Source: a virus. Taken from it: a stretch of DNA of 43,273 bases. The number at the start of each line of letters is the position of its first letter. Position 1 is the stretch's first letter. The position numbers and the translations under genes were made by a program. Of this stretch, positions 1 through 43,273 are shown piece after piece. Where the stretch lies: positions 1 through 43,273 of the IMG/VR virus record IMGVR_UViG_3300037189_010516; one strand, given 5' to 3'. The notes beneath the pieces were generated by a model that saw only the letters and a program-made list of their open reading frames with translations, made no database searches and was not told where the DNA came from.

Positions 1-874
1 TACGTTGTGTAATTTGTCCTTGTAGATCTGAATAGTTTAAAACAACATCGCCAGTTCGTCCTGCAACACTAACAACTTCAGAAACTAGACCGTCAATCTT
101 ATCCCAATTGCCACCGTTGAACAACGCAAGGTCGCCAACGTTCCAAACTGCTATGCCATCTAGATTAGTTGTTCCCGCAAAACTAACTTTATAGTAACTG
201 CCTTTAGTTCCTGTAGAAGCAGTTAGCACTGGACGGTTCGTGCTTGCGTTCCAGGTACCTGCATAGTTTAATGCACCTAATACAGCGTCTGATAATTGTG
301 TTAAAGGAATATGGCCCTGTGCATCTAATGTGGCAATACCGTTTGGCTGTCCTTCTAAGAATGCGTTAGCCGGAGTATATCCTAATGCTGTTTCTATATC
401 TGTAGTAGACAGAGTTACTTGTCCACTTCTATTATTAAATTGTGTTACACCTGCGTTGCTTAATATACCAAGTTGATTTATAGATAAACCGTTACCTACA
501 CGAACACCACCGATAACAGTTGGACTGGCAGTTGGCAAGACATAAGCGGCAGCGGCTGAAATTACTCCGTTTCTATCAATAGAAATGCCAGCACCAATCT
601 TAACGCCACCAATTGTTGCAGTTGTAGCAGTTGTTAAACTGGCACTAATAATGTGTGTACTTGAGTTGTAAAAATATTGTATTCCGTAATCAGTATTAGA
701 TTGTGTAAAGGCAGGCGCTACAACATCGATAATAGCATTGGTATTAAATCCAGATGTGGCTCCTAAAATTTGGAAGTTTTGATTAACTTTCCAAAATGCT
801 GTTCTTAGACTGTCGCCGTCCCCTTTATTAGCAGATGTTCCAGTGTTAATTACGAGTATTGTTGCTGTTGTCAT
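1..874 (-). CDS. tail fibre-like protein, C-terminus cut by window edge
   Basis: The reading frame opens at ATG 874 (MTTATILVINTG...) and stays open to base 1, giving about 291 residues with no stop, so the gene is partial. It is rich in Gly, Ala, Thr, Asn and Ser. It contains two copies of an 'IGGVxxGxGxSI' motif (IGGVKIGAGISI and IGGVRVGNGLSI). It also has two collagen-like-turn motifs of the kind common in T4-like fibres: NRSGQVTLSTTDIETALGYT, and AGRTGDVVLNYSDLQG near the edge. These patterns are typical of phage receptor-binding or baseplate-fibre proteins, so a virion adhesin role is inferred. The start codon directly abuts the stop of the upstream 82-residue gene (TAA at 875-877), so the two are probably translated from one message. 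Confidence 0.75.
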   Translation of the reverse strand, partial: MTTATILVINTGTSANKGDGDSLRTAFWKVNQNFQILGATSGFNTNAIIDVVAPAFTQSNTDYGIQYFYNSSTHIISASLTTATTATIGGVKIGAGISIDRNGVISAAAAYVLPTASPTVIGGVRVGNGLSINQLGILSNAGVTQFNNRSGQVTLSTTDIETALGYTPANAFLEGQPNGIATLDAQGHIPLTQLSDAVLGALNYAGTWNASTNRPVLTASTGTKGSYYKVSFAGTTNLDGIAVWNVGDLALFNGGNWDKIDGLVSEVVSVAGRTGDVVLNYSDLQGQITQR

Positions 875-1126
875 TTATTTTAATCCTGCTAATCGTTTCA
901 TAGTGTCCAAATCCTGTTGTTCAACTGAAACTTCTGTATTTTCTTGCACTACCTGTGTTTCAGTATCTACATATCCGCCAGTCTGCATAGGAATATCCAA
1001 AACAAAACTACGTAAAAAGCTCATACTGCGGTCTACAGTAGGCTGAGGAATTGGTACTGAGCGACTTTCTTTTATCGCTTTGGCGTCTGTAGCTATTTCT
1101 TGTAAAATGGTCTTTTGGCGGTTCAT
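875..1126 (-). CDS. small hypothetical protein upstream of the tail fibre gene
   Basis: 83 residues, charged, without a signal peptide or membrane segment. The central part has a TVDRSMSFLRSFV stretch and the C-terminus is acidic and then basic (QQDLDTMKRLAGLK). I do not recognise a family. Its position immediately before a fibre gene, with no gap, suggests a structural or assembly role, but that is only context. The start chosen (ATG 1124-1126) lies 6 nt after an ATAAATA late-type box, and no Shine-Dalgarno sequence fits between them. An earlier ATG at 1128-1130 is out of frame. Confidence 0.6.
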   Translation of the reverse strand: MNRQKTILQEIATDAKAIKESRSVPIPQPTVDRSMSFLRSFVLDIPMQTGGYVDTETQVVQENTEVSVEQQDLDTMKRLAGLK

Positions 1127-1132
1127 ACATGG

Positions 1133-1139
1133 TATTTAT
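1133..1139 (-). promoter_or_regulatory. T4-type late promoter box (ATAAATA) close to a start codon
   Basis: On the minus strand the sequence reads AATAAATA, then six bases, then the ATG of the small gene at 1126. In T4 the late box TATAAATA sits at about -13 to -6. By that spacing, transcription would begin at or next to the A of the ATG. Confidence 0.6.
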
Positions 1140-1151
1140 TGGTTTGAGCTC

Positions 1152-1181
1152 TTGATTAAACCATTGTGAATGTGCTATAAT
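1152..1181 (+). promoter_or_regulatory. sigma-70-like promoter for the HNH gene
   Basis: TTGATT (1152-1157), an 18-bp spacer and a perfect TATAAT (1176-1181) precede the HNH gene start at 1218. This would be an early-type, host-polymerase promoter. It lies upstream of a separate late-type box in the same leader. Confidence 0.65.
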
Positions 1182-1202
1182 AGAGCTGTAATCAAGCACC
1201 CA

Positions 1203-1209
1203 ATAAATA
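1203..1209 (+). promoter_or_regulatory. late-type box (ATAAATA) just before the HNH gene
   Basis: CAATAAATA ends 8 nt before ATG 1218. Together with the upstream TATAAT this suggests tandem early and late promoters. A transcript from the late box would have a leader of only a few nucleotides. Confidence 0.55.
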
Positions 1210-1217
1210 GTTTTATC

Positions 1218-1736
1218 ATGGATACTCTAGTTTTAAACACGGACGGAAGCCCAGTGTCAATGCTTCCACTTAGCGCAATCAATTGGCAAGAAGCCATAAA
1301 ATACATGGTCTTAGACAAGGCCCATGTGTTAGAGTGGCACGAAGATTGGATTGTGAGATCAGCTCGCTGGGAAACTCGCGTGCCTGCCGTAATTATGGTA
1401 AAAGAATACATGAAGAAGAAATCTGGCATTCGTTATTCAAAACAGAATGTATTTCTTCGCGATGGGTACACATGTCAATACTGCGGCACCGATGTAAACC
1501 GCCGTACTGCTACTCTAGACCATTTGATCCCTGTTTCTAAGGGCGGAAAGTCAGTGTGGGAAAACGCTGTTTGTGCTTGTTCTAAGTGTAACAGTCACAA
1601 AGGCAATAAATCTGGGTTCAAGCCAAGAAAAATGCCTCACAAGCCTAGCTATTATGAATTAGTGGAAAGACGCAAGCAGTTTGAATTCCACTTGGCACAT
1701 CCTAGCTGGGGTCCTTACCTAGGTTTAGAGAGCTAA
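1218..1736 (+). CDS. HNH endonuclease
   Basis: 172 residues. The N-terminal part (MDTLVLNTDGSPVSMLPLSA...) matches the usual N-terminus of free-standing HNH nucleases of bacteria and phages. The HNH core spans about residues 74-135. It has a CxxC zinc knuckle (CQYC, 86-89), the DH pair (D101, H102) in TLDHLIPVSKGG, N116 in the WEN segment, and a second knuckle (C121, C124) followed by N125 and H127. It probably binds a divalent metal and nicks or cuts DNA. It could act in DNA packaging, host-DNA degradation or homing. It interrupts no recognisable gene, so homing is not indicated. An upstream in-frame ATG at 1170 is unlikely because it lies inside the promoter's -10 region. The 3' end overlaps the convergent epimerase gene by 35 bp. 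Confidence 0.85.
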   Translation: MDTLVLNTDGSPVSMLPLSAINWQEAIKYMVLDKAHVLEWHEDWIVRSARWETRVPAVIMVKEYMKKKSGIRYSKQNVFLRDGYTCQYCGTDVNRRTATLDHLIPVSKGGKSVWENAVCACSKCNSHKGNKSGFKPRKMPHKPSYYELVERRKQFEFHLAHPSWGPYLGLES

Positions 1737-2532
1737 TCCAATCTGGAAGTAGCGTTGTAGCAGACCATCCAAGTAATTCTTTTGCTTGGGTGGTATCCGC
1801 ACAAGTTTCTTTAGCATAGCCCAATAACTCTTGCTCTGTAATAATTGGGCAGTTAAACAAGGGTGCAATTTCAGCCAGGCTCCAACTTTGACCTGTGCCT
1901 AGATCTATAGTAGTGTAAGGCGGAGCTTTATCTACTGCTAGAATTAATGCTCGGGCAACATCATCAACGTGAACAAAGTCCCTACGCTGTTGTCCATTAC
2001 CACGAACTAAGATTGGTTTGCCGTTTAAGGCTGAGTGTAGCCAATTGCCTATTACTAATCCGTTATCTCCGTATGGAGCATCTTCTCCATAGCAGGTAAA
2101 GATACGACAAATAGTATAACGTAGACCCATTGAACGACTATAGGCTTCTATCACTTGCTCGCCAGACTGCTTTGTCCAGCTGTAGGGATTGAGCGGACCT
2201 GTGCCATCACCGTAGACTGAGCTAGAACTGGCAAACACTAGGTGTACTCCAAATGTAGCACATGACTGAGCAATGTATTCAGTTAATTCAATATTGTCTT
2301 TGATATAAGCTGAAGGCGATCCCCAACTTGTAGGAATTCTAGGACGAGCCGCAAGATGTATAACTGCATCAGCATCAGTTAAGGCGTATTGGAACTCCCG
2401 TCTGCCCTCTGGACTATTAAGGTCGTAGTTGCTTCTACGATCAAAGCCGTAGTATCCAATATCTGATTTATCAAGCTGTTGGCAAACATGTCGCCCAATC
2501 CAGCCATCGCTTCCTGTTACTATTATATTCAT
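1702..2532 (-). CDS. NAD-dependent epimerase/dehydratase (extended SDR)
   Basis: 276 residues. The N-terminal Rossmann motif is G7xxG10xxG13 (VTGSDGWIG). An SSSSVYGDG segment (about 102-110) and the catalytic YxxxK (Y117, K121 in PYSWTK) follow, then [12 protein letters not shown], as in UDP-hexose 4-epimerases and dTDP-sugar dehydratases. These enzymes interconvert nucleotide sugars, and the exact substrate cannot be read from the sequence. It is somewhat shorter than the usual 310-340 residues, mainly at the C-terminus. The ATG overlaps the stop of the IF-1 gene (ATGA), so it is translationally coupled. Together with the glycosyltransferases at 14-18 kb it fits a glycan-modifying role. Confidence 0.85.
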
Positions 2533-2744
2533 TGTCTGTATACAATCCTGCCTTTAGTCAGGTCATACGCACTCATTTCTACTTTAACATTGTCACCTAA
2601 CAATATTTGAATGCGGTTTTGTCTAATCTTCCCAGATACATGGGCTAGAATTAGAATCCCATTATCTAGCAATACTCTAAACATTGCATTGGGTAGTACT
2701 TCTTCTACTTTACCTATTACGGTAATAACATCATCTTTTGCCAC
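2529..2744 (-). CDS. infA: translation initiation factor IF-1
   Basis: 71 residues, the full length of bacterial IF-1, and collinear with it from the first residues. It starts MAKDDVI, then has [41 protein letters not shown] and TKGRIVYRQ. The fold is a single S1-like OB domain that binds the ribosomal A site on the 30S subunit. The start codon is GTG (2742-2744), preceded by GGAGAAAG on the minus strand. It lies between a 2OG oxygenase and the epimerase in one operon and overlaps the epimerase by 4 nt. All core positions look intact, so it is likely functional. I read it as a phage copy because its neighbours are phage-type genes. Confidence 0.93.
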
Positions 2745-2760
2745 GGGGCCACTTTCTCCT

Positions 2761-3369
2761 TTATAAAACTATTTTTCCTGATATTTTAAAATCCAAATTG
2801 AATACAGTTCTTGTATCGTTATCAATTGGATTTGAACTTGCGTGAAAATACTTACCTGGAAATAAAACAGCTCTGCCCATTTTGGGAGATATGCGCTGTT
2901 TTTCTGTTAATTTTGTAAAGTTGGACCCTAGTGTTTCATTAAAAATGACGGTGTCTCCGTCTGAGTCGTTTACATAGTAAACAACTACCATATGGCTATA
3001 AGAACCATCCACATGGGCAGGGTTATATTTTCCCTTAGAAAACTTGCGATTGTTAACCAGCATGTTTGCTTTCATCCGATAAAGATCTGACTTTTGCAAA
3101 CCAAATTTATCTTGTAACGCATATACCAACGGGCGTACAAAGTTAAAATGTTTATCAACACCGTCAACTACATCATGATAAAATAGATGAGTGTGTTGAT
3201 AGCTGTCTATTGTATTATCATCTAAAAAGATTTCTGGATACGCTGTTTTGTTTTCGTGAATATTGCTTGGCCCAAAATGCCAATCAAAGCTGTAGTCCCT
3301 AGTCATATCGTTTAAATGAAACTGATATGTAGGACTAACAATATCGTCGAGAACAATTACATCATTCAT
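2761..3369 (-). CDS. 2OG-Fe(II) oxygenase, prolyl-4-hydroxylase-like
   Basis: 202 residues with a double-stranded beta-helix signature. The metal-binding HxD is H119-V-D121 in [11 protein letters not shown]. The distal histidine is H176 in [10 protein letters not shown]. The 2OG-binding arginine is R187 in [28 protein letters not shown] is the usual strand pair of P4H-type enzymes. The family hydroxylates peptides or small molecules with Fe(II), 2-oxoglutarate and O2. The substrate here is unknown. The ATG shares one base with the ligase stop (TAATG). T4-like cyanophages commonly carry such genes. Confidence 0.85.
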
Positions 3370-4664
3370 TAGATCTTTTCGCCAGCTGTAAAGCCACGGA
3401 AGCGTAAGAAGCGTGGGAAACGCAAACTATATGTACCATCCTGATTTTGGGTGATAGCATCTGCACGGACTTCAACAACTTGTCCATCTACTTTGCATGA
3501 CCAAAACTCATCCCGATCTTCGTCTGTAAATCCAGAACCTACATTGACCTTGATCAACTTGCCGTCCTCGGTACCTTCGCAAACTAATGCACCCATTTTA
3601 CCTACGTTACGGCCAGTACCTTCTTCTGTTTCTAGCACAGTAAGACTAACTTCGATAAATGGCTTTTGTTTTAACCAGCTGGTACTGCGTTTGCACTCAT
3701 AAGGAGCATTAGGATCTTTGATCATAATACCTTCAAAGCCTTTGGCAATAGCTTCTTTGTTAAATTCTTTGAACTGCATTTCACCGACATAGCCATCTAA
3801 GTCTACTTCTGTTTGCTCAATAACATCAATGCTACCGCATTTGTCAAAAGTAGGTTTAAGAGTTTTGAGCAAGGCAGAGCGTCGGCGCTGACCCATTACT
3901 GATTTGCCTTTTTGGAATTCTGAAAGCGGCACAATGTCAAACAACATAAGACGTGCGTCTTGTGCCTGTACGTCATCTTTGCGATGAACTTGCTTCATTA
4001 GGTCTTGAAAGCTCTTGCTTACAACTTCTCCGTCGAGTACATAGCTTCTACCCAAATCATCGATGTTAGCCAGAAGGCTATCTGATATGTGGCTAAAGTT
4101 TTCCAGCACTTTACCATTTCTTGTGTACTGAACAACGGTTCGAGCTTCATAGTTGACAACGGTGATACATCGTACTCCGTCCAACTTTGGTTCGAGCAGT
4201 TTAACACCCGTAATTTTCTTCTCATGATTCGCTCCGTCATGGGCAAGCATACATTCGAATACAGGGATAGGATCAATGCTTGTTCCTTTTACTGCCTTAT
4301 TTACAGTCTTTTCGCTCACACCGCAACGTAAGTCTTTGATAAGAATACGGCGGTACCAGTAGTTCCACTGATCACCTGTACTTGCGGCTAGGGCAAGTTC
4401 AATAGCATTTTTAGCATCGTTACCTGTAAGCTGACGTGTGTAAAGCAAATGTGCTAACTCTTGGAATGCCTGATAAGGCAAGCCCTGACCGTCAGGACCT
4501 GAGTGCGTAGGTACCTTCTTAACACCAAAGGTAATGTAATTGTTTAGTGCAAGATGTACTCCTGCAAAGAATTCTGTGTTGCCTGCTTTAGCTTCACGTT
4601 CAATAATGGCTTCTTTAGCCAAACGACTGTTATCGGATTCAAGCTCTTTGATGATATTATGCAT
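3369..4664 (-). CDS. ATP-dependent DNA ligase
   Basis: 431 residues, close to other viral ATP-dependent ligases. The adenylation lysine is K160 in motif I (EPKLDGVRC). Motif III is YVLDGEVV (about 206-213), motif IV is FEGIMIKDP, and motif V is WLKQKP. A C-terminal OB domain follows, beginning around VSLTVLETEEGTGRN. An N-terminal helical domain of about 145 residues precedes the core, as in T4 gp30-type enzymes. It seals nicks during phage DNA replication and repair. It is the first gene behind a consensus sigma-70 promoter, so early transcription by unmodified host polymerase is expected. The start ATG 4664 is preceded by a weak GGTAA. Confidence 0.95.
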   Translation of the reverse strand: MHNIIKELESDNSRLAKEAIIEREAKAGNTEFFAGVHLALNNYITFGVKKVPTHSGPDGQGLPYQAFQELAHLLYTRQLTGNDAKNAIELALAASTGDQWNYWYRRILIKDLRCGVSEKTVNKAVKGTSIDPIPVFECMLAHDGANHEKKITGVKLLEPKLDGVRCITVVNYEARTVVQYTRNGKVLENFSHISDSLLANIDDLGRSYVLDGEVVSKSFQDLMKQVHRKDDVQAQDARLMLFDIVPLSEFQKGKSVMGQRRRSALLKTLKPTFDKCGSIDVIEQTEVDLDGYVGEMQFKEFNKEAIAKGFEGIMIKDPNAPYECKRSTSWLKQKPFIEVSLTVLETEEGTGRNVGKMGALVCEGTEDGKLIKVNVGSGFTDEDRDEFWSCKVDGQVVEVRADAITQNQDGTYSLRFPRFLRFRGFTAGEKI

Positions 4665-4691
4665 GGTTACCTTTCTAACTGTATAAGCTAT

Positions 4692-4720
4692 ATTATAGCG
4701 TATTTTTACCAGTTTGTCAA
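4692..4720 (-). promoter_or_regulatory. consensus sigma-70 promoter for the ligase operon
   Basis: On the minus strand: TTGACA (4715-4720), a spacer of exactly 17 bp, and TATAAT (4692-4697). Both hexamers match consensus perfectly. It drives the ligase-oxygenase-IF-1-epimerase block. The promoter lies inside the 3' end of the upstream small gene, and the ligase leader is about 20-25 nt. Confidence 0.85.
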
Positions 4721-4957
4721 GACCTGTATGGTTAATTCGGTGTTTAAACCGTTGGTTATACGCACTTTACCACTTACTTTGGTAGCATAAGTCATTGTAA
4801 AAGTTGAACGAATATTGCCTTTTTCGGTTAACCAATGCAGGAAAACCTTGCAATTTGGGCTAGGAACTAGGATAGCTTCTGAGCCAAAATCCTGCTCTAA
4901 AACTGCATTTCCACCCATTTGTATCTGTCTAGTGTGTAGTTGTTTATACAAACTCAT
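4706..4957 (-). CDS. small hypothetical protein
   Basis: 83 residues from the chosen start (ATG 4955-4957, [11 protein letters not shown]), which overlaps the upstream oxygenase stop as ATGA. A longer reading from 4984 would overlap more and has no better start. It contains a VFLHWLTEKGNIRSTFTMTY segment and ends with alternating hydrophobic residues (ELTIQVLTNW), consistent with a small beta-rich domain. I do not recognise it. Its last bases contain the ligase promoter. Confidence 0.55.
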   Translation of the reverse strand: MSLYKQLHTRQIQMGGNAVLEQDFGSEAILVPSPNCKVFLHWLTEKGNIRSTFTMTYATKVSGKVRITNGLNTELTIQVLTNW

Positions 4958-5679
4958 AGTAACGGAATCCAATGATTTTCCCATACACGATTGTCAATAA
5001 ACTCACCGGGGACAATATCAAACGCAATAGTGATCCTTGGTCTATCTTTGATCTTCCAAGGAATGTTTCTGTGTAGGTCGTTACTGCTTAGGCCCATGAC
5101 CAGCATGTTGTCGCGCCCTACTACATCGATTAATTCGTATTCGTCATTGTGTTCTAACACACCTTTGTATTGATCCGCAACATCTCTGCTTTGTTTGTAA
5201 TAGTGTGGCTGTAGAGCGTAGGTAGTTTTGCTTACGTCAACATCTAAACAGAAGTAGCCGTGATAGGCCTGCATGTGTTCGGGCCAGTGGTGATGCCATC
5301 CTATACTTTCTGCACCTTCCTCATAGATATTAATCCATGCCTGCATATAATGTATTTTATCAGTAGTTTTGACTGATTGCCAGAATAGGCTTATCTCTTT
5401 AAACAGTTCCCATAGAGGCTGTGCAGAAAACATAAACACATTATATTTTTCAAATGTCTTTGTTGTGCCTTTGAATCCGTTAGTATCAACAGAGTCTTCT
5501 GGGTAGCGCATCTTAACAGTATTTGCGGCCATCATTGTACTGGCCATCAAATTTTTAAGGTTAAGATTAAGTTGCTTTATTTTGAAATAGCCCGCAGTCC
5601 ATTCATTCTGGGCTGAAGGAGCTCCCGCATCCGCAGGTTGTAACCGCGTTGGGGTTTTTAATACTAAATTGGGATCCAT
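4954..5679 (-). CDS. 2OG-Fe(II) oxygenase-like protein
   Basis: 241 residues from ATG 5679. The candidate core has a HHH cluster (129-131, [11 protein letters not shown]), then HGYFCLDVD, then a distal histidine (H203 in NDLHRNIPW) and an arginine (R213 or R215) in [12 protein letters not shown]. This resembles the Oxy_5-type 2OG oxygenase pattern, where an HxH-containing segment is followed by a GxYYL strand. The start is uncertain. ATG 5679 overlaps the IscA-type gene by 77 nt but has AAGAAG upstream. The next in-frame ATG (residue 45, about 5547) would shorten the N-terminus without touching the core. The substrate is unknown. It is in one operon with the halogenase and the IscA-type gene. 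Confidence 0.7.
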
Positions 5680-5911
5680 TAATGTCTTCTTTATAATCTA
5701 TTGTAGCATCTGTTAGATACTGCATGCTCATAGAATCTACCAAAACATTATCAAATTGAAAATCATCTTCGTTGACTGTGTCGTCTATGGTAAATCCATA
5801 TTGCATACCACTGCAACCGCCACCTTGCACAAATGCACGGACGTACTTGCTACCATCTTCTAATAAGATGTCTGCTATTTTGATCTTTGCAGATTCTGTA
5901 ATGGTAATCAT
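5603..5911 (-). CDS. A-type Fe-S cluster carrier (IscA/ErpA/HesB)
   Basis: 102 residues, the standard family length. The three cluster-binding cysteines are present: C33 in [12 protein letters not shown], and C93 and C95 in TTCGCGSSF near the C-terminus. The family accepts Fe-S clusters from a scaffold and delivers them to apo-enzymes. Its ATG overlaps the halogenase stop by 4 nt (ATGA), so it is translationally coupled to a flavoenzyme rather than to an Fe-S enzyme. A second A-type carrier starts at 7225 on the other side of the halogenase. Seven radical SAM enzymes elsewhere in the window are plausible clients; that link is inference. Confidence 0.92.
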
Positions 5912-7164
5912 AATATCATTCTTCCACCAGTATTTAAGTTGCGTTCTACGGCCTCGAGTGTTTTCTTGTTCTTTTCAGGATCTGTAAAATAGTTATAGCC
6001 AAACTTTTTATCTATCAAGTGTAAGTGATAACCGCTAAACACCCAACTTTCAGCAAAGTGCGGTAACCCATCTTGTCCTTTACGGAAGCAATCAACCAAT
6101 GCTCTTTTAAAGTGCGGGCTGTTCATTATAGTCTTAGTTGAGCGTTCTTTTGCCATACGCCAGAACGGAGTATCAAACGTACTTCCACCGTGATAGAAGA
6201 AACAGATCAAGTGCTCTAGTTGGACAGCATAGTCAATAAATCGTTCATTGACATCTTCTATTTTTAAATTGCCTTTTAAGAATTCTACAAACAAATAGTT
6301 TACATATATGTAGAAATAGATTCCTGTAGCTGTAATAGGTTCAAAGAAAATAGCACGGTTGCCGTTTTTAAGAACGTTGCCTTCAAATACAGTTTTTGCG
6401 TAGTAGCTATTAAAATGATAGTCAACTGGCGCACCTTTGCGTCCGATCTTATCCGGAGTTGTATTGAATATTTGAGCCATGTCTTCTAGAGCTTCTTCTC
6501 TAGTAGTTACAGTATCATTATACATATAACCGTGTGTATGTCTAGTAGTCAGCGGTACTCCAAACATCCAGCCATTTTTTGTAGCCATATGTTCAGTGTA
6601 CTGCCAGTTGCCAGGTTCTTCTACAGTATGTATGATTCCACTGTTAATGCTAATGCCTTCTGCAATATTATACTGATCCCAATCTGTAGGGCTTCCTCTA
6701 GTATCAACTACGAAGTCAAAGTACTCAACGCGGCCGTCAATAGTTATATTAACTCCGCGGGCTAGATTTTCTAAGCTAGAAACTGTGCCTTGCATTAGAC
6801 TAAACTTGTTAGGCCAACGCTCTAGACATTTTTTAAACACATATTCTTTTAACTTAAAGTTATTGATATGTATAGCTACACCACCATCTAGCAGTGGATT
6901 AAACCAATCCTTCTCACGCCAGTTGATAAACTTATTACCAAACTTTAGTGTGCTGTCCATTTCATGAAGATCTTCCATGAATTCAAACCCGCATGCCTGT
7001 TCCAATACTGTAATAAATCCAGAATTAGTACTTTCACCTATTTGAAACATAGGAATGTTAGGGTCATGTATGTTTACAATCTTTATCCTGTTGGGAACGT
7101 TTGCACAGAGTTGTGCAGATGTAATTACCCCGGCTGATCCTGCTCCTAATACGGCTATTCTCAT
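5908..7164 (-). CDS. flavin-dependent halogenase (tryptophan halogenase family)
   Basis: 418 residues. The FAD-binding GxGxxG is at 7-12 (LGAGSAG). It is followed by IGESTNSGF, the family's GExT segment. K74 in [12 protein letters not shown] aligns with the catalytic lysine of PrnA (K79 in the SYKxAIKFxNW context). The WxWxIP fingerprint appears degenerate as WMFGVP (199-204). [11 protein letters not shown] (274-284) aligns with PrnA EPLESTGIYF, so the position of PrnA E346 is threonine here. DTPFW (331-335) is conserved. The family uses FADH2, O2 and halide to make a hypohalous species. A cyanophage member (VirX1) is known to iodinate diverse substrates. It leads the operon with the IscA-type gene and an oxygenase. 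A late box lies at 7206-7213. Confidence 0.88.
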
Positions 7165-7205
7165 ATTGTTTTTCTTTATAGTTTTATGCGCTAAATATAG
7201 GTAGA

Positions 7206-7213
7206 TATTTATT
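7206..7213 (-). promoter_or_regulatory. late-type box (AATAAATA) upstream of the halogenase
   Basis: AATAAATATC on the minus strand, ending 41 nt before the halogenase ATG. The predicted leader is about 35 nt, which is ordinary for a T4-like late promoter. On the plus strand CTAAATA at 7191-7197 is a weaker candidate for the divergent gene at 7225. Confidence 0.5.
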
Positions 7214-7224
7214 ATACTGCTATT

Positions 7225-7551
7225 ATGATCAATCTAACAACTGAAGCCTCCCGAAAAGTAAGCGAAAACCTTAAAAAGCGCGGCAAAGGAGTAGGGATTA
7301 GGATAGGAATAAGAACAACAGGTTGTTCCGGTTTGGCTTACGTGCTAGAGTATGTAGACAAGTACGAAGCTGAAGAAGGAGTAATAAATTATGCCCAGCA
7401 GGATTTTGTGATATTGGTTAGTCAAAAGGACGATCCTTATCTAAGCGGCCTAACAATGGATTGGGTGCGCAATGGTCTTAACGAAGGATTTGATTTTAAA
7501 AACCCTAACGAAAGAGATCGATGTGGGTGCGGCGAAAGTTTTAGAGTTTAA
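7225..7551 (+). CDS. A-type Fe-S cluster carrier (IscA/HesB), second copy
   Basis: 108 residues. C34 lies in RTTGCSGLAYVLEYVD, and C100 and C102 in RCGCGESFRV. These are the three cysteines of the IscA/HesB family. LTTEASRKVSENLKKRG is the usual N-terminal helix. It is closer to IscA than to ErpA in the GCSGLAY spelling, whereas the copy at 5603 has GCSGMQYGF. The two are therefore separate family members rather than a recent duplicate. It begins the long plus-strand block of virion and glycosyltransferase genes. No good Shine-Dalgarno precedes ATG 7225. Confidence 0.92.
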   Translation: MINLTTEASRKVSENLKKRGKGVGIRIGIRTTGCSGLAYVLEYVDKYEAEEGVINYAQQDFVILVSQKDDPYLSGLTMDWVRNGLNEGFDFKNPNERDRCGCGESFRV

Positions 7552-7562
7552 TAGGAAAACAA

Positions 7563-8477
7563 ATGGCATCGAGCAAAATTACCAAAGATACCTTTAACGG
7601 AATACAAGCAAAACTTGCTTCTATCCTAGGTGCTCCTGATCAATCAACTGTAGACTTGGGGTATAATCTAACCTTTAATAGTTCACAAGTACAAACTAAT
7701 GCAATAGTTTACGGCGATGATGTGAATAAGGCCATTGGTGACCTTAATACTATTATACAACATCAGACTGGTTTTCCAACAAACTTATCTTTATTTTCCC
7801 CTGGTCAATTAATTACAGCAACTGATTTAAATCAACTTTCTTCTATTACTACTTCTGCCGTTGCATCTCGTAATAATGTAGGAGCTTCGCTGTTGGCTGT
7901 AAAGACTTCGGATTCCTACAGTGACGGCAGTACTTGGAATACCATTAGGCAACATTCAGTAACATTAGATTGGGGAACTAATAATAATTTTAGAGGTTGG
8001 ACCAATGCAGGTGGCTTTATATCAGTATCTGCCAGCTTCTCAGGAGGTAGCGGTACTCCACAGACAGGTGCATGGGCAACATTGTTGACTTCAGCAGGAA
8101 CACTTGTATTTTCTGGAAACGCTACTTTTCAGAGCAATAATAATAGAGCAGGTAGTATCCCTAACGGAGGATTATATAACATAATTCAAAACGGACAAAT
8201 TGCAGGGCACGATGGCATTGCATTTAGAATGCTGTCTACTGAAAATCATTATACTTCAAATGCCTATACTCTAGTTGTAAATCCTTATCCGACTGGCACT
8301 GGTATGTTTAACTGTACCGGATTTACACTAACGGCATCAATGACTGACCCCCATACTGCTCCTGCTAGAACAACTGACGACTATATTGATTCTTTATTTT
8401 CTTGGTCGGTTAATACTTACTATGCATATCAACAACAAGTTCCGACAGTTGTTGCTACATCTAACAATATATCATAA
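7563..8477 (+). CDS. virion-type protein with paralogous module (copy 1)
   Basis: 304 residues, rich in Ser, Thr, Asn and Gly with few cysteines, as in phage tail or decoration proteins. The N-terminal ~110 residues (TFNGIQAKLASILGAPDQSTVDLGY...) match the start of the next gene and the last ~330 residues of the 1450-residue protein. The shared pattern is a helical LQxxVAxxLG start, then xxDLxxLS, then a beta-rich half with FRGWTNAGGFISVSASF. The equivalent segments downstream are FNAFFNAGGSVNFSIS and FRSFWNAGGSINWKFA. AGGA precedes ATG 7563. A tail-fibre or capsid-decoration role is inferred. The exact function is unknown. Confidence 0.75.
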   Translation: MASSKITKDTFNGIQAKLASILGAPDQSTVDLGYNLTFNSSQVQTNAIVYGDDVNKAIGDLNTIIQHQTGFPTNLSLFSPGQLITATDLNQLSSITTSAVASRNNVGASLLAVKTSDSYSDGSTWNTIRQHSVTLDWGTNNNFRGWTNAGGFISVSASFSGGSGTPQTGAWATLLTSAGTLVFSGNATFQSNNNRAGSIPNGGLYNIIQNGQIAGHDGIAFRMLSTENHYTSNAYTLVVNPYPTGTGMFNCTGFTLTASMTDPHTAPARTTDDYIDSLFSWSVNTYYAYQQQVPTVVATSNNIS

Positions 8478-8489
8478 GAGAAATAATCT

Positions 8490-9350
8490 ATGGCACAAAT
8501 ACAAGCAAGCGACTGGAATCCGTTGCAAACCACTGTTGCTAATATTATGGCAGGCTGGGGTCAGTCGGCCAGTGTTACCAGTGCGCAGGTTAACAACACA
8601 TTAAAGATTAATCATAATCATTATAATGCTCTTAAAGATGATATAAATTTTTGTTATACACATATTACTGGTTCAAATTCTGCTCTACCTATTAGAAATG
8701 CTGGAACGCAGATTACACAAGCCGACCTTACTAACGTGTCAGCCGCTGTTACATATATTAATACCAACAAAGCAACAGCGTCATCATCAAAACTTACCAG
8801 CCAATCGCTGGCTATTAGCACTACACAGGCGTATACTTGGTCTTCTCAATTGGGCGCATCTTATTCAATGACTTGGGCCAGTGCTTCTGATTTTAATGCG
8901 TTCTTTAACGCAGGCGGTTCAGTTAATTTCAGCATATCTAGATCTGGTGGTGCCGCAACATCCCAAAATCAAAGCTGGACTAATGTTTTAAGCGGCATGG
9001 GCAACGTGTATATGACATTAAATTCTAGCGGAAATAGTGGAACTATACCTGGCGCAGTAAGCATAACAACTGGTATAAATGGCCTTTCATCGTCAAACCA
9101 ACAATTTATAAAAGTTACTGATCAAGATGCAAACTATACTGCAAACTACATTAACATAACTGCTTATCTTGACGCGGCACCAGGTTCCGCTAGAGTATTA
9201 ACTTACGTAGTACTATTAGTTGATGCGCACGTAGGAACAGCAGGAGGCCCGGATACTGTAGACGGTAATTTTACAACGTCTTTCACGGCCAAGTATCCAT
9301 ATACATTCTCAGTATCAGCTACATCAAGTTTTAACGGGGTCCTAATCTAA
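8490..9350 (+). CDS. virion-type protein with paralogous module (copy 2)
   Basis: 286 residues. It begins IQASDWNPLQTTVANIMAGW and carries GWGQ, CYTHI, TQADLT and KLTSQS, matching in order the C-terminal module of the 1450-residue protein (NHNDWNLLQTKVATVLG, GWGQ, CYQHI, TQADYT, KLTNSS). The beta-rich second half has FNAFFNAGGSVNFSISRSGG, then SWTNVLSGMGNVYMTL. It has no enzymatic motif and no signal peptide. It lies 12 nt after copy 1 and 8 nt before the protease-esterase gene. The three are probably co-expressed and may assemble together. Virion location is inferred from composition and context. Confidence 0.75.
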   Translation: MAQIQASDWNPLQTTVANIMAGWGQSASVTSAQVNNTLKINHNHYNALKDDINFCYTHITGSNSALPIRNAGTQITQADLTNVSAAVTYINTNKATASSSKLTSQSLAISTTQAYTWSSQLGASYSMTWASASDFNAFFNAGGSVNFSISRSGGAATSQNQSWTNVLSGMGNVYMTLNSSGNSGTIPGAVSITTGINGLSSSNQQFIKVTDQDANYTANYINITAYLDAAPGSARVLTYVVLLVDAHVGTAGGPDTVDGNFTTSFTAKYPYTFSVSATSSFNGVLI

Positions 9351-9358
9351 GGAATAAT

Positions 9359-12300
9359 ATGAGTGATTTAATCGAATACATTGTAATTGTACACAACATC
9401 GAAGACAAGCAGGCCTTGCATGATGAAATTATTAATCTAGGCGGAAGCGAATGTGTGCCCGACAGGGAAGTTGATTGCTGTCTTAATCCAACGACCAGTC
9501 GCAATACTCATTATATGATGACCGAGGCCGAGGCCGAGCTTATTAAACAAGATCCAAGAGTGTGGGACGTTAGCAGAACATGGCAAGACCTAGGACTATC
9601 AGTAGGCCACTTCAATGTTAGCTATTCTCAAATTAGCAATCACTTCAGCAAAGGTAACACACAAGCATCAACAGACGTTAACTGGGCGTTACTTCAGGTA
9701 TTAGAAGGACAGAATAGATTCCAGTGGGGTAACGACAGTCCTATACAACTATTTGATGTAGCCGCTTCTATCACCGTTCCTTTCAGTGGAAAGAACGTAG
9801 ACATAGTAGTTGTAGATGGCCATGCTGATCCAGCACACCCAGAATTTGCAGTTAACGCAGACGGAACAGGTGGATCCAGATATAATCAGATCAATTGGTT
9901 AGCATATACTAATGCAATTTTTAATGGAACTAACGGCACGTATGTTTATACTCCGTATGGCGGAACTGCCGCGTCGGCAATAGATTCTTTATTAGAAGCT
10001 AATAACAATCACGGAACTCACGTAGCGTCTAGCTGTGCAGGAAATCAACAAGGTTGGGCTCGAAGCGCAAACATATACAATATTGGTTTTGGTTTTCCTG
10101 ACAGCAATCCAACTAATTCTACAACCAATGCTTATATTAACAGCTACTTTTTTCAGTATGTAAAGTACTGGCATCAAAATAAAACTGTTAATCCTAGCAC
10201 AGGAACACGTAATCCTACAATCTGTACCAACAGCTGGGGATATACTTCTACAGTACCTAGAACAGATATTCTTGCAGTAAATTATCAAGGCACACTTTAC
10301 CAAGCGCCGGCGGGAGGTTTTAGTGCGGCTCAACTGGCTACTTACGGTATTCCTTGTTTTGATGGTACTAACTGCTCGGTACCTGCTAGATATACTCCTA
10401 TGGAATCTCAAATAACTGATCTCATCAATGCCGGAGTTATTATGATAGGAGCCGCAGGTAACAACGGAGCTTATATTGCAAGAGATACAGCATCCAGTAC
10501 TGATAATAATTATTTCAACAGTTTCCTTGCCTCTGGGGGGAATACATACTATTATTGCAGAGGTTCAACACCTAGCGCAGTTACAGGTGTTATTAACGTA
10601 GGAGCATTAGATGCATCATATACTACAGCTAAGACATATTTTAGTAATTGCGGCCCTAGGGTCGATGTATATTCTCCAGGTTATAACATAACAGGTGCAT
10701 TTAGCACATTTGCTGGACTATCATACGAAGGATATCCGCAGGGCGTAGCTGACCCAAGGAACTCAGGTTATTCTATTGGTAAAGTACCAGGTACCAGTCA
10801 AGCGACTCCGCAAGTTGCAGGGTTAGTTGCGTGTTTGCTAGAAGCGTTCCCTACAGCTGGTCCAGCAGACGCACTTAGCTACATAACTGCTACAGCAAAA
10901 ACTGGTCAAATGGTTAGTGGTCAATTTATATATAACGGGTTTGATTACAGTAGCATACAAGGCGGGAACAATCGAGTCCTGTACGCAAGTTTTCCAAATT
11001 CACCCGTAGCATCAGTCGCACTATCTACAGTATCTGTTAAGACAGGAAGTCAAGTAAAATTTACACCTGTGATAGGTTCAGGTGGTGTTGGACAACTAAC
11101 CTACACTATATCTCCAAATCTTCCTACTGGTACTACGTTCCAAGGATGGATTGAATCTATACCTGGAAATACATCTTACTCATTTTTCCATGTAACGTCT
11201 AGTAATAGCAGTTCAATTCAACAAGGTGATTCTATCAGCGGGTCTGGTGTTACTCAAGGATCTTTTTTAGAATGGCCAACAGATGCTTCTAAAACTACTT
11301 GGACTATCCGTCCTGGCTACAGCGCCAATGTAGGTTCAGCAGGTAGTCCTATTTCTATTAATAACGGATTTCATATTAATTCTCTTACAGGAGAAATTAC
11401 TGGAAGAGTTTCCAACGTATTAGGATTAACAACATATTCTGTTACAGTTACAGGCAATAACATATCAACATCTGCGTCATTTAATCTAAGAGTTAACACA
11501 GAAGCTTCTCCTACTGTAACTACCGAAGTACCATACGGAACTGATCTATTACAACGTTGTGATATCTATCAACAAACTGGTGTTACTCCGCAAGGAGTTA
11601 TTATATGGGTACACGGCGGTGGATGGTCAGGTGGAGCAAAATCTCCTTATGGATTTAACTCTAGCCAAGGCGGTTATTGGATCAACGATTACGATCAGAT
11701 TAATCAATTAGCCAAGCAAGGTTATATTGTTGTTAACTGTAACTATCGATTAGCTACTGCTGGCACTGACTACATACCTTCTGGTGGTACTACTAACAAC
11801 TACCATCCAGCAGGAGCGGCTGATATTGAAACAATAATACAATTCTGTACTGTTGCAAATGCTGGTTCTTCTTACAGTGCGTTATGGAATCAGATCGTAA
11901 ATGCAGTTAACACGTATGGATTGATAATTTCAGGAGCAAGTGCGGGCGGACATCTAGTTGCGTTTGCAGGAATGAAATATATTAATGACTACGGCAATAA
12001 CAAAATTACTGCAATATGTCCTATTGTAGGACCAACTGACCTTGATTGGGTAACATTAAATGATACATCAATAACACAAACTGCAAAAGATATTGTTGAC
12101 AATTATGTAAACAGTGCCAGTCCAGTTGCCCTACAGGCAGCGAGTCCTAGATACATATACGGATCAGATAGCTCTCCAGGCTATGTACACAATGCGGTAA
12201 AAAATTCTACTGTAAAATGGATTTTTATCAATAACCTTAACGATACATTAGTACCGCCAGCATTGACTGATAATTTTATTAATACCTTACAAGCTGAATT

Positions 12301-13711
12301 AGGAAACAATAGAGTTACCTCAATTAAACTTAACGAAGGAAGCAAGGCATATACTGAAATAAATCACAATCTAGCATCGCCAATTTCTGTATTAGTTGAA
12401 ACTGCGGCAAATCTAGCTTTTGGAATTGTAGCCACGATTGCAATATCATCTAAACAAGTTTCAGTAGGATCGTCTACAACATTTACACCTGTAACATTTA
12501 CAGGCGGTAGTGGTGTTAAGACATACAGCATTTCACCAGGTTTACCAGGCGGCTTAAATTTTAATACTTCTACAGGAACAATATCAGGAACTCCTACATT
12601 AAGTTCTCAAACTACAGCTTATGCAGTTACAGCTACAGACGCTGCCGGTAAGAGTGTTTCTGCCATATTTACTTTAGCTGTGTTAGCAGTTGGCGGTGGA
12701 AGTGGTGCTGTAGTCAATCACAATGATTGGAACCTATTACAAACTAAGGTAGCTACAGTTTTAGGAGCACCAAGTGGTAGCACTGTAGATGCAGGGTGGG
12801 GACAGCAATCGAGTATTGTTAGTAGTCAAATTTCTGCTTATCAGGAAATTACTGGAGTAGAGTTTAATCAAATAGCAACAGATGTCGATACATGCTATCA
12901 ACACATCAACAATACTCGATATCAACCTTATTCTAGATCACCTACGCCTCCAATTTATTATCTAGTAACTCAAGCAGACTATACAGAATTATCAGGCAAA
13001 GTTGATTATGTATATTCAAACAGAACGACAGTTTCTCCAACTAAACTAACAAATTCTTCATGGACTGCACAAACAGGTTCTGTTGCATTTAATCAAATAC
13101 TTGGTTATGCTTATCAGGTTGAATTTGCAAACAACGCCGCCTTTAGAAGTTTTTGGAATGCAGGTGGATCAATAAATTGGAAATTTGCATTTGGTAATAC
13201 CGCCGGTAATCCAATTAGTCAAGGTTGGACAGACTTACTAGGTAACATGGGGTCATTTACTCTTACTAAAGATGCGTTTTATCAATCCGGACAAGCTATA
13301 TCTTATCCTGCAACTATAGGGTTCACAGGTGGAGTTTACGGTGGAAACATGTTAGTAGCCCCAAATCCTATTGCTAATCCGGGAATTACAAAATCAGCTA
13401 TAGTATATGAAGCTGATGCACATTACACAAGCAGTTTCTTTTCTATGTGGGTTGGGCTAGACAATGGCGACTTATTCCAAGCAAAATCAATCTATGTGAT
13501 AATGGCATTAGCTAATCAGTACTCAGGCACTGGTGGTTCTAACAGCACATCATCTGGTAATGCTATGATACGCCAAATTTTAACATATCCTTTCAATAAT
13601 CAGCCTATTGGTCAGACCCATGCGTATAATTACATAGACGGTACTACAAATTATTCTGCATACTATAACGGTATTGAGCCGAATAATCCTTTTGTAACAG
13701 GACCGTTCTAA
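9359..13711 (+). CDS. subtilisin-like protease / Ig / esterase / virion-module fusion
   Basis: 1450 residues, the largest gene here. About 1-75 resembles an I9-type propeptide (IEYIVIVHNIEDKQALHDEI, then TEAEAELIKQDPRVWDVS). About 140-545 is a subtilase with D153 (VVVDGHADPAHPEF), H218 (NNNHGTHVASS), oxyanion N368 (GAAGNNG) and S480 (GTSQATPQVAG). About 552-712 is Ig-like with an insertion. About 718-1022 is an alpha/beta hydrolase of the HGGGW carboxylesterase type, with HGGGW 752-756, S861 in GASAGG, D962 (NLNDTLVP) and H1003 (EINHNL). About 1023-1110 is a second Ig-like repeat (SPGLPGGLNFNTSTGTISG). About 1118-1450 is the virion module shared with the two preceding genes. Both catalytic triads look complete. 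No signal peptide is visible. AGGA precedes ATG 9359. I infer a particle-borne enzyme that cleaves peptide and ester bonds at the host surface. An assembly protease is the alternative. Confidence 0.85.
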   Translation: MSDLIEYIVIVHNIEDKQALHDEIINLGGSECVPDREVDCCLNPTTSRNTHYMMTEAEAELIKQDPRVWDVSRTWQDLGLSVGHFNVSYSQISNHFSKGNTQASTDVNWALLQVLEGQNRFQWGNDSPIQLFDVAASITVPFSGKNVDIVVVDGHADPAHPEFAVNADGTGGSRYNQINWLAYTNAIFNGTNGTYVYTPYGGTAASAIDSLLEANNNHGTHVASSCAGNQQGWARSANIYNIGFGFPDSNPTNSTTNAYINSYFFQYVKYWHQNKTVNPSTGTRNPTICTNSWGYTSTVPRTDILAVNYQGTLYQAPAGGFSAAQLATYGIPCFDGTNCSVPARYTPMESQITDLINAGVIMIGAAGNNGAYIARDTASSTDNNYFNSFLASGGNTYYYCRGSTPSAVTGVINVGALDASYTTAKTYFSNCGPRVDVYSPGYNITGAFSTFAGLSYEGYPQGVADPRNSGYSIGKVPGTSQATPQVAGLVACLLEAFPTAGPADALSYITATAKTGQMVSGQFIYNGFDYSSIQGGNNRVLYASFPNSPVASVALSTVSVKTGSQVKFTPVIGSGGVGQLTYTISPNLPTGTTFQGWIESIPGNTSYSFFHVTSSNSSSIQQGDSISGSGVTQGSFLEWPTDASKTTWTIRPGYSANVGSAGSPISINNGFHINSLTGEITGRVSNVLGLTTYSVTVTGNNISTSASFNLRVNTEASPTVTTEVPYGTDLLQRCDIYQQTGVTPQGVIIWVHGGGWSGGAKSPYGFNSSQGGYWINDYDQINQLAKQGYIVVNCNYRLATAGTDYIPSGGTTNNYHPAGAADIETIIQFCTVANAGSSYSALWNQIVNAVNTYGLIISGASAGGHLVAFAGMKYINDYGNNKITAICPIVGPTDLDWVTLNDTSITQTAKDIVDNYVNSASPVALQAASPRYIYGSDSSPGYVHNAVKNSTVKWIFINNLNDTLVPPALTDNFINTLQAELGNNRVTSIKLNEGSKAYTEINHNLASPISVLVETAANLAFGIVATIAISSKQVSVGSSTTFTPVTFTGGSGVKTYSISPGLPGGLNFNTSTGTISGTPTLSSQTTAYAVTATDAAGKSVSAIFTLAVLAVGGGSGAVVNHNDWNLLQTKVATVLGAPSGSTVDAGWGQQSSIVSSQISAYQEITGVEFNQIATDVDTCYQHINNTRYQPYSRSPTPPIYYLVTQADYTELSGKVDYVYSNRTTVSPTKLTNSSWTAQTGSVAFNQILGYAYQVEFANNAAFRSFWNAGGSINWKFAFGNTAGNPISQGWTDLLGNMGSFTLTKDAFYQSGQAISYPATIGFTGGVYGGNMLVAPNPIANPGITKSAIVYEADAHYTSSFFSMWVGLDNGDLFQAKSIYVIMALANQYSGTGGSNSTSSGNAMIRQILTYPFNNQPIGQTHAYNYIDGTTNYSAYYNGIEPNNPFVTGPF

Positions 13712-13720
13712 AGGTGACTA

Positions 13721-14062
13721 ATGGATGAAAGACTGGTAAAAGCATTAGAGCATGCTGAGTATAGGCAAACTCTAGGAATCGAAAGACAACGACTAAAAGA
13801 CAAAGCACATGCAGAACTTGTTATAGGTTATAGCGGTGGCATGTTTACTGTTGATCGTACTTTGATTGGTTTTATAAACTCTATCAAAGAATACGGTTCC
13901 GCTGTTATATTAGACGACAACGGATATCCTGTACAAATCGACGACCTGGAAGAATTCCAGTCTCGAGTAGTCAGTACATATTTTGAAGTTACCAATAGAT
14001 ATCTCACAGACTACAACGAAATCAAACAAAAAAGAACAGCGGCCAAACTGGTAGATCTATGA
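13721..14062 (+). CDS. conserved-looking small phage protein, unknown function
   Basis: 113 residues. It is mainly alpha-helical by composition: MDERLVKALEHAEYRQTLGIERQRLKDKAHAEL at the start and FEVTNRYLTDYNEIKQKRTAAKLVDL at the end, with a short hydrophobic middle (GSAVILDDNGYPVQI). I do not recognise a named family. A strong AAAGGTGA lies before ATG 13721. It sits between the protease-esterase gene and the glycosyltransferases and overlaps the next gene by 4 nt (ATGA). The helical ends suggest a scaffold or tail-assembly partner, but nothing in the sequence proves it. Confidence 0.65.
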   Translation: MDERLVKALEHAEYRQTLGIERQRLKDKAHAELVIGYSGGMFTVDRTLIGFINSIKEYGSAVILDDNGYPVQIDDLEEFQSRVVSTYFEVTNRYLTDYNEIKQKRTAAKLVDL

Positions 14063-14865
14063 ATCAAGGATGCTGTATCTTTGCCTTTGATGGCGACATT
14101 GCATATGGCCCACAAGCAGTTCTAGCGGCCACTCTAGTTAAAAAGTATCTCAACATACCTGTAACTCTTATTACAGACAAACTAACTTCAAGCAATACTA
14201 ACTGCACTATTTTTGATCAAGTTATTATTATTGAGATAGAAGATACAGATAACTCACGTGTGTTATCTGGCAGAAACATTTCATTTAAAAACATCAATAG
14301 AAATAGAATTTACGATATTACTCCGTACGATAGGACATTACTAATTGATAGCGACTTTCTAGTATTCAGTGACCGATTAAAACCTTACTTGGATAGTGAT
14401 AACGATTTCATGATATGTGAAAGCATGAAAGATTTATGCCCAAGAAGACCTGGGGGCGATGTTTGGTTCAGCCCATCAAGTCTTCATATGCTATGGGCAA
14501 CAAATATTATATTCAACAAAACACCTGAAAACAAAATACTGTTTGATCTAGTAGAACACGTTAGAGAGAATTGGCAATGGTATGGGACACTTTATCAGTT
14601 TGATACTAGAAGATTTAGAAACGACTATGCATTTACAGTTGCATGTCATATAATGAGCGGGTTTGGCTGTGAAAAATATCATGTGGCGTTACCTAGTCCT
14701 ATCTTAATCACTGATAGAGACTCTTTAGTAAAAATAACCAACACAAGCATGACATGGGTACTGGGCGAACAAAATACGCTTGTCAAAACAACCAATCAAG
14801 ATATTCATATGATGAATAAAATTGAATTGTTAGAAAAAATAGATACCTTTACATTATATGATTGA
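14059..14865 (+). CDS. GT-A-like glycosyltransferase (pair 1, copy a)
   Basis: 268 residues. An N-terminal hydrophobic strand and Gly/Ala turn (CIFAFDGDIAYGPQAVLAATLVKKYLNIPVTLITD) are followed by ITPYDRTLLIDSDFLVFSD around 95-113. The DSD there is a DxD-type metal and nucleotide-sugar motif typical of GT-A enzymes such as GT8. It is paralogous to the next gene, whose equivalent is HTPYKETVFIDGDFLFLND. A third shared block is an aromatic WQWY/DTRRFRNDYAF region. The enzyme would transfer a sugar from a nucleotide donor; donor and acceptor are unknown. It is coupled to the upstream gene by ATGA and overlaps the next by 8 nt. Confidence 0.65.
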   Translation: MNQGCCIFAFDGDIAYGPQAVLAATLVKKYLNIPVTLITDKLTSSNTNCTIFDQVIIIEIEDTDNSRVLSGRNISFKNINRNRIYDITPYDRTLLIDSDFLVFSDRLKPYLDSDNDFMICESMKDLCPRRPGGDVWFSPSSLHMLWATNIIFNKTPENKILFDLVEHVRENWQWYGTLYQFDTRRFRNDYAFTVACHIMSGFGCEKYHVALPSPILITDRDSLVKITNTSMTWVLGEQNTLVKTTNQDIHMMNKIELLEKIDTFTLYD

Positions 14866-15721
14866 AAAGCTATTAGACAAAGGCTATTTTATGATAGCTA
14901 ACAGTACTAAAGAAACAAACTATCTTAAGTTAGCGTATATAACTGCACTGACTATAAAATTAACACAGCCCGAAGGGTTTAACAATGTAAGCATTGCTAC
15001 AACAAAGGTAAAGAACGCACAGGCTTTAAAGTTATCTTGGGTATTTGATCAAATTATAGACTACGAAGGCCCTAAAGGAATGAATGCTAGATCAAGAGCA
15101 TACGAGCATACTCCTTATAAAGAAACAGTATTCATTGACGGAGATTTCTTATTCCTTAATGATGTTAGCCACTGGTGGACTCATATGCAGAAACACGACC
15201 TGTGGTGTGCAACTCGCCCTATGACGTTTCGTAATGAAACAATGACCAGCAAGTACTATCGAAAAGTCTTTCTTGACAACAACTTGCCAGACTTTTATTC
15301 TGGTTGGTTGTACTTTAAACAAAGCAGAGAAACATCTAAGTTCTGGGATATGATGCGAGCCTTAACTGATTATCCAGAGACATGGAAATCACAATTAATT
15401 AACTACAACTTTGAAAGTATTCCTACTGACGAAGCATGTGCGCTGGCCGCAAAGATGTTAGACATGGTTGAGGACATGAGTGATCCAAATTTACCATTTC
15501 CTAGATTCACTCATATGAAATCTAAATCGCAAGGGTTTGGTGATCATGCAACTAACTGGACTGATTACATAGCATTTCATTACAACAAAGACTTTAATGT
15601 AAAAGTTGGTCCTTATTTCCAGCAAGACATTTTACATTATACACAGAAAGATCTAATTAGTGAAAACTTTATTAATATGTTAGAGGACAAGGTATGGAAC
15701 AAGTACAAAGACATTATGTAA
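14858..15721 (+). CDS. GT-A-like glycosyltransferase (pair 1, copy b)
   Basis: 287 residues. The layout is the same as the preceding gene: an N-terminal segment with YITALTIKLTQPEGF, then HTPYKETVFIDGDFLFLNDVSHWW (about 85-108) containing the D-G-D motif, and later YNFESIPTDEACALAAKML, which fits the region that binds the acceptor in GT8-like enzymes. The pair probably arose by duplication. The end overlaps the next gene by 28 nt. The function as a sugar transferase is inferred from the fold-type motif; the acceptor could be phage DNA, a virion protein or the host surface. Confidence 0.65.
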   Translation: MIEKLLDKGYFMIANSTKETNYLKLAYITALTIKLTQPEGFNNVSIATTKVKNAQALKLSWVFDQIIDYEGPKGMNARSRAYEHTPYKETVFIDGDFLFLNDVSHWWTHMQKHDLWCATRPMTFRNETMTSKYYRKVFLDNNLPDFYSGWLYFKQSRETSKFWDMMRALTDYPETWKSQLINYNFESIPTDEACALAAKMLDMVEDMSDPNLPFPRFTHMKSKSQGFGDHATNWTDYIAFHYNKDFNVKVGPYFQQDILHYTQKDLISENFINMLEDKVWNKYKDIM

Positions 15722-16254
15722 AATTTAATTCTTCTACATTAGATATCCAGTCCATGGGCGTTCATTACACAGAAGAACCAGAGTTTAGCGTATTAGAAGT
15801 AGAATGGAAATTAATAGAACCGTTTTTTGTTGATTTAAAAAATATACACGAGTACTATCCTTTAATTGAAAATAATTCAATTGTAGGTTTTAGACGTAAA
15901 AGGATGTTTAATAGTAGCGTTGTTAAGAATGACGATCTCGAAACAGTTAAGTCTATCAGACCTTATGAAAATTTCATAGCAGACTGTGCTATACTTGCAC
16001 AACTAACTGGTAAAACTCTAAAGCTGACTTACGATCAATATCATTTTGATAATATTACCAATCAAGAGAATATCGAAAGATTGACTTTAGTTAAGGAAAA
16101 AGTATATAATATACACATTACAGAAAAGGGTAATCCCTACAATCTATACGACACCAAAGAGATTCAAGTAACTAACTTTATCAGTGGTGTGCCTGTAGAA
16201 TTGCCCTACGAAGGTCCAAGCCCAATATCAGTTTATGTCGTTGCTAAAAATTAG
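15694..16254 (+). CDS. hypothetical protein within the glycosyltransferase cluster
   Basis: 186 residues. It has no membrane segment, signal peptide or catalytic motif that I can recognise. Its composition is mixed beta/alpha with a C-terminal region of short strands (VYNIHITEKGNPYNLYDTKEIQVTNF, then VPVELPYEGPSPISVYVV) suggesting a beta-sandwich end. It overlaps the previous gene by 28 nt and the next by 20 nt, so it is translated as part of this operon. It may be a structural or accessory protein. Confidence 0.6.
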   Translation: MEQVQRHYVKFNSSTLDIQSMGVHYTEEPEFSVLEVEWKLIEPFFVDLKNIHEYYPLIENNSIVGFRRKRMFNSSVVKNDDLETVKSIRPYENFIADCAILAQLTGKTLKLTYDQYHFDNITNQENIERLTLVKEKVYNIHITEKGNPYNLYDTKEIQVTNFISGVPVELPYEGPSPISVYVVAKN

Positions 16255-17110
16255 TGAGCTAGATTGCATATTCATCTCATACGATGAACCAAATGCAGAA
16301 TTAAACTATGCAAGACTATTGCAGGAGGCACCTTGGGCAAAACGTGTACACGGTGTTAAAGGTAGTGATGCGTGTCATAAGGCTGCGGCTAATCTAAGCG
16401 ATACTGATTGGTTTGTTACTGTTGATGCAGATAACATCGTTAATCCTAAATTTTGGGATTTGGAAATTGATTTAGACAAGTACCCAAACGCACAAGCATT
16501 TAACTGGCCAGGGCGTAACAATATTAACGGACTGCGTTATGGTAACGGCAGTCTTAAAGCATGGCGCAAAGAATTTGTGTTGAACATGCGAACACACGAA
16601 GCCGCAGAAGAAGATAAAGGTCAAGTAGACTTTTGTTGGGAGGCAGGATACTATCCTCTCACTGTTAGCTATTCAGATACTATCATAAACACTACTCCTT
16701 TGCAAGCATGGAGAGCAGGTTTCCGTGAAGGAGTCAAAATGTGTTTAGATCGTGGCATCCGCCTTGAGCAAGGTAAACCTGCAAAAGATGTCATATGGTG
16801 GGAAAACCTACATAGATTGAAACAGTGGCTTACATTAGGTATACATGTTGACCAGGGTGCATGGGCAATCGTTGGAGCATGGCAAGGTGTTTATCTTACT
16901 ATGTGTACTGATTGGGACATTACCAATGTTCGAGACTTTGAAATTCTAAATGAAATGTTTGATAAGATATTTGGAACAGATCCATTAGAACTAATTCAAA
17001 TGTATCAACTAAAGGCAAAAGATTTTATTAGTGTTCCTGTTCTTAATGCAGATACAAGCGCATACGTAGTGAACACATTTGACGAGTTTTACAGGCTTAA
17101 TCGTGTATGA
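16235..17110 (+). CDS. GT-A-like glycosyltransferase (pair 2, copy a)
   Basis: 291 residues. CIFISYDEPNAELNYARLL opens the protein, followed by AKRVHGVKGSDACHKAAA and TDWFVTVDADNIV (about 57-69), whose DAD is a DxD motif like those of GT2/GT-A enzymes. The next gene repeats each block in the same order: FISYGEPNAEENY, TKRVKDVKG, FWVVDGDAQI. C-terminal blocks shared with it are AWRAGFREG versus TWRSAFREC, and a LGIHVDQGAWAIVGAW segment. The two proteins are clear paralogues and distinct from pair 1. A sugar or related transfer reaction is inferred from the DxD context. Confidence 0.65.
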   Translation: MSLLKISELDCIFISYDEPNAELNYARLLQEAPWAKRVHGVKGSDACHKAAANLSDTDWFVTVDADNIVNPKFWDLEIDLDKYPNAQAFNWPGRNNINGLRYGNGSLKAWRKEFVLNMRTHEAAEEDKGQVDFCWEAGYYPLTVSYSDTIINTTPLQAWRAGFREGVKMCLDRGIRLEQGKPAKDVIWWENLHRLKQWLTLGIHVDQGAWAIVGAWQGVYLTMCTDWDITNVRDFEILNEMFDKIFGTDPLELIQMYQLKAKDFISVPVLNADTSAYVVNTFDEFYRLNRV

Positions 17111-17804
17111 TTTAATTTTTATCAGTTACGGAGAACCAAACGCTGAAGAAAACTATCAGCGTGTTAAATCAAGGTTTCCTCTTACTAAGCGTGTTAAGGA
17201 TGTTAAAGGTATACATCAAGCACACATTAAAGCCGCACGTATGAGCTTTACTGAAATGTTTTGGGTCGTCGACGGCGATGCACAAATACTAGATTCATTC
17301 AGCTTTGATTACAAAGTACCAGAATGGGATTTAGAATGTGTGCATGTGTGGCGCAGTCGCAACCCGCTTAATAACTTAGAGTACGGCTACGGTGGCGTTA
17401 AACTACTACCTAAGAAGCTTACTATCAATATGGATTTAACCAAGCCTGATATGACTACCAGTATTAGCACCAAGTTTAAAGCAATGCCAGAAGTCAGCAA
17501 TATTACTGCATTTAATACAGATGCGTTTAGTACATGGCGTTCAGCATTTAGAGAATGTGCTAAGTTGTCTAGCAAAATTATTGACGGTCAAGTAGATACT
17601 GAAACTGAAGATAGGCTAGATACATGGTGTCATCTTAATACTGATATACCATTTGGCGCACACGGATATGCAGGAGCATTAGCCGGAAAGAAATTTGGTC
17701 TTGAGCATGTTGCAGAAATAAGTAAAATTAACGATTACAGCTGGCTAAGAGAACAATATGAAAAAACTTTTAAAAATACTAATGACTCCGTGGCAGTGGT
17801 ATAA
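17103..17804 (+). CDS. GT-A-like glycosyltransferase (pair 2, copy b)
   Basis: 233 residues from the GTG at 17103 (VYDLIFISYGEPNAEENY). This start overlaps the previous stop by 8 nt and lines up with the N-terminus of the paralogue. A TTG at 17079 is possible but would add an unaligned extension. FWVVDGDAQI (about 48-57) carries the D-G-D motif. TWRSAFRECAKL and PFGAHGYAGALAG match the C-terminal blocks of copy a. It is shorter than copy a by about 58 residues, mostly at the C-terminus. Its end overlaps the 33-residue ORF by 47 nt. Confidence 0.62.
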   Translation: MYDLIFISYGEPNAEENYQRVKSRFPLTKRVKDVKGIHQAHIKAARMSFTEMFWVVDGDAQILDSFSFDYKVPEWDLECVHVWRSRNPLNNLEYGYGGVKLLPKKLTINMDLTKPDMTTSISTKFKAMPEVSNITAFNTDAFSTWRSAFRECAKLSSKIIDGQVDTETEDRLDTWCHLNTDIPFGAHGYAGALAGKKFGLEHVAEISKINDYSWLREQYEKTFKNTNDSVAVV

Positions 17805-17859
17805 GTCACAAAAGCGTCTTAAAGCGTTAGCAAAACAAGATCCATTTATATACAAATGA
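17758..17859 (+). CDS. 33-residue basic micro-protein
   Basis: ATG 17758 to TGA 17857-17859. It begins MKKLLKILMTPWQWYKSQKR and ends PFIYK, and is very basic with an amphipathic N-terminal helix. It bridges the glycosyltransferase and the carbamoyltransferase: it overlaps the former by 47 nt in another frame, and its stop overlaps the carbamoyltransferase ATG as ATGA. The ATGA junction argues that it is translated, since the carbamoyltransferase start has no other Shine-Dalgarno context. A membrane-surface anchor or adaptor role is possible but unproven. Confidence 0.55.
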   Translation: MKKLLKILMTPWQWYKSQKRLKALAKQDPFIYK

Positions 17860-19346
17860 TTACTTGGGGGATATCAGCTAACAGTCATAATGCGGCCGTT
17901 GCCGTGTTTGCTGACGAACATCTGATATTTGCTTCAGAGACAGAACGCTGGAGCGGAATTAAAAACGATCCTAATCTTAATAAAGATCTAATCTACTATC
18001 TAAACTCTCGCAACCTTACTCCTGATCGTGTAGTTTGGTACGAAAAGCCTTTGCTGAAAACATTTAGACAACTTGAAGCAGGCCAAGGCTGGCGCTATCG
18101 AGAAAACAATATCAAAAAATATTTAAAAGAGTATCTACCAAGTACACCTATAAAGTATATAAGCCATCACAAAAGCCATGCGGCTGGTGGGTACTGTACC
18201 AGCGGGTTTGATCAAGCCTGCATACTTGTAATAGATGCTATTGGAGAATACGAAACACTTACCATATGGAGTGGGGAAGGTAGTAAGTTAACTAAACTAT
18301 ACAGCTTAGAGTATCCAAACAGCATAGGACTTTGGTATAGCGCAATGACACAGCGATGTGGGTTGGCGCCAAACGAAGAAGAGTATATCCTAATGGGCAT
18401 GGCCGCATACGGCGACCCTAAGAAATACTTTAATAGAATATTATCAGACTTCTTTAGTTTCCCCGATGATGAATGGAATCATATTTTTCGTTTGAAAGAA
18501 AACCTACATCGTGGATGCAGGTCATGGGCACTGGAACTTAGCACAGAGCAAGATTTATTTGACATCGCAGCCGCAACACAAGCAGTGTACGAAACAGTAT
18601 TTGAACGTGTTCTACAGTACGCTACAAAATTATCATCAAGCCGTAATTTAGTATTCATGGGCGGATGTGCGTTAAACTGTGTAGCAAACAAACTAACTGG
18701 CAAGTATTTTGATAATACATGGATAATGCCAGCGCCGGGCGATAGTGGTAGTGCTATTGGTGCGGTATATGCATCAAAGCCGCATTGGCGAATGCAACCG
18801 TATGAATTCACTCCATTGCTTGGATACGAGATGCGTGGAAATGCAAACAACTACGAAATTGTATCTTATCTAGAAAAGAATCAGATATGCGGCGTTGCTA
18901 GAGGTCAAGCAGAATTTGGGCCACGTGCATTAGGTAACAGAAGCCTGCTTGCAGATCCACGTGGTAATGATATAAAGGAAAAAGTAAATGCAATTAAACA
19001 ACGACAACAATTTAGACCATTCGCTCCCGCAATTTTGGAGGAGTTATGTGACACTTACTTTGATATGCCTAGCGGTTGGAATAACAGTAGGTATATGCAA
19101 GTCGTCGCTCGTTGTAGGGTTCCTTACTTATTTCCTGCTATCGTTCATGCTGACGGGACTTCTCGTGTTCAAACTGTCCCAAAAGATGGAAGCAAGTTTA
19201 GAGAACTCTTAGAACTATGGTATGCTCGGACAGGATGTCCTATGTTGCTGAATACCAGCTTGAACATTAAAGGCAAGCCAATGGTAAACAGTAGGGATGA
19301 TGCGTTAGATTTTCAAAACACTTACAATATTAAAGTGTTTACGTAG
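17856..19346 (+). CDS. NodU/CmcH-family carbamoyltransferase
   Basis: 496 residues. The N-terminal Kae1/TsaD-like half has HHKSHAAGGY (104-113), the metal and carbamoyl-AMP histidine motif, and VIDAIGEYETLTIW, then GGCALNCVANKL. The C-terminal half has AEFGPRALGNRSLLADPR (about 349-366) and a NTSLNIKGKPMV end, all diagnostic for O-carbamoyltransferases such as NodU, CmcH and TobZ. These use carbamoyl phosphate and ATP to carbamoylate hydroxyl groups of sugars or small molecules. T4-like cyanophages often carry this gene. Its place after four glycosyltransferases suggests that it carbamoylates a sugar made or moved by them; that link is inference. Confidence 0.93.
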   Translation: MITWGISANSHNAAVAVFADEHLIFASETERWSGIKNDPNLNKDLIYYLNSRNLTPDRVVWYEKPLLKTFRQLEAGQGWRYRENNIKKYLKEYLPSTPIKYISHHKSHAAGGYCTSGFDQACILVIDAIGEYETLTIWSGEGSKLTKLYSLEYPNSIGLWYSAMTQRCGLAPNEEEYILMGMAAYGDPKKYFNRILSDFFSFPDDEWNHIFRLKENLHRGCRSWALELSTEQDLFDIAAATQAVYETVFERVLQYATKLSSSRNLVFMGGCALNCVANKLTGKYFDNTWIMPAPGDSGSAIGAVYASKPHWRMQPYEFTPLLGYEMRGNANNYEIVSYLEKNQICGVARGQAEFGPRALGNRSLLADPRGNDIKEKVNAIKQRQQFRPFAPAILEELCDTYFDMPSGWNNSRYMQVVARCRVPYLFPAIVHADGTSRVQTVPKDGSKFRELLELWYARTGCPMLLNTSLNIKGKPMVNSRDDALDFQNTYNIKVFT

Positions 19347-20100
19347 CCCAGCCAAAACCTTTTAGCATTATTTTTAAACTACTATTATCTGGTAGTTTAT
19401 CTGAAACCAGTTGCGCAAATTCACGGTCTTCAGTACATTGTGAACCAATCACAGCCATAACTTCATAACTAGACATCCAGTATGTAGATGAAGTCTGTAC
19501 TACCAGTTTAGATATATTGATGTCAGCTTCCATTACTGCCGCTACTTGTCTGCGTATATCCCCGTTCTGGCCAAATTCACTTGCAAGAGCCCCGGGCGCT
19601 GTAGTAGGATCTAATGCAATTCCTCTTACTAATGCTATACGATTTTCATCTTGTCTTAACTGCTCAGCTTGCATAGCATCTGCTTGATCTTGTGTTAATT
19701 GATTCTGCGCAACTAACATTTCTTTATATTGATTAAATGCATCTATAGCTTGAGCTTGTAAATGATTAGATTCGTTGTTTGTTTTTTCAATGTCTAATTG
19801 TTGTTGCCATAATCTCATAGCTTCAGCATCTTGCAGGGCTTGTGCATTTAAGATTTCATAATCGACAATAGCTTGGTATGCTGAGGCTGATTGATCTAAT
19901 CCTAACGGGTATCCTACAGGATTTAATGTAAACCAATTGCCGTCTATATTAAATTTTAACGTTCTTGTTTCTGATGTAGGAGTTTCTGTTAATGTCCATA
20001 CCTGGCCTAGTAAGTCGTAAGGGCAATTGCCAGAACAAATTATCTGATCGTTGCTATCGAATATTTGATATAGTATTAGGCTGGTTGAAAGGTTAGGCAT
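19339..20100 (-). CDS. structural-type hypothetical protein with coiled coil
   Basis: 253 residues. The N-terminal ~70 residues are beta-rich (SLILYQIFDSNDQIICSGNC, then TRTLKFNIDGNWFTLNPVGY). Residues of about 85-165 are strongly helical and Gln/Ala/Glu-rich (QALQDAEAMRLWQQQLDIEK, then QAQAIDAFNQYKEMLVAQNQ), probably a coiled coil. The C-terminal part (SSTYWMSSYEVMAVIGSQ) looks globular. This layout fits a tail-fibre tip or fibre-associated protein. No named family was recognised. It overlaps the upstream gene by 25 nt and the carbamoyltransferase, head to head at the 3' ends, by 8 nt. Confidence 0.6.
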   Translation of the reverse strand: MPNLSTSLILYQIFDSNDQIICSGNCPYDLLGQVWTLTETPTSETRTLKFNIDGNWFTLNPVGYPLGLDQSASAYQAIVDYEILNAQALQDAEAMRLWQQQLDIEKTNNESNHLQAQAIDAFNQYKEMLVAQNQLTQDQADAMQAEQLRQDENRIALVRGIALDPTTAPGALASEFGQNGDIRRQVAAVMEADINISKLVVQTSSTYWMSSYEVMAVIGSQCTEDREFAQLVSDKLPDNSSLKIMLKGFGWAT

Positions 20101-20807
20101 AATTTCATTAGGTCTTGGTATTTTGATGTTAAATCAATTTGAGTTCCAAATAGCTTACTCAATAGCTGTGATATTGCTGAAGGACTATTAATTAGACGTT
20201 GTGCCTTTTCAACATACTCATCACGAGTAATTTCTCCTTTTATGTCACCAATAAGAAAATAGCGTTGAGTTCCTGGATCATAGTACAATCTTTTTAATGT
20301 ATCAAGTGACTCAGGGTATACTGGTTCTGTTGGAGTTGCAATTACTGTATCTATTAAACCTATAAGGCTTTGTTCAGCTTTTATTGATTCAGCTACATAT
20401 ATATCAACAATGTCTGCTGGGTTAGAAGTTTGAATTAGATTCAATACATTAATACCCATAGTATTAAAAGGTCTAACTTGCTCAACGTATGTATAAACTA
20501 TTCCCCACAATGTAACAGCTTCTATTACAGTTGGCTTTTCTATCGCTATACTGTTATTAGTATCTGCCGCATTGCTTAACAGTTGTTTTCTTGTGTAGTC
20601 AGCAGTATGATCACCTGCTACTAATATATAAGATTGTCCGTTATAATCAAAATAGCCACAATATGTAGGATCGTATAAGAAATATCCAGTAGGAGCTGTT
20701 TCCCAAATTCTACTTGAATCTGGGTGAAATCTTGGTAGATTGATATGAAACTCGTCAGCTCTAGACGGAGTCCATGAAAGTATTTTTTGTTGCAGGATAT
20801 CTAGCAT
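20076..20807 (-). CDS. structural-type hypothetical protein
   Basis: 243 residues from ATG 20807 (MLDILQQKILSWTPSRADEF). A TTG at 20822 (giving MVNKD...) is an alternative. It has FHINLPRFHPDSS, a tyrosine-rich patch (TGYFLYDPTYCGYFDYNG) and a later REDYVEKA-like segment (ITRDEYVEKAQRLINS). Nothing catalytic is visible. It is in operon with a beta/coiled-coil protein, so a virion or assembly role is likely but not shown. A GTAAATA string lies 5 nt before the ATG, resembling a degenerate late box; I give this little weight inside an operon. Confidence 0.58.
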   Translation of the reverse strand: MLDILQQKILSWTPSRADEFHINLPRFHPDSSRIWETAPTGYFLYDPTYCGYFDYNGQSYILVAGDHTADYTRKQLLSNAADTNNSIAIEKPTVIEAVTLWGIVYTYVEQVRPFNTMGINVLNLIQTSNPADIVDIYVAESIKAEQSLIGLIDTVIATPTEPVYPESLDTLKRLYYDPGTQRYFLIGDIKGEITRDEYVEKAQRLINSPSAISQLLSKLFGTQIDLTSKYQDLMKLCLTFQPA

Positions 20808-20824
20808 ATCTTTATTTACCAATT

Positions 20825-21475
20825 TTATGTTTGGGTGTCTTCATCATTAACTGCGTACATTTTTGTGTAAATTTCTTCAAGTGCATTGTCAGGCCAAGAA
20901 GAATTTTTGTAAACATGTTCTTCTAGATATTTAAAATCAAACCTGCCTTGCTCTGTTTTAGCTCGTATAATTTGAGATTCTTCTGGACTAAACGCTGGCA
21001 TCATTATCTCCATACCAACTGGCTGTTCCCCGTATGTAAAACAATTAAAAAATCCAAATGTTTTGAGATTTTTATCTTCATCTATAAAGAAATATTCTGG
21101 ATCCATAGTGACTTTGTATACTTTTTCTTGTCTAAAATCCATGCACATCTGTGTCAGCTGATCTTTCCAATCAGGGCAATACTGATCTAATGTTTCGCCT
21201 CTATCAAGGATGTCTTTACAGAAGTGTCCTCCAAATCTTAGATAGACTCTCCATCCATCTCTGTTTTCTTGTCCAAACTGTGGGCACCATTTGTATTTAG
21301 ATAACGGTCCTGTTACATGATTAAGGTCCCGCACAAAGCATGATCTTACAAATAGTAAAGAGCATGTTGGGCGTTCTACGTATGCTGTGCAAATGTAACT
21401 GTTATCTTTGGCCTTATAAAGATGAAAAATTCCTTCTTTGATAAATTCCCAATTTTCGCTCATCGGTTCTCTCAT
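20825..21475 (-). CDS. kinase-fold-like protein, paralogue 1 of 3
   Basis: 216 residues from ATG 21475 (MREPMSENWEFIKEG), preceded by an ideal GGAGG 4 nt upstream. The longer open frame beyond it overlaps the previous gene and is not needed. The core CPDWKDQLTQMCMDF, then KVYKVTMDPEYFFIDEDKNL and KTFGFFNC aligns with the genes at 28435 and 33560. The spacing looks like a protein-kinase or aminoglycoside-phosphotransferase catalytic loop followed by the DFG strand. The catalytic HxD Asp seems absent (TMDPEYF), so it may be a pseudokinase or a different chemistry. It ends SSWPDNALEEIYTKMY, as paralogue 3 does. It follows a 2OG hydroxylase gene. Confidence 0.55.
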   Translation of the reverse strand: MREPMSENWEFIKEGIFHLYKAKDNSYICTAYVERPTCSLLFVRSCFVRDLNHVTGPLSKYKWCPQFGQENRDGWRVYLRFGGHFCKDILDRGETLDQYCPDWKDQLTQMCMDFRQEKVYKVTMDPEYFFIDEDKNLKTFGFFNCFTYGEQPVGMEIMMPAFSPEESQIIRAKTEQGRFDFKYLEEHVYKNSSWPDNALEEIYTKMYAVNDEDTQT

Positions 21476-22248
21476 ATTACCTCCGTAATTACTAAATGAA
21501 CTCGTGGAGTATCTCCATAGTTTATAACGGTATGTTCTATAGCTGTGGGGAAAAATTGCCAAGCCGTTCCTGCTGGCATGTGCATTTTTACAGTTTCTGA
21601 AGTTGTTTTGAACAACCAATAAACGTTAGAGTTTGTTACTACAGGTATGTGATATCGCACAGGAGTTCTAGAGCTATCAATGTGGAAATTGTATCCTTCT
21701 TTAGAGTTGATCCACATGAATGCGGCTCTTCCTTTAAATGGCTGTCCATATGTAACTTTGTGAAAATCAAATATATCTTGTATTATCTTTTCAAGGTACG
21801 TGCCGTTTAGTTCTTCTAATAACTCTGTATAATCAGCAGGATTCACATCTTGAGCAAATATATGCTCAAATTGTCCTTTGTATTTTTTCCATCTATCCGG
21901 ACCCGTTAGACCCGGCAAATGATTAAGATTCATATCCCATGCTATAGCTTTTATGTCAGGATCTATTTGTTTGTTTTTAAAATCTTCTGTCTTGATAAAA
22001 TCTAAAAAGGTCATATTGGATTGTGAGAACAAAGTTGCTAACCTAGCTGACTCTTTAGCTTCTTCTTCAATGAATTGATTATAATCTAAACCTAAATTAG
22101 AAAACAATTCATAAAAACTTTGTTCTAACAATGCTTGATCAACTGAAACGTCTATAGGAAATAGATAAGGTTTCATAACATCAACTTCTCTGTAAGAGTT
22201 TAGCTGATCAATAGCATCTGCGTTTTGTCTTATTCCGTAGATTGTCAT
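21472..22248 (-). CDS. Asp/Asn beta-hydroxylase-like 2OG oxygenase
   Basis: 258 residues. FHIDSSRTPVRYHIPVVTN (about 189-207) holds the HxD pair and the R and H typical of the aspartyl/asparaginyl hydroxylase family. AWQFFPTAIEHTVINYGDTPRVHLVITEVI at the C-terminus holds the distal histidine (EHTV) and the 2OG arginine (TPRVHLVI). A long N-terminal part of about 150 residues has a helical start and no family match that I recognise. The stop overlaps the next gene by 4 nt, with GGAGG inside the end. The substrate is unknown. Confidence 0.8.
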   Translation of the reverse strand: MTIYGIRQNADAIDQLNSYREVDVMKPYLFPIDVSVDQALLEQSFYELFSNLGLDYNQFIEEEAKESARLATLFSQSNMTFLDFIKTEDFKNKQIDPDIKAIAWDMNLNHLPGLTGPDRWKKYKGQFEHIFAQDVNPADYTELLEELNGTYLEKIIQDIFDFHKVTYGQPFKGRAAFMWINSKEGYNFHIDSSRTPVRYHIPVVTNSNVYWLFKTTSETVKMHMPAGTAWQFFPTAIEHTVINYGDTPRVHLVITEVI

Positions 22249-22249
22249 A

Positions 22250-23404
22250 TTAATATAATTTACTAAAATCTAGTTCGCTAACATCATTAGAATATAATTG
22301 GTATCGAACTGGCGGATGATCTGGTAAGGTCATCTTTTTATTTGTTTCTATATCTCTTCTTATAACTTGATGTAAGAAATTTGTTAGACCGTCGCTTGTA
22401 AAGTTACAATAAGGGCCACTACGCAACTCCTCCATGTGTATATCTGTTTCATCACACCATTGAATTAATCTAAATAATTGCCCATCTATCTTCACCATTA
22501 CATGATATATGTTATCGTCCCAGTTAGCTAACTCGAATGTTTTGTTATGTTTGGCGCACCAATCTTTAGTAATTTTATAAATGTCACTCACGTACATACG
22601 CTCTTGTTCAGGATATCGTCCAATATCGCTTCCGTATCGTATTCTAAACATTACTGGGTTCCAATTACTTGATGTCGTTTCTTCAAGTATATCTTCTAAC
22701 TCGCTAATGCTACTCATTGTGTAACTGATGTAGGCCAATGGCATGCCAAGTGTGTTTGCGTTTTCAATTGCAGTTATTTGTTTATTCCTAATAGTCTTAT
22801 TGTCTAGGTAACTTGGATGATTCAATCCTATGCATAGCCCATATAATCCTGCTTGCTTACAACTTGATAAAAAATCTATATCTGCAAACCTAATACCGTT
22901 AGTCATAACCAATAGCTCGTGCCACTTAAATGTATCTACTATTTGTTTAATTAACAAAATAAAATCTTTATGTAAACTTGCTTCTGCTCCTGCAAGCATT
23001 AATCCTGTTCCAGGACGATACCATTTTGCAATTTGATTGACTATTTCATCTACACTCTTATCAACAATTTTATTATCTGGCATATGATAGCAATGTGGGC
23101 AATCAGCATTGCATTTATCGCTAACTTCAAATAGTACACAGTTAGTTTCAAATTTGCTTTTATCTGGATTTAGCGTAGTTAAAAAATTATAGTCACGCTC
23201 TATCATATGATGACTAACTCCGTGAAGAACACAACTCTTTGATAACCACAGTTGATTATCTTTATGATATGTGTATGCAGGAATGTGTTGATGGCATTGA
23301 TGGCACAAACTTACTGTAGGTGTTAATACTGTACCATCTATATTTGTCAATGCAACATCACAGTTGTTACTTGCAAATTGATTGAATTTGGTTATAACAT
23401 TCAT
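22250..23404 (-). CDS. radical SAM enzyme, Tes/MJ0619-like
   Basis: 384 residues. The 4Fe-4S motif is C98xxxC102xxC105 (KCNADCPHCYH). In front is a separate metal-type knuckle, C34xxC37 plus C58 and H61 (LCHQCHQHIPA, KSCVLHGVS), as in archaeal tetraether-lipid synthase-like (MJ0619 family) radical SAM proteins. LMLAGAEASLHKDF corresponds to the GGEP segment that holds the SAM amino group, with Ala-Gly-Ala-Glu replacing Gly-Gly-Glu-Pro. The protein at 29150 repeats the whole layout. The family attacks inert C-H bonds. The ATG overlaps the upstream hydroxylase stop (ATGA). Confidence 0.85.
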   Translation of the reverse strand: MNVITKFNQFASNNCDVALTNIDGTVLTPTVSLCHQCHQHIPAYTYHKDNQLWLSKSCVLHGVSHHMIERDYNFLTTLNPDKSKFETNCVLFEVSDKCNADCPHCYHMPDNKIVDKSVDEIVNQIAKWYRPGTGLMLAGAEASLHKDFILLIKQIVDTFKWHELLVMTNGIRFADIDFLSSCKQAGLYGLCIGLNHPSYLDNKTIRNKQITAIENANTLGMPLAYISYTMSSISELEDILEETTSSNWNPVMFRIRYGSDIGRYPEQERMYVSDIYKITKDWCAKHNKTFELANWDDNIYHVMVKIDGQLFRLIQWCDETDIHMEELRSGPYCNFTSDGLTNFLHQVIRRDIETNKKMTLPDHPPVRYQLYSNDVSELDFSKLY

Positions 23405-23982
23405 ATTACTAATTCTTTAGTTAGAATATTATCTACAGAGCTTAACGGTACTTTAAAAATTAAATGAGCTCGTTCAGTAGTACCTTTGTTAATAGTCCCA
23501 TGCGGAACAGTAGTGTTTACAAGATAAACGCTACCACATTCTAGTACAACTTCTTCGTCTTCGAATTGAAAATAACTGCTATCATTAGTTTCTATAGGAA
23601 TATGTATCTTAACATGCTCTTCATCATTGTATAGTTCTTTATCAATGTGAAATTCTATTTGCGCACCAGGGCCGTGTGTAGTAATAACCATTTGCTTTGC
23701 GTAAGGGAAAGCGTCTAATAGTTTCTTAGCAAAACCAAACATCAAAGGAGTAGGTGTATCAAATTTATAATTAGATGCTTCTTCGCCGGGCGCATCATAC
23801 GGAAAGCAAGGTTGGGTAGGATCAGCTAACTTAGTTTGCATTGCATAACTGTAACCATTTGGAAAAACCTTAGATCTATATTCCATAGACTGGTAATCTT
23901 TCTTGATTGTCTTGTAAAAAGAAGTCAATTCATCAAAAGAAAATTTAATATTGGACAGTTTTTCAACGTTAAATGTCAGCAT
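23401..23982 (-). CDS. Asp/Asn beta-hydroxylase-like 2OG oxygenase
   Basis: 193 residues from ATG 23982 (MLTFNVEKLSNIKFS). The longer frame to 24078 lies over the promoter and the divergent gene. The Fe(II) HxD is in QIEFHIDKELYN, followed by HIPIETNDSSYFQF. The distal histidine is in TTVPHGTINKG and the 2OG-binding Arg in TTERAHLIFKV. It sits right behind a TATAAATA late box ending 4 nt before the ATG, so the mRNA may be leaderless. It heads the operon that runs through radical SAM, hydroxylase and kinase-like genes to 19339. Confidence 0.82.
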   Translation of the reverse strand: MLTFNVEKLSNIKFSFDELTSFYKTIKKDYQSMEYRSKVFPNGYSYAMQTKLADPTQPCFPYDAPGEEASNYKFDTPTPLMFGFAKKLLDAFPYAKQMVITTHGPGAQIEFHIDKELYNDEEHVKIHIPIETNDSSYFQFEDEEVVLECGSVYLVNTTVPHGTINKGTTERAHLIFKVPLSSVDNILTKELVI

Positions 23983-23986
23983 GAAA

Positions 23987-23994
23987 TATTTATA
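23987..23994 (-). promoter_or_regulatory. late promoter box TATAAATA abutting a start codon
   Basis: A perfect T4 late consensus on the minus strand, followed by TTTC and the ATG at 23982. The same 18-base string (box, TTTC, ATGCTGA) with matching bases occurs at 34893-34911. The box overlaps the divergent plus-strand box by two bases. Confidence 0.8.
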
Positions 23995-24000
23995 TAAGTA
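23993..24000 (+). promoter_or_regulatory. variant late box TATAAGTA for the divergent Rossmann gene
   Basis: TATAAGTA ends 7 nt before ATG 24008. The same octamer, 5 nt before an ATG, occurs at 25818-25825, which supports it as a true variant of the late box. Confidence 0.6.
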
Positions 24001-24007
24001 CTTTACT

Positions 24008-24538
24008 ATGAAAATATTATGCACAGGCAATCCATCTAAGGGCATTGCACAATCTATACATAAATTATATCCAGACACTACCTTTTTATCTAGGTCAAAC
24101 GGATACGATTTAACTACACAAGACGGTATTGATAAATTTAAATCTATGTTGCCCGACTACGATGTGTTTATTAATCATAGTCAACTAACAGGCCAAACAC
24201 AACGCGACTTACTGACTTATGCAAGCGAAGCATGGTCTGAAGGATATGTTATTAATATAGGTAGTGTAATAGAATTTAAACGTTGGGAATGGTTAGAACC
24301 AACTGCCGCAGAAGAAAAAAGGCAACTAAGAGAACTTAGCTTAGAATTAAGCAGTCAGCATTTTAAAACTACTCATCTTATTGTTGGTGGACTGCAAAGC
24401 TGTAACGAAGATCCATTACGCATTCATACAGATCGTGTTGCAGAAACTATTAAATGGATTTTAGAAAATGAAAACCACATACCGTTAATATATGTGGATC
24501 ATGTCAATGACGAATTGATAAAACGTTATCTCAAATAA
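24008..24538 (+). CDS. short NAD(P)-binding Rossmann (SDR-like) protein
   Basis: 176 residues from ATG 24008 (MKILCTGNPSKGIAQSIHKL). The glycine-rich loop TGNPSKGIAQ (6-15) replaces the TGxxxGIG of short-chain dehydrogenases. DYDVFINHSQLTGQTQ corresponds to the NNAG strand, YVINIGSVIEF to the catalytic-Ser strand, and LIVGGLQSC to the later strand. The usual YxxxK catalytic pair is not evident (AAEEKRQLRELS lies where it is expected). It may bind a dinucleotide without standard SDR chemistry. It is a single-gene transcription unit, convergent with the gene at 24526 (13-bp overlap). Confidence 0.65.
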   Translation: MKILCTGNPSKGIAQSIHKLYPDTTFLSRSNGYDLTTQDGIDKFKSMLPDYDVFINHSQLTGQTQRDLLTYASEAWSEGYVINIGSVIEFKRWEWLEPTAAEEKRQLRELSLELSSQHFKTTHLIVGGLQSCNEDPLRIHTDRVAETIKWILENENHIPLIYVDHVNDELIKRYLK

Positions 24539-24858
24539 AGATTATAAAGATCTTTAGTAACTGTTATTTCTTCAGTGTTAACTGATACAGCTATTTTATT
24601 ATATTGATTGTATCTAACTTTAATAGGTTCTTGATAAGCAATAACAGGATCTTTTATATAGTGTTGAAATGCTTCTTTATTTTCAAACATCATTTCACAA
24701 TATTCAGTCATCCTATCATCCGATAATGAAACTTGTAGTGCTATTAGATGTCCAGGGTCAACATGTTCTTCTTCTATATAATCATACATGTCAGCATCGT
24801 ATCTAAAAAACTCAATGTCTTTATTAAGACGCACTGACGTTGTAACTACTTTATACAT
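24526..24858 (-). CDS. hypothetical protein paired with nitroreductase-like gene
   Basis: 110 residues from ATG 24858 (MYKVVTTSVRLNKDIEFF), which overlaps the upstream nitroreductase-like stop by 8 nt. An earlier TTG at 24867 is less likely. The layout is YKVVTTSVRL strand, a helix, LIALQVSLSDDRMTEYCEMMF, then FQHYIKDPVIAYQEPIKVRYN. This resembles a small alpha/beta dimeric domain such as the ABM-like fold, but I cannot confirm it. The function is unknown. Confidence 0.58.
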   Translation of the reverse strand: MYKVVTTSVRLNKDIEFFRYDADMYDYIEEEHVDPGHLIALQVSLSDDRMTEYCEMMFENKEAFQHYIKDPVIAYQEPIKVRYNQYNKIAVSVNTEEITVTKDLYNLYLR

Positions 24859-25780
24859 TCTCTTCAACAGTAACGTAATCTTTAGTTGTTAAAATACAAG
24901 TAACCATCATGTCATCGTTGTAGCGATTTTCAATTCCAACCCAGTTGTGAGGTTTGGTAGGATCTAATGCTTTGCCAATACAGATCCAAGGACGTGGAAC
25001 AAAGTTTTCTTTAGTATAGGTGCCGTACTTGACATGTAGAGTATCTTCTACACGAGCAACACGAGGATCAAACATATTAAAAGCATTACAGTATGCTACC
25101 TGGTAACCTTGAGCCAATGCAGTTAGACCAATTCGAGCATACAAATCGCCCATGTCAAACCAGTAACTTGTATCATATTGCTCAGGCGGTACGCTAATCA
25201 TCATAGGTGTTGTAACCATCTGTGGAGGGCGAATGTGTCCGTTAACATCACCAGCTGATCCCCAATAGATAGCCAATGCCGCTAATTTTTTACGGACATC
25301 TGCATCAGTTACAATGATCTTATATCCTGCACGTTTAGATAAAAACTCATCAATTAAACTGTTAATTTTATCAGTAGTAACTGGATCAACTGCTACTTCT
25401 GAATTAAATGTACGATGTGCATGTTTTAGTTTTTCTTGCTTTTCCTCGCCAACATATTCTTCTAGATCAACACGTTCCATTAGAACTTCAGCGCCATCTG
25501 CTGAGTTCTTCCATGCATACGCAATATTGTTTTCATGTAGGAAGTATCGTAAACTACCAACTGCTAATCCAATATGTTGCCATTTCTCAAAAGTATGCAC
25601 ATGCTCGGGCATAAATGCTTCATTTTCTCTACGGGGATCTAACATTAAAAATTCGTCTGTTAACGTGAATTTAACGCTAATCTTATCAGCAGTTTGGTTA
25701 ATGTCAACAGCATAAAATGTGCGGCCACAACGAACTGGGGCAAGATAGACAAGTTTTTTAACTGTTTTTAATAGGCTCAT
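24851..25780 (-). CDS. nitroreductase-like flavoprotein
   Basis: 309 residues. About 165-290 fits the nitroreductase fold: DVRKKLAALAIYWGSAGD, TTPMMISVPPEQYDTSYW, then GDLYARIGLTALAQGYQVAYCNAFN, which matches the dimer-interface helix and the Gly-rich turn before the C-N strand in phage and bacterial NfsA/BluB-like proteins, and finally PRPWICIGKAL. The N-terminal ~110 residues are extra and have no family match that I recognise. The typical role is FMN-dependent two-electron reduction; the substrate is unknown. GGAG lies 6 nt before ATG 25780, and a GATAAATA late box lies 25 nt upstream, so it has a normal leader, unlike its divergent neighbour. Confidence 0.6.
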   Translation of the reverse strand: MSLLKTVKKLVYLAPVRCGRTFYAVDINQTADKISVKFTLTDEFLMLDPRRENEAFMPEHVHTFEKWQHIGLAVGSLRYFLHENNIAYAWKNSADGAEVLMERVDLEEYVGEEKQEKLKHAHRTFNSEVAVDPVTTDKINSLIDEFLSKRAGYKIIVTDADVRKKLAALAIYWGSAGDVNGHIRPPQMVTTPMMISVPPEQYDTSYWFDMGDLYARIGLTALAQGYQVAYCNAFNMFDPRVARVEDTLHVKYGTYTKENFVPRPWICIGKALDPTKPHNWVGIENRYNDDMMVTCILTTKDYVTVEENV

Positions 25781-25799
25781 ATTGAACTCCGGTAATTTA

Positions 25800-25817
25800 T
25801 AGTGATATTTATCACTA
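25800..25817. repeat. 18-bp perfect inverted repeat inside a divergent promoter
   Basis: TAGTGATATTTATCACTA: 8-bp arms (TAGTGATA/TATCACTA) around a TT centre. The minus-strand late box lies in its core and the plus-strand TATAAGTA begins directly beside it. It could be an operator for a dimeric regulator or a chance symmetry of the AT-rich promoter. Confidence 0.6.
25806..25813 (-). promoter_or_regulatory. late-type box GATAAATA for nitroreductase-like operon
   Basis: GATAAATATC on the minus strand, 25 nt before ATG 25780, with GGAG inside the leader. Confidence 0.6.
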
Positions 25818-25825
25818 TATAAGTA
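25818..25825 (+). promoter_or_regulatory. variant late box TATAAGTA for the hydroxylase at 25831
   Basis: TATAAGTA ends 5 nt before ATG 25831 (GTAGT then ATG). There is no space for a Shine-Dalgarno, so the transcript should be leaderless or have one or two leader bases. Confidence 0.6.
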
Positions 25826-25830
25826 GTAGT

Positions 25831-26484
25831 ATGGACCACAAAGATTACTATGTTTCAGACGCTAAATTCTTAAAACTAGGAATAGATGTTCCTTACGAAT
25901 CTATGCTTAAAGAAGCACAAGCACTAAAACACAGGTTTACAGATCATAGAGGTGGTGAGGATGTACATAAAGGCTGGAAGTCCCTAGCATTATACGGACT
26001 AGGAGAGGATCTGCACGAAAGCTGGCAAGACTATGGATACTCTAGTGCTGTTGAGGCCGCCAAGGATTTTAAATGGACTCCGGCTGCTACAGAATGTCCT
26101 ACTATCATGCATTTTTTGCATAACACGTTTCCTTGTAAGCGATACGGAAGGGTTAGGCTTATGCTTGTAGAAGCAGGCGGTTGGATTGGTCCGCACAGTG
26201 ATACCAAACACAGATTATTAGAAAACATCAATATATCATTAAGCAATCCCAAAGGTTGCATTTGGCGTTGGGAGGACGGTGAGGAACTATTCATGGAACC
26301 TGGGGGCGCCTATGCTATGAATATTAGCTATGAGCATAGCATATACAATCGTAGTACCGAAGATCGATTTCATTTAATTGTAGCAAGACACGATTCTACT
26401 GACGATTGGAAAGCATTAATTGATCAGGCGGCGTCTAATTCTAATGTCAAAGGACATTACATTCAACACGAAATCGCTGTTTAA
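25831..26484 (+). CDS. Asp/Asn beta-hydroxylase-like 2OG oxygenase
   Basis: 217 residues. The core is WIGPHSDTKHRLLENINISL (HxD then R), GCIWRWEDGEELFMEPGGAY, and EHSIYNRSTEDRFHLIVARHD, with the distal H in YEHSI and the 2OG arginine in EDRFHLIV. This is the aspartyl/asparaginyl hydroxylase pattern, and the product is a hydroxylated peptide or small molecule. The N-terminal ~110 residues are variable. It is a single-gene unit, convergent with the 474-residue gene (4-bp overlap). Confidence 0.85.
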   Translation: MDHKDYYVSDAKFLKLGIDVPYESMLKEAQALKHRFTDHRGGEDVHKGWKSLALYGLGEDLHESWQDYGYSSAVEAAKDFKWTPAATECPTIMHFLHNTFPCKRYGRVRLMLVEAGGWIGPHSDTKHRLLENINISLSNPKGCIWRWEDGEELFMEPGGAYAMNISYEHSIYNRSTEDRFHLIVARHDSTDDWKALIDQAASNSNVKGHYIQHEIAV

Positions 26485-27905
26485 CCTAACATCCTAGGAC
26501 TGTGCCAATCAGTACTGTGCCAAGGAGTTTTCTTTAGCAAATTAATATCAGTTAAATCAAAACTACTAATTGGTCCATTTGACACTTGTTGTACAGGATA
26601 GTATCCATCTGCAGATCGTGAAGTCATCATAACATTAATGTTAGGATCTATTTGTTTTAGCTTGTTAATTAATTTGTTTTCGCAAGTTACACGATACTTT
26701 AGACTCTGCGTAGCGGTATAAGGACTGTGTGTAAAAACATCACTTAGATTTAAAAGTGTGCGTTTGTTAGGTTCAATCCAATTAAGATCATATGTTGACA
26801 TGTAATCAATTAAAACATATTCAAACTTTAAAGATTTAATCTTAGCCCATAACTCTTGCCAGTTGTCATGTTTGCTAATAAAACTTTCCCATTCTTTCTT
26901 AGTATATTCTATGTAAGCATCGATGTCGTTGTATGTGCCAACAGGAATTATAGGTAAGTGTGCCCGATAAAATTCAGCGTAGTTAGTACCGTCCCATTCC
27001 TCAACCATAGCTTTCATAAATTGAAGCGTATTGTGATTAATGTCAGTAAAGATGACTTTTGTATTTGGAGTAATTCCTATGCGTTCTAAATAGGTAATCC
27101 AGTAGACTCCAATACCTACAGTAATATATTGTTCTACAGGACCATCAAAGGGAATATGGTCTTTGAACTGATCACTATTCCAACTGGCATAAAAATTATT
27201 GCAAAAGAATTGATTATGATATATGTCGCTCATCATTCTAAGAAAAACATGATCGTGTTCGTAATACAAATATTTCTTGTTGTTACGAATATCTTCCCCT
27301 AGATCTATGATTGTTTTATTGTGTGCTAATGCTGTTGATATAATGTTCCAACCGTGGCATTTCATTGCGTATTCTTTATTAGTAGTTCCGGGCTTAATCC
27401 AAGCCGCTACTTCATGATCGTTGTACAAGCATTCTGTACTGCGTAATGGTTCTGTTTGAATATGTGGAATGTCTTGTTGTTTGCCTATACTAGGAAATCC
27501 TAATTGTTTATAATCTTCTAGCTGTACAATGTAAAACTGATGATGCAATTCATAATAACCATTCTTCCAGTAAGACTGTTCGTTTCTTTCTAATATGTGT
27601 CCTGCAACAAAGAAATCTTGTTTACATATTTTTTCTATAGCCGGAAATATTCTGTCACTTAATCCTAGGCTCATTCCCATTGCAATGACTACGGCATGTG
27701 AGTACTCTTGAGAACTCGCAAAAGTCAATAGTTCATCTTCATCTTTGCCTATAAAAATATCATATCCTTTAGTAGCAAATCTATGTACAAGGAAGTCGCT
27801 AATATTAATTGATACTTCAGTTGCCCAGCCGCTTTGGTATAGATCTCTATTATCTATAATGCAGATTACAATAGGGTTAGTGTTTGTCTGATTGAATACT
27901 ACCAT
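26481..27905 (-). CDS. unknown 474-residue protein with a methyltransferase-like segment
   Basis: 474 residues. The N-terminal half (IVICIIDNRDLYQSGWATEV, then SHAVVIAMGMSLG) looks like a Rossmann or flavodoxin-like strand set. A middle segment, PVEQYITVGIGVYWITYLER (about 250-269), followed by NTKVIFTDINHNTLQFMKAM, resembles motif I (GxGxxW in place of GxGxG) and acidic motif II (FTDIN) of SAM-dependent methyltransferases. The C-terminus is not recognised. No signal peptide or membrane span is seen. It overlaps the preceding GNAT-like gene by 7 nt, so they are coupled. The methyltransferase reading is tentative. Confidence 0.55.
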   Translation of the reverse strand: MVVFNQTNTNPIVICIIDNRDLYQSGWATEVSINISDFLVHRFATKGYDIFIGKDEDELLTFASSQEYSHAVVIAMGMSLGLSDRIFPAIEKICKQDFFVAGHILERNEQSYWKNGYYELHHQFYIVQLEDYKQLGFPSIGKQQDIPHIQTEPLRSTECLYNDHEVAAWIKPGTTNKEYAMKCHGWNIISTALAHNKTIIDLGEDIRNNKKYLYYEHDHVFLRMMSDIYHNQFFCNNFYASWNSDQFKDHIPFDGPVEQYITVGIGVYWITYLERIGITPNTKVIFTDINHNTLQFMKAMVEEWDGTNYAEFYRAHLPIIPVGTYNDIDAYIEYTKKEWESFISKHDNWQELWAKIKSLKFEYVLIDYMSTYDLNWIEPNKRTLLNLSDVFTHSPYTATQSLKYRVTCENKLINKLKQIDPNINVMMTSRSADGYYPVQQVSNGPISSFDLTDINLLKKTPWHSTDWHSPRMLG

Positions 27906-28438
27906 TTCTTAACTTTATCTAGTTGATCCAAGAACACATCTTTGTTTAGTTTCCAAAAGGTCTGTACATGTCCTCTATATTCTTTGCTAACTGCTAATGT
28001 CAAGCAACCTGTTAGTGCTAACGAAGGACCCCATACTGTATGAACTAATCGTTGTGTTCCTATTTCGCTAGGGTGTGTTGTTATATACATATCGCCTTCC
28101 CCTACCCACTCAATACATTGAGGGATAAAGAACTGTGCAGTTACGTTTTGATGTGATGTTATACCTTCTCTAGTGCGTAAATGATCTATGGGCATCATAT
28201 CAGTAAACGCACAGGTCCTTGCACATATACGGTATGCGTTATCTCCTAGCTCAGGTAGTGAATGGGCGCCTACTGTGCCTACGGCGGTATTATTGTAGTA
28301 AAGAACCCACACGCACCATTTGTCTTCCTTTGCTAAACTATCAACAAGCATCTTTTGTGTAGCGTTATTAACAAAGCCTCTGCGCTCTGCCTCAGCATAA
28401 AAATCAGAAAGATCTAAGTCTTCTGACCAAGGCATCAT
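27899..28438 (-). CDS. GNAT-like protein (tentative)
   Basis: 179 residues from ATG 28438 (MMPWSEDLDLSDFYAEAERR), which overlaps the upstream stop as ATGA. An ATG nine bases earlier is in frame but less favourable. A helical N-terminus, then WCVWVLYYNNTAVGTVGAHS, is like the strand-turn-strand that receives acetyl-CoA in GNAT proteins. The QxxGxG/A pyrophosphate loop is not clear, so the assignment is weak. PSEIGTQRLVHTVWGPSLAL and LTLAVSKEYRGHVQTFWKLN follow. The function is unknown. It lies between a kinase-like gene and the 474-residue gene. Confidence 0.5.
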   Translation of the reverse strand: MMPWSEDLDLSDFYAEAERRGFVNNATQKMLVDSLAKEDKWCVWVLYYNNTAVGTVGAHSLPELGDNAYRICARTCAFTDMMPIDHLRTREGITSHQNVTAQFFIPQCIEWVGEGDMYITTHPSEIGTQRLVHTVWGPSLALTGCLTLAVSKEYRGHVQTFWKLNKDVFLDQLDKVKKW

Positions 28439-29124
28439 TTTATACATCTTGCTTGCTCAATAAAGTCTGCAGGATACATATTGCTAAAGCTATCCCAGCA
28501 CAGTTGCTCTAAAACATCTAGCGGTTGCTTTTCATTCCAATCAATACCTTTTGATTCTGTGTACTTTTTCATTTCTTGCTGTCTATTAGAATGTATATGA
28601 CTTGAATGATCAGCAATACTAATAGGACCTTCATCACTGCTATAGGTAAAAAAATAATTAATACTTTTTAGTTTACCATCTACTACAAAGTAACTACTAG
28701 GGTGCATACTATACTTGTACCACCCTCTAGCCTTATGTGCTCCAATAATAGCAAACATTTGCTCTTGCCAATCAGGTAACACAGCATCATACCCGCCTTC
28801 ATCTATACTACGTTGCCAAAAGTCTGGACCGTCTATTTCTAAATAGATTTTACGATCCGGAATGTTTACCTCTTTAATTTTAGGAACCATATCTGGATTA
28901 TGCCAAGCCATATTGCTGAGGAAGTGTAATTCTCTTTGGAACTTTGCTTTCATTAATTGTGGATCTACAACTTCGTTTTGACCTTGATGGTATTCAGTAT
29001 CATTGTTGTACCATTGTACAAATGTCTTTTTATCATCAGATATCAAGCTGGTGTAGATTAAATTATTACGACAAAGACCTTTGCCAGGCACATTATTATA
29101 GTAGTAGTTTAATTTTAGGTCCAT
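28435..29124 (-). CDS. kinase-fold-like protein, paralogue 2 of 3
   Basis: 229 residues from ATG 29124 (MDLKLNYYYNNVPGKGLCRN). An earlier ATG at 29151 would overlap the divergent start and its promoter. With 29124 the divergent gap is 25 bp, the same as at 23982/24008. The core LPDWQEQMFAIIGAHKARGW, then YKYSMHPSSYFVVDGKLKSI matches the paralogues. The expected catalytic Asp position reads MHPSSYF, so kinase activity is doubtful. It differs from the other two by a longer C-terminal part and by ending ADFIEQARCIK. It is near the radical SAM gene at 29150. Confidence 0.52.
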   Translation of the reverse strand: MDLKLNYYYNNVPGKGLCRNNLIYTSLISDDKKTFVQWYNNDTEYHQGQNEVVDPQLMKAKFQRELHFLSNMAWHNPDMVPKIKEVNIPDRKIYLEIDGPDFWQRSIDEGGYDAVLPDWQEQMFAIIGAHKARGWYKYSMHPSSYFVVDGKLKSINYFFTYSSDEGPISIADHSSHIHSNRQQEMKKYTESKGIDWNEKQPLDVLEQLCWDSFSNMYPADFIEQARCIK

Positions 29125-29136
29125 ACTGTAATTATC

Positions 29137-29143
29137 ATAAATA
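29137..29143 (+). promoter_or_regulatory. late-type box CATAAATA next to the start of a radical SAM gene
   Basis: ATAAATA (29137-29143) then TTTTCC then ATG 29150. The six-base gap places the expected transcription start at the A of the ATG. Confidence 0.65.
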
Positions 29144-29149
29144 TTTTCC

Positions 29150-30193
29150 ATGAATAAGATATCCGATACTGTATCACTATGTGAACATTGTTATAGGCAT
29201 ATACCTGCTGTAACATTTCAAAAAGACGGATCAGTATGGATAGGTAAAACCTGTAAAGAGCATGGCTACTTGGAACACCTAGTTGAACCAGATGCTAACT
29301 TTTATATTAACTATCAATATACAAAAAAGACACATACTGCATACTTTATTGAAGTTACTAACAAATGCAATTTAGCATGCCCTCATTGTTATCAACTACC
29401 AGATAACACAAGTGCTGACCCAGACATCGATTATATATTAACGCAAATTAAGTCATGGCCAGATGATGGTTATGTTATATCATTAGCAGGGGCAGAACCT
29501 ACTACACGAAAAGACTTAGACGTATTGATTAGGCGCATACAATCATTGCCTGGAAAGCCGCGCACTATTATTGTGTTGACAAATGCAGTGAACATGTCTA
29601 AAATTGAATATGCACAAAAGTTTGTAGGACTTGAAAACGTGTTTTGGACGATAGGTCTGAACCATCCTGATTATCAAGGACACACAGTTCGTGCTAAACA
29701 AATGCAGGGCATTAAAAACTGTGTTGACTTAGGACTATCGATTAAGAATATTAGTTACACACTTGAAGGACTACATCAGCTAGAAGATTGCCTAGTTGAA
29801 ATACAAGAGTTTTACCCAACAACATGTGAACGATTTAGAATACGAGTTGGCGCTGACATTGGTCGTAATCCAGAAGGTGATCAAATATATCTAAGTCAAT
29901 TGGTTAGTGCAGTTAAAGACACATGTACTAAACGCAACTGGTCGTACAGTGAAGATATGGCAAACGGAATCAGAGCGCACTTCCCTGTTTATGTAAACGG
30001 CGTTAATATAAAATTAATACAATGGCCAGACGCTACTACTATAGATTTAGAGGAAACTCAAACAGAAACTTGGGCTGATATAATTCCCGGAAAACCTATT
30101 AGTCCGTTAGTGCATCAAGTTATGCTCAGGGATCATTTGATCAATAATAAAAATATATTGCTAGATACCGTACCAGAAAAATACAGAAGATGA
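29150..30193 (+). CDS. radical SAM enzyme, Tes/MJ0619-like, second copy
   Basis: 347 residues. N-terminal knuckle C11xxC14 (LCEHCYRHIPA) with C35 and H38 (KTCKEHGYLEH). The radical SAM motif is C73xxxC77xxC80 (KCNLACPHCYQLPDN). ISLAGAEPTTRKDL is the SAM-binding GGEP-like strand (AGAEP). IGLNHPDYQGHTVRAKQMQGI matches the copy at 22250 (IGLNHPSYLDNKTIRNKQITAI), so the two are paralogues. The protein is about 37 residues shorter. It begins an operon continuing through an oxygenase, three mini-oxygenases and a sulfotransferase, with ATGA coupling to the next gene. Confidence 0.85.
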   Translation: MNKISDTVSLCEHCYRHIPAVTFQKDGSVWIGKTCKEHGYLEHLVEPDANFYINYQYTKKTHTAYFIEVTNKCNLACPHCYQLPDNTSADPDIDYILTQIKSWPDDGYVISLAGAEPTTRKDLDVLIRRIQSLPGKPRTIIVLTNAVNMSKIEYAQKFVGLENVFWTIGLNHPDYQGHTVRAKQMQGIKNCVDLGLSIKNISYTLEGLHQLEDCLVEIQEFYPTTCERFRIRVGADIGRNPEGDQIYLSQLVSAVKDTCTKRNWSYSEDMANGIRAHFPVYVNGVNIKLIQWPDATTIDLEETQTETWADIIPGKPISPLVHQVMLRDHLINNKNILLDTVPEKYRR

Positions 30194-30990
30194 TAAAAGG
30201 AATTAACAATCAACCATACATTGATATGGCTTCATATCTCAATATGGCAGAGTTTGATAAACTACAGCCAGAGATTATCCGCGGATTTGCAGAAGCAAGA
30301 GAATTTGCTAAAGAAGGTACATGGATGAAGCCTGGCTTCACATTCAACGATATGAGCTACAAACTACATTGGAAGCCTATATATCAAGCTATGGAGGAAT
30401 TCATGGAATTGCCTAAAGACGATCCTATCTACGCTGGCGGCATAGATATGTTTAAAGACTTTAATGACTATAAACAGCGTAACAAATTTACACGCTATTT
30501 AAAAATGGCTATGGGCGCATACGATCCTTACATATACTATTTCCTATGGGAAGAAGGTTCTTGGGATGACCGGACTGCTCCACGTAAACTTACTGAAGAA
30601 GCCGCATACTTTCCTAATGTTGTTAAATGGGTTGAGCAGTTGCAAGGAACTATATTTGAACACATTGGCCGTGTAATATTCTTTCATTGTGAGGCAGACG
30701 GCATTCCATTTGAACACAGAGATTTAGACGCTAAGAACGGTATTGATGTAGTTAAGCCACATCGTAACGAATTTATACACATTCGCCCTAACACAAAGAA
30801 AGCATTTTATATTTGGGATCCAGAGTCTAAAAACAAAGTGTATCTTAATACTCGTGCCGCCTGGTGGAATGATGTCGATTGGCACGGTGGTGAACAGATT
30901 ATGGAACAAAGTTATAGTCTACGCATTGACGGCAAATTTACAGACGCTTTCCGTAAGCAGTTGGGTGTTGATCATATAGAGAGTTACTAA
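30190..30990 (+). CDS. 2OG-Fe(II) oxygenase-like protein
   Basis: 266 residues. FHCEADGIPFEHRDLDAKNG (about 160-179) carries a HxD (H-R-D) as metal ligands. EFIHIRPNTKKAFYIWDPES gives the following strands. NDVDWHGGEQIMEQSYSLRID holds the distal histidine and the 2OG-binding Arg. The layout is of the Asp/Asn-hydroxylase type but the spacing is unusual. It is coupled by ATGA to the radical SAM gene before it and by TAATG to the mini-oxygenases after it. The substrate may be the product of the radical SAM step; that is inference. Confidence 0.68.
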   Translation: MIKGINNQPYIDMASYLNMAEFDKLQPEIIRGFAEAREFAKEGTWMKPGFTFNDMSYKLHWKPIYQAMEEFMELPKDDPIYAGGIDMFKDFNDYKQRNKFTRYLKMAMGAYDPYIYYFLWEEGSWDDRTAPRKLTEEAAYFPNVVKWVEQLQGTIFEHIGRVIFFHCEADGIPFEHRDLDAKNGIDVVKPHRNEFIHIRPNTKKAFYIWDPESKNKVYLNTRAAWWNDVDWHGGEQIMEQSYSLRIDGKFTDAFRKQLGVDHIESY

Positions 30991-31484
30991 TGGAATACAT
31001 AGGAAACTACTCAGACTGGATACAGCCCGAGTGGGTTGATTATTTGTTAACTGATCCTGGCTATCCACGCCCGGGAGATAAAGTATTAGAAAATAGCTTT
31101 GAAGAAAGCCAAAACAATTCTGTTGCTAATCACGGATACGAACAACGAGTATATTGGCATAAGTTTATTCCGGAAAACTTTCCGTTTGATATAACAATGC
31201 CAACAGGAGAACAGCCAATCTTATGGTGGTTTGTTAAGCTACTTCCAGGTAATTTAATACCCATGCACACTGACCAAGAAGAAGAAATTGGTAACCAAAC
31301 TAATCTATACTGGATGAGCCTTACAGACTATGAGCCAGGCCATATATTTGTATGCAAAGACCAGCTGTTAACAAATTACAAAAAAGGCGATCTATTTAAA
31401 TTGGATCATGCAAACGACTTACACGGATCTTGTAATATAGGTTTTACTCCACGTGTTATTTTTAATTTTACTACACAAAAATGA
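30990..31484 (+). CDS. mini 2OG-Fe(II) oxygenase, tandem copy 1
   Basis: 164 residues. It starts MEYIGNYSDWIQPEWVDY, then LWWFVKLLPGNLIPMHTDQE with the HxD (MHTD). DYEPGHIFVCKDQLLTNYKKGD is the beta strand and loop that every copy shares. LHGSCNIGFTPRVIFNF holds the distal His and the 2OG Arg. It is a single double-stranded beta-helix with no extra domain, shorter than most oxygenases of this fold. The stop overlaps the next start as ATGA. Confidence 0.75.
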   Translation: MEYIGNYSDWIQPEWVDYLLTDPGYPRPGDKVLENSFEESQNNSVANHGYEQRVYWHKFIPENFPFDITMPTGEQPILWWFVKLLPGNLIPMHTDQEEEIGNQTNLYWMSLTDYEPGHIFVCKDQLLTNYKKGDLFKLDHANDLHGSCNIGFTPRVIFNFTTQK

Positions 31485-31981
31485 TAGACTATATCGGAAA
31501 CTATAAAGATTTAATCAAGCAGGATTGGATAGATTTTCTAGCCGCGAACGACGGACAGCTTCTACCAGATACTAGAGAATGCTTACTGCCTGAGTTTGAC
31601 GAGCAGAATAAAAAAATTAGAGGAGCTTGGAAACAGGAGTATCCTCCATTTTGGTTTAAGTTTGAAATACAAGATCTTCCATTTAATATTCCTTGGCCTG
31701 TGCCGCTAACTGATAATATTGATTGGTGGGTTATAAAACAGTATCCAGGACAGATGGTTCCCATGCACGTTGATCAAAATCCTCCAGAAACTACAGAACG
31801 ATATATAATGATGCTACAAGATTATATACCGGGTCATGTATTGATATGGGACGGCAAACTAATTGACGACTATAAACAAGGCGATCTATTTAAAGTACAT
31901 GATGTTAATGCGCTTCATGGAGGATGCAACATTAGCAATGACATTAGACTATTAGCATATCTAACAGTATGGAATACATAG
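31481..31981 (+). CDS. mini 2OG-Fe(II) oxygenase, tandem copy 2
   Basis: 166 residues. It starts MIDYIGNYKDLIKQDWIDFL, a parallel to copy 1. The metal pair is in QMVPMHVDQNPPETTERY. DYIPGHVLIWDGKLIDDYKQGD matches the shared strand. ALHGGCNISNDIRLLAYL gives the distal His and the Arg. Divergence from copy 1 is substantial outside the motifs, so the duplication is old or the substrates differ. It overlaps copy 3 by 13 nt. Confidence 0.75.
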   Translation: MIDYIGNYKDLIKQDWIDFLAANDGQLLPDTRECLLPEFDEQNKKIRGAWKQEYPPFWFKFEIQDLPFNIPWPVPLTDNIDWWVIKQYPGQMVPMHVDQNPPETTERYIMMLQDYIPGHVLIWDGKLIDDYKQGDLFKVHDVNALHGGCNISNDIRLLAYLTVWNT

Positions 31982-32484
31982 GAAATTACGCAAGCTGGAT
32001 TCCTCCAGAATTGATGCATCATATTAAAACGCACGACGGTGATACCGTACCAGTGTGGCAACCTGATCGTTGGCAAGGACACCCTATGCTGGACGAAGCT
32101 CGTGAACGAGCACGTGAAGGATATAGTAATAACAAACATAACTTTCAGCAGTTTAATAGTACTACAAAAGATATGATATCATTTGAATTGCCAACTATTC
32201 CTAATGACAATAGGTGTATGCTTTGGTGGGTAGTTAAATTGTATCCTGGACAGATGCAGGCAATGCACTTTGATCCCCATCTGCTCAACGAAACTAATCC
32301 TGGTAGATATACTATGTTTTTAGAAGACTGGAAACCTGGACACATTTTTACCTGGGGCGATAAAATATTAACTAACTATCAAGCAGGCGATTTATATCGA
32401 TGGATTGACCCTATGTGTTATCATGGAGTAGTCAACATTGGATATGAACCTAGATATACATTACAAATTACTACAATAGATTAA
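31969..32484 (+). CDS. mini 2OG-Fe(II) oxygenase, tandem copy 3
   Basis: 171 residues. It starts MEYIGNYASWIPPELMHHI, again like copies 1 and 2. The metal pair is in MQAMHFDPHLLNETNPGRYT. DWKPGHIFTWGDKILTNYQAGD is the shared strand. CYHGVVNIGYEPRYTLQI gives the distal His and the 2OG Arg. It has an extra charged segment (ARERAREG) before the core. It ends 1 nt before the sulfotransferase start. A fourth, minus-strand relative is at 33076. Confidence 0.75.
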   Translation: MEYIGNYASWIPPELMHHIKTHDGDTVPVWQPDRWQGHPMLDEARERAREGYSNNKHNFQQFNSTTKDMISFELPTIPNDNRCMLWWVVKLYPGQMQAMHFDPHLLNETNPGRYTMFLEDWKPGHIFTWGDKILTNYQAGDLYRWIDPMCYHGVVNIGYEPRYTLQITTID

Positions 32485-32485
32485 T

Positions 32486-33079
32486 ATGTCAGTTTACATT
32501 ACCGGTGAAAAGAATATCACGTATCTTCACATTCCTAAAACAGCAGGCACCAGTTTGCTGGATTGGTTGATTTCAAACAGAGGAAATAGCGAGTATGTTA
32601 GTTGGGATACCCATCCTAAACTTTCTACTGTTCTAAAAGATAAAATACCCAATACTACGTTTACTGTAGTTAGAAACCCGTGGGATAGAATGGTAAGCAT
32701 GTATTTCTATATGAAAAACATAGCAATCAACGAAGGCAGTAAGTGGCTTGCGTTAAACAATATCACTCAAGAAAACTTTCCTTCGTTTGATGACTGGTTA
32801 TATAGAACTGAAGATAGTTTGATTCCAAGCGACTATTGGTTTAAAGGATCGACTCCGCAATTAGAGTGGATCGACGGACCTGTTGATATTGTTATACGAT
32901 ATGAAAATCTAGCAGAAGATTTTGTTAAGATTCAAGAAGCGTTTAATTGTAATATACCGTTGCCACATCTATATTCTTCAGGTCGCGGTAATTATGCTGA
33001 TTATTATAACGACAACACTAGAAAGTTTATTGAAAAAATATGTCAAGCAGACATAGATAATTGGAAATACAGCTTTTAG
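32486..33079 (+). CDS. PAPS-dependent sulfotransferase
   Basis: 197 residues. The 5'-phosphosulfate loop is HIPKTAGTSLLDWL (15-28). The 3'-phosphate-binding block is VVRNPWDRMVSMYFYMKN (61-78). Both are typical of Golgi-like/Sulfotransfer_2 family members in bacteria and phages. PVDIVIRYENLAEDF is the conserved core strand before the C-terminal helices. The enzyme moves the sulfuryl group from PAPS to a hydroxyl or amine, usually on a carbohydrate. The phage also carries an APS kinase gene at 41917, so it may help supply the donor. The 3' end overlaps the convergent gene by 4 bp. Confidence 0.87.
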   Translation: MSVYITGEKNITYLHIPKTAGTSLLDWLISNRGNSEYVSWDTHPKLSTVLKDKIPNTTFTVVRNPWDRMVSMYFYMKNIAINEGSKWLALNNITQENFPSFDDWLYRTEDSLIPSDYWFKGSTPQLEWIDGPVDIVIRYENLAEDFVKIQEAFNCNIPLPHLYSSGRGNYADYYNDNTRKFIEKICQADIDNWKYSF

Positions 33080-33567
33080 TAACCAAGTATGTGAAACATA
33101 TACTTGTTTGATAACCCACCATTAATGCCGTTATGCCATTCTCTATGGCTACCCCATTTTAACATTGTACCTTGCAACTTGTTAAAGTAATAATCTTTTC
33201 CTAATATAAACAAATGCCCAACATCGGGCTTGCCTATGAATATAGTGTATCTCTTTAAAAGTCCGTGCGCTAGATACTCTTGTTCATTATCATCAATATC
33301 ATAATGATAGCCTGTCATGTATCCGGGCTCAACACAGCTAATCCAACTACGCAACGGAACTATATTTAAATTTGTTGCTATCTCAGCTTCGATGTCTTTA
33401 GTATTATAATAGTTTGTCCACTTAACACTATCTGTATTAAAGTTGTTGTCTTTCCATAGTTTTAAGATTTCTGAGTATTCTGGATTTGACATGTTCCACC
33501 GTGCAGGATCAACTGTAACTACTTGTCCGTCTTTTAAATTTGCAATTACTGAATCCCAATTAATCAT
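33076..33567 (-). CDS. mini 2OG-Fe(II) oxygenase-like, divergent fourth relative
   Basis: 163 residues. EPGYMTGYHYDIDDNEQEYL holds the HxD (YHYD). RYTIFIGKPDVGHLFILGKD is the same strand-loop as in the tandem copies. REWHNGINGGLSNKYMFHIL has the distal His, but the 2OG arginine position reads lysine (SNKYMF). It may therefore have altered 2OG binding. It lies on the opposite strand from the tandem copies, behind a kinase-like gene (8-nt overlap). Confidence 0.65.
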   Translation of the reverse strand: MINWDSVIANLKDGQVVTVDPARWNMSNPEYSEILKLWKDNNFNTDSVKWTNYYNTKDIEAEIATNLNIVPLRSWISCVEPGYMTGYHYDIDDNEQEYLAHGLLKRYTIFIGKPDVGHLFILGKDYYFNKLQGTMLKWGSHREWHNGINGGLSNKYMFHILGY

Positions 33568-34237
33568 ATAGTCTCTTATATATCTCTGGAAAAGGATTAT
33601 CAGGCCACGATTTTTCTAAATGATTTGATATTGTCCTTTTAAAGAAAAACTCAAAATTTACCATTCCATTATCTGTTGCTTCATCAAATCGGCCGCCACT
33701 ATCGGGCCCTATCATACCTGCTATTTTATCTCTTGATAAAAAAGGATAACTTGATTCAATACAACTATAAAAGTCAAATGTTTTAATTTTATTGTTGCTG
33801 TCTAGATAAAAACAATGCGGGTACAGCGCCATTTTATAATATCCTAGACTCACAATATCTGTTAGTATTACAGATATTTGTTCTTTCCAATCCGGGCAAA
33901 GTTCATCCAAATTATTGTCATCAAAAATAATCTGATTTAAACTTTTGTTATTCCATTCAATGAATACTTGTTTTGAGCTCTTGCTAAATCCTATTAGTTT
34001 AGGAGCCCACGGTCTTCCTTGAAAATTTATTAGATTAGATATTTCTCTTTCAAAGAAAAAATCAACAAGCTCGTCTGTTAGTTCTCTATCTTTTTGATAT
34101 TCACTCTTTGCATCCCATAACATGCATAATATAGTTTTATCATGATTCAACAGAGGAGTATACAACAGATTAGTAGTGCATTCTTTATTGCCGTTTACTG
34201 TCTTGTATAGATAAGTCCAACCAGTGGTATCAATCAT
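33560..34237 (-). CDS. kinase-fold-like protein, paralogue 3 of 3
   Basis: 225 residues. CPDWKEQISVILTDIVSLGY, then YKMALYPHCFYLDSNNKIKT and FDFYSCI match the other two and are the closest to a kinase-like catalytic loop plus DFG (TFDF). The catalytic Asp of HxD is replaced (LYPHCFY). The end SWPDNPFPEIYKRLYD matches paralogue 1. It is coupled by a 4-nt overlap to an oxygenase upstream and by an 8-nt overlap to a mini-oxygenase downstream. All three paralogues sit beside 2OG or radical SAM genes. Confidence 0.55.
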   Translation of the reverse strand: MIDTTGWTYLYKTVNGNKECTTNLLYTPLLNHDKTILCMLWDAKSEYQKDRELTDELVDFFFEREISNLINFQGRPWAPKLIGFSKSSKQVFIEWNNKSLNQIIFDDNNLDELCPDWKEQISVILTDIVSLGYYKMALYPHCFYLDSNNKIKTFDFYSCIESSYPFLSRDKIAGMIGPDSGGRFDEATDNGMVNFEFFFKRTISNHLEKSWPDNPFPEIYKRLYD

Positions 34238-34899
34238 GCTAATACAAGTCCTTCTGGTAGTATCTTCTTAAGCTCTTGTAAACGAGACTCTGATGTCTTA
34301 AACTTTACCTGTGTTGCAGAATATTCAAAATCAGATATATGACTGTTTTTGTTTGCAGAGTTTAGCCAAGGACTTACATAGTTGTCAAACAAAAATCTTG
34401 AATCATCTATACTATCTAATTTAGATATTATTGTAACTGTTAAAGGATTTTTTATAGTATTTCTTTTTAATAATTTTCTAACTACTAATTGTATTCTAAA
34501 CAGTCTGCCAAAGTTAGTAGCAGTATGGTGCTGTCCAGCATCCATTTCATACCATATGCCGTCTTGTTCTAATTTGTACATCTGCTCGCGAATTAGATCG
34601 ATTAAAAAACATTCCTCTCCTTGAATGTTTAAATGATATCGATCATCTATATCTGCGTGTGTTTGATAGCACTTAGCAGGATCCAACACAATTATTCTTG
34701 CTTCACCTTTATCAACAGGTAAAGAATTATAAAGTGTTTCCCAGACTGTGCCTTTGTATTCTTCTTTTAGAATCCAAGGGTCGTAGAAAAAATTACCTGT
34801 AGGCTGATTAATGGCTGTTTTCATCGTATCGCTAGAAAAGGATTTACCAGCTTCTTGAACTAATTCTCTATCTATAGTATAATTGGTTTTAGTCAGCAT
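34234..34899 (-). CDS. 2OG-Fe(II) oxygenase, Asp/Asn hydroxylase-like
   Basis: 221 residues from ATG 34899 (MLTKTNYTIDRELVQEAG). The longer frame to 34986 overlaps the divergent promoter region. The core is CYQTHADIDDRYHLNIQGEE (HxD then R and H) with the distal His in DAGQHHTATNFGRLFRIQLV and the Arg two residues before its end. A C-terminal extension of about 70 residues (DSIDDSRFLFDNYVSPWLNS...) has no recognised family. The TATAAATA box ends 4 nt before the ATG. Confidence 0.75.
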   Translation of the reverse strand: MLTKTNYTIDRELVQEAGKSFSSDTMKTAINQPTGNFFYDPWILKEEYKGTVWETLYNSLPVDKGEARIIVLDPAKCYQTHADIDDRYHLNIQGEECFLIDLIREQMYKLEQDGIWYEMDAGQHHTATNFGRLFRIQLVVRKLLKRNTIKNPLTVTIISKLDSIDDSRFLFDNYVSPWLNSANKNSHISDFEYSATQVKFKTSESRLQELKKILPEGLVLA

Positions 34900-34903
34900 G
34901 AAA

Positions 34904-34911
34904 TATTTATA
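34904..34911 (-). promoter_or_regulatory. late promoter box TATAAATA abutting a start codon
   Basis: A perfect T4 late consensus on the minus strand, then TTTC and ATG 34899, identical in sequence and spacing to the box at 23987. The divergent gene at 34959 has only a TTAAATA (34928-34934) and an AAGGA Shine-Dalgarno. Confidence 0.8.
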
Positions 34912-34958
34912 TGCTACTTTAATGCGGTTAAATATTTCACATATTAAGGAACTCAGCA

Positions 34959-35681
34959 ATGCAACTAGATGATATAGATATTCCATTTAATGGAAATTGG
35001 AACAGTATAGCGATTAGCCTTAGTGGCGGTGCTGATTCTGCATTGTTAGCGTATGTATTATGCGAACAAGCTGAACGTTACGGAGTCAACGTACATGTCA
35101 TTAATCATATTAGAATGTGGAAGACACGCCCTTGGCAACAAGAGGATGCTCGTAAAGTTTATGAATATCTAACAAAGAAATTTTCTAAAGTATCATTCAC
35201 GTTTCATCAAAACTTTATTGCACCAGACATAGAATACGGAAATATTGGGCCTACTATAAAAGACGAGTACGATAAACTGGTCAGTGGAGACAATATACAG
35301 ATAAGAGCATTTGCAGAATTTGTGTGTCACAAACACGATGTTGATGCCTACTACAATGCTGTAACTCGAAACCCTAGAGAAATAGACTTAGGCGGAATGA
35401 AAGAACGAGACATTGAACTAGACAAGACTAATGCACACTTACAATTAATGACTCACATGGGTAGGTTAGTAAGTCATCCTTTTAGATTTGTAGATAAAGG
35501 ATGGATTGTTAGCCAATACAAACAATTAGATATAATGGATCTGTTTAATATTACTCGCAGTTGCGAAGGTGAATTTGACGGATGCGATTACACAAACTAT
35601 TATGCAGGACAACGTGTTCCGGCATGCGGCGAGTGCTTCTGGTGCAAAGAAAGAGCTTGGGCAATTGAACAAAACAAGTAA
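34959..35681 (+). CDS. QueC-like PP-loop ATPase
   Basis: 240 residues. The ATP-pyrophosphatase loop is SLSGGADS (20-27). The C-terminal zinc site is C202 (TRSCEGEF), C223, C226 and C229 (PACGECFWCKERAWAI), the SC...CGxCxxCxxR pattern of 7-cyano-7-deazaguanine synthase QueC. QueC makes preQ0 from 7-carboxy-7-deazaguanine. The middle region differs from typical QueC, and no queD, queE or folE is in the window, so it might be a preQ0 salvage or modification enzyme or a related PP-loop ligase. AAGGA precedes ATG 34959. It leads the operon with three radical SAM-region genes. Confidence 0.78.
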   Translation: MQLDDIDIPFNGNWNSIAISLSGGADSALLAYVLCEQAERYGVNVHVINHIRMWKTRPWQQEDARKVYEYLTKKFSKVSFTFHQNFIAPDIEYGNIGPTIKDEYDKLVSGDNIQIRAFAEFVCHKHDVDAYYNAVTRNPREIDLGGMKERDIELDKTNAHLQLMTHMGRLVSHPFRFVDKGWIVSQYKQLDIMDLFNITRSCEGEFDGCDYTNYYAGQRVPACGECFWCKERAWAIEQNK

Positions 35682-36918
35682 AACATTTTGTATGCATCCT
35701 TTTACAGGATTGGCTACTAGAGAAGATGGGGCTGTTAAAGCCTGCTGTCGTAGCCACCCTGTTGGTTATATACAGGATAGTTCATTAGAAGAAATCTGGA
35801 ATAATAGTACAATGCAACGTATACGCAAGCAGGTGCTCAACGATGACCGTCCTCCGGAGTGCGCTCCGTGCTTTGCATTAGAAGATCAAGGTGTTGAAAG
35901 TCTGCGCCAAAGACATATCAAAGGTGAAATACCAGAAGCACGTATAAATCTATATCCTAACACACCTTTGCAAGAAGTAATGCCATTTGAGTTTCCTACA
36001 ATGGAAATTAAACTCAATAACCTTTGCAATCTTAAATGCCGCATGTGCAATCCAACAGATAGTACAAGTTGGAATGATTGGGAACAAGTAGAAGAGTTTT
36101 ACGATAAAGAAAATAATTTTATTGCAGATAATGTTCGTAAACTTAATCTAGTTAGAAAACCCTACTTAGATAAGTTTGAAGATAATCCTAACTGGTGGGC
36201 AAGTTTTGAAAAGCTATTGCCTTACTTCCGTCGTGTAGAATTTGCTGGTGGTGAACCTTTAATGGACCCTCAACATTTTCGCATACTAGATATGCTTAAA
36301 CCCTACGGACATCAAATAGAATTAAAGTATGCTACTAATGGCACAACATTAGGAATTTCAAAAGGAAGAACTGTACATGAATACTGGCCTCATTTTAGAA
36401 GCGTTGCCGTTAACGTCAGCATTGACGGCCTTGGCGATGTTTACGACTACATTCGTGGTAACAGCAATTGGAGTCAGGTTGTTGCAAATATTAAAGAAAT
36501 ACAAACAATCCCAAACGTTACAAGAATAGTAGGAGCAGTTGCTGTTCAAGTTAGTAATGTATTGATATTAGATAAAATGATAGAATACTTTTTAAACGAG
36601 TTGGGTATTGTATTTTATACCAACATGGTAAACTATCCAAATGTATTGTCAATACAAGTATTACCGCAAAAACTTAAAATGGATGCTATTATAAAACTTG
36701 CAGGTGTTTATAATAGAATAGGAGATTTTGAATTAGTTAAGAAACATCCTATGCTGTTAAACCTTACACAGAATCAAATAATGGGTGTGCTTAACTATCT
36801 AAAAGCAAACGATCAAAGCGACAAGTGGCAAGACTGCGTAGAGTTTAATCGTAGATTAGATACTACTCGTGATCAAAGTTTTATAGACGTAACTCCAGAG
36901 TTTAAAAAATATGTTTAA
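35665..36918 (+). CDS. radical SAM protein with N-terminal twitch/SPASM-like cysteines
   Basis: 417 residues if the TTG at 35665 is the start (the frame reads NKTSKTFCMHPFTGLATRED). It aligns with MSKTFCPLPWIHLATRPN of the gene at 39553, which is why I chose it over an upstream ATG at 35569 inside the QueC-like gene. N-terminal C9, C27, C28, C66 and C69 (FCMHPF, KACCRS, PECAPCF) form an auxiliary cluster site. The radical SAM site is C121xxxC125xxC128 (LCNLKCRMCNP). FAGGEPLMDPQHF is the SAM-binding GGEP. The family acts on peptides or small molecules with an auxiliary Fe-S cluster. It overlaps the QueC-like gene by 17 nt. Confidence 0.82.
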   Translation: MNKTSKTFCMHPFTGLATREDGAVKACCRSHPVGYIQDSSLEEIWNNSTMQRIRKQVLNDDRPPECAPCFALEDQGVESLRQRHIKGEIPEARINLYPNTPLQEVMPFEFPTMEIKLNNLCNLKCRMCNPTDSTSWNDWEQVEEFYDKENNFIADNVRKLNLVRKPYLDKFEDNPNWWASFEKLLPYFRRVEFAGGEPLMDPQHFRILDMLKPYGHQIELKYATNGTTLGISKGRTVHEYWPHFRSVAVNVSIDGLGDVYDYIRGNSNWSQVVANIKEIQTIPNVTRIVGAVAVQVSNVLILDKMIEYFLNELGIVFYTNMVNYPNVLSIQVLPQKLKMDAIIKLAGVYNRIGDFELVKKHPMLLNLTQNQIMGVLNYLKANDQSDKWQDCVEFNRRLDTTRDQSFIDVTPEFKKYV

Positions 36919-37711
36919 TCTAGTATTAACAAACGGACTAGACGATCTTTCTTTAGAGTTTAAATTAAGAGATACTGCTATTTCAAGAAAGTGGTTTGCA
37001 GAGCTTTCTAAAAATTATCCTCTTTACGAAATTGATAGATTTACCAATTGGGGTAAGCAAAACTTTATCGATCAATTAAATGAGCAGATAGATATCATTA
37101 ATTCTTATCAACAAATAATAGATAAGAAAGTTTCAGAAACAACAAATCAACAGGACCTTAACTACCTTCATAAATTCTTTGAAGATCTAAGAGGAGAAGC
37201 ATCTATAGGAACAGAATGGTTCCATGCGGCGCCTGCTAAAGTACAAACTGCTTTAGAAAAATTTAATATATTGATTCACGATTTAGAATCTGAAATTAGG
37301 ACAGGAAACAAACATCCAACATTGGTAGTAACATTTAAAGGAAATCCACGTCTTGCGTTATCAAAAGATGATATGAAGCACTTTACATATAAATGGCAAT
37401 CAGGAACAGTTTATATAAATTACTGTCACGTAGGAAAAACTGTGCTTGACATATATACAAATCGTGACAGTATATCAGAAGCAGTTCGTCCGCAAACACA
37501 CTACTGCGCAGATTTTATGATTAAGTTTGGGCCGTCCTCTAATACTGTATTACATTTTTTAAGATCAGTTATGATAAATGTTTGGTTATTGTTTAAAAAT
37601 TACAATATTGAAAATTATAATATTGGAATGATTCCTGTAGCAGATCTAGTTACGCCAGTAGATAAGAAAACATTAATTAATTTTAACAAGGTTAAATCTG
37701 TAAATGTATAA
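36911..37711 (+). CDS. hypothetical protein between two radical SAM genes
   Basis: 266 residues. It has a helical N-terminal half (KQNFIDQLNEQIDIINSYQQ, then LNYLHKFFEDLRGE), a DPxxAKVQTALEKFNILIHDLE helix, and a beta-rich C-terminal half (LVVTFKGNPRLALSKDD, KWQSGTVYINYCHVGKTVLD). It has no cysteine cluster. Placement with 8-nt overlaps on both sides between radical SAM genes suggests a substrate-binding or partner protein, like the recognition proteins of peptide-modifying systems. No family was recognised. Confidence 0.6.
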   Translation: MFNLVLTNGLDDLSLEFKLRDTAISRKWFAELSKNYPLYEIDRFTNWGKQNFIDQLNEQIDIINSYQQIIDKKVSETTNQQDLNYLHKFFEDLRGEASIGTEWFHAAPAKVQTALEKFNILIHDLESEIRTGNKHPTLVVTFKGNPRLALSKDDMKHFTYKWQSGTVYINYCHVGKTVLDIYTNRDSISEAVRPQTHYCADFMIKFGPSSNTVLHFLRSVMINVWLLFKNYNIENYNIGMIPVADLVTPVDKKTLINFNKVKSVNV

Positions 37712-38618
37712 AGTAGCACATAGGAATAGAGATGATTCTATTCATGTTGAATGGAATCTTGGTAAACGCTGTAACTTTGATTGCAGTTATTGTCCTGCGG
37801 CTATACACGACAACACCAGCGAGCATACAGATATTGAGATACTCAAAGCAACTGTAGACAAGCTGATGACGTTAGGAAAACCAGTTCAGTTAAGTTTTAC
37901 AGGAGGAGAGCCGTGTGTGCATCCAAAGTTTTCAGAATTAGTAATGTATGCCAAACACGTGGGCATACAGAAAATCAGTGTAACTACTAACGGTTCTAGG
38001 AAAGCAGTTTGGTATGAAAATTTACCAGTAGATCAATATGTGTTTAGTATTCATATGGAACATGATCCTATGCGTATATTAAACACAATCGTTAACGTTC
38101 ATATGAACAATCCTAAGATATACTTAGTTGCTCAAATTATGGCGTTACATTCGCATATGAAAACTGTTAAGGTAGTAGCCGATGCTTGCAAGGCACATGG
38201 CATATCCTATAACATACGTAGAATACGATGGACTGAAGGCGATCATAATATATTTGATGACATGCGATATGATGCAGATGACTATAAATGGATACTTGAA
38301 AACTCGTCAACAGTATATGCAAACTGTGTAGTAGATGACGATCACAATCAATTATATCATGCCAACGATATAATCAAATTGCACATGAACAAATATAAAG
38401 ACTGGAAATGTAACGCAGGTCTTGAAAGTCTAATGATTAATTGGGATGGTGAAGTGCATCGTGCTACCTGTAGAGTAGGAGGTAGTCTAGGTAACATTTA
38501 TGAAGGTAGTTTTACTATACCAACCGAACCTATTATATGTACTCGTGACTACTGCACCTGCGCCGCAGATATACCATTAACTAAAGTTTTAGTCAATAAG
38601 GTTTCGGGTGTACAATAA
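37704..38618 (+). CDS. radical SAM enzyme
   Basis: 304 residues. C23xxxC27xxC30 is in KRCNFDCSYCPAAI. FTGGEPCVHPKF is the GGEP strand and SVTTNGSRKAVWYENL follows. The C-terminal part has an auxiliary SPASM-like set: WKCNAGLESLMINWDGEVHR, then TCRVGG, then CTRDYCTCAADIPLTKVL. The gene at 38549 on the other strand has a matching C-terminal set (WKCNVGIDMFYINPTGELSG ... CYCTPETLLTKTL), so the two are paralogues. The two overlap at their 3' ends by 70 bp. Confidence 0.88.
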   Translation: MYKVAHRNRDDSIHVEWNLGKRCNFDCSYCPAAIHDNTSEHTDIEILKATVDKLMTLGKPVQLSFTGGEPCVHPKFSELVMYAKHVGIQKISVTTNGSRKAVWYENLPVDQYVFSIHMEHDPMRILNTIVNVHMNNPKIYLVAQIMALHSHMKTVKVVADACKAHGISYNIRRIRWTEGDHNIFDDMRYDADDYKWILENSSTVYANCVVDDDHNQLYHANDIIKLHMNKYKDWKCNAGLESLMINWDGEVHRATCRVGGSLGNIYEGSFTIPTEPIICTRDYCTCAADIPLTKVLVNKVSGVQ

Positions 38619-39556
38619 CACCCTTGTAGTTTACAAATAGTAGGCTGTATTTTAGGATTAAATGTTGTTTTAAAATCCTGATCGTATATGTTGAACTTAG
38701 TGTCCAAACCATATAACGATTGTCCGCAAGATCCAGATAGTTCACCAGTTGGATTAATATAAAACATATCAATACCTACATTACACTTCCAACCGTAAAA
38801 GTGGTTCCAATCATTTAGTTGTACTTGATTGTGTTTTACCTTTTTACTTTTACCGTTATCAAACTGTACAACACTACGATTAATATTAAAGTTTTTTCGT
38901 TGATTAAACGCATACCATATACTTGGATATCGTTTTATAGAATTAGACAAGAACTCCAATTGCTCAGGAGTATATAAGTTTGCTCCATCTGCTTCCTCAA
39001 TTTTTTGTGTGCCTATGTACCATTTACGTCTGCTGTTTGATTTAAAATAATCAATCATAGACGCACATTCATCCCATGCAAACGGATCCATACATACACT
39101 CACATCTACGTAAACACCTGTGTCGTATAATGTATCTGCAACTAACGTAAAATGGGGAAGATCAATCTGTTTATAATGTGCGGATAGATTTACCTTATCA
39201 AATACTTGTGCGTTCTCTTGCCACCATCGGATTGTTCTGGATCCGTTAGATTGTACACTGGCAATAAAATTGTATCTATCCTTCAGTTGAGAAATAAACT
39301 TATCTAGCTCTGGCCACAATGTTGGTTCGCCGCCAAGTATCTGTAATTCAATTTGATCTTTACCAGATTTTATATACTGATCGAACAGGTGTGAAAAGTT
39401 ATCTACAACTAACTTTAGGTCTTTTGGCCAACTGTATCTTCCTGCATTTGAACCAGGAAAACAATATCTGCATTTATAGTTACAAACATCAGTAGGACTA
39501 TAACTTATTTTTACAAAATTGCTAGGCTGATTTGATACTACAGCTATTGGAATCAT
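38549..39556 (-). CDS. radical SAM enzyme, convergent paralogue
   Basis: 335 residues. C25xxxC29xxC32 is in VCNYKCRYCFPGS. ILGGEPTLWPEL is the GGEP strand. SVQSNGSRTIRWWQEN and SAHYKQIDLPHF follow. The C-terminus carries GWKCNVGIDMFYINPTGELS, SCGQSLYGLD, TICKLQGCYCTPETLLTKTL. It is in an operon with the twitch-type radical SAM gene at 39553 (4-nt overlap). It resembles the gene at 37704 in order of motifs but differs in the middle region, so the substrates may differ. Confidence 0.88.
   Translation of the reverse strand: MIPIAVVSNQPSNFVKISYSPTDVCNYKCRYCFPGSNAGRYSWPKDLKLVVDNFSHLFDQYIKSGKDQIELQILGGEPTLWPELDKFISQLKDRYNFIASVQSNGSRTIRWWQENAQVFDKVNLSAHYKQIDLPHFTLVADTLYDTGVYVDVSVCMDPFAWDECASMIDYFKSNSRRKWYIGTQKIEEADGANLYTPEQLEFLSNSIKRYPSIWYAFNQRKNFNINRSVVQFDNGKSKKVKHNQVQLNDWNHFYGWKCNVGIDMFYINPTGELSGSCGQSLYGLDTKFNIYDQDFKTTFNPKIQPTICKLQGCYCTPETLLTKTLVNGISAAQVQ
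38577..38596. repeat. near-palindrome coding LTKxLVN on both strands
   Basis: TTAACTAAAGTTTTAGTCAA: 16 of 20 bases equal its own reverse complement. The plus strand encodes LTKVLVN (residues 292-298 of the 37704 protein) and the minus strand encodes LTKTLVN (321-327 of the 38549 protein). A weak hairpin is possible in either transcript, with a 2-nt centre and one G-U or one mismatch, but it has no U-tract and does not look like an intrinsic terminator. Confidence 0.8.
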
Positions 39557-40851
39557 AAGTCTTTTAACTCCGGAAACACTTGTCTAAAGTCTGTACCGCG
39601 CTGTTCATCGGTAACAGTTAGATAGTCATACAATAAAGGTAGTTTATTGGACCAATCTTCTGCCATCATATATTGCACTAATCCTTGCCAGCGTTTGTAT
39701 CCATAGGGGTTCTGCATAAATTCTGTATCATTGCTTCTTCTAGAACAGAAGTACTCTATGCTCTTTATTACTTTTGCTTTTAGATGCTGAGGCAGTACTC
39801 TAACATTTAGATAGCTTGGCAAGTATACAAGATGTGTGCCAACAAGTCCTGCGCCATAAGGAGGTAGATTAATCTTTTTAAAGTTTTTACTTTCCTTCCA
39901 ATGCACAAGTTCTGGTACATTCATTACGTTTAATAACTGTACGGCACATGCAATATTAACTGTAATGTTATTAGGTGTATCATCAAGGCGCTCTAAGTTG
40001 GCAACAACATCTGCCCATTTACTAGGGTAGCGTATGTAATCATTGCGTGTACCCACAGCGTCAACACTAAAGTTAAATTTAACTTCTTTGAAATGCTTCC
40101 ATAGTTCAAATAACTTTTCTGGCAATTCTAGGCCGTTGCTGTTGTAACGTAAAATACAAGACTTTGCCGCACCTGTTTCTACCATAAACTCTAATATCTT
40201 ATAGTGCTCGGGTATCAATAATGGTTCGCCGCCTGCAAAGTATAGCTCACGAATATTATATGATTGACTACGCATATCATTTAAGAAACTACCTTTCTTA
40301 TACCACGTATAATCAAAGTCACTATTCCATTGTTGATCTTGTCGCAGTTCAATAGTCTTATACTTAGGATACTGTAGTTTCCATTCCTTGATCCAACTGC
40401 TACTGTCATGCGGGCTACACATAACGCATTTGAGTTGACACAGATTACCTAAGCGTAAATCAAAGTACGGAATGTCTACAGGCAAACTACCATCCTCACC
40501 TGTAGCATCAACAATGGTTGCAACGTCTAAACGCTCGTTCCATACTGCTGATTCCCACTGGCGCTTGCTCACAATACCTTTAGACTCTTCTTCAAAGCAT
40601 TTAGTACAGCTAGGAGGGATCTTGCCTTCTAACATTTGTAAGCGCACGGTCCGCATGTAATTACTATTCCACACTTCAGCAATAGAATGTGTTTGTAGAT
40701 TCATTACTTGCCCATTTTGTTTTACTAACCCAACTTCTTTGCTATCTTCATCGCCTGCACCGCTGGCATTGGCAGTACAACACACACGCACATCGCCGTT
40801 AGGACGAGTCGCTAGATGTATCCACGGTAATGGGCAGAATGTTTTACTCAT
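39553..40851 (-). CDS. radical SAM protein with N-terminal twitch/SPASM-like cysteines
   Basis: 432 residues. It begins MSKTFCPLPWIHLATRPNGD, with C6, C24, C25, C82 and C85 forming an N-terminal auxiliary cluster site (VRVCCTAN, SCTKCF). The radical SAM motif is C138xxxC142xxC145 (LCQLKCVMCS). YFAGGEPLLIPEHY is the GGEP strand, and NFSVDAVGTRNDYIRYPSKW is a family-typical segment. The gene at 35665 is collinear across its length. The product is probably a peptide- or small-molecule-modifying enzyme. The ATG overlaps the previous stop by 8 nt. Confidence 0.88.
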   Translation of the reverse strand: MSKTFCPLPWIHLATRPNGDVRVCCTANASGAGDEDSKEVGLVKQNGQVMNLQTHSIAEVWNSNYMRTVRLQMLEGKIPPSCTKCFEEESKGIVSKRQWESAVWNERLDVATIVDATGEDGSLPVDIPYFDLRLGNLCQLKCVMCSPHDSSSWIKEWKLQYPKYKTIELRQDQQWNSDFDYTWYKKGSFLNDMRSQSYNIRELYFAGGEPLLIPEHYKILEFMVETGAAKSCILRYNSNGLELPEKLFELWKHFKEVKFNFSVDAVGTRNDYIRYPSKWADVVANLERLDDTPNNITVNIACAVQLLNVMNVPELVHWKESKNFKKINLPPYGAGLVGTHLVYLPSYLNVRVLPQHLKAKVIKSIEYFCSRRSNDTEFMQNPYGYKRWQGLVQYMMAEDWSNKLPLLYDYLTVTDEQRGTDFRQVFPELKDL

Positions 40852-41917
40852 TGACTACTTGATCTCTTGATTTTGCAAAGTTACTTGTAGGAGCTCTGCC
40901 ACACATCCTAGCACAAGTTATTAAACTACGTTCATTCCAGTAATTAAACCATAACTGTTGATAGCTATCTGAATCAACAATATCCTTTACTGTATTTGTT
41001 ACAGCATTTAATTTGTCAATACCACCAAATGATTCTACAATATCGTGATACTGTGATAGCATTTCATATCTTACAGAAGCCGCATCATTTTCATCTATGT
41101 ATGTATAAGGAGAACTTGCTATCCAGCAACAAGGAAATACATTTTTAAATGCATCTATATAGATTTCTTTTTGATTTAATGCTTGACAATCAATAACCGA
41201 TTCAGCCATTATCTTTTTATAAGAATTGATTACCTGTTTGTCAATAAATTTCAAGGGAGTATCTGTTGCTGGTTCTATTATATGTGTAACGTTTCCGGAC
41301 TTATCCAATACATCAACTTTAGGTTCTAGCATAAATCTTGAACTATTTTTCATAACAAAAGTTGCAAATCCTAATTCTTTACTCAACTGTCTAGCTTGTT
41401 CTACTTGATCTTGATTGTGTTTGAATCTAATAAAACACCACTCAGCAGTTCCGCCTGCTTCTATAAATGCTTTGGCATTTTTTAAGATAGTATTAAAGTT
41501 AGTACCTATACGATATATGCTATGAGTGTCGTCAAGACCATCTAGAGCAAATACTACATTATGTGTTTTAGGTAATGCTCCTGCTAATTCTTTCCACCAG
41601 CTGACGGGTCTTGCACTTCCGTTAGTGTGTACACGAATATTAAGAGAAGGATTAACTTCAGTAGAATACCTACACATATCAATCAAATCTTTGTTGAGTA
41701 TAGGGTCTCCAAAATTGCCACAAAAGAAAAATCCGTCAAGCTGATTCAGAACTTCTGGACTCATGATAGTTTTGTATTCTTCTAGAGTCCAATCGTTCAA
41801 ACGTATCAACGGATTTTCTAAGCCGCCATTTCGATTCCGCGCACACATAGGACAACTGGCTTGACAGTTATTTGTAATTTCTAAATGCGCTTGCTGAAGC
41901 TGATCAAATTTAAACAC
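40844..41917 (-). CDS. radical SAM enzyme with SPASM-like C-terminus
   Basis: 357 residues. C18xxxC22xxC25 is in NCQASCPMCARN. FFFCGNFGDPILNKDL is the SAM-binding strand (GNFGDP instead of GGEP). VHTNGSARPVSWWKEL and VFALDGLDDTHSIYRIG follow. FPCCW (IDAFKNVFPCCWIASS) and CARMCGRAP near the end are auxiliary cluster ligands. This layout is that of SPASM/twitch radical SAM proteins. It is directly downstream of the APS kinase fusion; they share one base at the stop/start junction (41917). Confidence 0.87.
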   Translation of the reverse strand: MFKFDQLQQAHLEITNNCQASCPMCARNRNGGLENPLIRLNDWTLEEYKTIMSPEVLNQLDGFFFCGNFGDPILNKDLIDMCRYSTEVNPSLNIRVHTNGSARPVSWWKELAGALPKTHNVVFALDGLDDTHSIYRIGTNFNTILKNAKAFIEAGGTAEWCFIRFKHNQDQVEQARQLSKELGFATFVMKNSSRFMLEPKVDVLDKSGNVTHIIEPATDTPLKFIDKQVINSYKKIMAESVIDCQALNQKEIYIDAFKNVFPCCWIASSPYTYIDENDAASVRYEMLSQYHDIVESFGGIDKLNAVTNTVKDIVDSDSYQQLWFNYWNERSLITCARMCGRAPTSNFAKSRDQVVNE

Positions 41918-42708
41918 TATTTTAATCCTAGCTCTTTACGGATCTTAGTAGCACTTATATCAGTAATTGTTTCGTCAAACGTTTCTTCGCCAGCAGTATA
42001 GCCTACACCACGTCCCCAACCAATATGCACAATGTTAGGAACAACTTGTATTTCATACTGTCCTTGATACAACGGATCCAAATCACGCTTGATAAAGCTC
42101 TTTACTTTTTCTACTTCAAACGGGTTACTACCTTGCCATCCTTGTACATCACGCACTTGAATAATAACTTGTCCAGTCTTGGATAGAAGTCTTTCAAACA
42201 ATGCCCGATGTCCATCATGCCATGGTTGCCACCGCCCTAACATTTGTACAGTTTCTTTCTTCCAATCAAATGTAGGACGTCTACGATTATCAATAATATG
42301 GTCAGCAATAAAGTCTGCCCATTTTTCAGCATCTTGTTCTGTGATACGAAAATCGTATAGTTCAGGCTCTTGGAACATAGCATTAGTATCAGCATATCGA
42401 CCTTCACGAATAGTATCTACCCAGATAGTCCAGTCTGCTTTAAAGTTGTTACGCATTTCAACTAAGGGAGCAACAAAGTCAGCAATGGCATAGTCGCACT
42501 CTAATCTATCTGCAAGCTCACGCATACGCTTACTTTGGCGAATACGTCCTGCTTCACTAAAGTCCCAGTCATCATACTCTGCACGAACACGATCAGCATT
42601 GAGCCACACAAGTTTTTTATCGTGTGCTTCTAGTCTATTCTTCAATGCTTCTGCTAGAGTTGTTTTGCCAGAGCCCGGCAATCCCATAATTAAAATACGC
42701 TGTGTCAT
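41917..42708 (-). CDS. APS kinase fused to a nucleotidyltransferase domain
   Basis: 263 residues from ATG 42708 (MTQRILIMGLPGSGKTTLAE). GGGAG lies 5 nt upstream, which decides against a TTG at 42720. About 1-145 is a CysC-like adenylylsulfate kinase: Walker A GLPGSGKT (9-16), LNADRVR (36-42) and a DTIREGRY region. About 155-263 is a Rossmann-type nucleotidyltransferase with LGRWQPWHDGHRALF (HDGH 164-167) and ISATKIR (251-257), the HxGH and ISxxKxR signatures of NadM and cytidylyltransferases. The kinase phosphorylates APS to PAPS. The second domain's substrate is unknown; the HxGH signature resembles NadM more than ATP sulfurylase. The stop of the DUF2061 gene overlaps its ATG. Confidence 0.87.
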   Translation of the reverse strand: MTQRILIMGLPGSGKTTLAEALKNRLEAHDKKLVWLNADRVRAEYDDWDFSEAGRIRQSKRMRELADRLECDYAIADFVAPLVEMRNNFKADWTIWVDTIREGRYADTNAMFQEPELYDFRITEQDAEKWADFIADHIIDNRRRPTFDWKKETVQMLGRWQPWHDGHRALFERLLSKTGQVIIQVRDVQGWQGSNPFEVEKVKSFIKRDLDPLYQGQYEIQVVPNIVHIGWGRGVGYTAGEETFDETITDISATKIRKELGLK

Positions 42709-42881
42709 GTTTTCTCCCAAAATTTTTCATGTATATAATATAAGATAGTATTAGCTATCATTTGTACTATAGCGATTCCGCTAGATGCTACCAGTTGGCC
42801 TGTTATAGCATAACTGATAATAAAAGTTGATAGTGACCCAATCAACCTCCATGTTAACGTTTTAATGATTATCCTAGGCAT
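42705..42881 (-). CDS. DUF2061-like small membrane protein
   Basis: 58 residues. It starts MPRIIIKTLTWRLIGSLSTF and ends HEKFWEKT. The KTLTWRLIGS, TFIISYAITG and ILYYIHEKFW blocks match the DUF2061 pattern (K-x-x-x-WR-x-x-G...YYxHExxW). One or two membrane segments are expected (about 12-27 and 30-50). Bacterial DUF2061 proteins are often next to sulfate-assimilation genes. Here it ends in an ATGA overlap with the APS kinase gene, a direct gene-order link. Its start overlaps the stop of the methyltransferase-like gene by 8 nt. The length, families and junctions make it a likely real gene that a length cut-off would miss. Confidence 0.82.
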   Translation of the reverse strand: MPRIIIKTLTWRLIGSLSTFIISYAITGQLVASSGIAIVQMIANTILYYIHEKFWEKT

Positions 42882-43273
42882 TTTTTCCTATAATCATCCA
42901 ACGTGTATACAAGGGCAATTCTAACTCGCCTGCCCATATAATATCAACACCGCATTGTGTTTTAAATTCTTCTAGATCTTTAGCTGTTCTAACGTGTTCA
43001 GGTATATCATAATTGTTGCTCTGGAGAACTAATAAACTATTATGAGGCATGCCTGATTTCCAAAGATCGAATTGATCTTGAGTAATATGTTCACAACTTG
43101 TGTTAATAATAACATCAGCATCACTGCGGATAGCACACATATCGGCAGTTACTGCTTTGAACTTTCCCTGTATTTCTTCTTGCTTGTTCATCATAGTAGC
43201 AATAGGCTCACAGCTAGGATCAATATCAATACTGCGAATACTATTGATATAGATATCGCTTTGAAATAACATA
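42874..43273 (-). CDS. SAM-dependent methyltransferase-like protein, 5' end cut by window edge
   Basis: About 132 residues are visible, reading inward from the right edge. SIRSIDIDPSCEPIATMMN looks like the strand after motif I with the acidic motif II (DID). FKAVTADMCAIRSDADVIIN and SCEHITQDQFDLWKSGMP then correspond to later Rossmann strands. The glycine-rich motif I would lie beyond the edge, so I take the gene as partial, although an ATG sits at 43270-43272. The family is inferred from pattern only. It precedes the DUF2061 and APS kinase genes on the same strand. Confidence 0.65.
   Translation of the reverse strand, partial: MLFQSDIYINSIRSIDIDPSCEPIATMMNKQEEIQGKFKAVTADMCAIRSDADVIINTSCEHITQDQFDLWKSGMPHNSLLVLQSNNYDIPEHVRTAKDLEEFKTQCGVDIIWAGELELPLYTRWMIIGKNA

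Follow-up and report, generated by a model that had tools for sequence, protein, structure and literature searches.

The window, the whole 43,273-nucleotide stretch of viral DNA that was analysed, contains a gene (Table 1) whose product is composed, from N- to C-terminus, of a propeptide region resembling I9, an S8 domain of the proteinase-K type, an apparently split Ig-like domain, an alpha/beta hydrolase of the BD-FAE type, a further Ig-like domain and a C-terminal module. A chance open reading frame or an assembly error can be ruled out because the frame is kept open both in a second record of this phage (62 kb, with 99.9% identity across 21.7 kb) and in seven further full-length orthologues. 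The full order of parts is repeated in eight distinct full-length orthologues (the window's own counted), with 57-60% identity to the window protein; the carriers form a family of uncultured tailed phages. By eye, the N-terminus lacks a hydrophobic signal peptide. An earlier note on this DNA had placed the two enzyme cores in this order and had stated that no described phage protein with it was known to its author. Both statements hold: Pfam matches S8 and BD-FAE, with the named residues invariant wherever orthologues cover them; only 40 of 50,697 records in a phage collection match the protein, none beyond 41% of the query, which is the protease part only; and no phage protein with the protease-esterase order was found in the literature searched.

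The fusion gene sits in an operon of its own, away from the tail operon, and the same phage encodes a second subtilase inside that tail operon. The order of the five-gene block downstream repeats in L003-L006, L066 and L067, a Pfam scan assigned no family to any of the five window genes, and the operon runs on into genes of a sugar-modifying type and a Nol-like carbamoyltransferase. Upstream of the operon, CTAAATA with TATTTAT 8-9 nt downstream is found in seven of eight distinct upstream sequences despite diverged flanks. The cyanophage late promoter is given as NATAAATA in the available text of its description (PMC2984593), from which the coding-strand motif CTAAATA differs. The canonical T4 late motif TATAAATA was rejected as the promoter of this operon, since neither of its two sites in the window lies upstream of it. 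A scan for sigma-70 promoters and terminators stayed at chance level (27 promoter-like sequences versus 23.2 expected, and 4 terminator-like versus 4.6 expected), and a search for gp23 in ten related records, in which the control queries were likewise silent, matched none.

Table 1. Features of the protease-esterase locus; coordinates are positions in the window and residues are those of the fusion protein.
Feature	Residues	Coordinates	Strand	Basis or remark
Late-promoter-like pair		7191..7212	+ and -	CTAAATA on + at 7191-7197, facing ATAAATA on - at 7206-7212; upstream of operon
Stand-alone C-module protein		7563..8477	+	304 aa
Stand-alone C-module protein		8490..9350	+	286 aa
Protease-esterase fusion gene	1-1450	9359..13711	+	ATG start, 1450 aa
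Propeptide-like N-terminal region	1-88	9359..9622	+	I9-like by secondary-structure order; boundary approximate
S8 proteinase-K-like catalytic domain	89-546	9623..10996	+	Pfam, Foldseek, VIA
S8 catalytic codons	D153, H218, N368, S480	9815-9817, 10010-10012, 10460-10462, 10796-10798	+
First Ig-like domain	548-716 (about)	11000..11506	+	Sequence pattern only, ~70 residues inserted; beta-rich in model
BD-FAE-like alpha/beta hydrolase	717-1022	11507..12424	+	Pfam, PDB profile matches
Esterase motif codons	HGGGW, S861, D962, H1003	11612-11626, 11939-11941, 12242-12244, 12365-12367	+
Second Ig-like domain (He_PIG)	1023-1112	12425..12694	+	Pfam
C-terminal module	1113-1450	12695..13708	+	AlphaFold2; three helices, then beta-sandwich
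113-aa gene, conserved module neighbour		13721..14062	+	Of 34 examined loci with the module, 31 have a homologue
Downstream conserved block of five genes		14059..17804	+	Several glycosyltransferase-like by eye; gene order repeated

Protease and esterase domains

The S8 domain is a putative peptidase. Pfam Peptidase_S8 matches residues 144-518 (E 5.8e-21, 75.5 bits, cut-off 21.8), and the triad order Asp-His-Ser with an oxyanion Asn is present. Among covering orthologues D153 and H218 are invariant in 9 of 9, N368 in 10 of 10 and S480 in 11 of 11, and the four residues are unchanged in all 46 subtilase-family proteins scanned (42 distinct). Structure prediction supported the subtilisin core that the earlier note had built on these residues, with best matches to 5wsl_A by Foldseek (E 1.7e-15, TM 0.82 by target length) and to 8c4z_B by VIA (Z 32.0, 275 residues, rmsd 2.7), on a model of moderate pLDDT around H218 (block mean 57). 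Residues 1-88 of the model run strand-helix-strand-helix-strand at low pLDDT, with no I9 match in Pfam; within them, residues 49-74 have a mean identity of 61% versus 32.5% for residues 89-545, a stretch better conserved than the catalytic domain.

An esterase core of the HGGGW type with S861, D962 and H1003, also proposed earlier, is borne out by a Pfam BD-FAE match at residues 735-950 (E 2.1e-14, 54 bits, curated cut-off 26.8), by PDB profile matches to 4zrs (E 2e-6) and 2pbl (E 2.9e-4), and by covering orthologues in which HGGG (752-755) is invariant in 11 of 11 and S861, D962 and H1003 in 13 of 13. The HGGG oxyanion motif, the GxSxG nucleophile elbow, and the Asp and His at canonical places are all present; in the model S861 lies between strand 855-860 and helix 862-878, D962 follows strand 953-959 and H1003 precedes helix 1009-1020. 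D962 and H1003 fall outside the Pfam match and are assigned their catalytic role by motif and position. The model has moderate pLDDT around HGGG (54) and D962 (61), and the fold-search matches listed by Foldseek and VIA were taken up by the S8 domain. Two scans of genome contigs for a bacterial donor of the esterase found no relative. Ig-like repeats, as claimed before, stand for residues 1028-1108 (Pfam He_PIG, E 7e-11), whereas the earlier repeat has no Pfam call and is read from the sequence as resembling a He_PIG unit interrupted by some 70 inserted residues.

The S8 and esterase domains are both under purifying selection: for S8, dN/dS is 0.03-0.10 in all six pairs that have data; for the esterase it is 0.08-0.23 in seven of eight pairs, the eighth giving 0.51 at dS 0.04. 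With the triads invariant where covered and dN/dS low, catalytically dead enzymes are disfavoured in this family.

The C-terminal module and its carriers

The AlphaFold2 model of the C-terminal module has pLDDT 81 and pTM 0.83. The module is common to the two adjacent genes, as had been noted from the sequence: residues 1115-1412 are 29.8% identical to the 286-aa protein (E 8e-27) and residues 1119-1365 are 27.7% identical to the 304-aa protein (E 1.5e-13), both E values coming from a small local database. Foldseek found no match of the module in the PDB at E <= 0.001, and VIA matches to the CspB jelly roll (best Z 6.3) and to galectins (about 5) were set aside as too weak. Entries of BFVD also match the module. 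Tblastn against phage records returned none with the window, L066 or L112 sequences as query and 11 Pseudomonas jumbo phages with the L101 query.

Alignment by hhalign to EST35_0123 of Pseudomonas phage PA5oct (96.8% probability, E 2.2e-10, 179 columns) involves the first half of the module alone. This homologue is annotated 'ESI-MS/MS' and adjoins a gp10-like baseplate gene; unlike the window protein, it has, at 406 aa, no room for both enzymes. In the unrelated context of L134, an esterase-like domain is fused to the module beside a match to phrog_14394 'virion structural protein'; Gly there replaces the nucleophile Ser and HGGT replaces HGGG, and an esterase-like domain can therefore persist without catalysis. 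In other phages, genes next to the module have matches to families of virion structural proteins and tail fibres. The module is widespread and nameless, carries varied payloads, and could be tracked to other surface-active phage enzymes.

Proposed role and exchange of parts

The gp13 protein of phi29 is a bifunctional virion enzyme with two cell-wall hydrolases, which the window protein would resemble as one particle protein with two hydrolases and from which it differs in that its two parts are a serine protease and an acyl esterase. The propeptide-like region and S8 domain resemble the cyanophage subtilisin-like family phrog_9158 (QPB07966.1 of S-H38, PSSM2_297 of P-SSM2, SSCSM1_228 of S-SCSM1), the profile of which matches residues 6-566 (profile 7-568 of 696; E 1.8e-84). 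The isolated cyanophages have the protease alone, whereas the window protein has both enzymes; BD-FAE occurs in 8 of the 46 subtilase-family proteins scanned, which is the number of fused orthologues included, and lectin-like LamG domains occur in four. By a reading of the three isolates, not a curated criterion, their phrog_9158 genes lie in tail/baseplate operons, as does this phage's second copy but not the fusion gene. SSCSM1_228 is labelled 'virion protein', a label carried by 48 of the 282 CDS of that record, and the S-SCSM1 paper counts 45 proteins detected by MS, fewer than the labels. The esterase part resembles BD-FAE carbohydrate esterases (PF20434; feruloyl/acetyl xylan esterase in the available text of PMC8165983) in its Pfam score above the cut-off as an alpha/beta hydrolase and in its HGGGW and GxSxG motifs, and differs from them in sitting between Ig-like domains of a phage protein. 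Possum gp66 (PMC9569702) is a precedent for a tail-borne phage polysaccharide deacetylase, and phages PP99 and Aristophanes (PMC8471582, PMC6989608) have others; likened by description, without sequence comparison, they have the same expected role, acyl removal from surface glycan leading to attachment, and the available portions of these papers do not mention a protease in the same protein.

The reading favoured here, if not strongly, is that the protein is a late-expressed, particle-borne, surface-opening enzyme of two chemistries on an exchangeable docking module. Homology and motifs suggest that it would be synthesized late from a T4-type late promoter, with the two short paralogous module proteins. 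The I9-like region may aid folding of the S8 protease and is probably cleaved off; the C-terminal module, common to two neighbours and the PA5oct particle protein, would by homology and motifs anchor the protein to the distal tail or baseplate; and the Ig-like spacers would hold the two enzymes outward. At adsorption the esterase may strip O-acyl groups from surface polysaccharide and the protease may cleave surface protein, which would open the way to the receptor. Location in the particle is suggested by the late-promoter-like motif and by homologues of the parts, the labelled ones having about 24-28% identity; the earlier description as virion-type thus holds as far as homologues carry it, through the label of SSCSM1_228 and the annotation of EST35_0123. 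Glycan esterases carried on phage particles are already known; for the subtilases of cyanophage tail operons, the literature searched states no role. By joining both kinds of enzyme on a particle-type module, the fusion links them and offers a testable purpose for the cyanophage subtilase family, the opening of protein-and-glycan surface layers.

Surface opening may be weakened by the position of the gene outside the tail operon, where the phage has another subtilase, by the nucleophile-free domain of L134, and by the moderate confidence of the model around H218, HGGG and D962. The location of esterase-less family members within tail/baseplate operons, and a propeptide-like region unusually conserved, as if docking on a conserved phage partner, would suit an S8 domain that matures tail or fibre proteins, or frees itself, during assembly, leaving the esterase as the sole surface-facing enzyme. 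This role is unlikely for a phage that already has a tail-operon subtilase, for a domain swapped among close relatives, which would be surprising if its substrates in the phage were fixed, and for a family in which other members, 4 of the 46 scanned, bear lectin-like LamG domains. An enzyme outside the particle, whether intracellular, a diffusing depolymerase freed at lysis or an editor of glycans from the neighbouring glycosyltransferase-like genes, would fit an operon that lies apart from the tail operon and continues with genes of a sugar-modifying type, among them one for a Nol-like carbamoyltransferase; it is quite unlikely, however, given the particle-proteomics note on EST35_0123 and the virion structural and tail fibre family matches that adjoin the module in other phages. 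With triads invariant in all covering orthologues and low dN/dS, it is very improbable that the protein descends from enzymes but now acts by binding, with one or both folds holding glycan or protein and not cutting it, even though in L134 the module carries an esterase fold whose Ser has become Gly.

As a tentative extension of the surface-opening reading, the constant docking module and the constant propeptide-like cap might form a chassis on which protease and glycan esterase cassettes are exchangeable, recombining independently between lineages; if so, host range would be set by the combination of enzymes and not by receptor-binding domains alone. Exchange of the enzyme parts among related phages fits expectation for parts facing variable host surfaces. 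By sequence comparison, the protease and the downstream parts are swapped independently among lineages: between L055 and L065 dS is 0.08 in S8 and 1.9 in the C-terminal module, and between L061 and L065 it is 0.91 and 0.03, respectively. The window protein is 74% identical to that of L062 in S8 and 48% in the esterase, and 53% identical to those of L055 and L005 in S8 and 69-71% in the esterase.

Domains and predicted structure of the fused protein

The fused gene encodes a single product in which an S8 protease, a BD-FAE esterase and a C-terminal module (the C-module, residues 1113-1450) follow one another. The earlier note had claimed complete protease and esterase triads in one virion-type protein, and all of the catalytic residues it named are present at their positions (D153, H218, N368 and S480 of the protease; S861, D962 and H1003 of the esterase). 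No described phage protein with the same domain order was found in the phage collections and literature searched; particle-borne enzymes as such are already known. Residues 6-566 match phrog_9158 (PHROGs, E 1.8e-84), which is annotated without function, and the last ~335 residues are similar to both genes immediately upstream.

Locations of the fused gene, its domains and the upstream motif
Feature	Location	Basis
Two facing late-promoter-like heptamers	window 7191-7212	kept between related phages despite diverged flanks
Fused gene	window 9359-13711 (+)	ORF with 1450-aa product
Peptidase_S8	residues 144-518	Pfam, above curated cut-off
BD-FAE	residues 735-950	Pfam, above curated cut-off
He_PIG Ig-like domain	residues 1028-1108	Pfam, above curated cut-off

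In an AlphaFold2 model of residues 1-1112 (35 sequences; mean pLDDT 70.9, pTM 0.56), residues 85-549 resemble proteinase-K-like enzymes (Foldseek best E 1.7e-15), and VIA aligns 275 residues of the S8 model to 8c4z_B with a Z of 32.0 and an rmsd of 2.7. In alpha/beta hydrolases the nucleophile lies between a strand and a helix, the aspartate after a strand and the histidine before a helix. By DSSP, the esterase model has S861 between strand 855-860 and helix 862-878, D962 after strand 953-959 and H1003 before helix 1009-1020, so that by secondary-structure order the three residues are predicted to be placed as in alpha/beta hydrolases. Block-mean pLDDT is 72 at S861 and 73 at H1003, and only 57 at H218, 54 at the HGGG motif and 61 at D962. 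The C-module modelled alone (25 sequences; pLDDT 81, pTM 0.83) consists of three helices and a beta-sandwich; three phage proteins in BFVD are strongly similar to it (E 5.5e-16 to 1.4e-14), and comparison with the PDB by Foldseek and VIA gave no convincing match.

Conservation, exchange and relatives of the enzyme domains

The complete domain order is found in eight distinct full-length orthologues, the window included (the others are loci L003, L005, L055, L058, L061, L062 and L065 of other uncultured virus records), with 57-60% identity to the window; five further orthologues (L004, L054, L057, L059, L060) are truncated where their contigs end, and L006 and L064 comprise the C-terminal end only. 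Wherever the orthologues cover them, the catalytic residues are invariant: D153 and H218 in 9/9, N368 in 10/10, S480 and HGGG in 11/11, and S861, D962 and H1003 in 13/13. The dN/dS of the S8 domain is 0.03-0.10 in all six pairs of relatives with data, and for the esterase seven of eight pairs give 0.08-0.23 and the remaining one 0.51, at a dS of 0.04, where changes are few.

The same relatives diverge in opposite ways in different domains. In S8 the window is 74% identical to L062 and 53% identical to L055 or L005, whereas in the esterase the corresponding values are 48% and 69-71%; likewise, dS between L055 and L065 is 0.08 in S8 and 1.9 in the C-module, whereas between L061 and L065 it is 0.91 and 0.03. 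Thus, recombination has occurred near the domain borders. The first 78 residues keep 65-86% identity across exchange types among the pairs listed, and in the wider subtilase family the conservation of residues 49-74 far exceeds that of the catalytic domain; this would be explained if the region docked or folded on a partner that stays constant.

The protease has matches in 40 of 50,697 phage records (by name, 33 Synechococcus, 4 Prochlorococcus and 3 Marine virus), each covering at most 41% of the fused protein, and an S8 peptidase is reported as common to P-HM1 and P-HM2 (PMC3037559). All of the 46 full-length subtilase-family proteins scanned (42 distinct) have D, H, N and S; eight have BD-FAE (the number of fused orthologues entered), four have Laminin_G_3 and one has a cupredoxin match. 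The protease-family gene lies amid tail/baseplate genes in S-H38, P-SSM2 and S-CREM1, and the S-SCSM1 homologue (SSCSM1_228) is annotated 'baseplate wedge subunit (virion protein)'. By count, 48 of 282 CDS in that record bear the 'virion protein' label; mass spectrometry is reported to have detected 45 S-SCSM1 proteins, with ORF91, 213 and 214 named among them (PMC9602691). Since all three of these ORFs are labelled and 48 labels compare with 45 proteins, the label probably corresponds to the mass spectrometry list, though not exactly.

The phage of the window also has a second, stand-alone subtilase of 525 residues, outside the window on the opposite strand ~14 kb upstream of the fused gene (L048:679-2256, minus strand), within a tail-fibre-type operon of a 62-kb record. 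Of 11 related records searched, the three with a long enough upstream flank (G001, G002, G005) contain phrog_9158 twice; five have the fused copy only, their contigs ending within ~6 kb upstream, and three are fragments that show no copy.

Among isolates, the esterase has weak matches in mycobacteriophage esterases only (33 records, ~24% identity). Outside the window's lineage, a single, unrelated contig pairs it with the module: a 1757-residue protein (L134:5917-11190) has an esterase-like domain (31% identity, E 4e-24 pairwise), then a C-module (96.5%), plus many further residues, and no Pfam match to a protease. Its gene adjoins a match to phrog_14394 'virion structural protein' in a virion structural gene cluster. 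By these alignments, an esterase fold joined to the module arose or survived outside the window's lineage as well, and the L134 domain is probably without catalysis, since GASAGG at the nucleophile is replaced by GAGAGG (Ser to Gly) and HGGG by HGGT.

The C-module and its neighbours

By profile search, the C-module is widespread among uncultured phages; it is often encoded alone, as a protein of ~280-300 aa, and sometimes with long fused extensions. At other loci, the genes upstream of it have matches to PHROGs annotated as virion structural protein, tail fiber and tail collar, and a homologue of the 113-residue downstream protein is encoded at 31 of 34 module-bearing loci examined. At L066 and L067 the operon lacks the 1450-residue gene and the 113-residue gene directly follows the module genes, which suggests that the enzyme part was joined onto a third copy of the module. 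Pseudomonas phage PA5oct encodes a homologue of the module, EST35_0123 (tblastn with the L101 sequence, E 3e-9; hhalign 96.8%, E 2.2e-10, 179 columns), whose gene is the second after a gp10-like baseplate/tail-pin gene; EST35_0123 bears the note ESI-MS/MS, which from the annotation alone is read as particle proteomics.

A conserved block after the module genes (window 13721-17804; also at L087 and L098-L116) consists of the 113-residue protein and glycosyltransferase-like genes, the latter without a Pfam family in the window by Pfam scan. This block could add sugars to the module proteins.

Predicted role and genomic setting

The best-supported reading of the observed domains, their conservation, selection and exchange, the synteny, and the similarity by descent between some of its parts and proteins labelled as particle components is that the fused protein is a particle-borne enzyme acting on the host surface at adsorption. 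It would be carried on the phage particle, its propeptide-like region would be removed, and during adsorption the esterase may strip acyl groups off a surface glycan while the protease may cleave a surface protein.

Before the operon, CTAAATA is followed 8-9 nt on by TATTTAT in seven of eight distinct upstream sequences, with diverging flanks. The cyanophage late promoter is given as NATAAATA (PMC2984593). In the window, the minus-strand copy of the late-promoter-like heptamer reads ATAAATA, and CTAAATA occurs less often than expected by chance (5 sites against 14.15).

A tryptophan-halogenase-type gene at 5908-7164 (phrog_2928, E 5.5e-69) adjoins Fe-S assembly and 2OG-oxygenase-like genes, and the fused gene's operon ends with a Nol-like carbamoyltransferase at 17856-19346 (phrog_1601, E 2.7e-100); S-SCSM1 also has a gene annotated as tryptophan halogenase and several as Nol-like carbamoyltransferase. 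A radical-SAM-type gene lies at 29150-30193 (phrog_1802, E 5.3e-9), and the protein encoded at 22250-23404 appears by eye to be similar to its product.

Follow-up and report, generated by a model that had tools for sequence, protein, structure and literature searches.

Earlier surveys of aquatic viruses catalogued individual radical SAM genes as auxiliary and, going by the best hit, assigned them to heme (ahbD) or PQQ synthesis (PMC9301287; PMC7678222). Among the closest described systems, the host recognition cluster (HRC) of pelagimyophages contains radical SAM cassettes in some phages, mentioned briefly in the available part of its description (PMC7029224), and cyanophage S-SSM6a carries a 10-gene halogenase/carbamoyltransferase cluster with 2OG hydroxylases (PMC7824862). 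A literature search returned related items only and no earlier account of the block described here as a unit. In proteusin-type RiPP maturation, radical SAM enzymes, of the B12 type and others, act together with 2OG enzymes on unactivated carbons.

The window, by which we mean the whole stretch of 43,273 nucleotides analyzed here (IMG/VR virus record IMGVR_UViG_3300037189_010516, positions 1–43,273), is a virus fragment. It holds a block, conserved in large uncultured phages, of some twenty modifying enzymes, iron-dependent ones among them. Tentatively, we propose that this largely virus-specific block serves uncultured T4-superfamily jumbo phages as a multi-enzyme tailoring locus and may decorate the virion or the host surface.

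Gene Content of the Window

The features are listed below by coordinates and strand, with the evidence for each.

2761..3369, minus: 2OG/Fe(II) oxygenase, weak (PF13640 E 3.7e-5, sub-threshold)
4954..5679, minus: 2OG/Fe(II) oxygenase, weak (phrog_81 E 2.3e-5)
5603..5911, minus: A-type Fe-S carrier (PF01521 E 7e-15)
5908..7164, minus: flavin-dependent halogenase, Trp_halogenase (PF04820 E 1.4e-29)
7225..7551, plus: A-type Fe-S carrier (PF01521 E 3.9e-14)
7563..19346, plus: second module, with F16 proteins, S8 protease/hydrolase fusion, F30, two F17 glycosyltransferase-like proteins, two F10, carbamoyltransferase
20825..21619, minus: F4, protein-kinase-fold protein, third copy (blastp family F4)
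21472..22248, minus: 2OG/Fe(II) oxygenase, Asp_Arg_Hydrox type (PF05118 E 8.5e-7)
22250..23404, minus: F5, radical SAM, HMPTM-type N-terminal zinc ribbon (PF04055, PF23545; CNADCPHC)
23401..24078, minus: 2OG/Fe(II) oxygenase, Asp_Arg_Hydrox type (PF05118 E 1e-7)
23951..24538, plus: F11, short Rossmann/SDR-like protein by eye (present in 5/5 first relatives)
25831..26484, plus: F19, 2OG/Fe(II) oxygenase, Asp_Arg_Hydrox type (PF05118 E 6.7e-16; HxD..H..R in 38/38)
26481..27905, minus: F20, 474 residues, possibly a GT-A-like N-terminal and a class I methyltransferase-like C-terminal domain (AlphaFold2/Foldseek)
27899..28447, minus: F12, conserved 182-residue protein, possibly GNAT-like (FeeM E 0.013, below cut-off)
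28435..29151, minus: F4, protein-kinase-fold protein lacking the HRD aspartate, first copy (PDB kinases E 1.3e-5 by profile; alignment)
29150..30193, plus: F5, radical SAM, HMPTM-type zinc ribbon (PF04055, PF23545)
30190..30990, plus: F6, divergent, apparently virus-only 2OG/Fe(II) oxygenase family (AlphaFold2/Foldseek; H176, D178, H232, R245)
30990..31484, plus: F1, small 2OG/Fe(II) oxygenase, tandem copy 1 (HxD..H in 61/61 sequences)
31481..31981, plus: F1, small 2OG/Fe(II) oxygenase, tandem copy 2 (F1 motif)
31969..32484, plus: F1, small 2OG/Fe(II) oxygenase, tandem copy 3 (F1 motif)
32486..33079, plus: sulfotransferase, accessory rather than core (PF03567 E 4.5e-8; in 4 loci)
33076..33567, minus: F1, small 2OG/Fe(II) oxygenase, fourth copy (F1 motif)
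33560..34237, minus: F4, protein-kinase-fold protein lacking the HRD aspartate, second copy (profile, alignment)
34234..34986, minus: F13, 2OG/Fe(II) oxygenase (H110, D112, H154, R164 in 59/59)
34959..35681, plus: F7, QueC-like PP-loop ATPase (PF06508 E 4.7e-4, below cut-off; alignment)
35569..36918, plus: F2, radical SAM, N_Twi_rSAM (NF033640, 332.8 bits, cut-off 170)
36911..37711, plus: uncharacterized, not core (family searches)
37704..38618, plus: F3, radical SAM, nearest the STM4011 family, below cut-off (profile matches)
38549..39556, minus: F3, radical SAM (profile matches)
39553..40851, minus: F2, radical SAM, N_Twi_rSAM (NF033640, 424.9 bits, cut-off 170)
40844..41917, minus: F8, radical SAM (profile matches, PF04055)
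42874..43272, minus: F14, methyltransferase-like by eye, truncated by the window end (complete in L017:9896-10489)

Two of the listed starts may lie upstream of the true ones: that of the F2 gene at 35569–36918 overlaps the upstream gene, with an alternative ATG at 35692, and the true start of the F4 gene at 20825–21619 is probably an ATG at 21475 or 21463.

An earlier note on this DNA had counted eleven 2OG/Fe(II) oxygenases, and the count was reproduced with Pfam, HxD...H motifs, and the F6 fold, the two weakest (2761–3369 and 4954–5679) being called from weak profile matches only. Nine lie at 21.5–35.0 kb (21472–34986) and comprise three PF05118 proteins, one F6, four F1, and one F13. For the PF05118 proteins at 21472–22248 and 23401–24078 the assignment comes from Pfam alone, and the HxD...H triad of F1, F6, F13, and F19 is invariant in all 38–61 relatives compared. 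A PDB profile search with the F6 sequence (266 residues) gave nothing useful; the AlphaFold2 model had a pLDDT of 85, and every PDB match listed for it at E<=0.001 is either a 2OG oxygenase or a DSBH protein.

The seven radical SAM genes that the note placed between 22 and 42 kb all match PF04055, each with an intact CxxxCxxC motif. Profile matches also recovered its halogenase and two Fe-S carriers, both of the A-type, at 5.6–7.6 kb, the PF04820 model matching the halogenase best across its C-terminal part, and its closely coupled junctions are present as well: of the 27 junctions between 20825 and 42720, seven overlap by exactly 4 nt, including two convergent ones, and two by 1 nt. The genes described as kinase-like do have a protein-kinase fold, but the catalytic aspartate of the HRD motif is absent, its position being occupied by serine or alanine in 19 aligned F4 sequences, so they do not pass as active kinases.

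Alignment of F7 revealed an SGGxDS PP-loop and a C-terminal Cys cluster; its scores fail the QueC cut-offs of both PF06508 (20.2 bits vs 22) and TIGR00364 (16.8 vs 150.3). The AlphaFold2 model of F20 (pLDDT 92) yielded weak Foldseek matches (best E 1e-3), and a profile search of its sequence against the PDB gave nothing useful. F12, found at 52 viral loci, had no profile match in the PDB. The functions listed for F11, F12, F14, and F20 are uncertain candidates.

Conservation and Viral Restriction of the Block

When F6 (30190–30990) was used as bait, 438 relatives were found in IMG/VR viral contigs, indicating that the family is widespread. In 60 full-length F6 neighborhoods, F4 was present in all 60, F12 in 53, F1 and F2 in 48 each, and F5 in 47. 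Pairings of these families repeat from locus to locus well above shuffles, in line with what the note had asserted from the window: F12 and F4 were adjacent 41 times (shuffle mean 12.0, maximum 21), F5 and F6 23 times (8.5 in shuffles), and F19 and F20 19 times (3.0). These loci form one lineage rather than independent samples, because they were retrieved through their resemblance to genes of the block, and all contigs, classed as linear, may be fragments. Relatives differ in copy number, and gene order is rearranged.

In the 364-kb contig G006, nine of ten radical SAM genes fall within one 24-kb locus, which none of 100,000 random placements equaled; a second clustering count, with 13 of 17 radical SAM genes within 26 kb, likewise had no equal in 100,000 placements. 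All core matches in G006 lie at 240–264 kb, save one F2 and one weak F14. Its terminase is 52–53% identical to those of PA5oct and Phosso, and by this relationship and a genome above 200 kb, G006 can be classed as a T4-superfamily jumbo phage. The nearest cultured kin of the large relatives are jumbo T4-superfamily phages, and through block similarity the window itself would belong to this group. Terminase and tail fibers bear out, for the relatives, the description of the DNA as phage.

No relative of F6 was found in 84,980 bacterial and archaeal genomes, and F4, F5, F6, and F7 had no match in 50,697 phage records; no isolated phage there has these four core families. A cellular version of the cluster was considered and rejected, since F6 had no relative in those 84,980 genomes and cellular N_Twi_rSAM matches (most in Bdellovibrionota, others in Ancylomarina and Beijerinckia) mostly occur apart from the rest of the block; two such neighborhoods, when inspected, gave no clue to the substrate. 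Conservation of the block, with several of its families so far seen only in viruses, suggests a dedicated viral chemistry pathway.

The block has variable surroundings. Relatives of the halogenase lie near it in 21 loci, and a class III aminotransferase, full-length Trp halogenase, AdoMet decarboxylase, methyltransferase, and StrB-like amidinotransferase (E 9e-19) recur near it in relatives, the amino-group enzymes varying between loci and lying outside the conserved core. U1, a recurrent accessory protein with a PLP-dependent look by eye, was left out of the evidence because it had no Pfam or PDB match. In each of the seven contigs of at least 127 kb that were searched, IscU adjoins an A-type carrier. 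Among relatives, the radical SAM family F15 has a weak B12-binding match, and G004 also encodes a B12-binding radical SAM protein. In G006 and G008 the F16–F30–F17–F10 genes of the second module form a separate locus with further N_Twi_rSAM genes; F16 and F30 had no match among cultured phages.

A Proposed Surface-Modification Pathway and Its Alternatives

Based on these data, we infer a single pathway in which the radical SAM (N-twitch, HMPTM-like, and in relatives B12-binding) and 2OG enzymes, the QueC-like ATPase, and the kinase-fold proteins probably perform successive steps on one substrate class. Their targets would be unactivated C-H positions, to be oxidized, methylated, or linked, while IscU and A-type carriers encoded by the phage would replenish Fe-S clusters. 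The product would most likely be an unusual amino-acid- or sugar-derived group on a surface-exposed molecule, the acceptor being the receptor-binding fibers of the virion or the host envelope during infection. Swappable halogenase, amidinotransferase, aminotransferase, sulfotransferase, carbamoyltransferase, and glycosyltransferases would generate product variants. A further reading, in which a conserved and partly virus-only enzyme set makes a heavily C-H-functionalized modification with no cellular counterpart and swappable accessory genes give each phage its own chemical variant, is doubtful.

The accessory genes (amidinotransferase, aminotransferase, AdoMet decarboxylase, halogenase) together with tail-fiber neighbors suggest that what is decorated is the surface of a virion or host. 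In 24 of 52 loci an Mtd_N-type tail-fiber gene lies no more than 8 kb from F12, in several directly beside it, against a background of one such gene in the 585 kb of G006 plus G008, and the window contains tail proteins, glycosyltransferase-like genes, and a carbamoyltransferase. The radical SAM cassettes of the pelagimyophage HRC offer a precedent (PMC7029224). Conversely, no such fiber lies near F12 in the other 28 loci or in G006 and G008, the block lacks a complete nucleotide-sugar pathway, and the amino-group enzymes are not part of its core.

The same accessory genes could instead serve a soluble specialized metabolite, such as a free guanidino, amino-acid-, or sugar-derived compound that acts during infection, for example against competitors, and is unattached to any surface. 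This is one of two readings given for the smaller S-SSM6a cluster (PMC7824862), and the recurrence of amidinotransferase, aminotransferase, decarboxylase, halogenase, and methyltransferase fits it. We regard it as unlikely: neither an exporter nor a synthase that would build a scaffold (NRPS, PKS, terpene) turned up, the amino chemistry lies outside the conserved core, and the tail-fiber neighbors are left unexplained.

Alternatively, the 2OG and radical SAM enzymes may hydroxylate, methylate, epimerize, or cross-link side chains of a virion protein after translation, most simply those of the adjoining tail fiber. The enzyme mix resembles protein-acting sets (PF05118 hydroxylases and the B12-related proteins of relatives), an Mtd_N fiber immediately beside F12 in several loci is consistent with the idea, and F20 contributes weak GT-A-like and methyltransferase matches. 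Nonetheless, no leader-binding PqqD domain was found in 15 viral records, and about half of the loci lack an Mtd_N-type fiber next to the block, making this, too, an improbable account.

Hypermodification of nucleic acid, either phage DNA or tRNA, is very unlikely. The QueC-like F7 within the block, tRNA arrays near it in several contigs, and, in G003, a GTP cyclohydrolase and a QueE-like protein point in this direction, but F7 scores under the QueC cut-off, the latter genes lie about 10 kb from the block in that one contig, and the accessory genes are a poor fit. The number and variety of enzymes exceed those of any base modification known to us. Among the family matches obtained there is no base-modifying entry enzyme, such as a TET/JBP or thymidylate-synthase homologue.

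Maturation of a short ribosomal peptide by radical SAM and 2OG enzymes would use the enzyme classes of proteusin-like systems, yet it is hardly credible because neither a PqqD domain (PF05402, the one RRE type searched; 0 of 15 viral records) nor a conserved small ORF was found. Recurrent small ORFs in 85 loci and contigs include those for an AdoMet decarboxylase, a 140-residue protein, and Fe-S proteins as well as shadow ORFs, and none remained unexplained, although very divergent or very short ones could escape. Finally, a hypervariable island of unrelated auxiliary enzymes kept for separate reasons would explain the rearranged order and unequal copy numbers but is scarcely tenable given the constant core, gene pairs far beyond shuffles, and single locus in large contigs.

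The earlier proposal is partly supported. It could have failed on family profiles or on related genomes, and neither check refuted it: most proteins fall in the named families, and the block is kept as a unit with conserved neighbors in about 60 viral contigs. A peptide product is disfavored, and a virion or host surface is a plausible target. If such radical SAM genes belong to one conserved viral pathway, heme and PQQ readings may be wrong for part of them, and tests of a new kind of phage chemistry become feasible. For enzymology, the block also supplies numerous radical SAM and 2OG families that are new.

Comparison with Known Systems

We know of no established function for the N_Twi_rSAM family NF033640. 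Although the window genes at 35569–36918 and 39553–40851 score far above its curated cut-off, its cellular members, mostly from Bdellovibrionota, differ in mostly lacking the remaining block families. F7 shares the PP-loop and Cys cluster of QueC (7-cyano-7-deazaguanine synthase) but falls below Pfam and NCBIfam cut-offs. The enzyme combination is like that of proteusin-type maturation, except that here no precursor peptide or PqqD was found. The S-SSM6a cluster matches the window at 2.8–19.3 kb in halogenase, carbamoyltransferase, and 2OG hydroxylases, but lists no radical SAM gene among its 8–12 genes, and the F1–F20 core is undescribed there (PMC7824862). The pelagimyophage HRC, a variable T4-like phage region with tail fibers, glycosyltransferases, and in some phages radical SAM cassettes, is similar in kind, whereas the conserved 2OG, radical SAM, and kinase-fold set is absent from the available part of its description (PMC7029224). 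The HRC sits between VrlC and gp14; the likeness of the block to it rests on gene content, in that tail fibers, glycosyltransferases, and radical SAM genes occur together.

Enzyme Content of the Window

The window is an IMG/VR virus record of 43,273 bases. A second record (62,057 bases) matches its whole length with 35 mismatches, which makes a single-assembly artefact an unlikely source of the gene arrangement. Family scans of the window proteins against Pfam, NCBIfam, and PHROGs confirmed the seven radical SAM proteins counted in an earlier note, and its count of eleven 2OG/Fe(II) oxygenases was supported, with two of them, at 2.8 and 5.0 kb, assigned on weak profile matches. Pfam identifies three of the nine 2OG oxygenases in the block, and the other six were assigned by HxD...H motifs that are conserved among relatives. 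For one family, F6 (30190-30990), the predicted structure yielded significant PDB matches that, among those listed, are 2OG oxygenases or proteins of the same fold; the low TM-scores (about 0.3) mark F6 as a divergent branch of these enzymes.

Other assignments require qualification. The proteins described earlier as kinase-like (family F4) do match protein kinase profiles (E = 1.3e-5), but in an alignment of 19 sequences Ser or Ala stands in place of the catalytic Asp of the HRD motif, which makes it unlikely that they are ordinary kinases. At 34959-35681 lies a PP-loop protein (F7) that resembles QueC yet falls below family cut-offs. Gene starts were called mechanically; the listed start of 35569-36918 produces a 113-nt overlap with the preceding gene, and the ATG at 35692 is the likelier true start. 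At 41917-42720, an APS-kinase-like domain is fused to a nucleotidyltransferase-like domain (NMN adenylyltransferase-like), with a relative in G010 only among the contigs searched.

Conservation of the Block as a Unit

With an HMPTM-type radical SAM protein as bait, the first five relatives were found to contain 7-12 radical SAM genes apiece and to have most of families F1-F15 in common. F6 as bait retrieved 438 relatives in viral contigs, all of them linear records and possibly fragments; 80 were retained for analysis, and the 60 retained loci of at least 16 kb were used for family counts. The kinase-fold family F4 is present in 60/60 loci, followed by F12 (a conserved 182-residue protein; 53), the 2OG family F1 (48), the N_Twi_rSAM family F2 (48), and the radical SAM families F5 (47) and F15 (43), frequencies that describe one lineage because loci were picked by similarity to block genes. 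Adjacent gene pairs recur above label shuffles within loci. Related phages carry the same families with conserved neighbors, one of the comparisons by which the earlier note proposed to check for a modification pathway. Most genes within 20825-41917 are present in many F6 loci, whereas most genes outside occur in few, indicating that the interval proposed from sequence inspection nearly coincides with the true block.

Large contigs carry the block as a single locus, at 240-264 kb of the 364-kb contig G006 and at 150-179 kb of the 221-kb contig G008. A second module (families F16, F30, F17, and F10 with additional N_Twi_rSAM genes) is separate from the block in both contigs and adjoins it in the window. 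There, a 1450-residue protein (9359-13711) combines a subtilase (S8), a BD-FAE hydrolase domain, a putative Ig domain, and an F16-like region; a subtilase relative in G001 (679-2256) has 525 residues.

Viral Carriers

The large terminase of G006 shares 52-53% identity with its counterparts in Pseudomonas phage PA5oct and Sinorhizobium phage Phosso (records of 287 and 469 kb), cultured jumbo phages of the T4 superfamily. G006 also has 28 tRNA genes in one array, as well as a tmRNA. The block has tRNA arrays (15-34 genes) in its vicinity at L171 (G006, 232-238 kb), L188, L200, L202, L205, and L210; the tmRNA is permuted in G006 and G008, and one G006 tRNA has anticodon cta.

Core families F4, F5, F6, and F7 had no matches in 50,697 phage records, where N_Twi_rSAM gave only distant matches in four. 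A search of 84,980 genomes of bacteria and archaea gave no F6 relatives, and cellular matches to N_Twi_rSAM were mostly from Bdellovibrionota. Four metagenome-assembled contigs (L213, L214, L215, and L254) look like misbinned phage: assigned to Acidimicrobiaceae, Chloroflexi, Gammaproteobacteria, and Neomarinimicrobiota, they contain block-like arrays densely packed with N_Twi/radical SAM genes or the second module (F16-F30-F17).

Possible Function

Unactivated C-H bonds are substrates for radical SAM as well as 2OG enzymes. Each of the seven contigs of at least 127 kb that were searched (G006, G007, G008, G009, G010, G011, and G012) has IscU (PF01592, E about 1e-54) immediately beside an A-type Fe-S carrier; the window has two A-type carriers and no IscU. 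This pairing is consistent with a phage that would supply clusters for its many Fe-S enzymes.

Relatives carry accessory genes, several assigned by single-sequence matches, for a class III aminotransferase, a full-length Trp halogenase, an AdoMet decarboxylase, a methyltransferase, a StrB-like amidinotransferase, and further 2OG proteins; those in the window encode a sulfotransferase, a carbamoyltransferase, and glycosyltransferase-like proteins. Mtd_N tail-fibre genes lie beside the block in 24/52 loci and are missing in 28/52, as well as in G006 and G008. The constant core, the changing decorations, and these fibre genes together suggest a surface-exposed product under diversifying pressure.

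A role in base modification is a less probable alternative. G003 has a GTP cyclohydrolase and a QueE-like radical SAM protein. Their genes are neighbors (L021, 4487-6073), about 10 kb from the block. A matured ribosomal peptide (RiPP), the peptide option of the earlier note, is unlikely, because searches found neither a PqqD domain in 15 viral records nor a conserved unexplained small ORF in 85 loci and contigs.

Comparison with Known Phage Clusters

The open-access literature searched yielded no description of the block as a unit. Among Baltic viruses, 261 'ahbD' auxiliary genes have been reported (PMC9301287), part of which may be N_Twi_rSAM genes of the block kind. There is a real chance that the block is a pathway of its own; it nonetheless sits among phage-encoded tailoring clusters, a kind already known. 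Pelagimyophage host recognition clusters have been described as gaining radical SAM cassettes (PMC7029224), and a cyanophage cluster combining halogenase, carbamoyltransferase, and 2OG genes is predicted to function in polysaccharide decoration or metabolite synthesis (PMC7824862).
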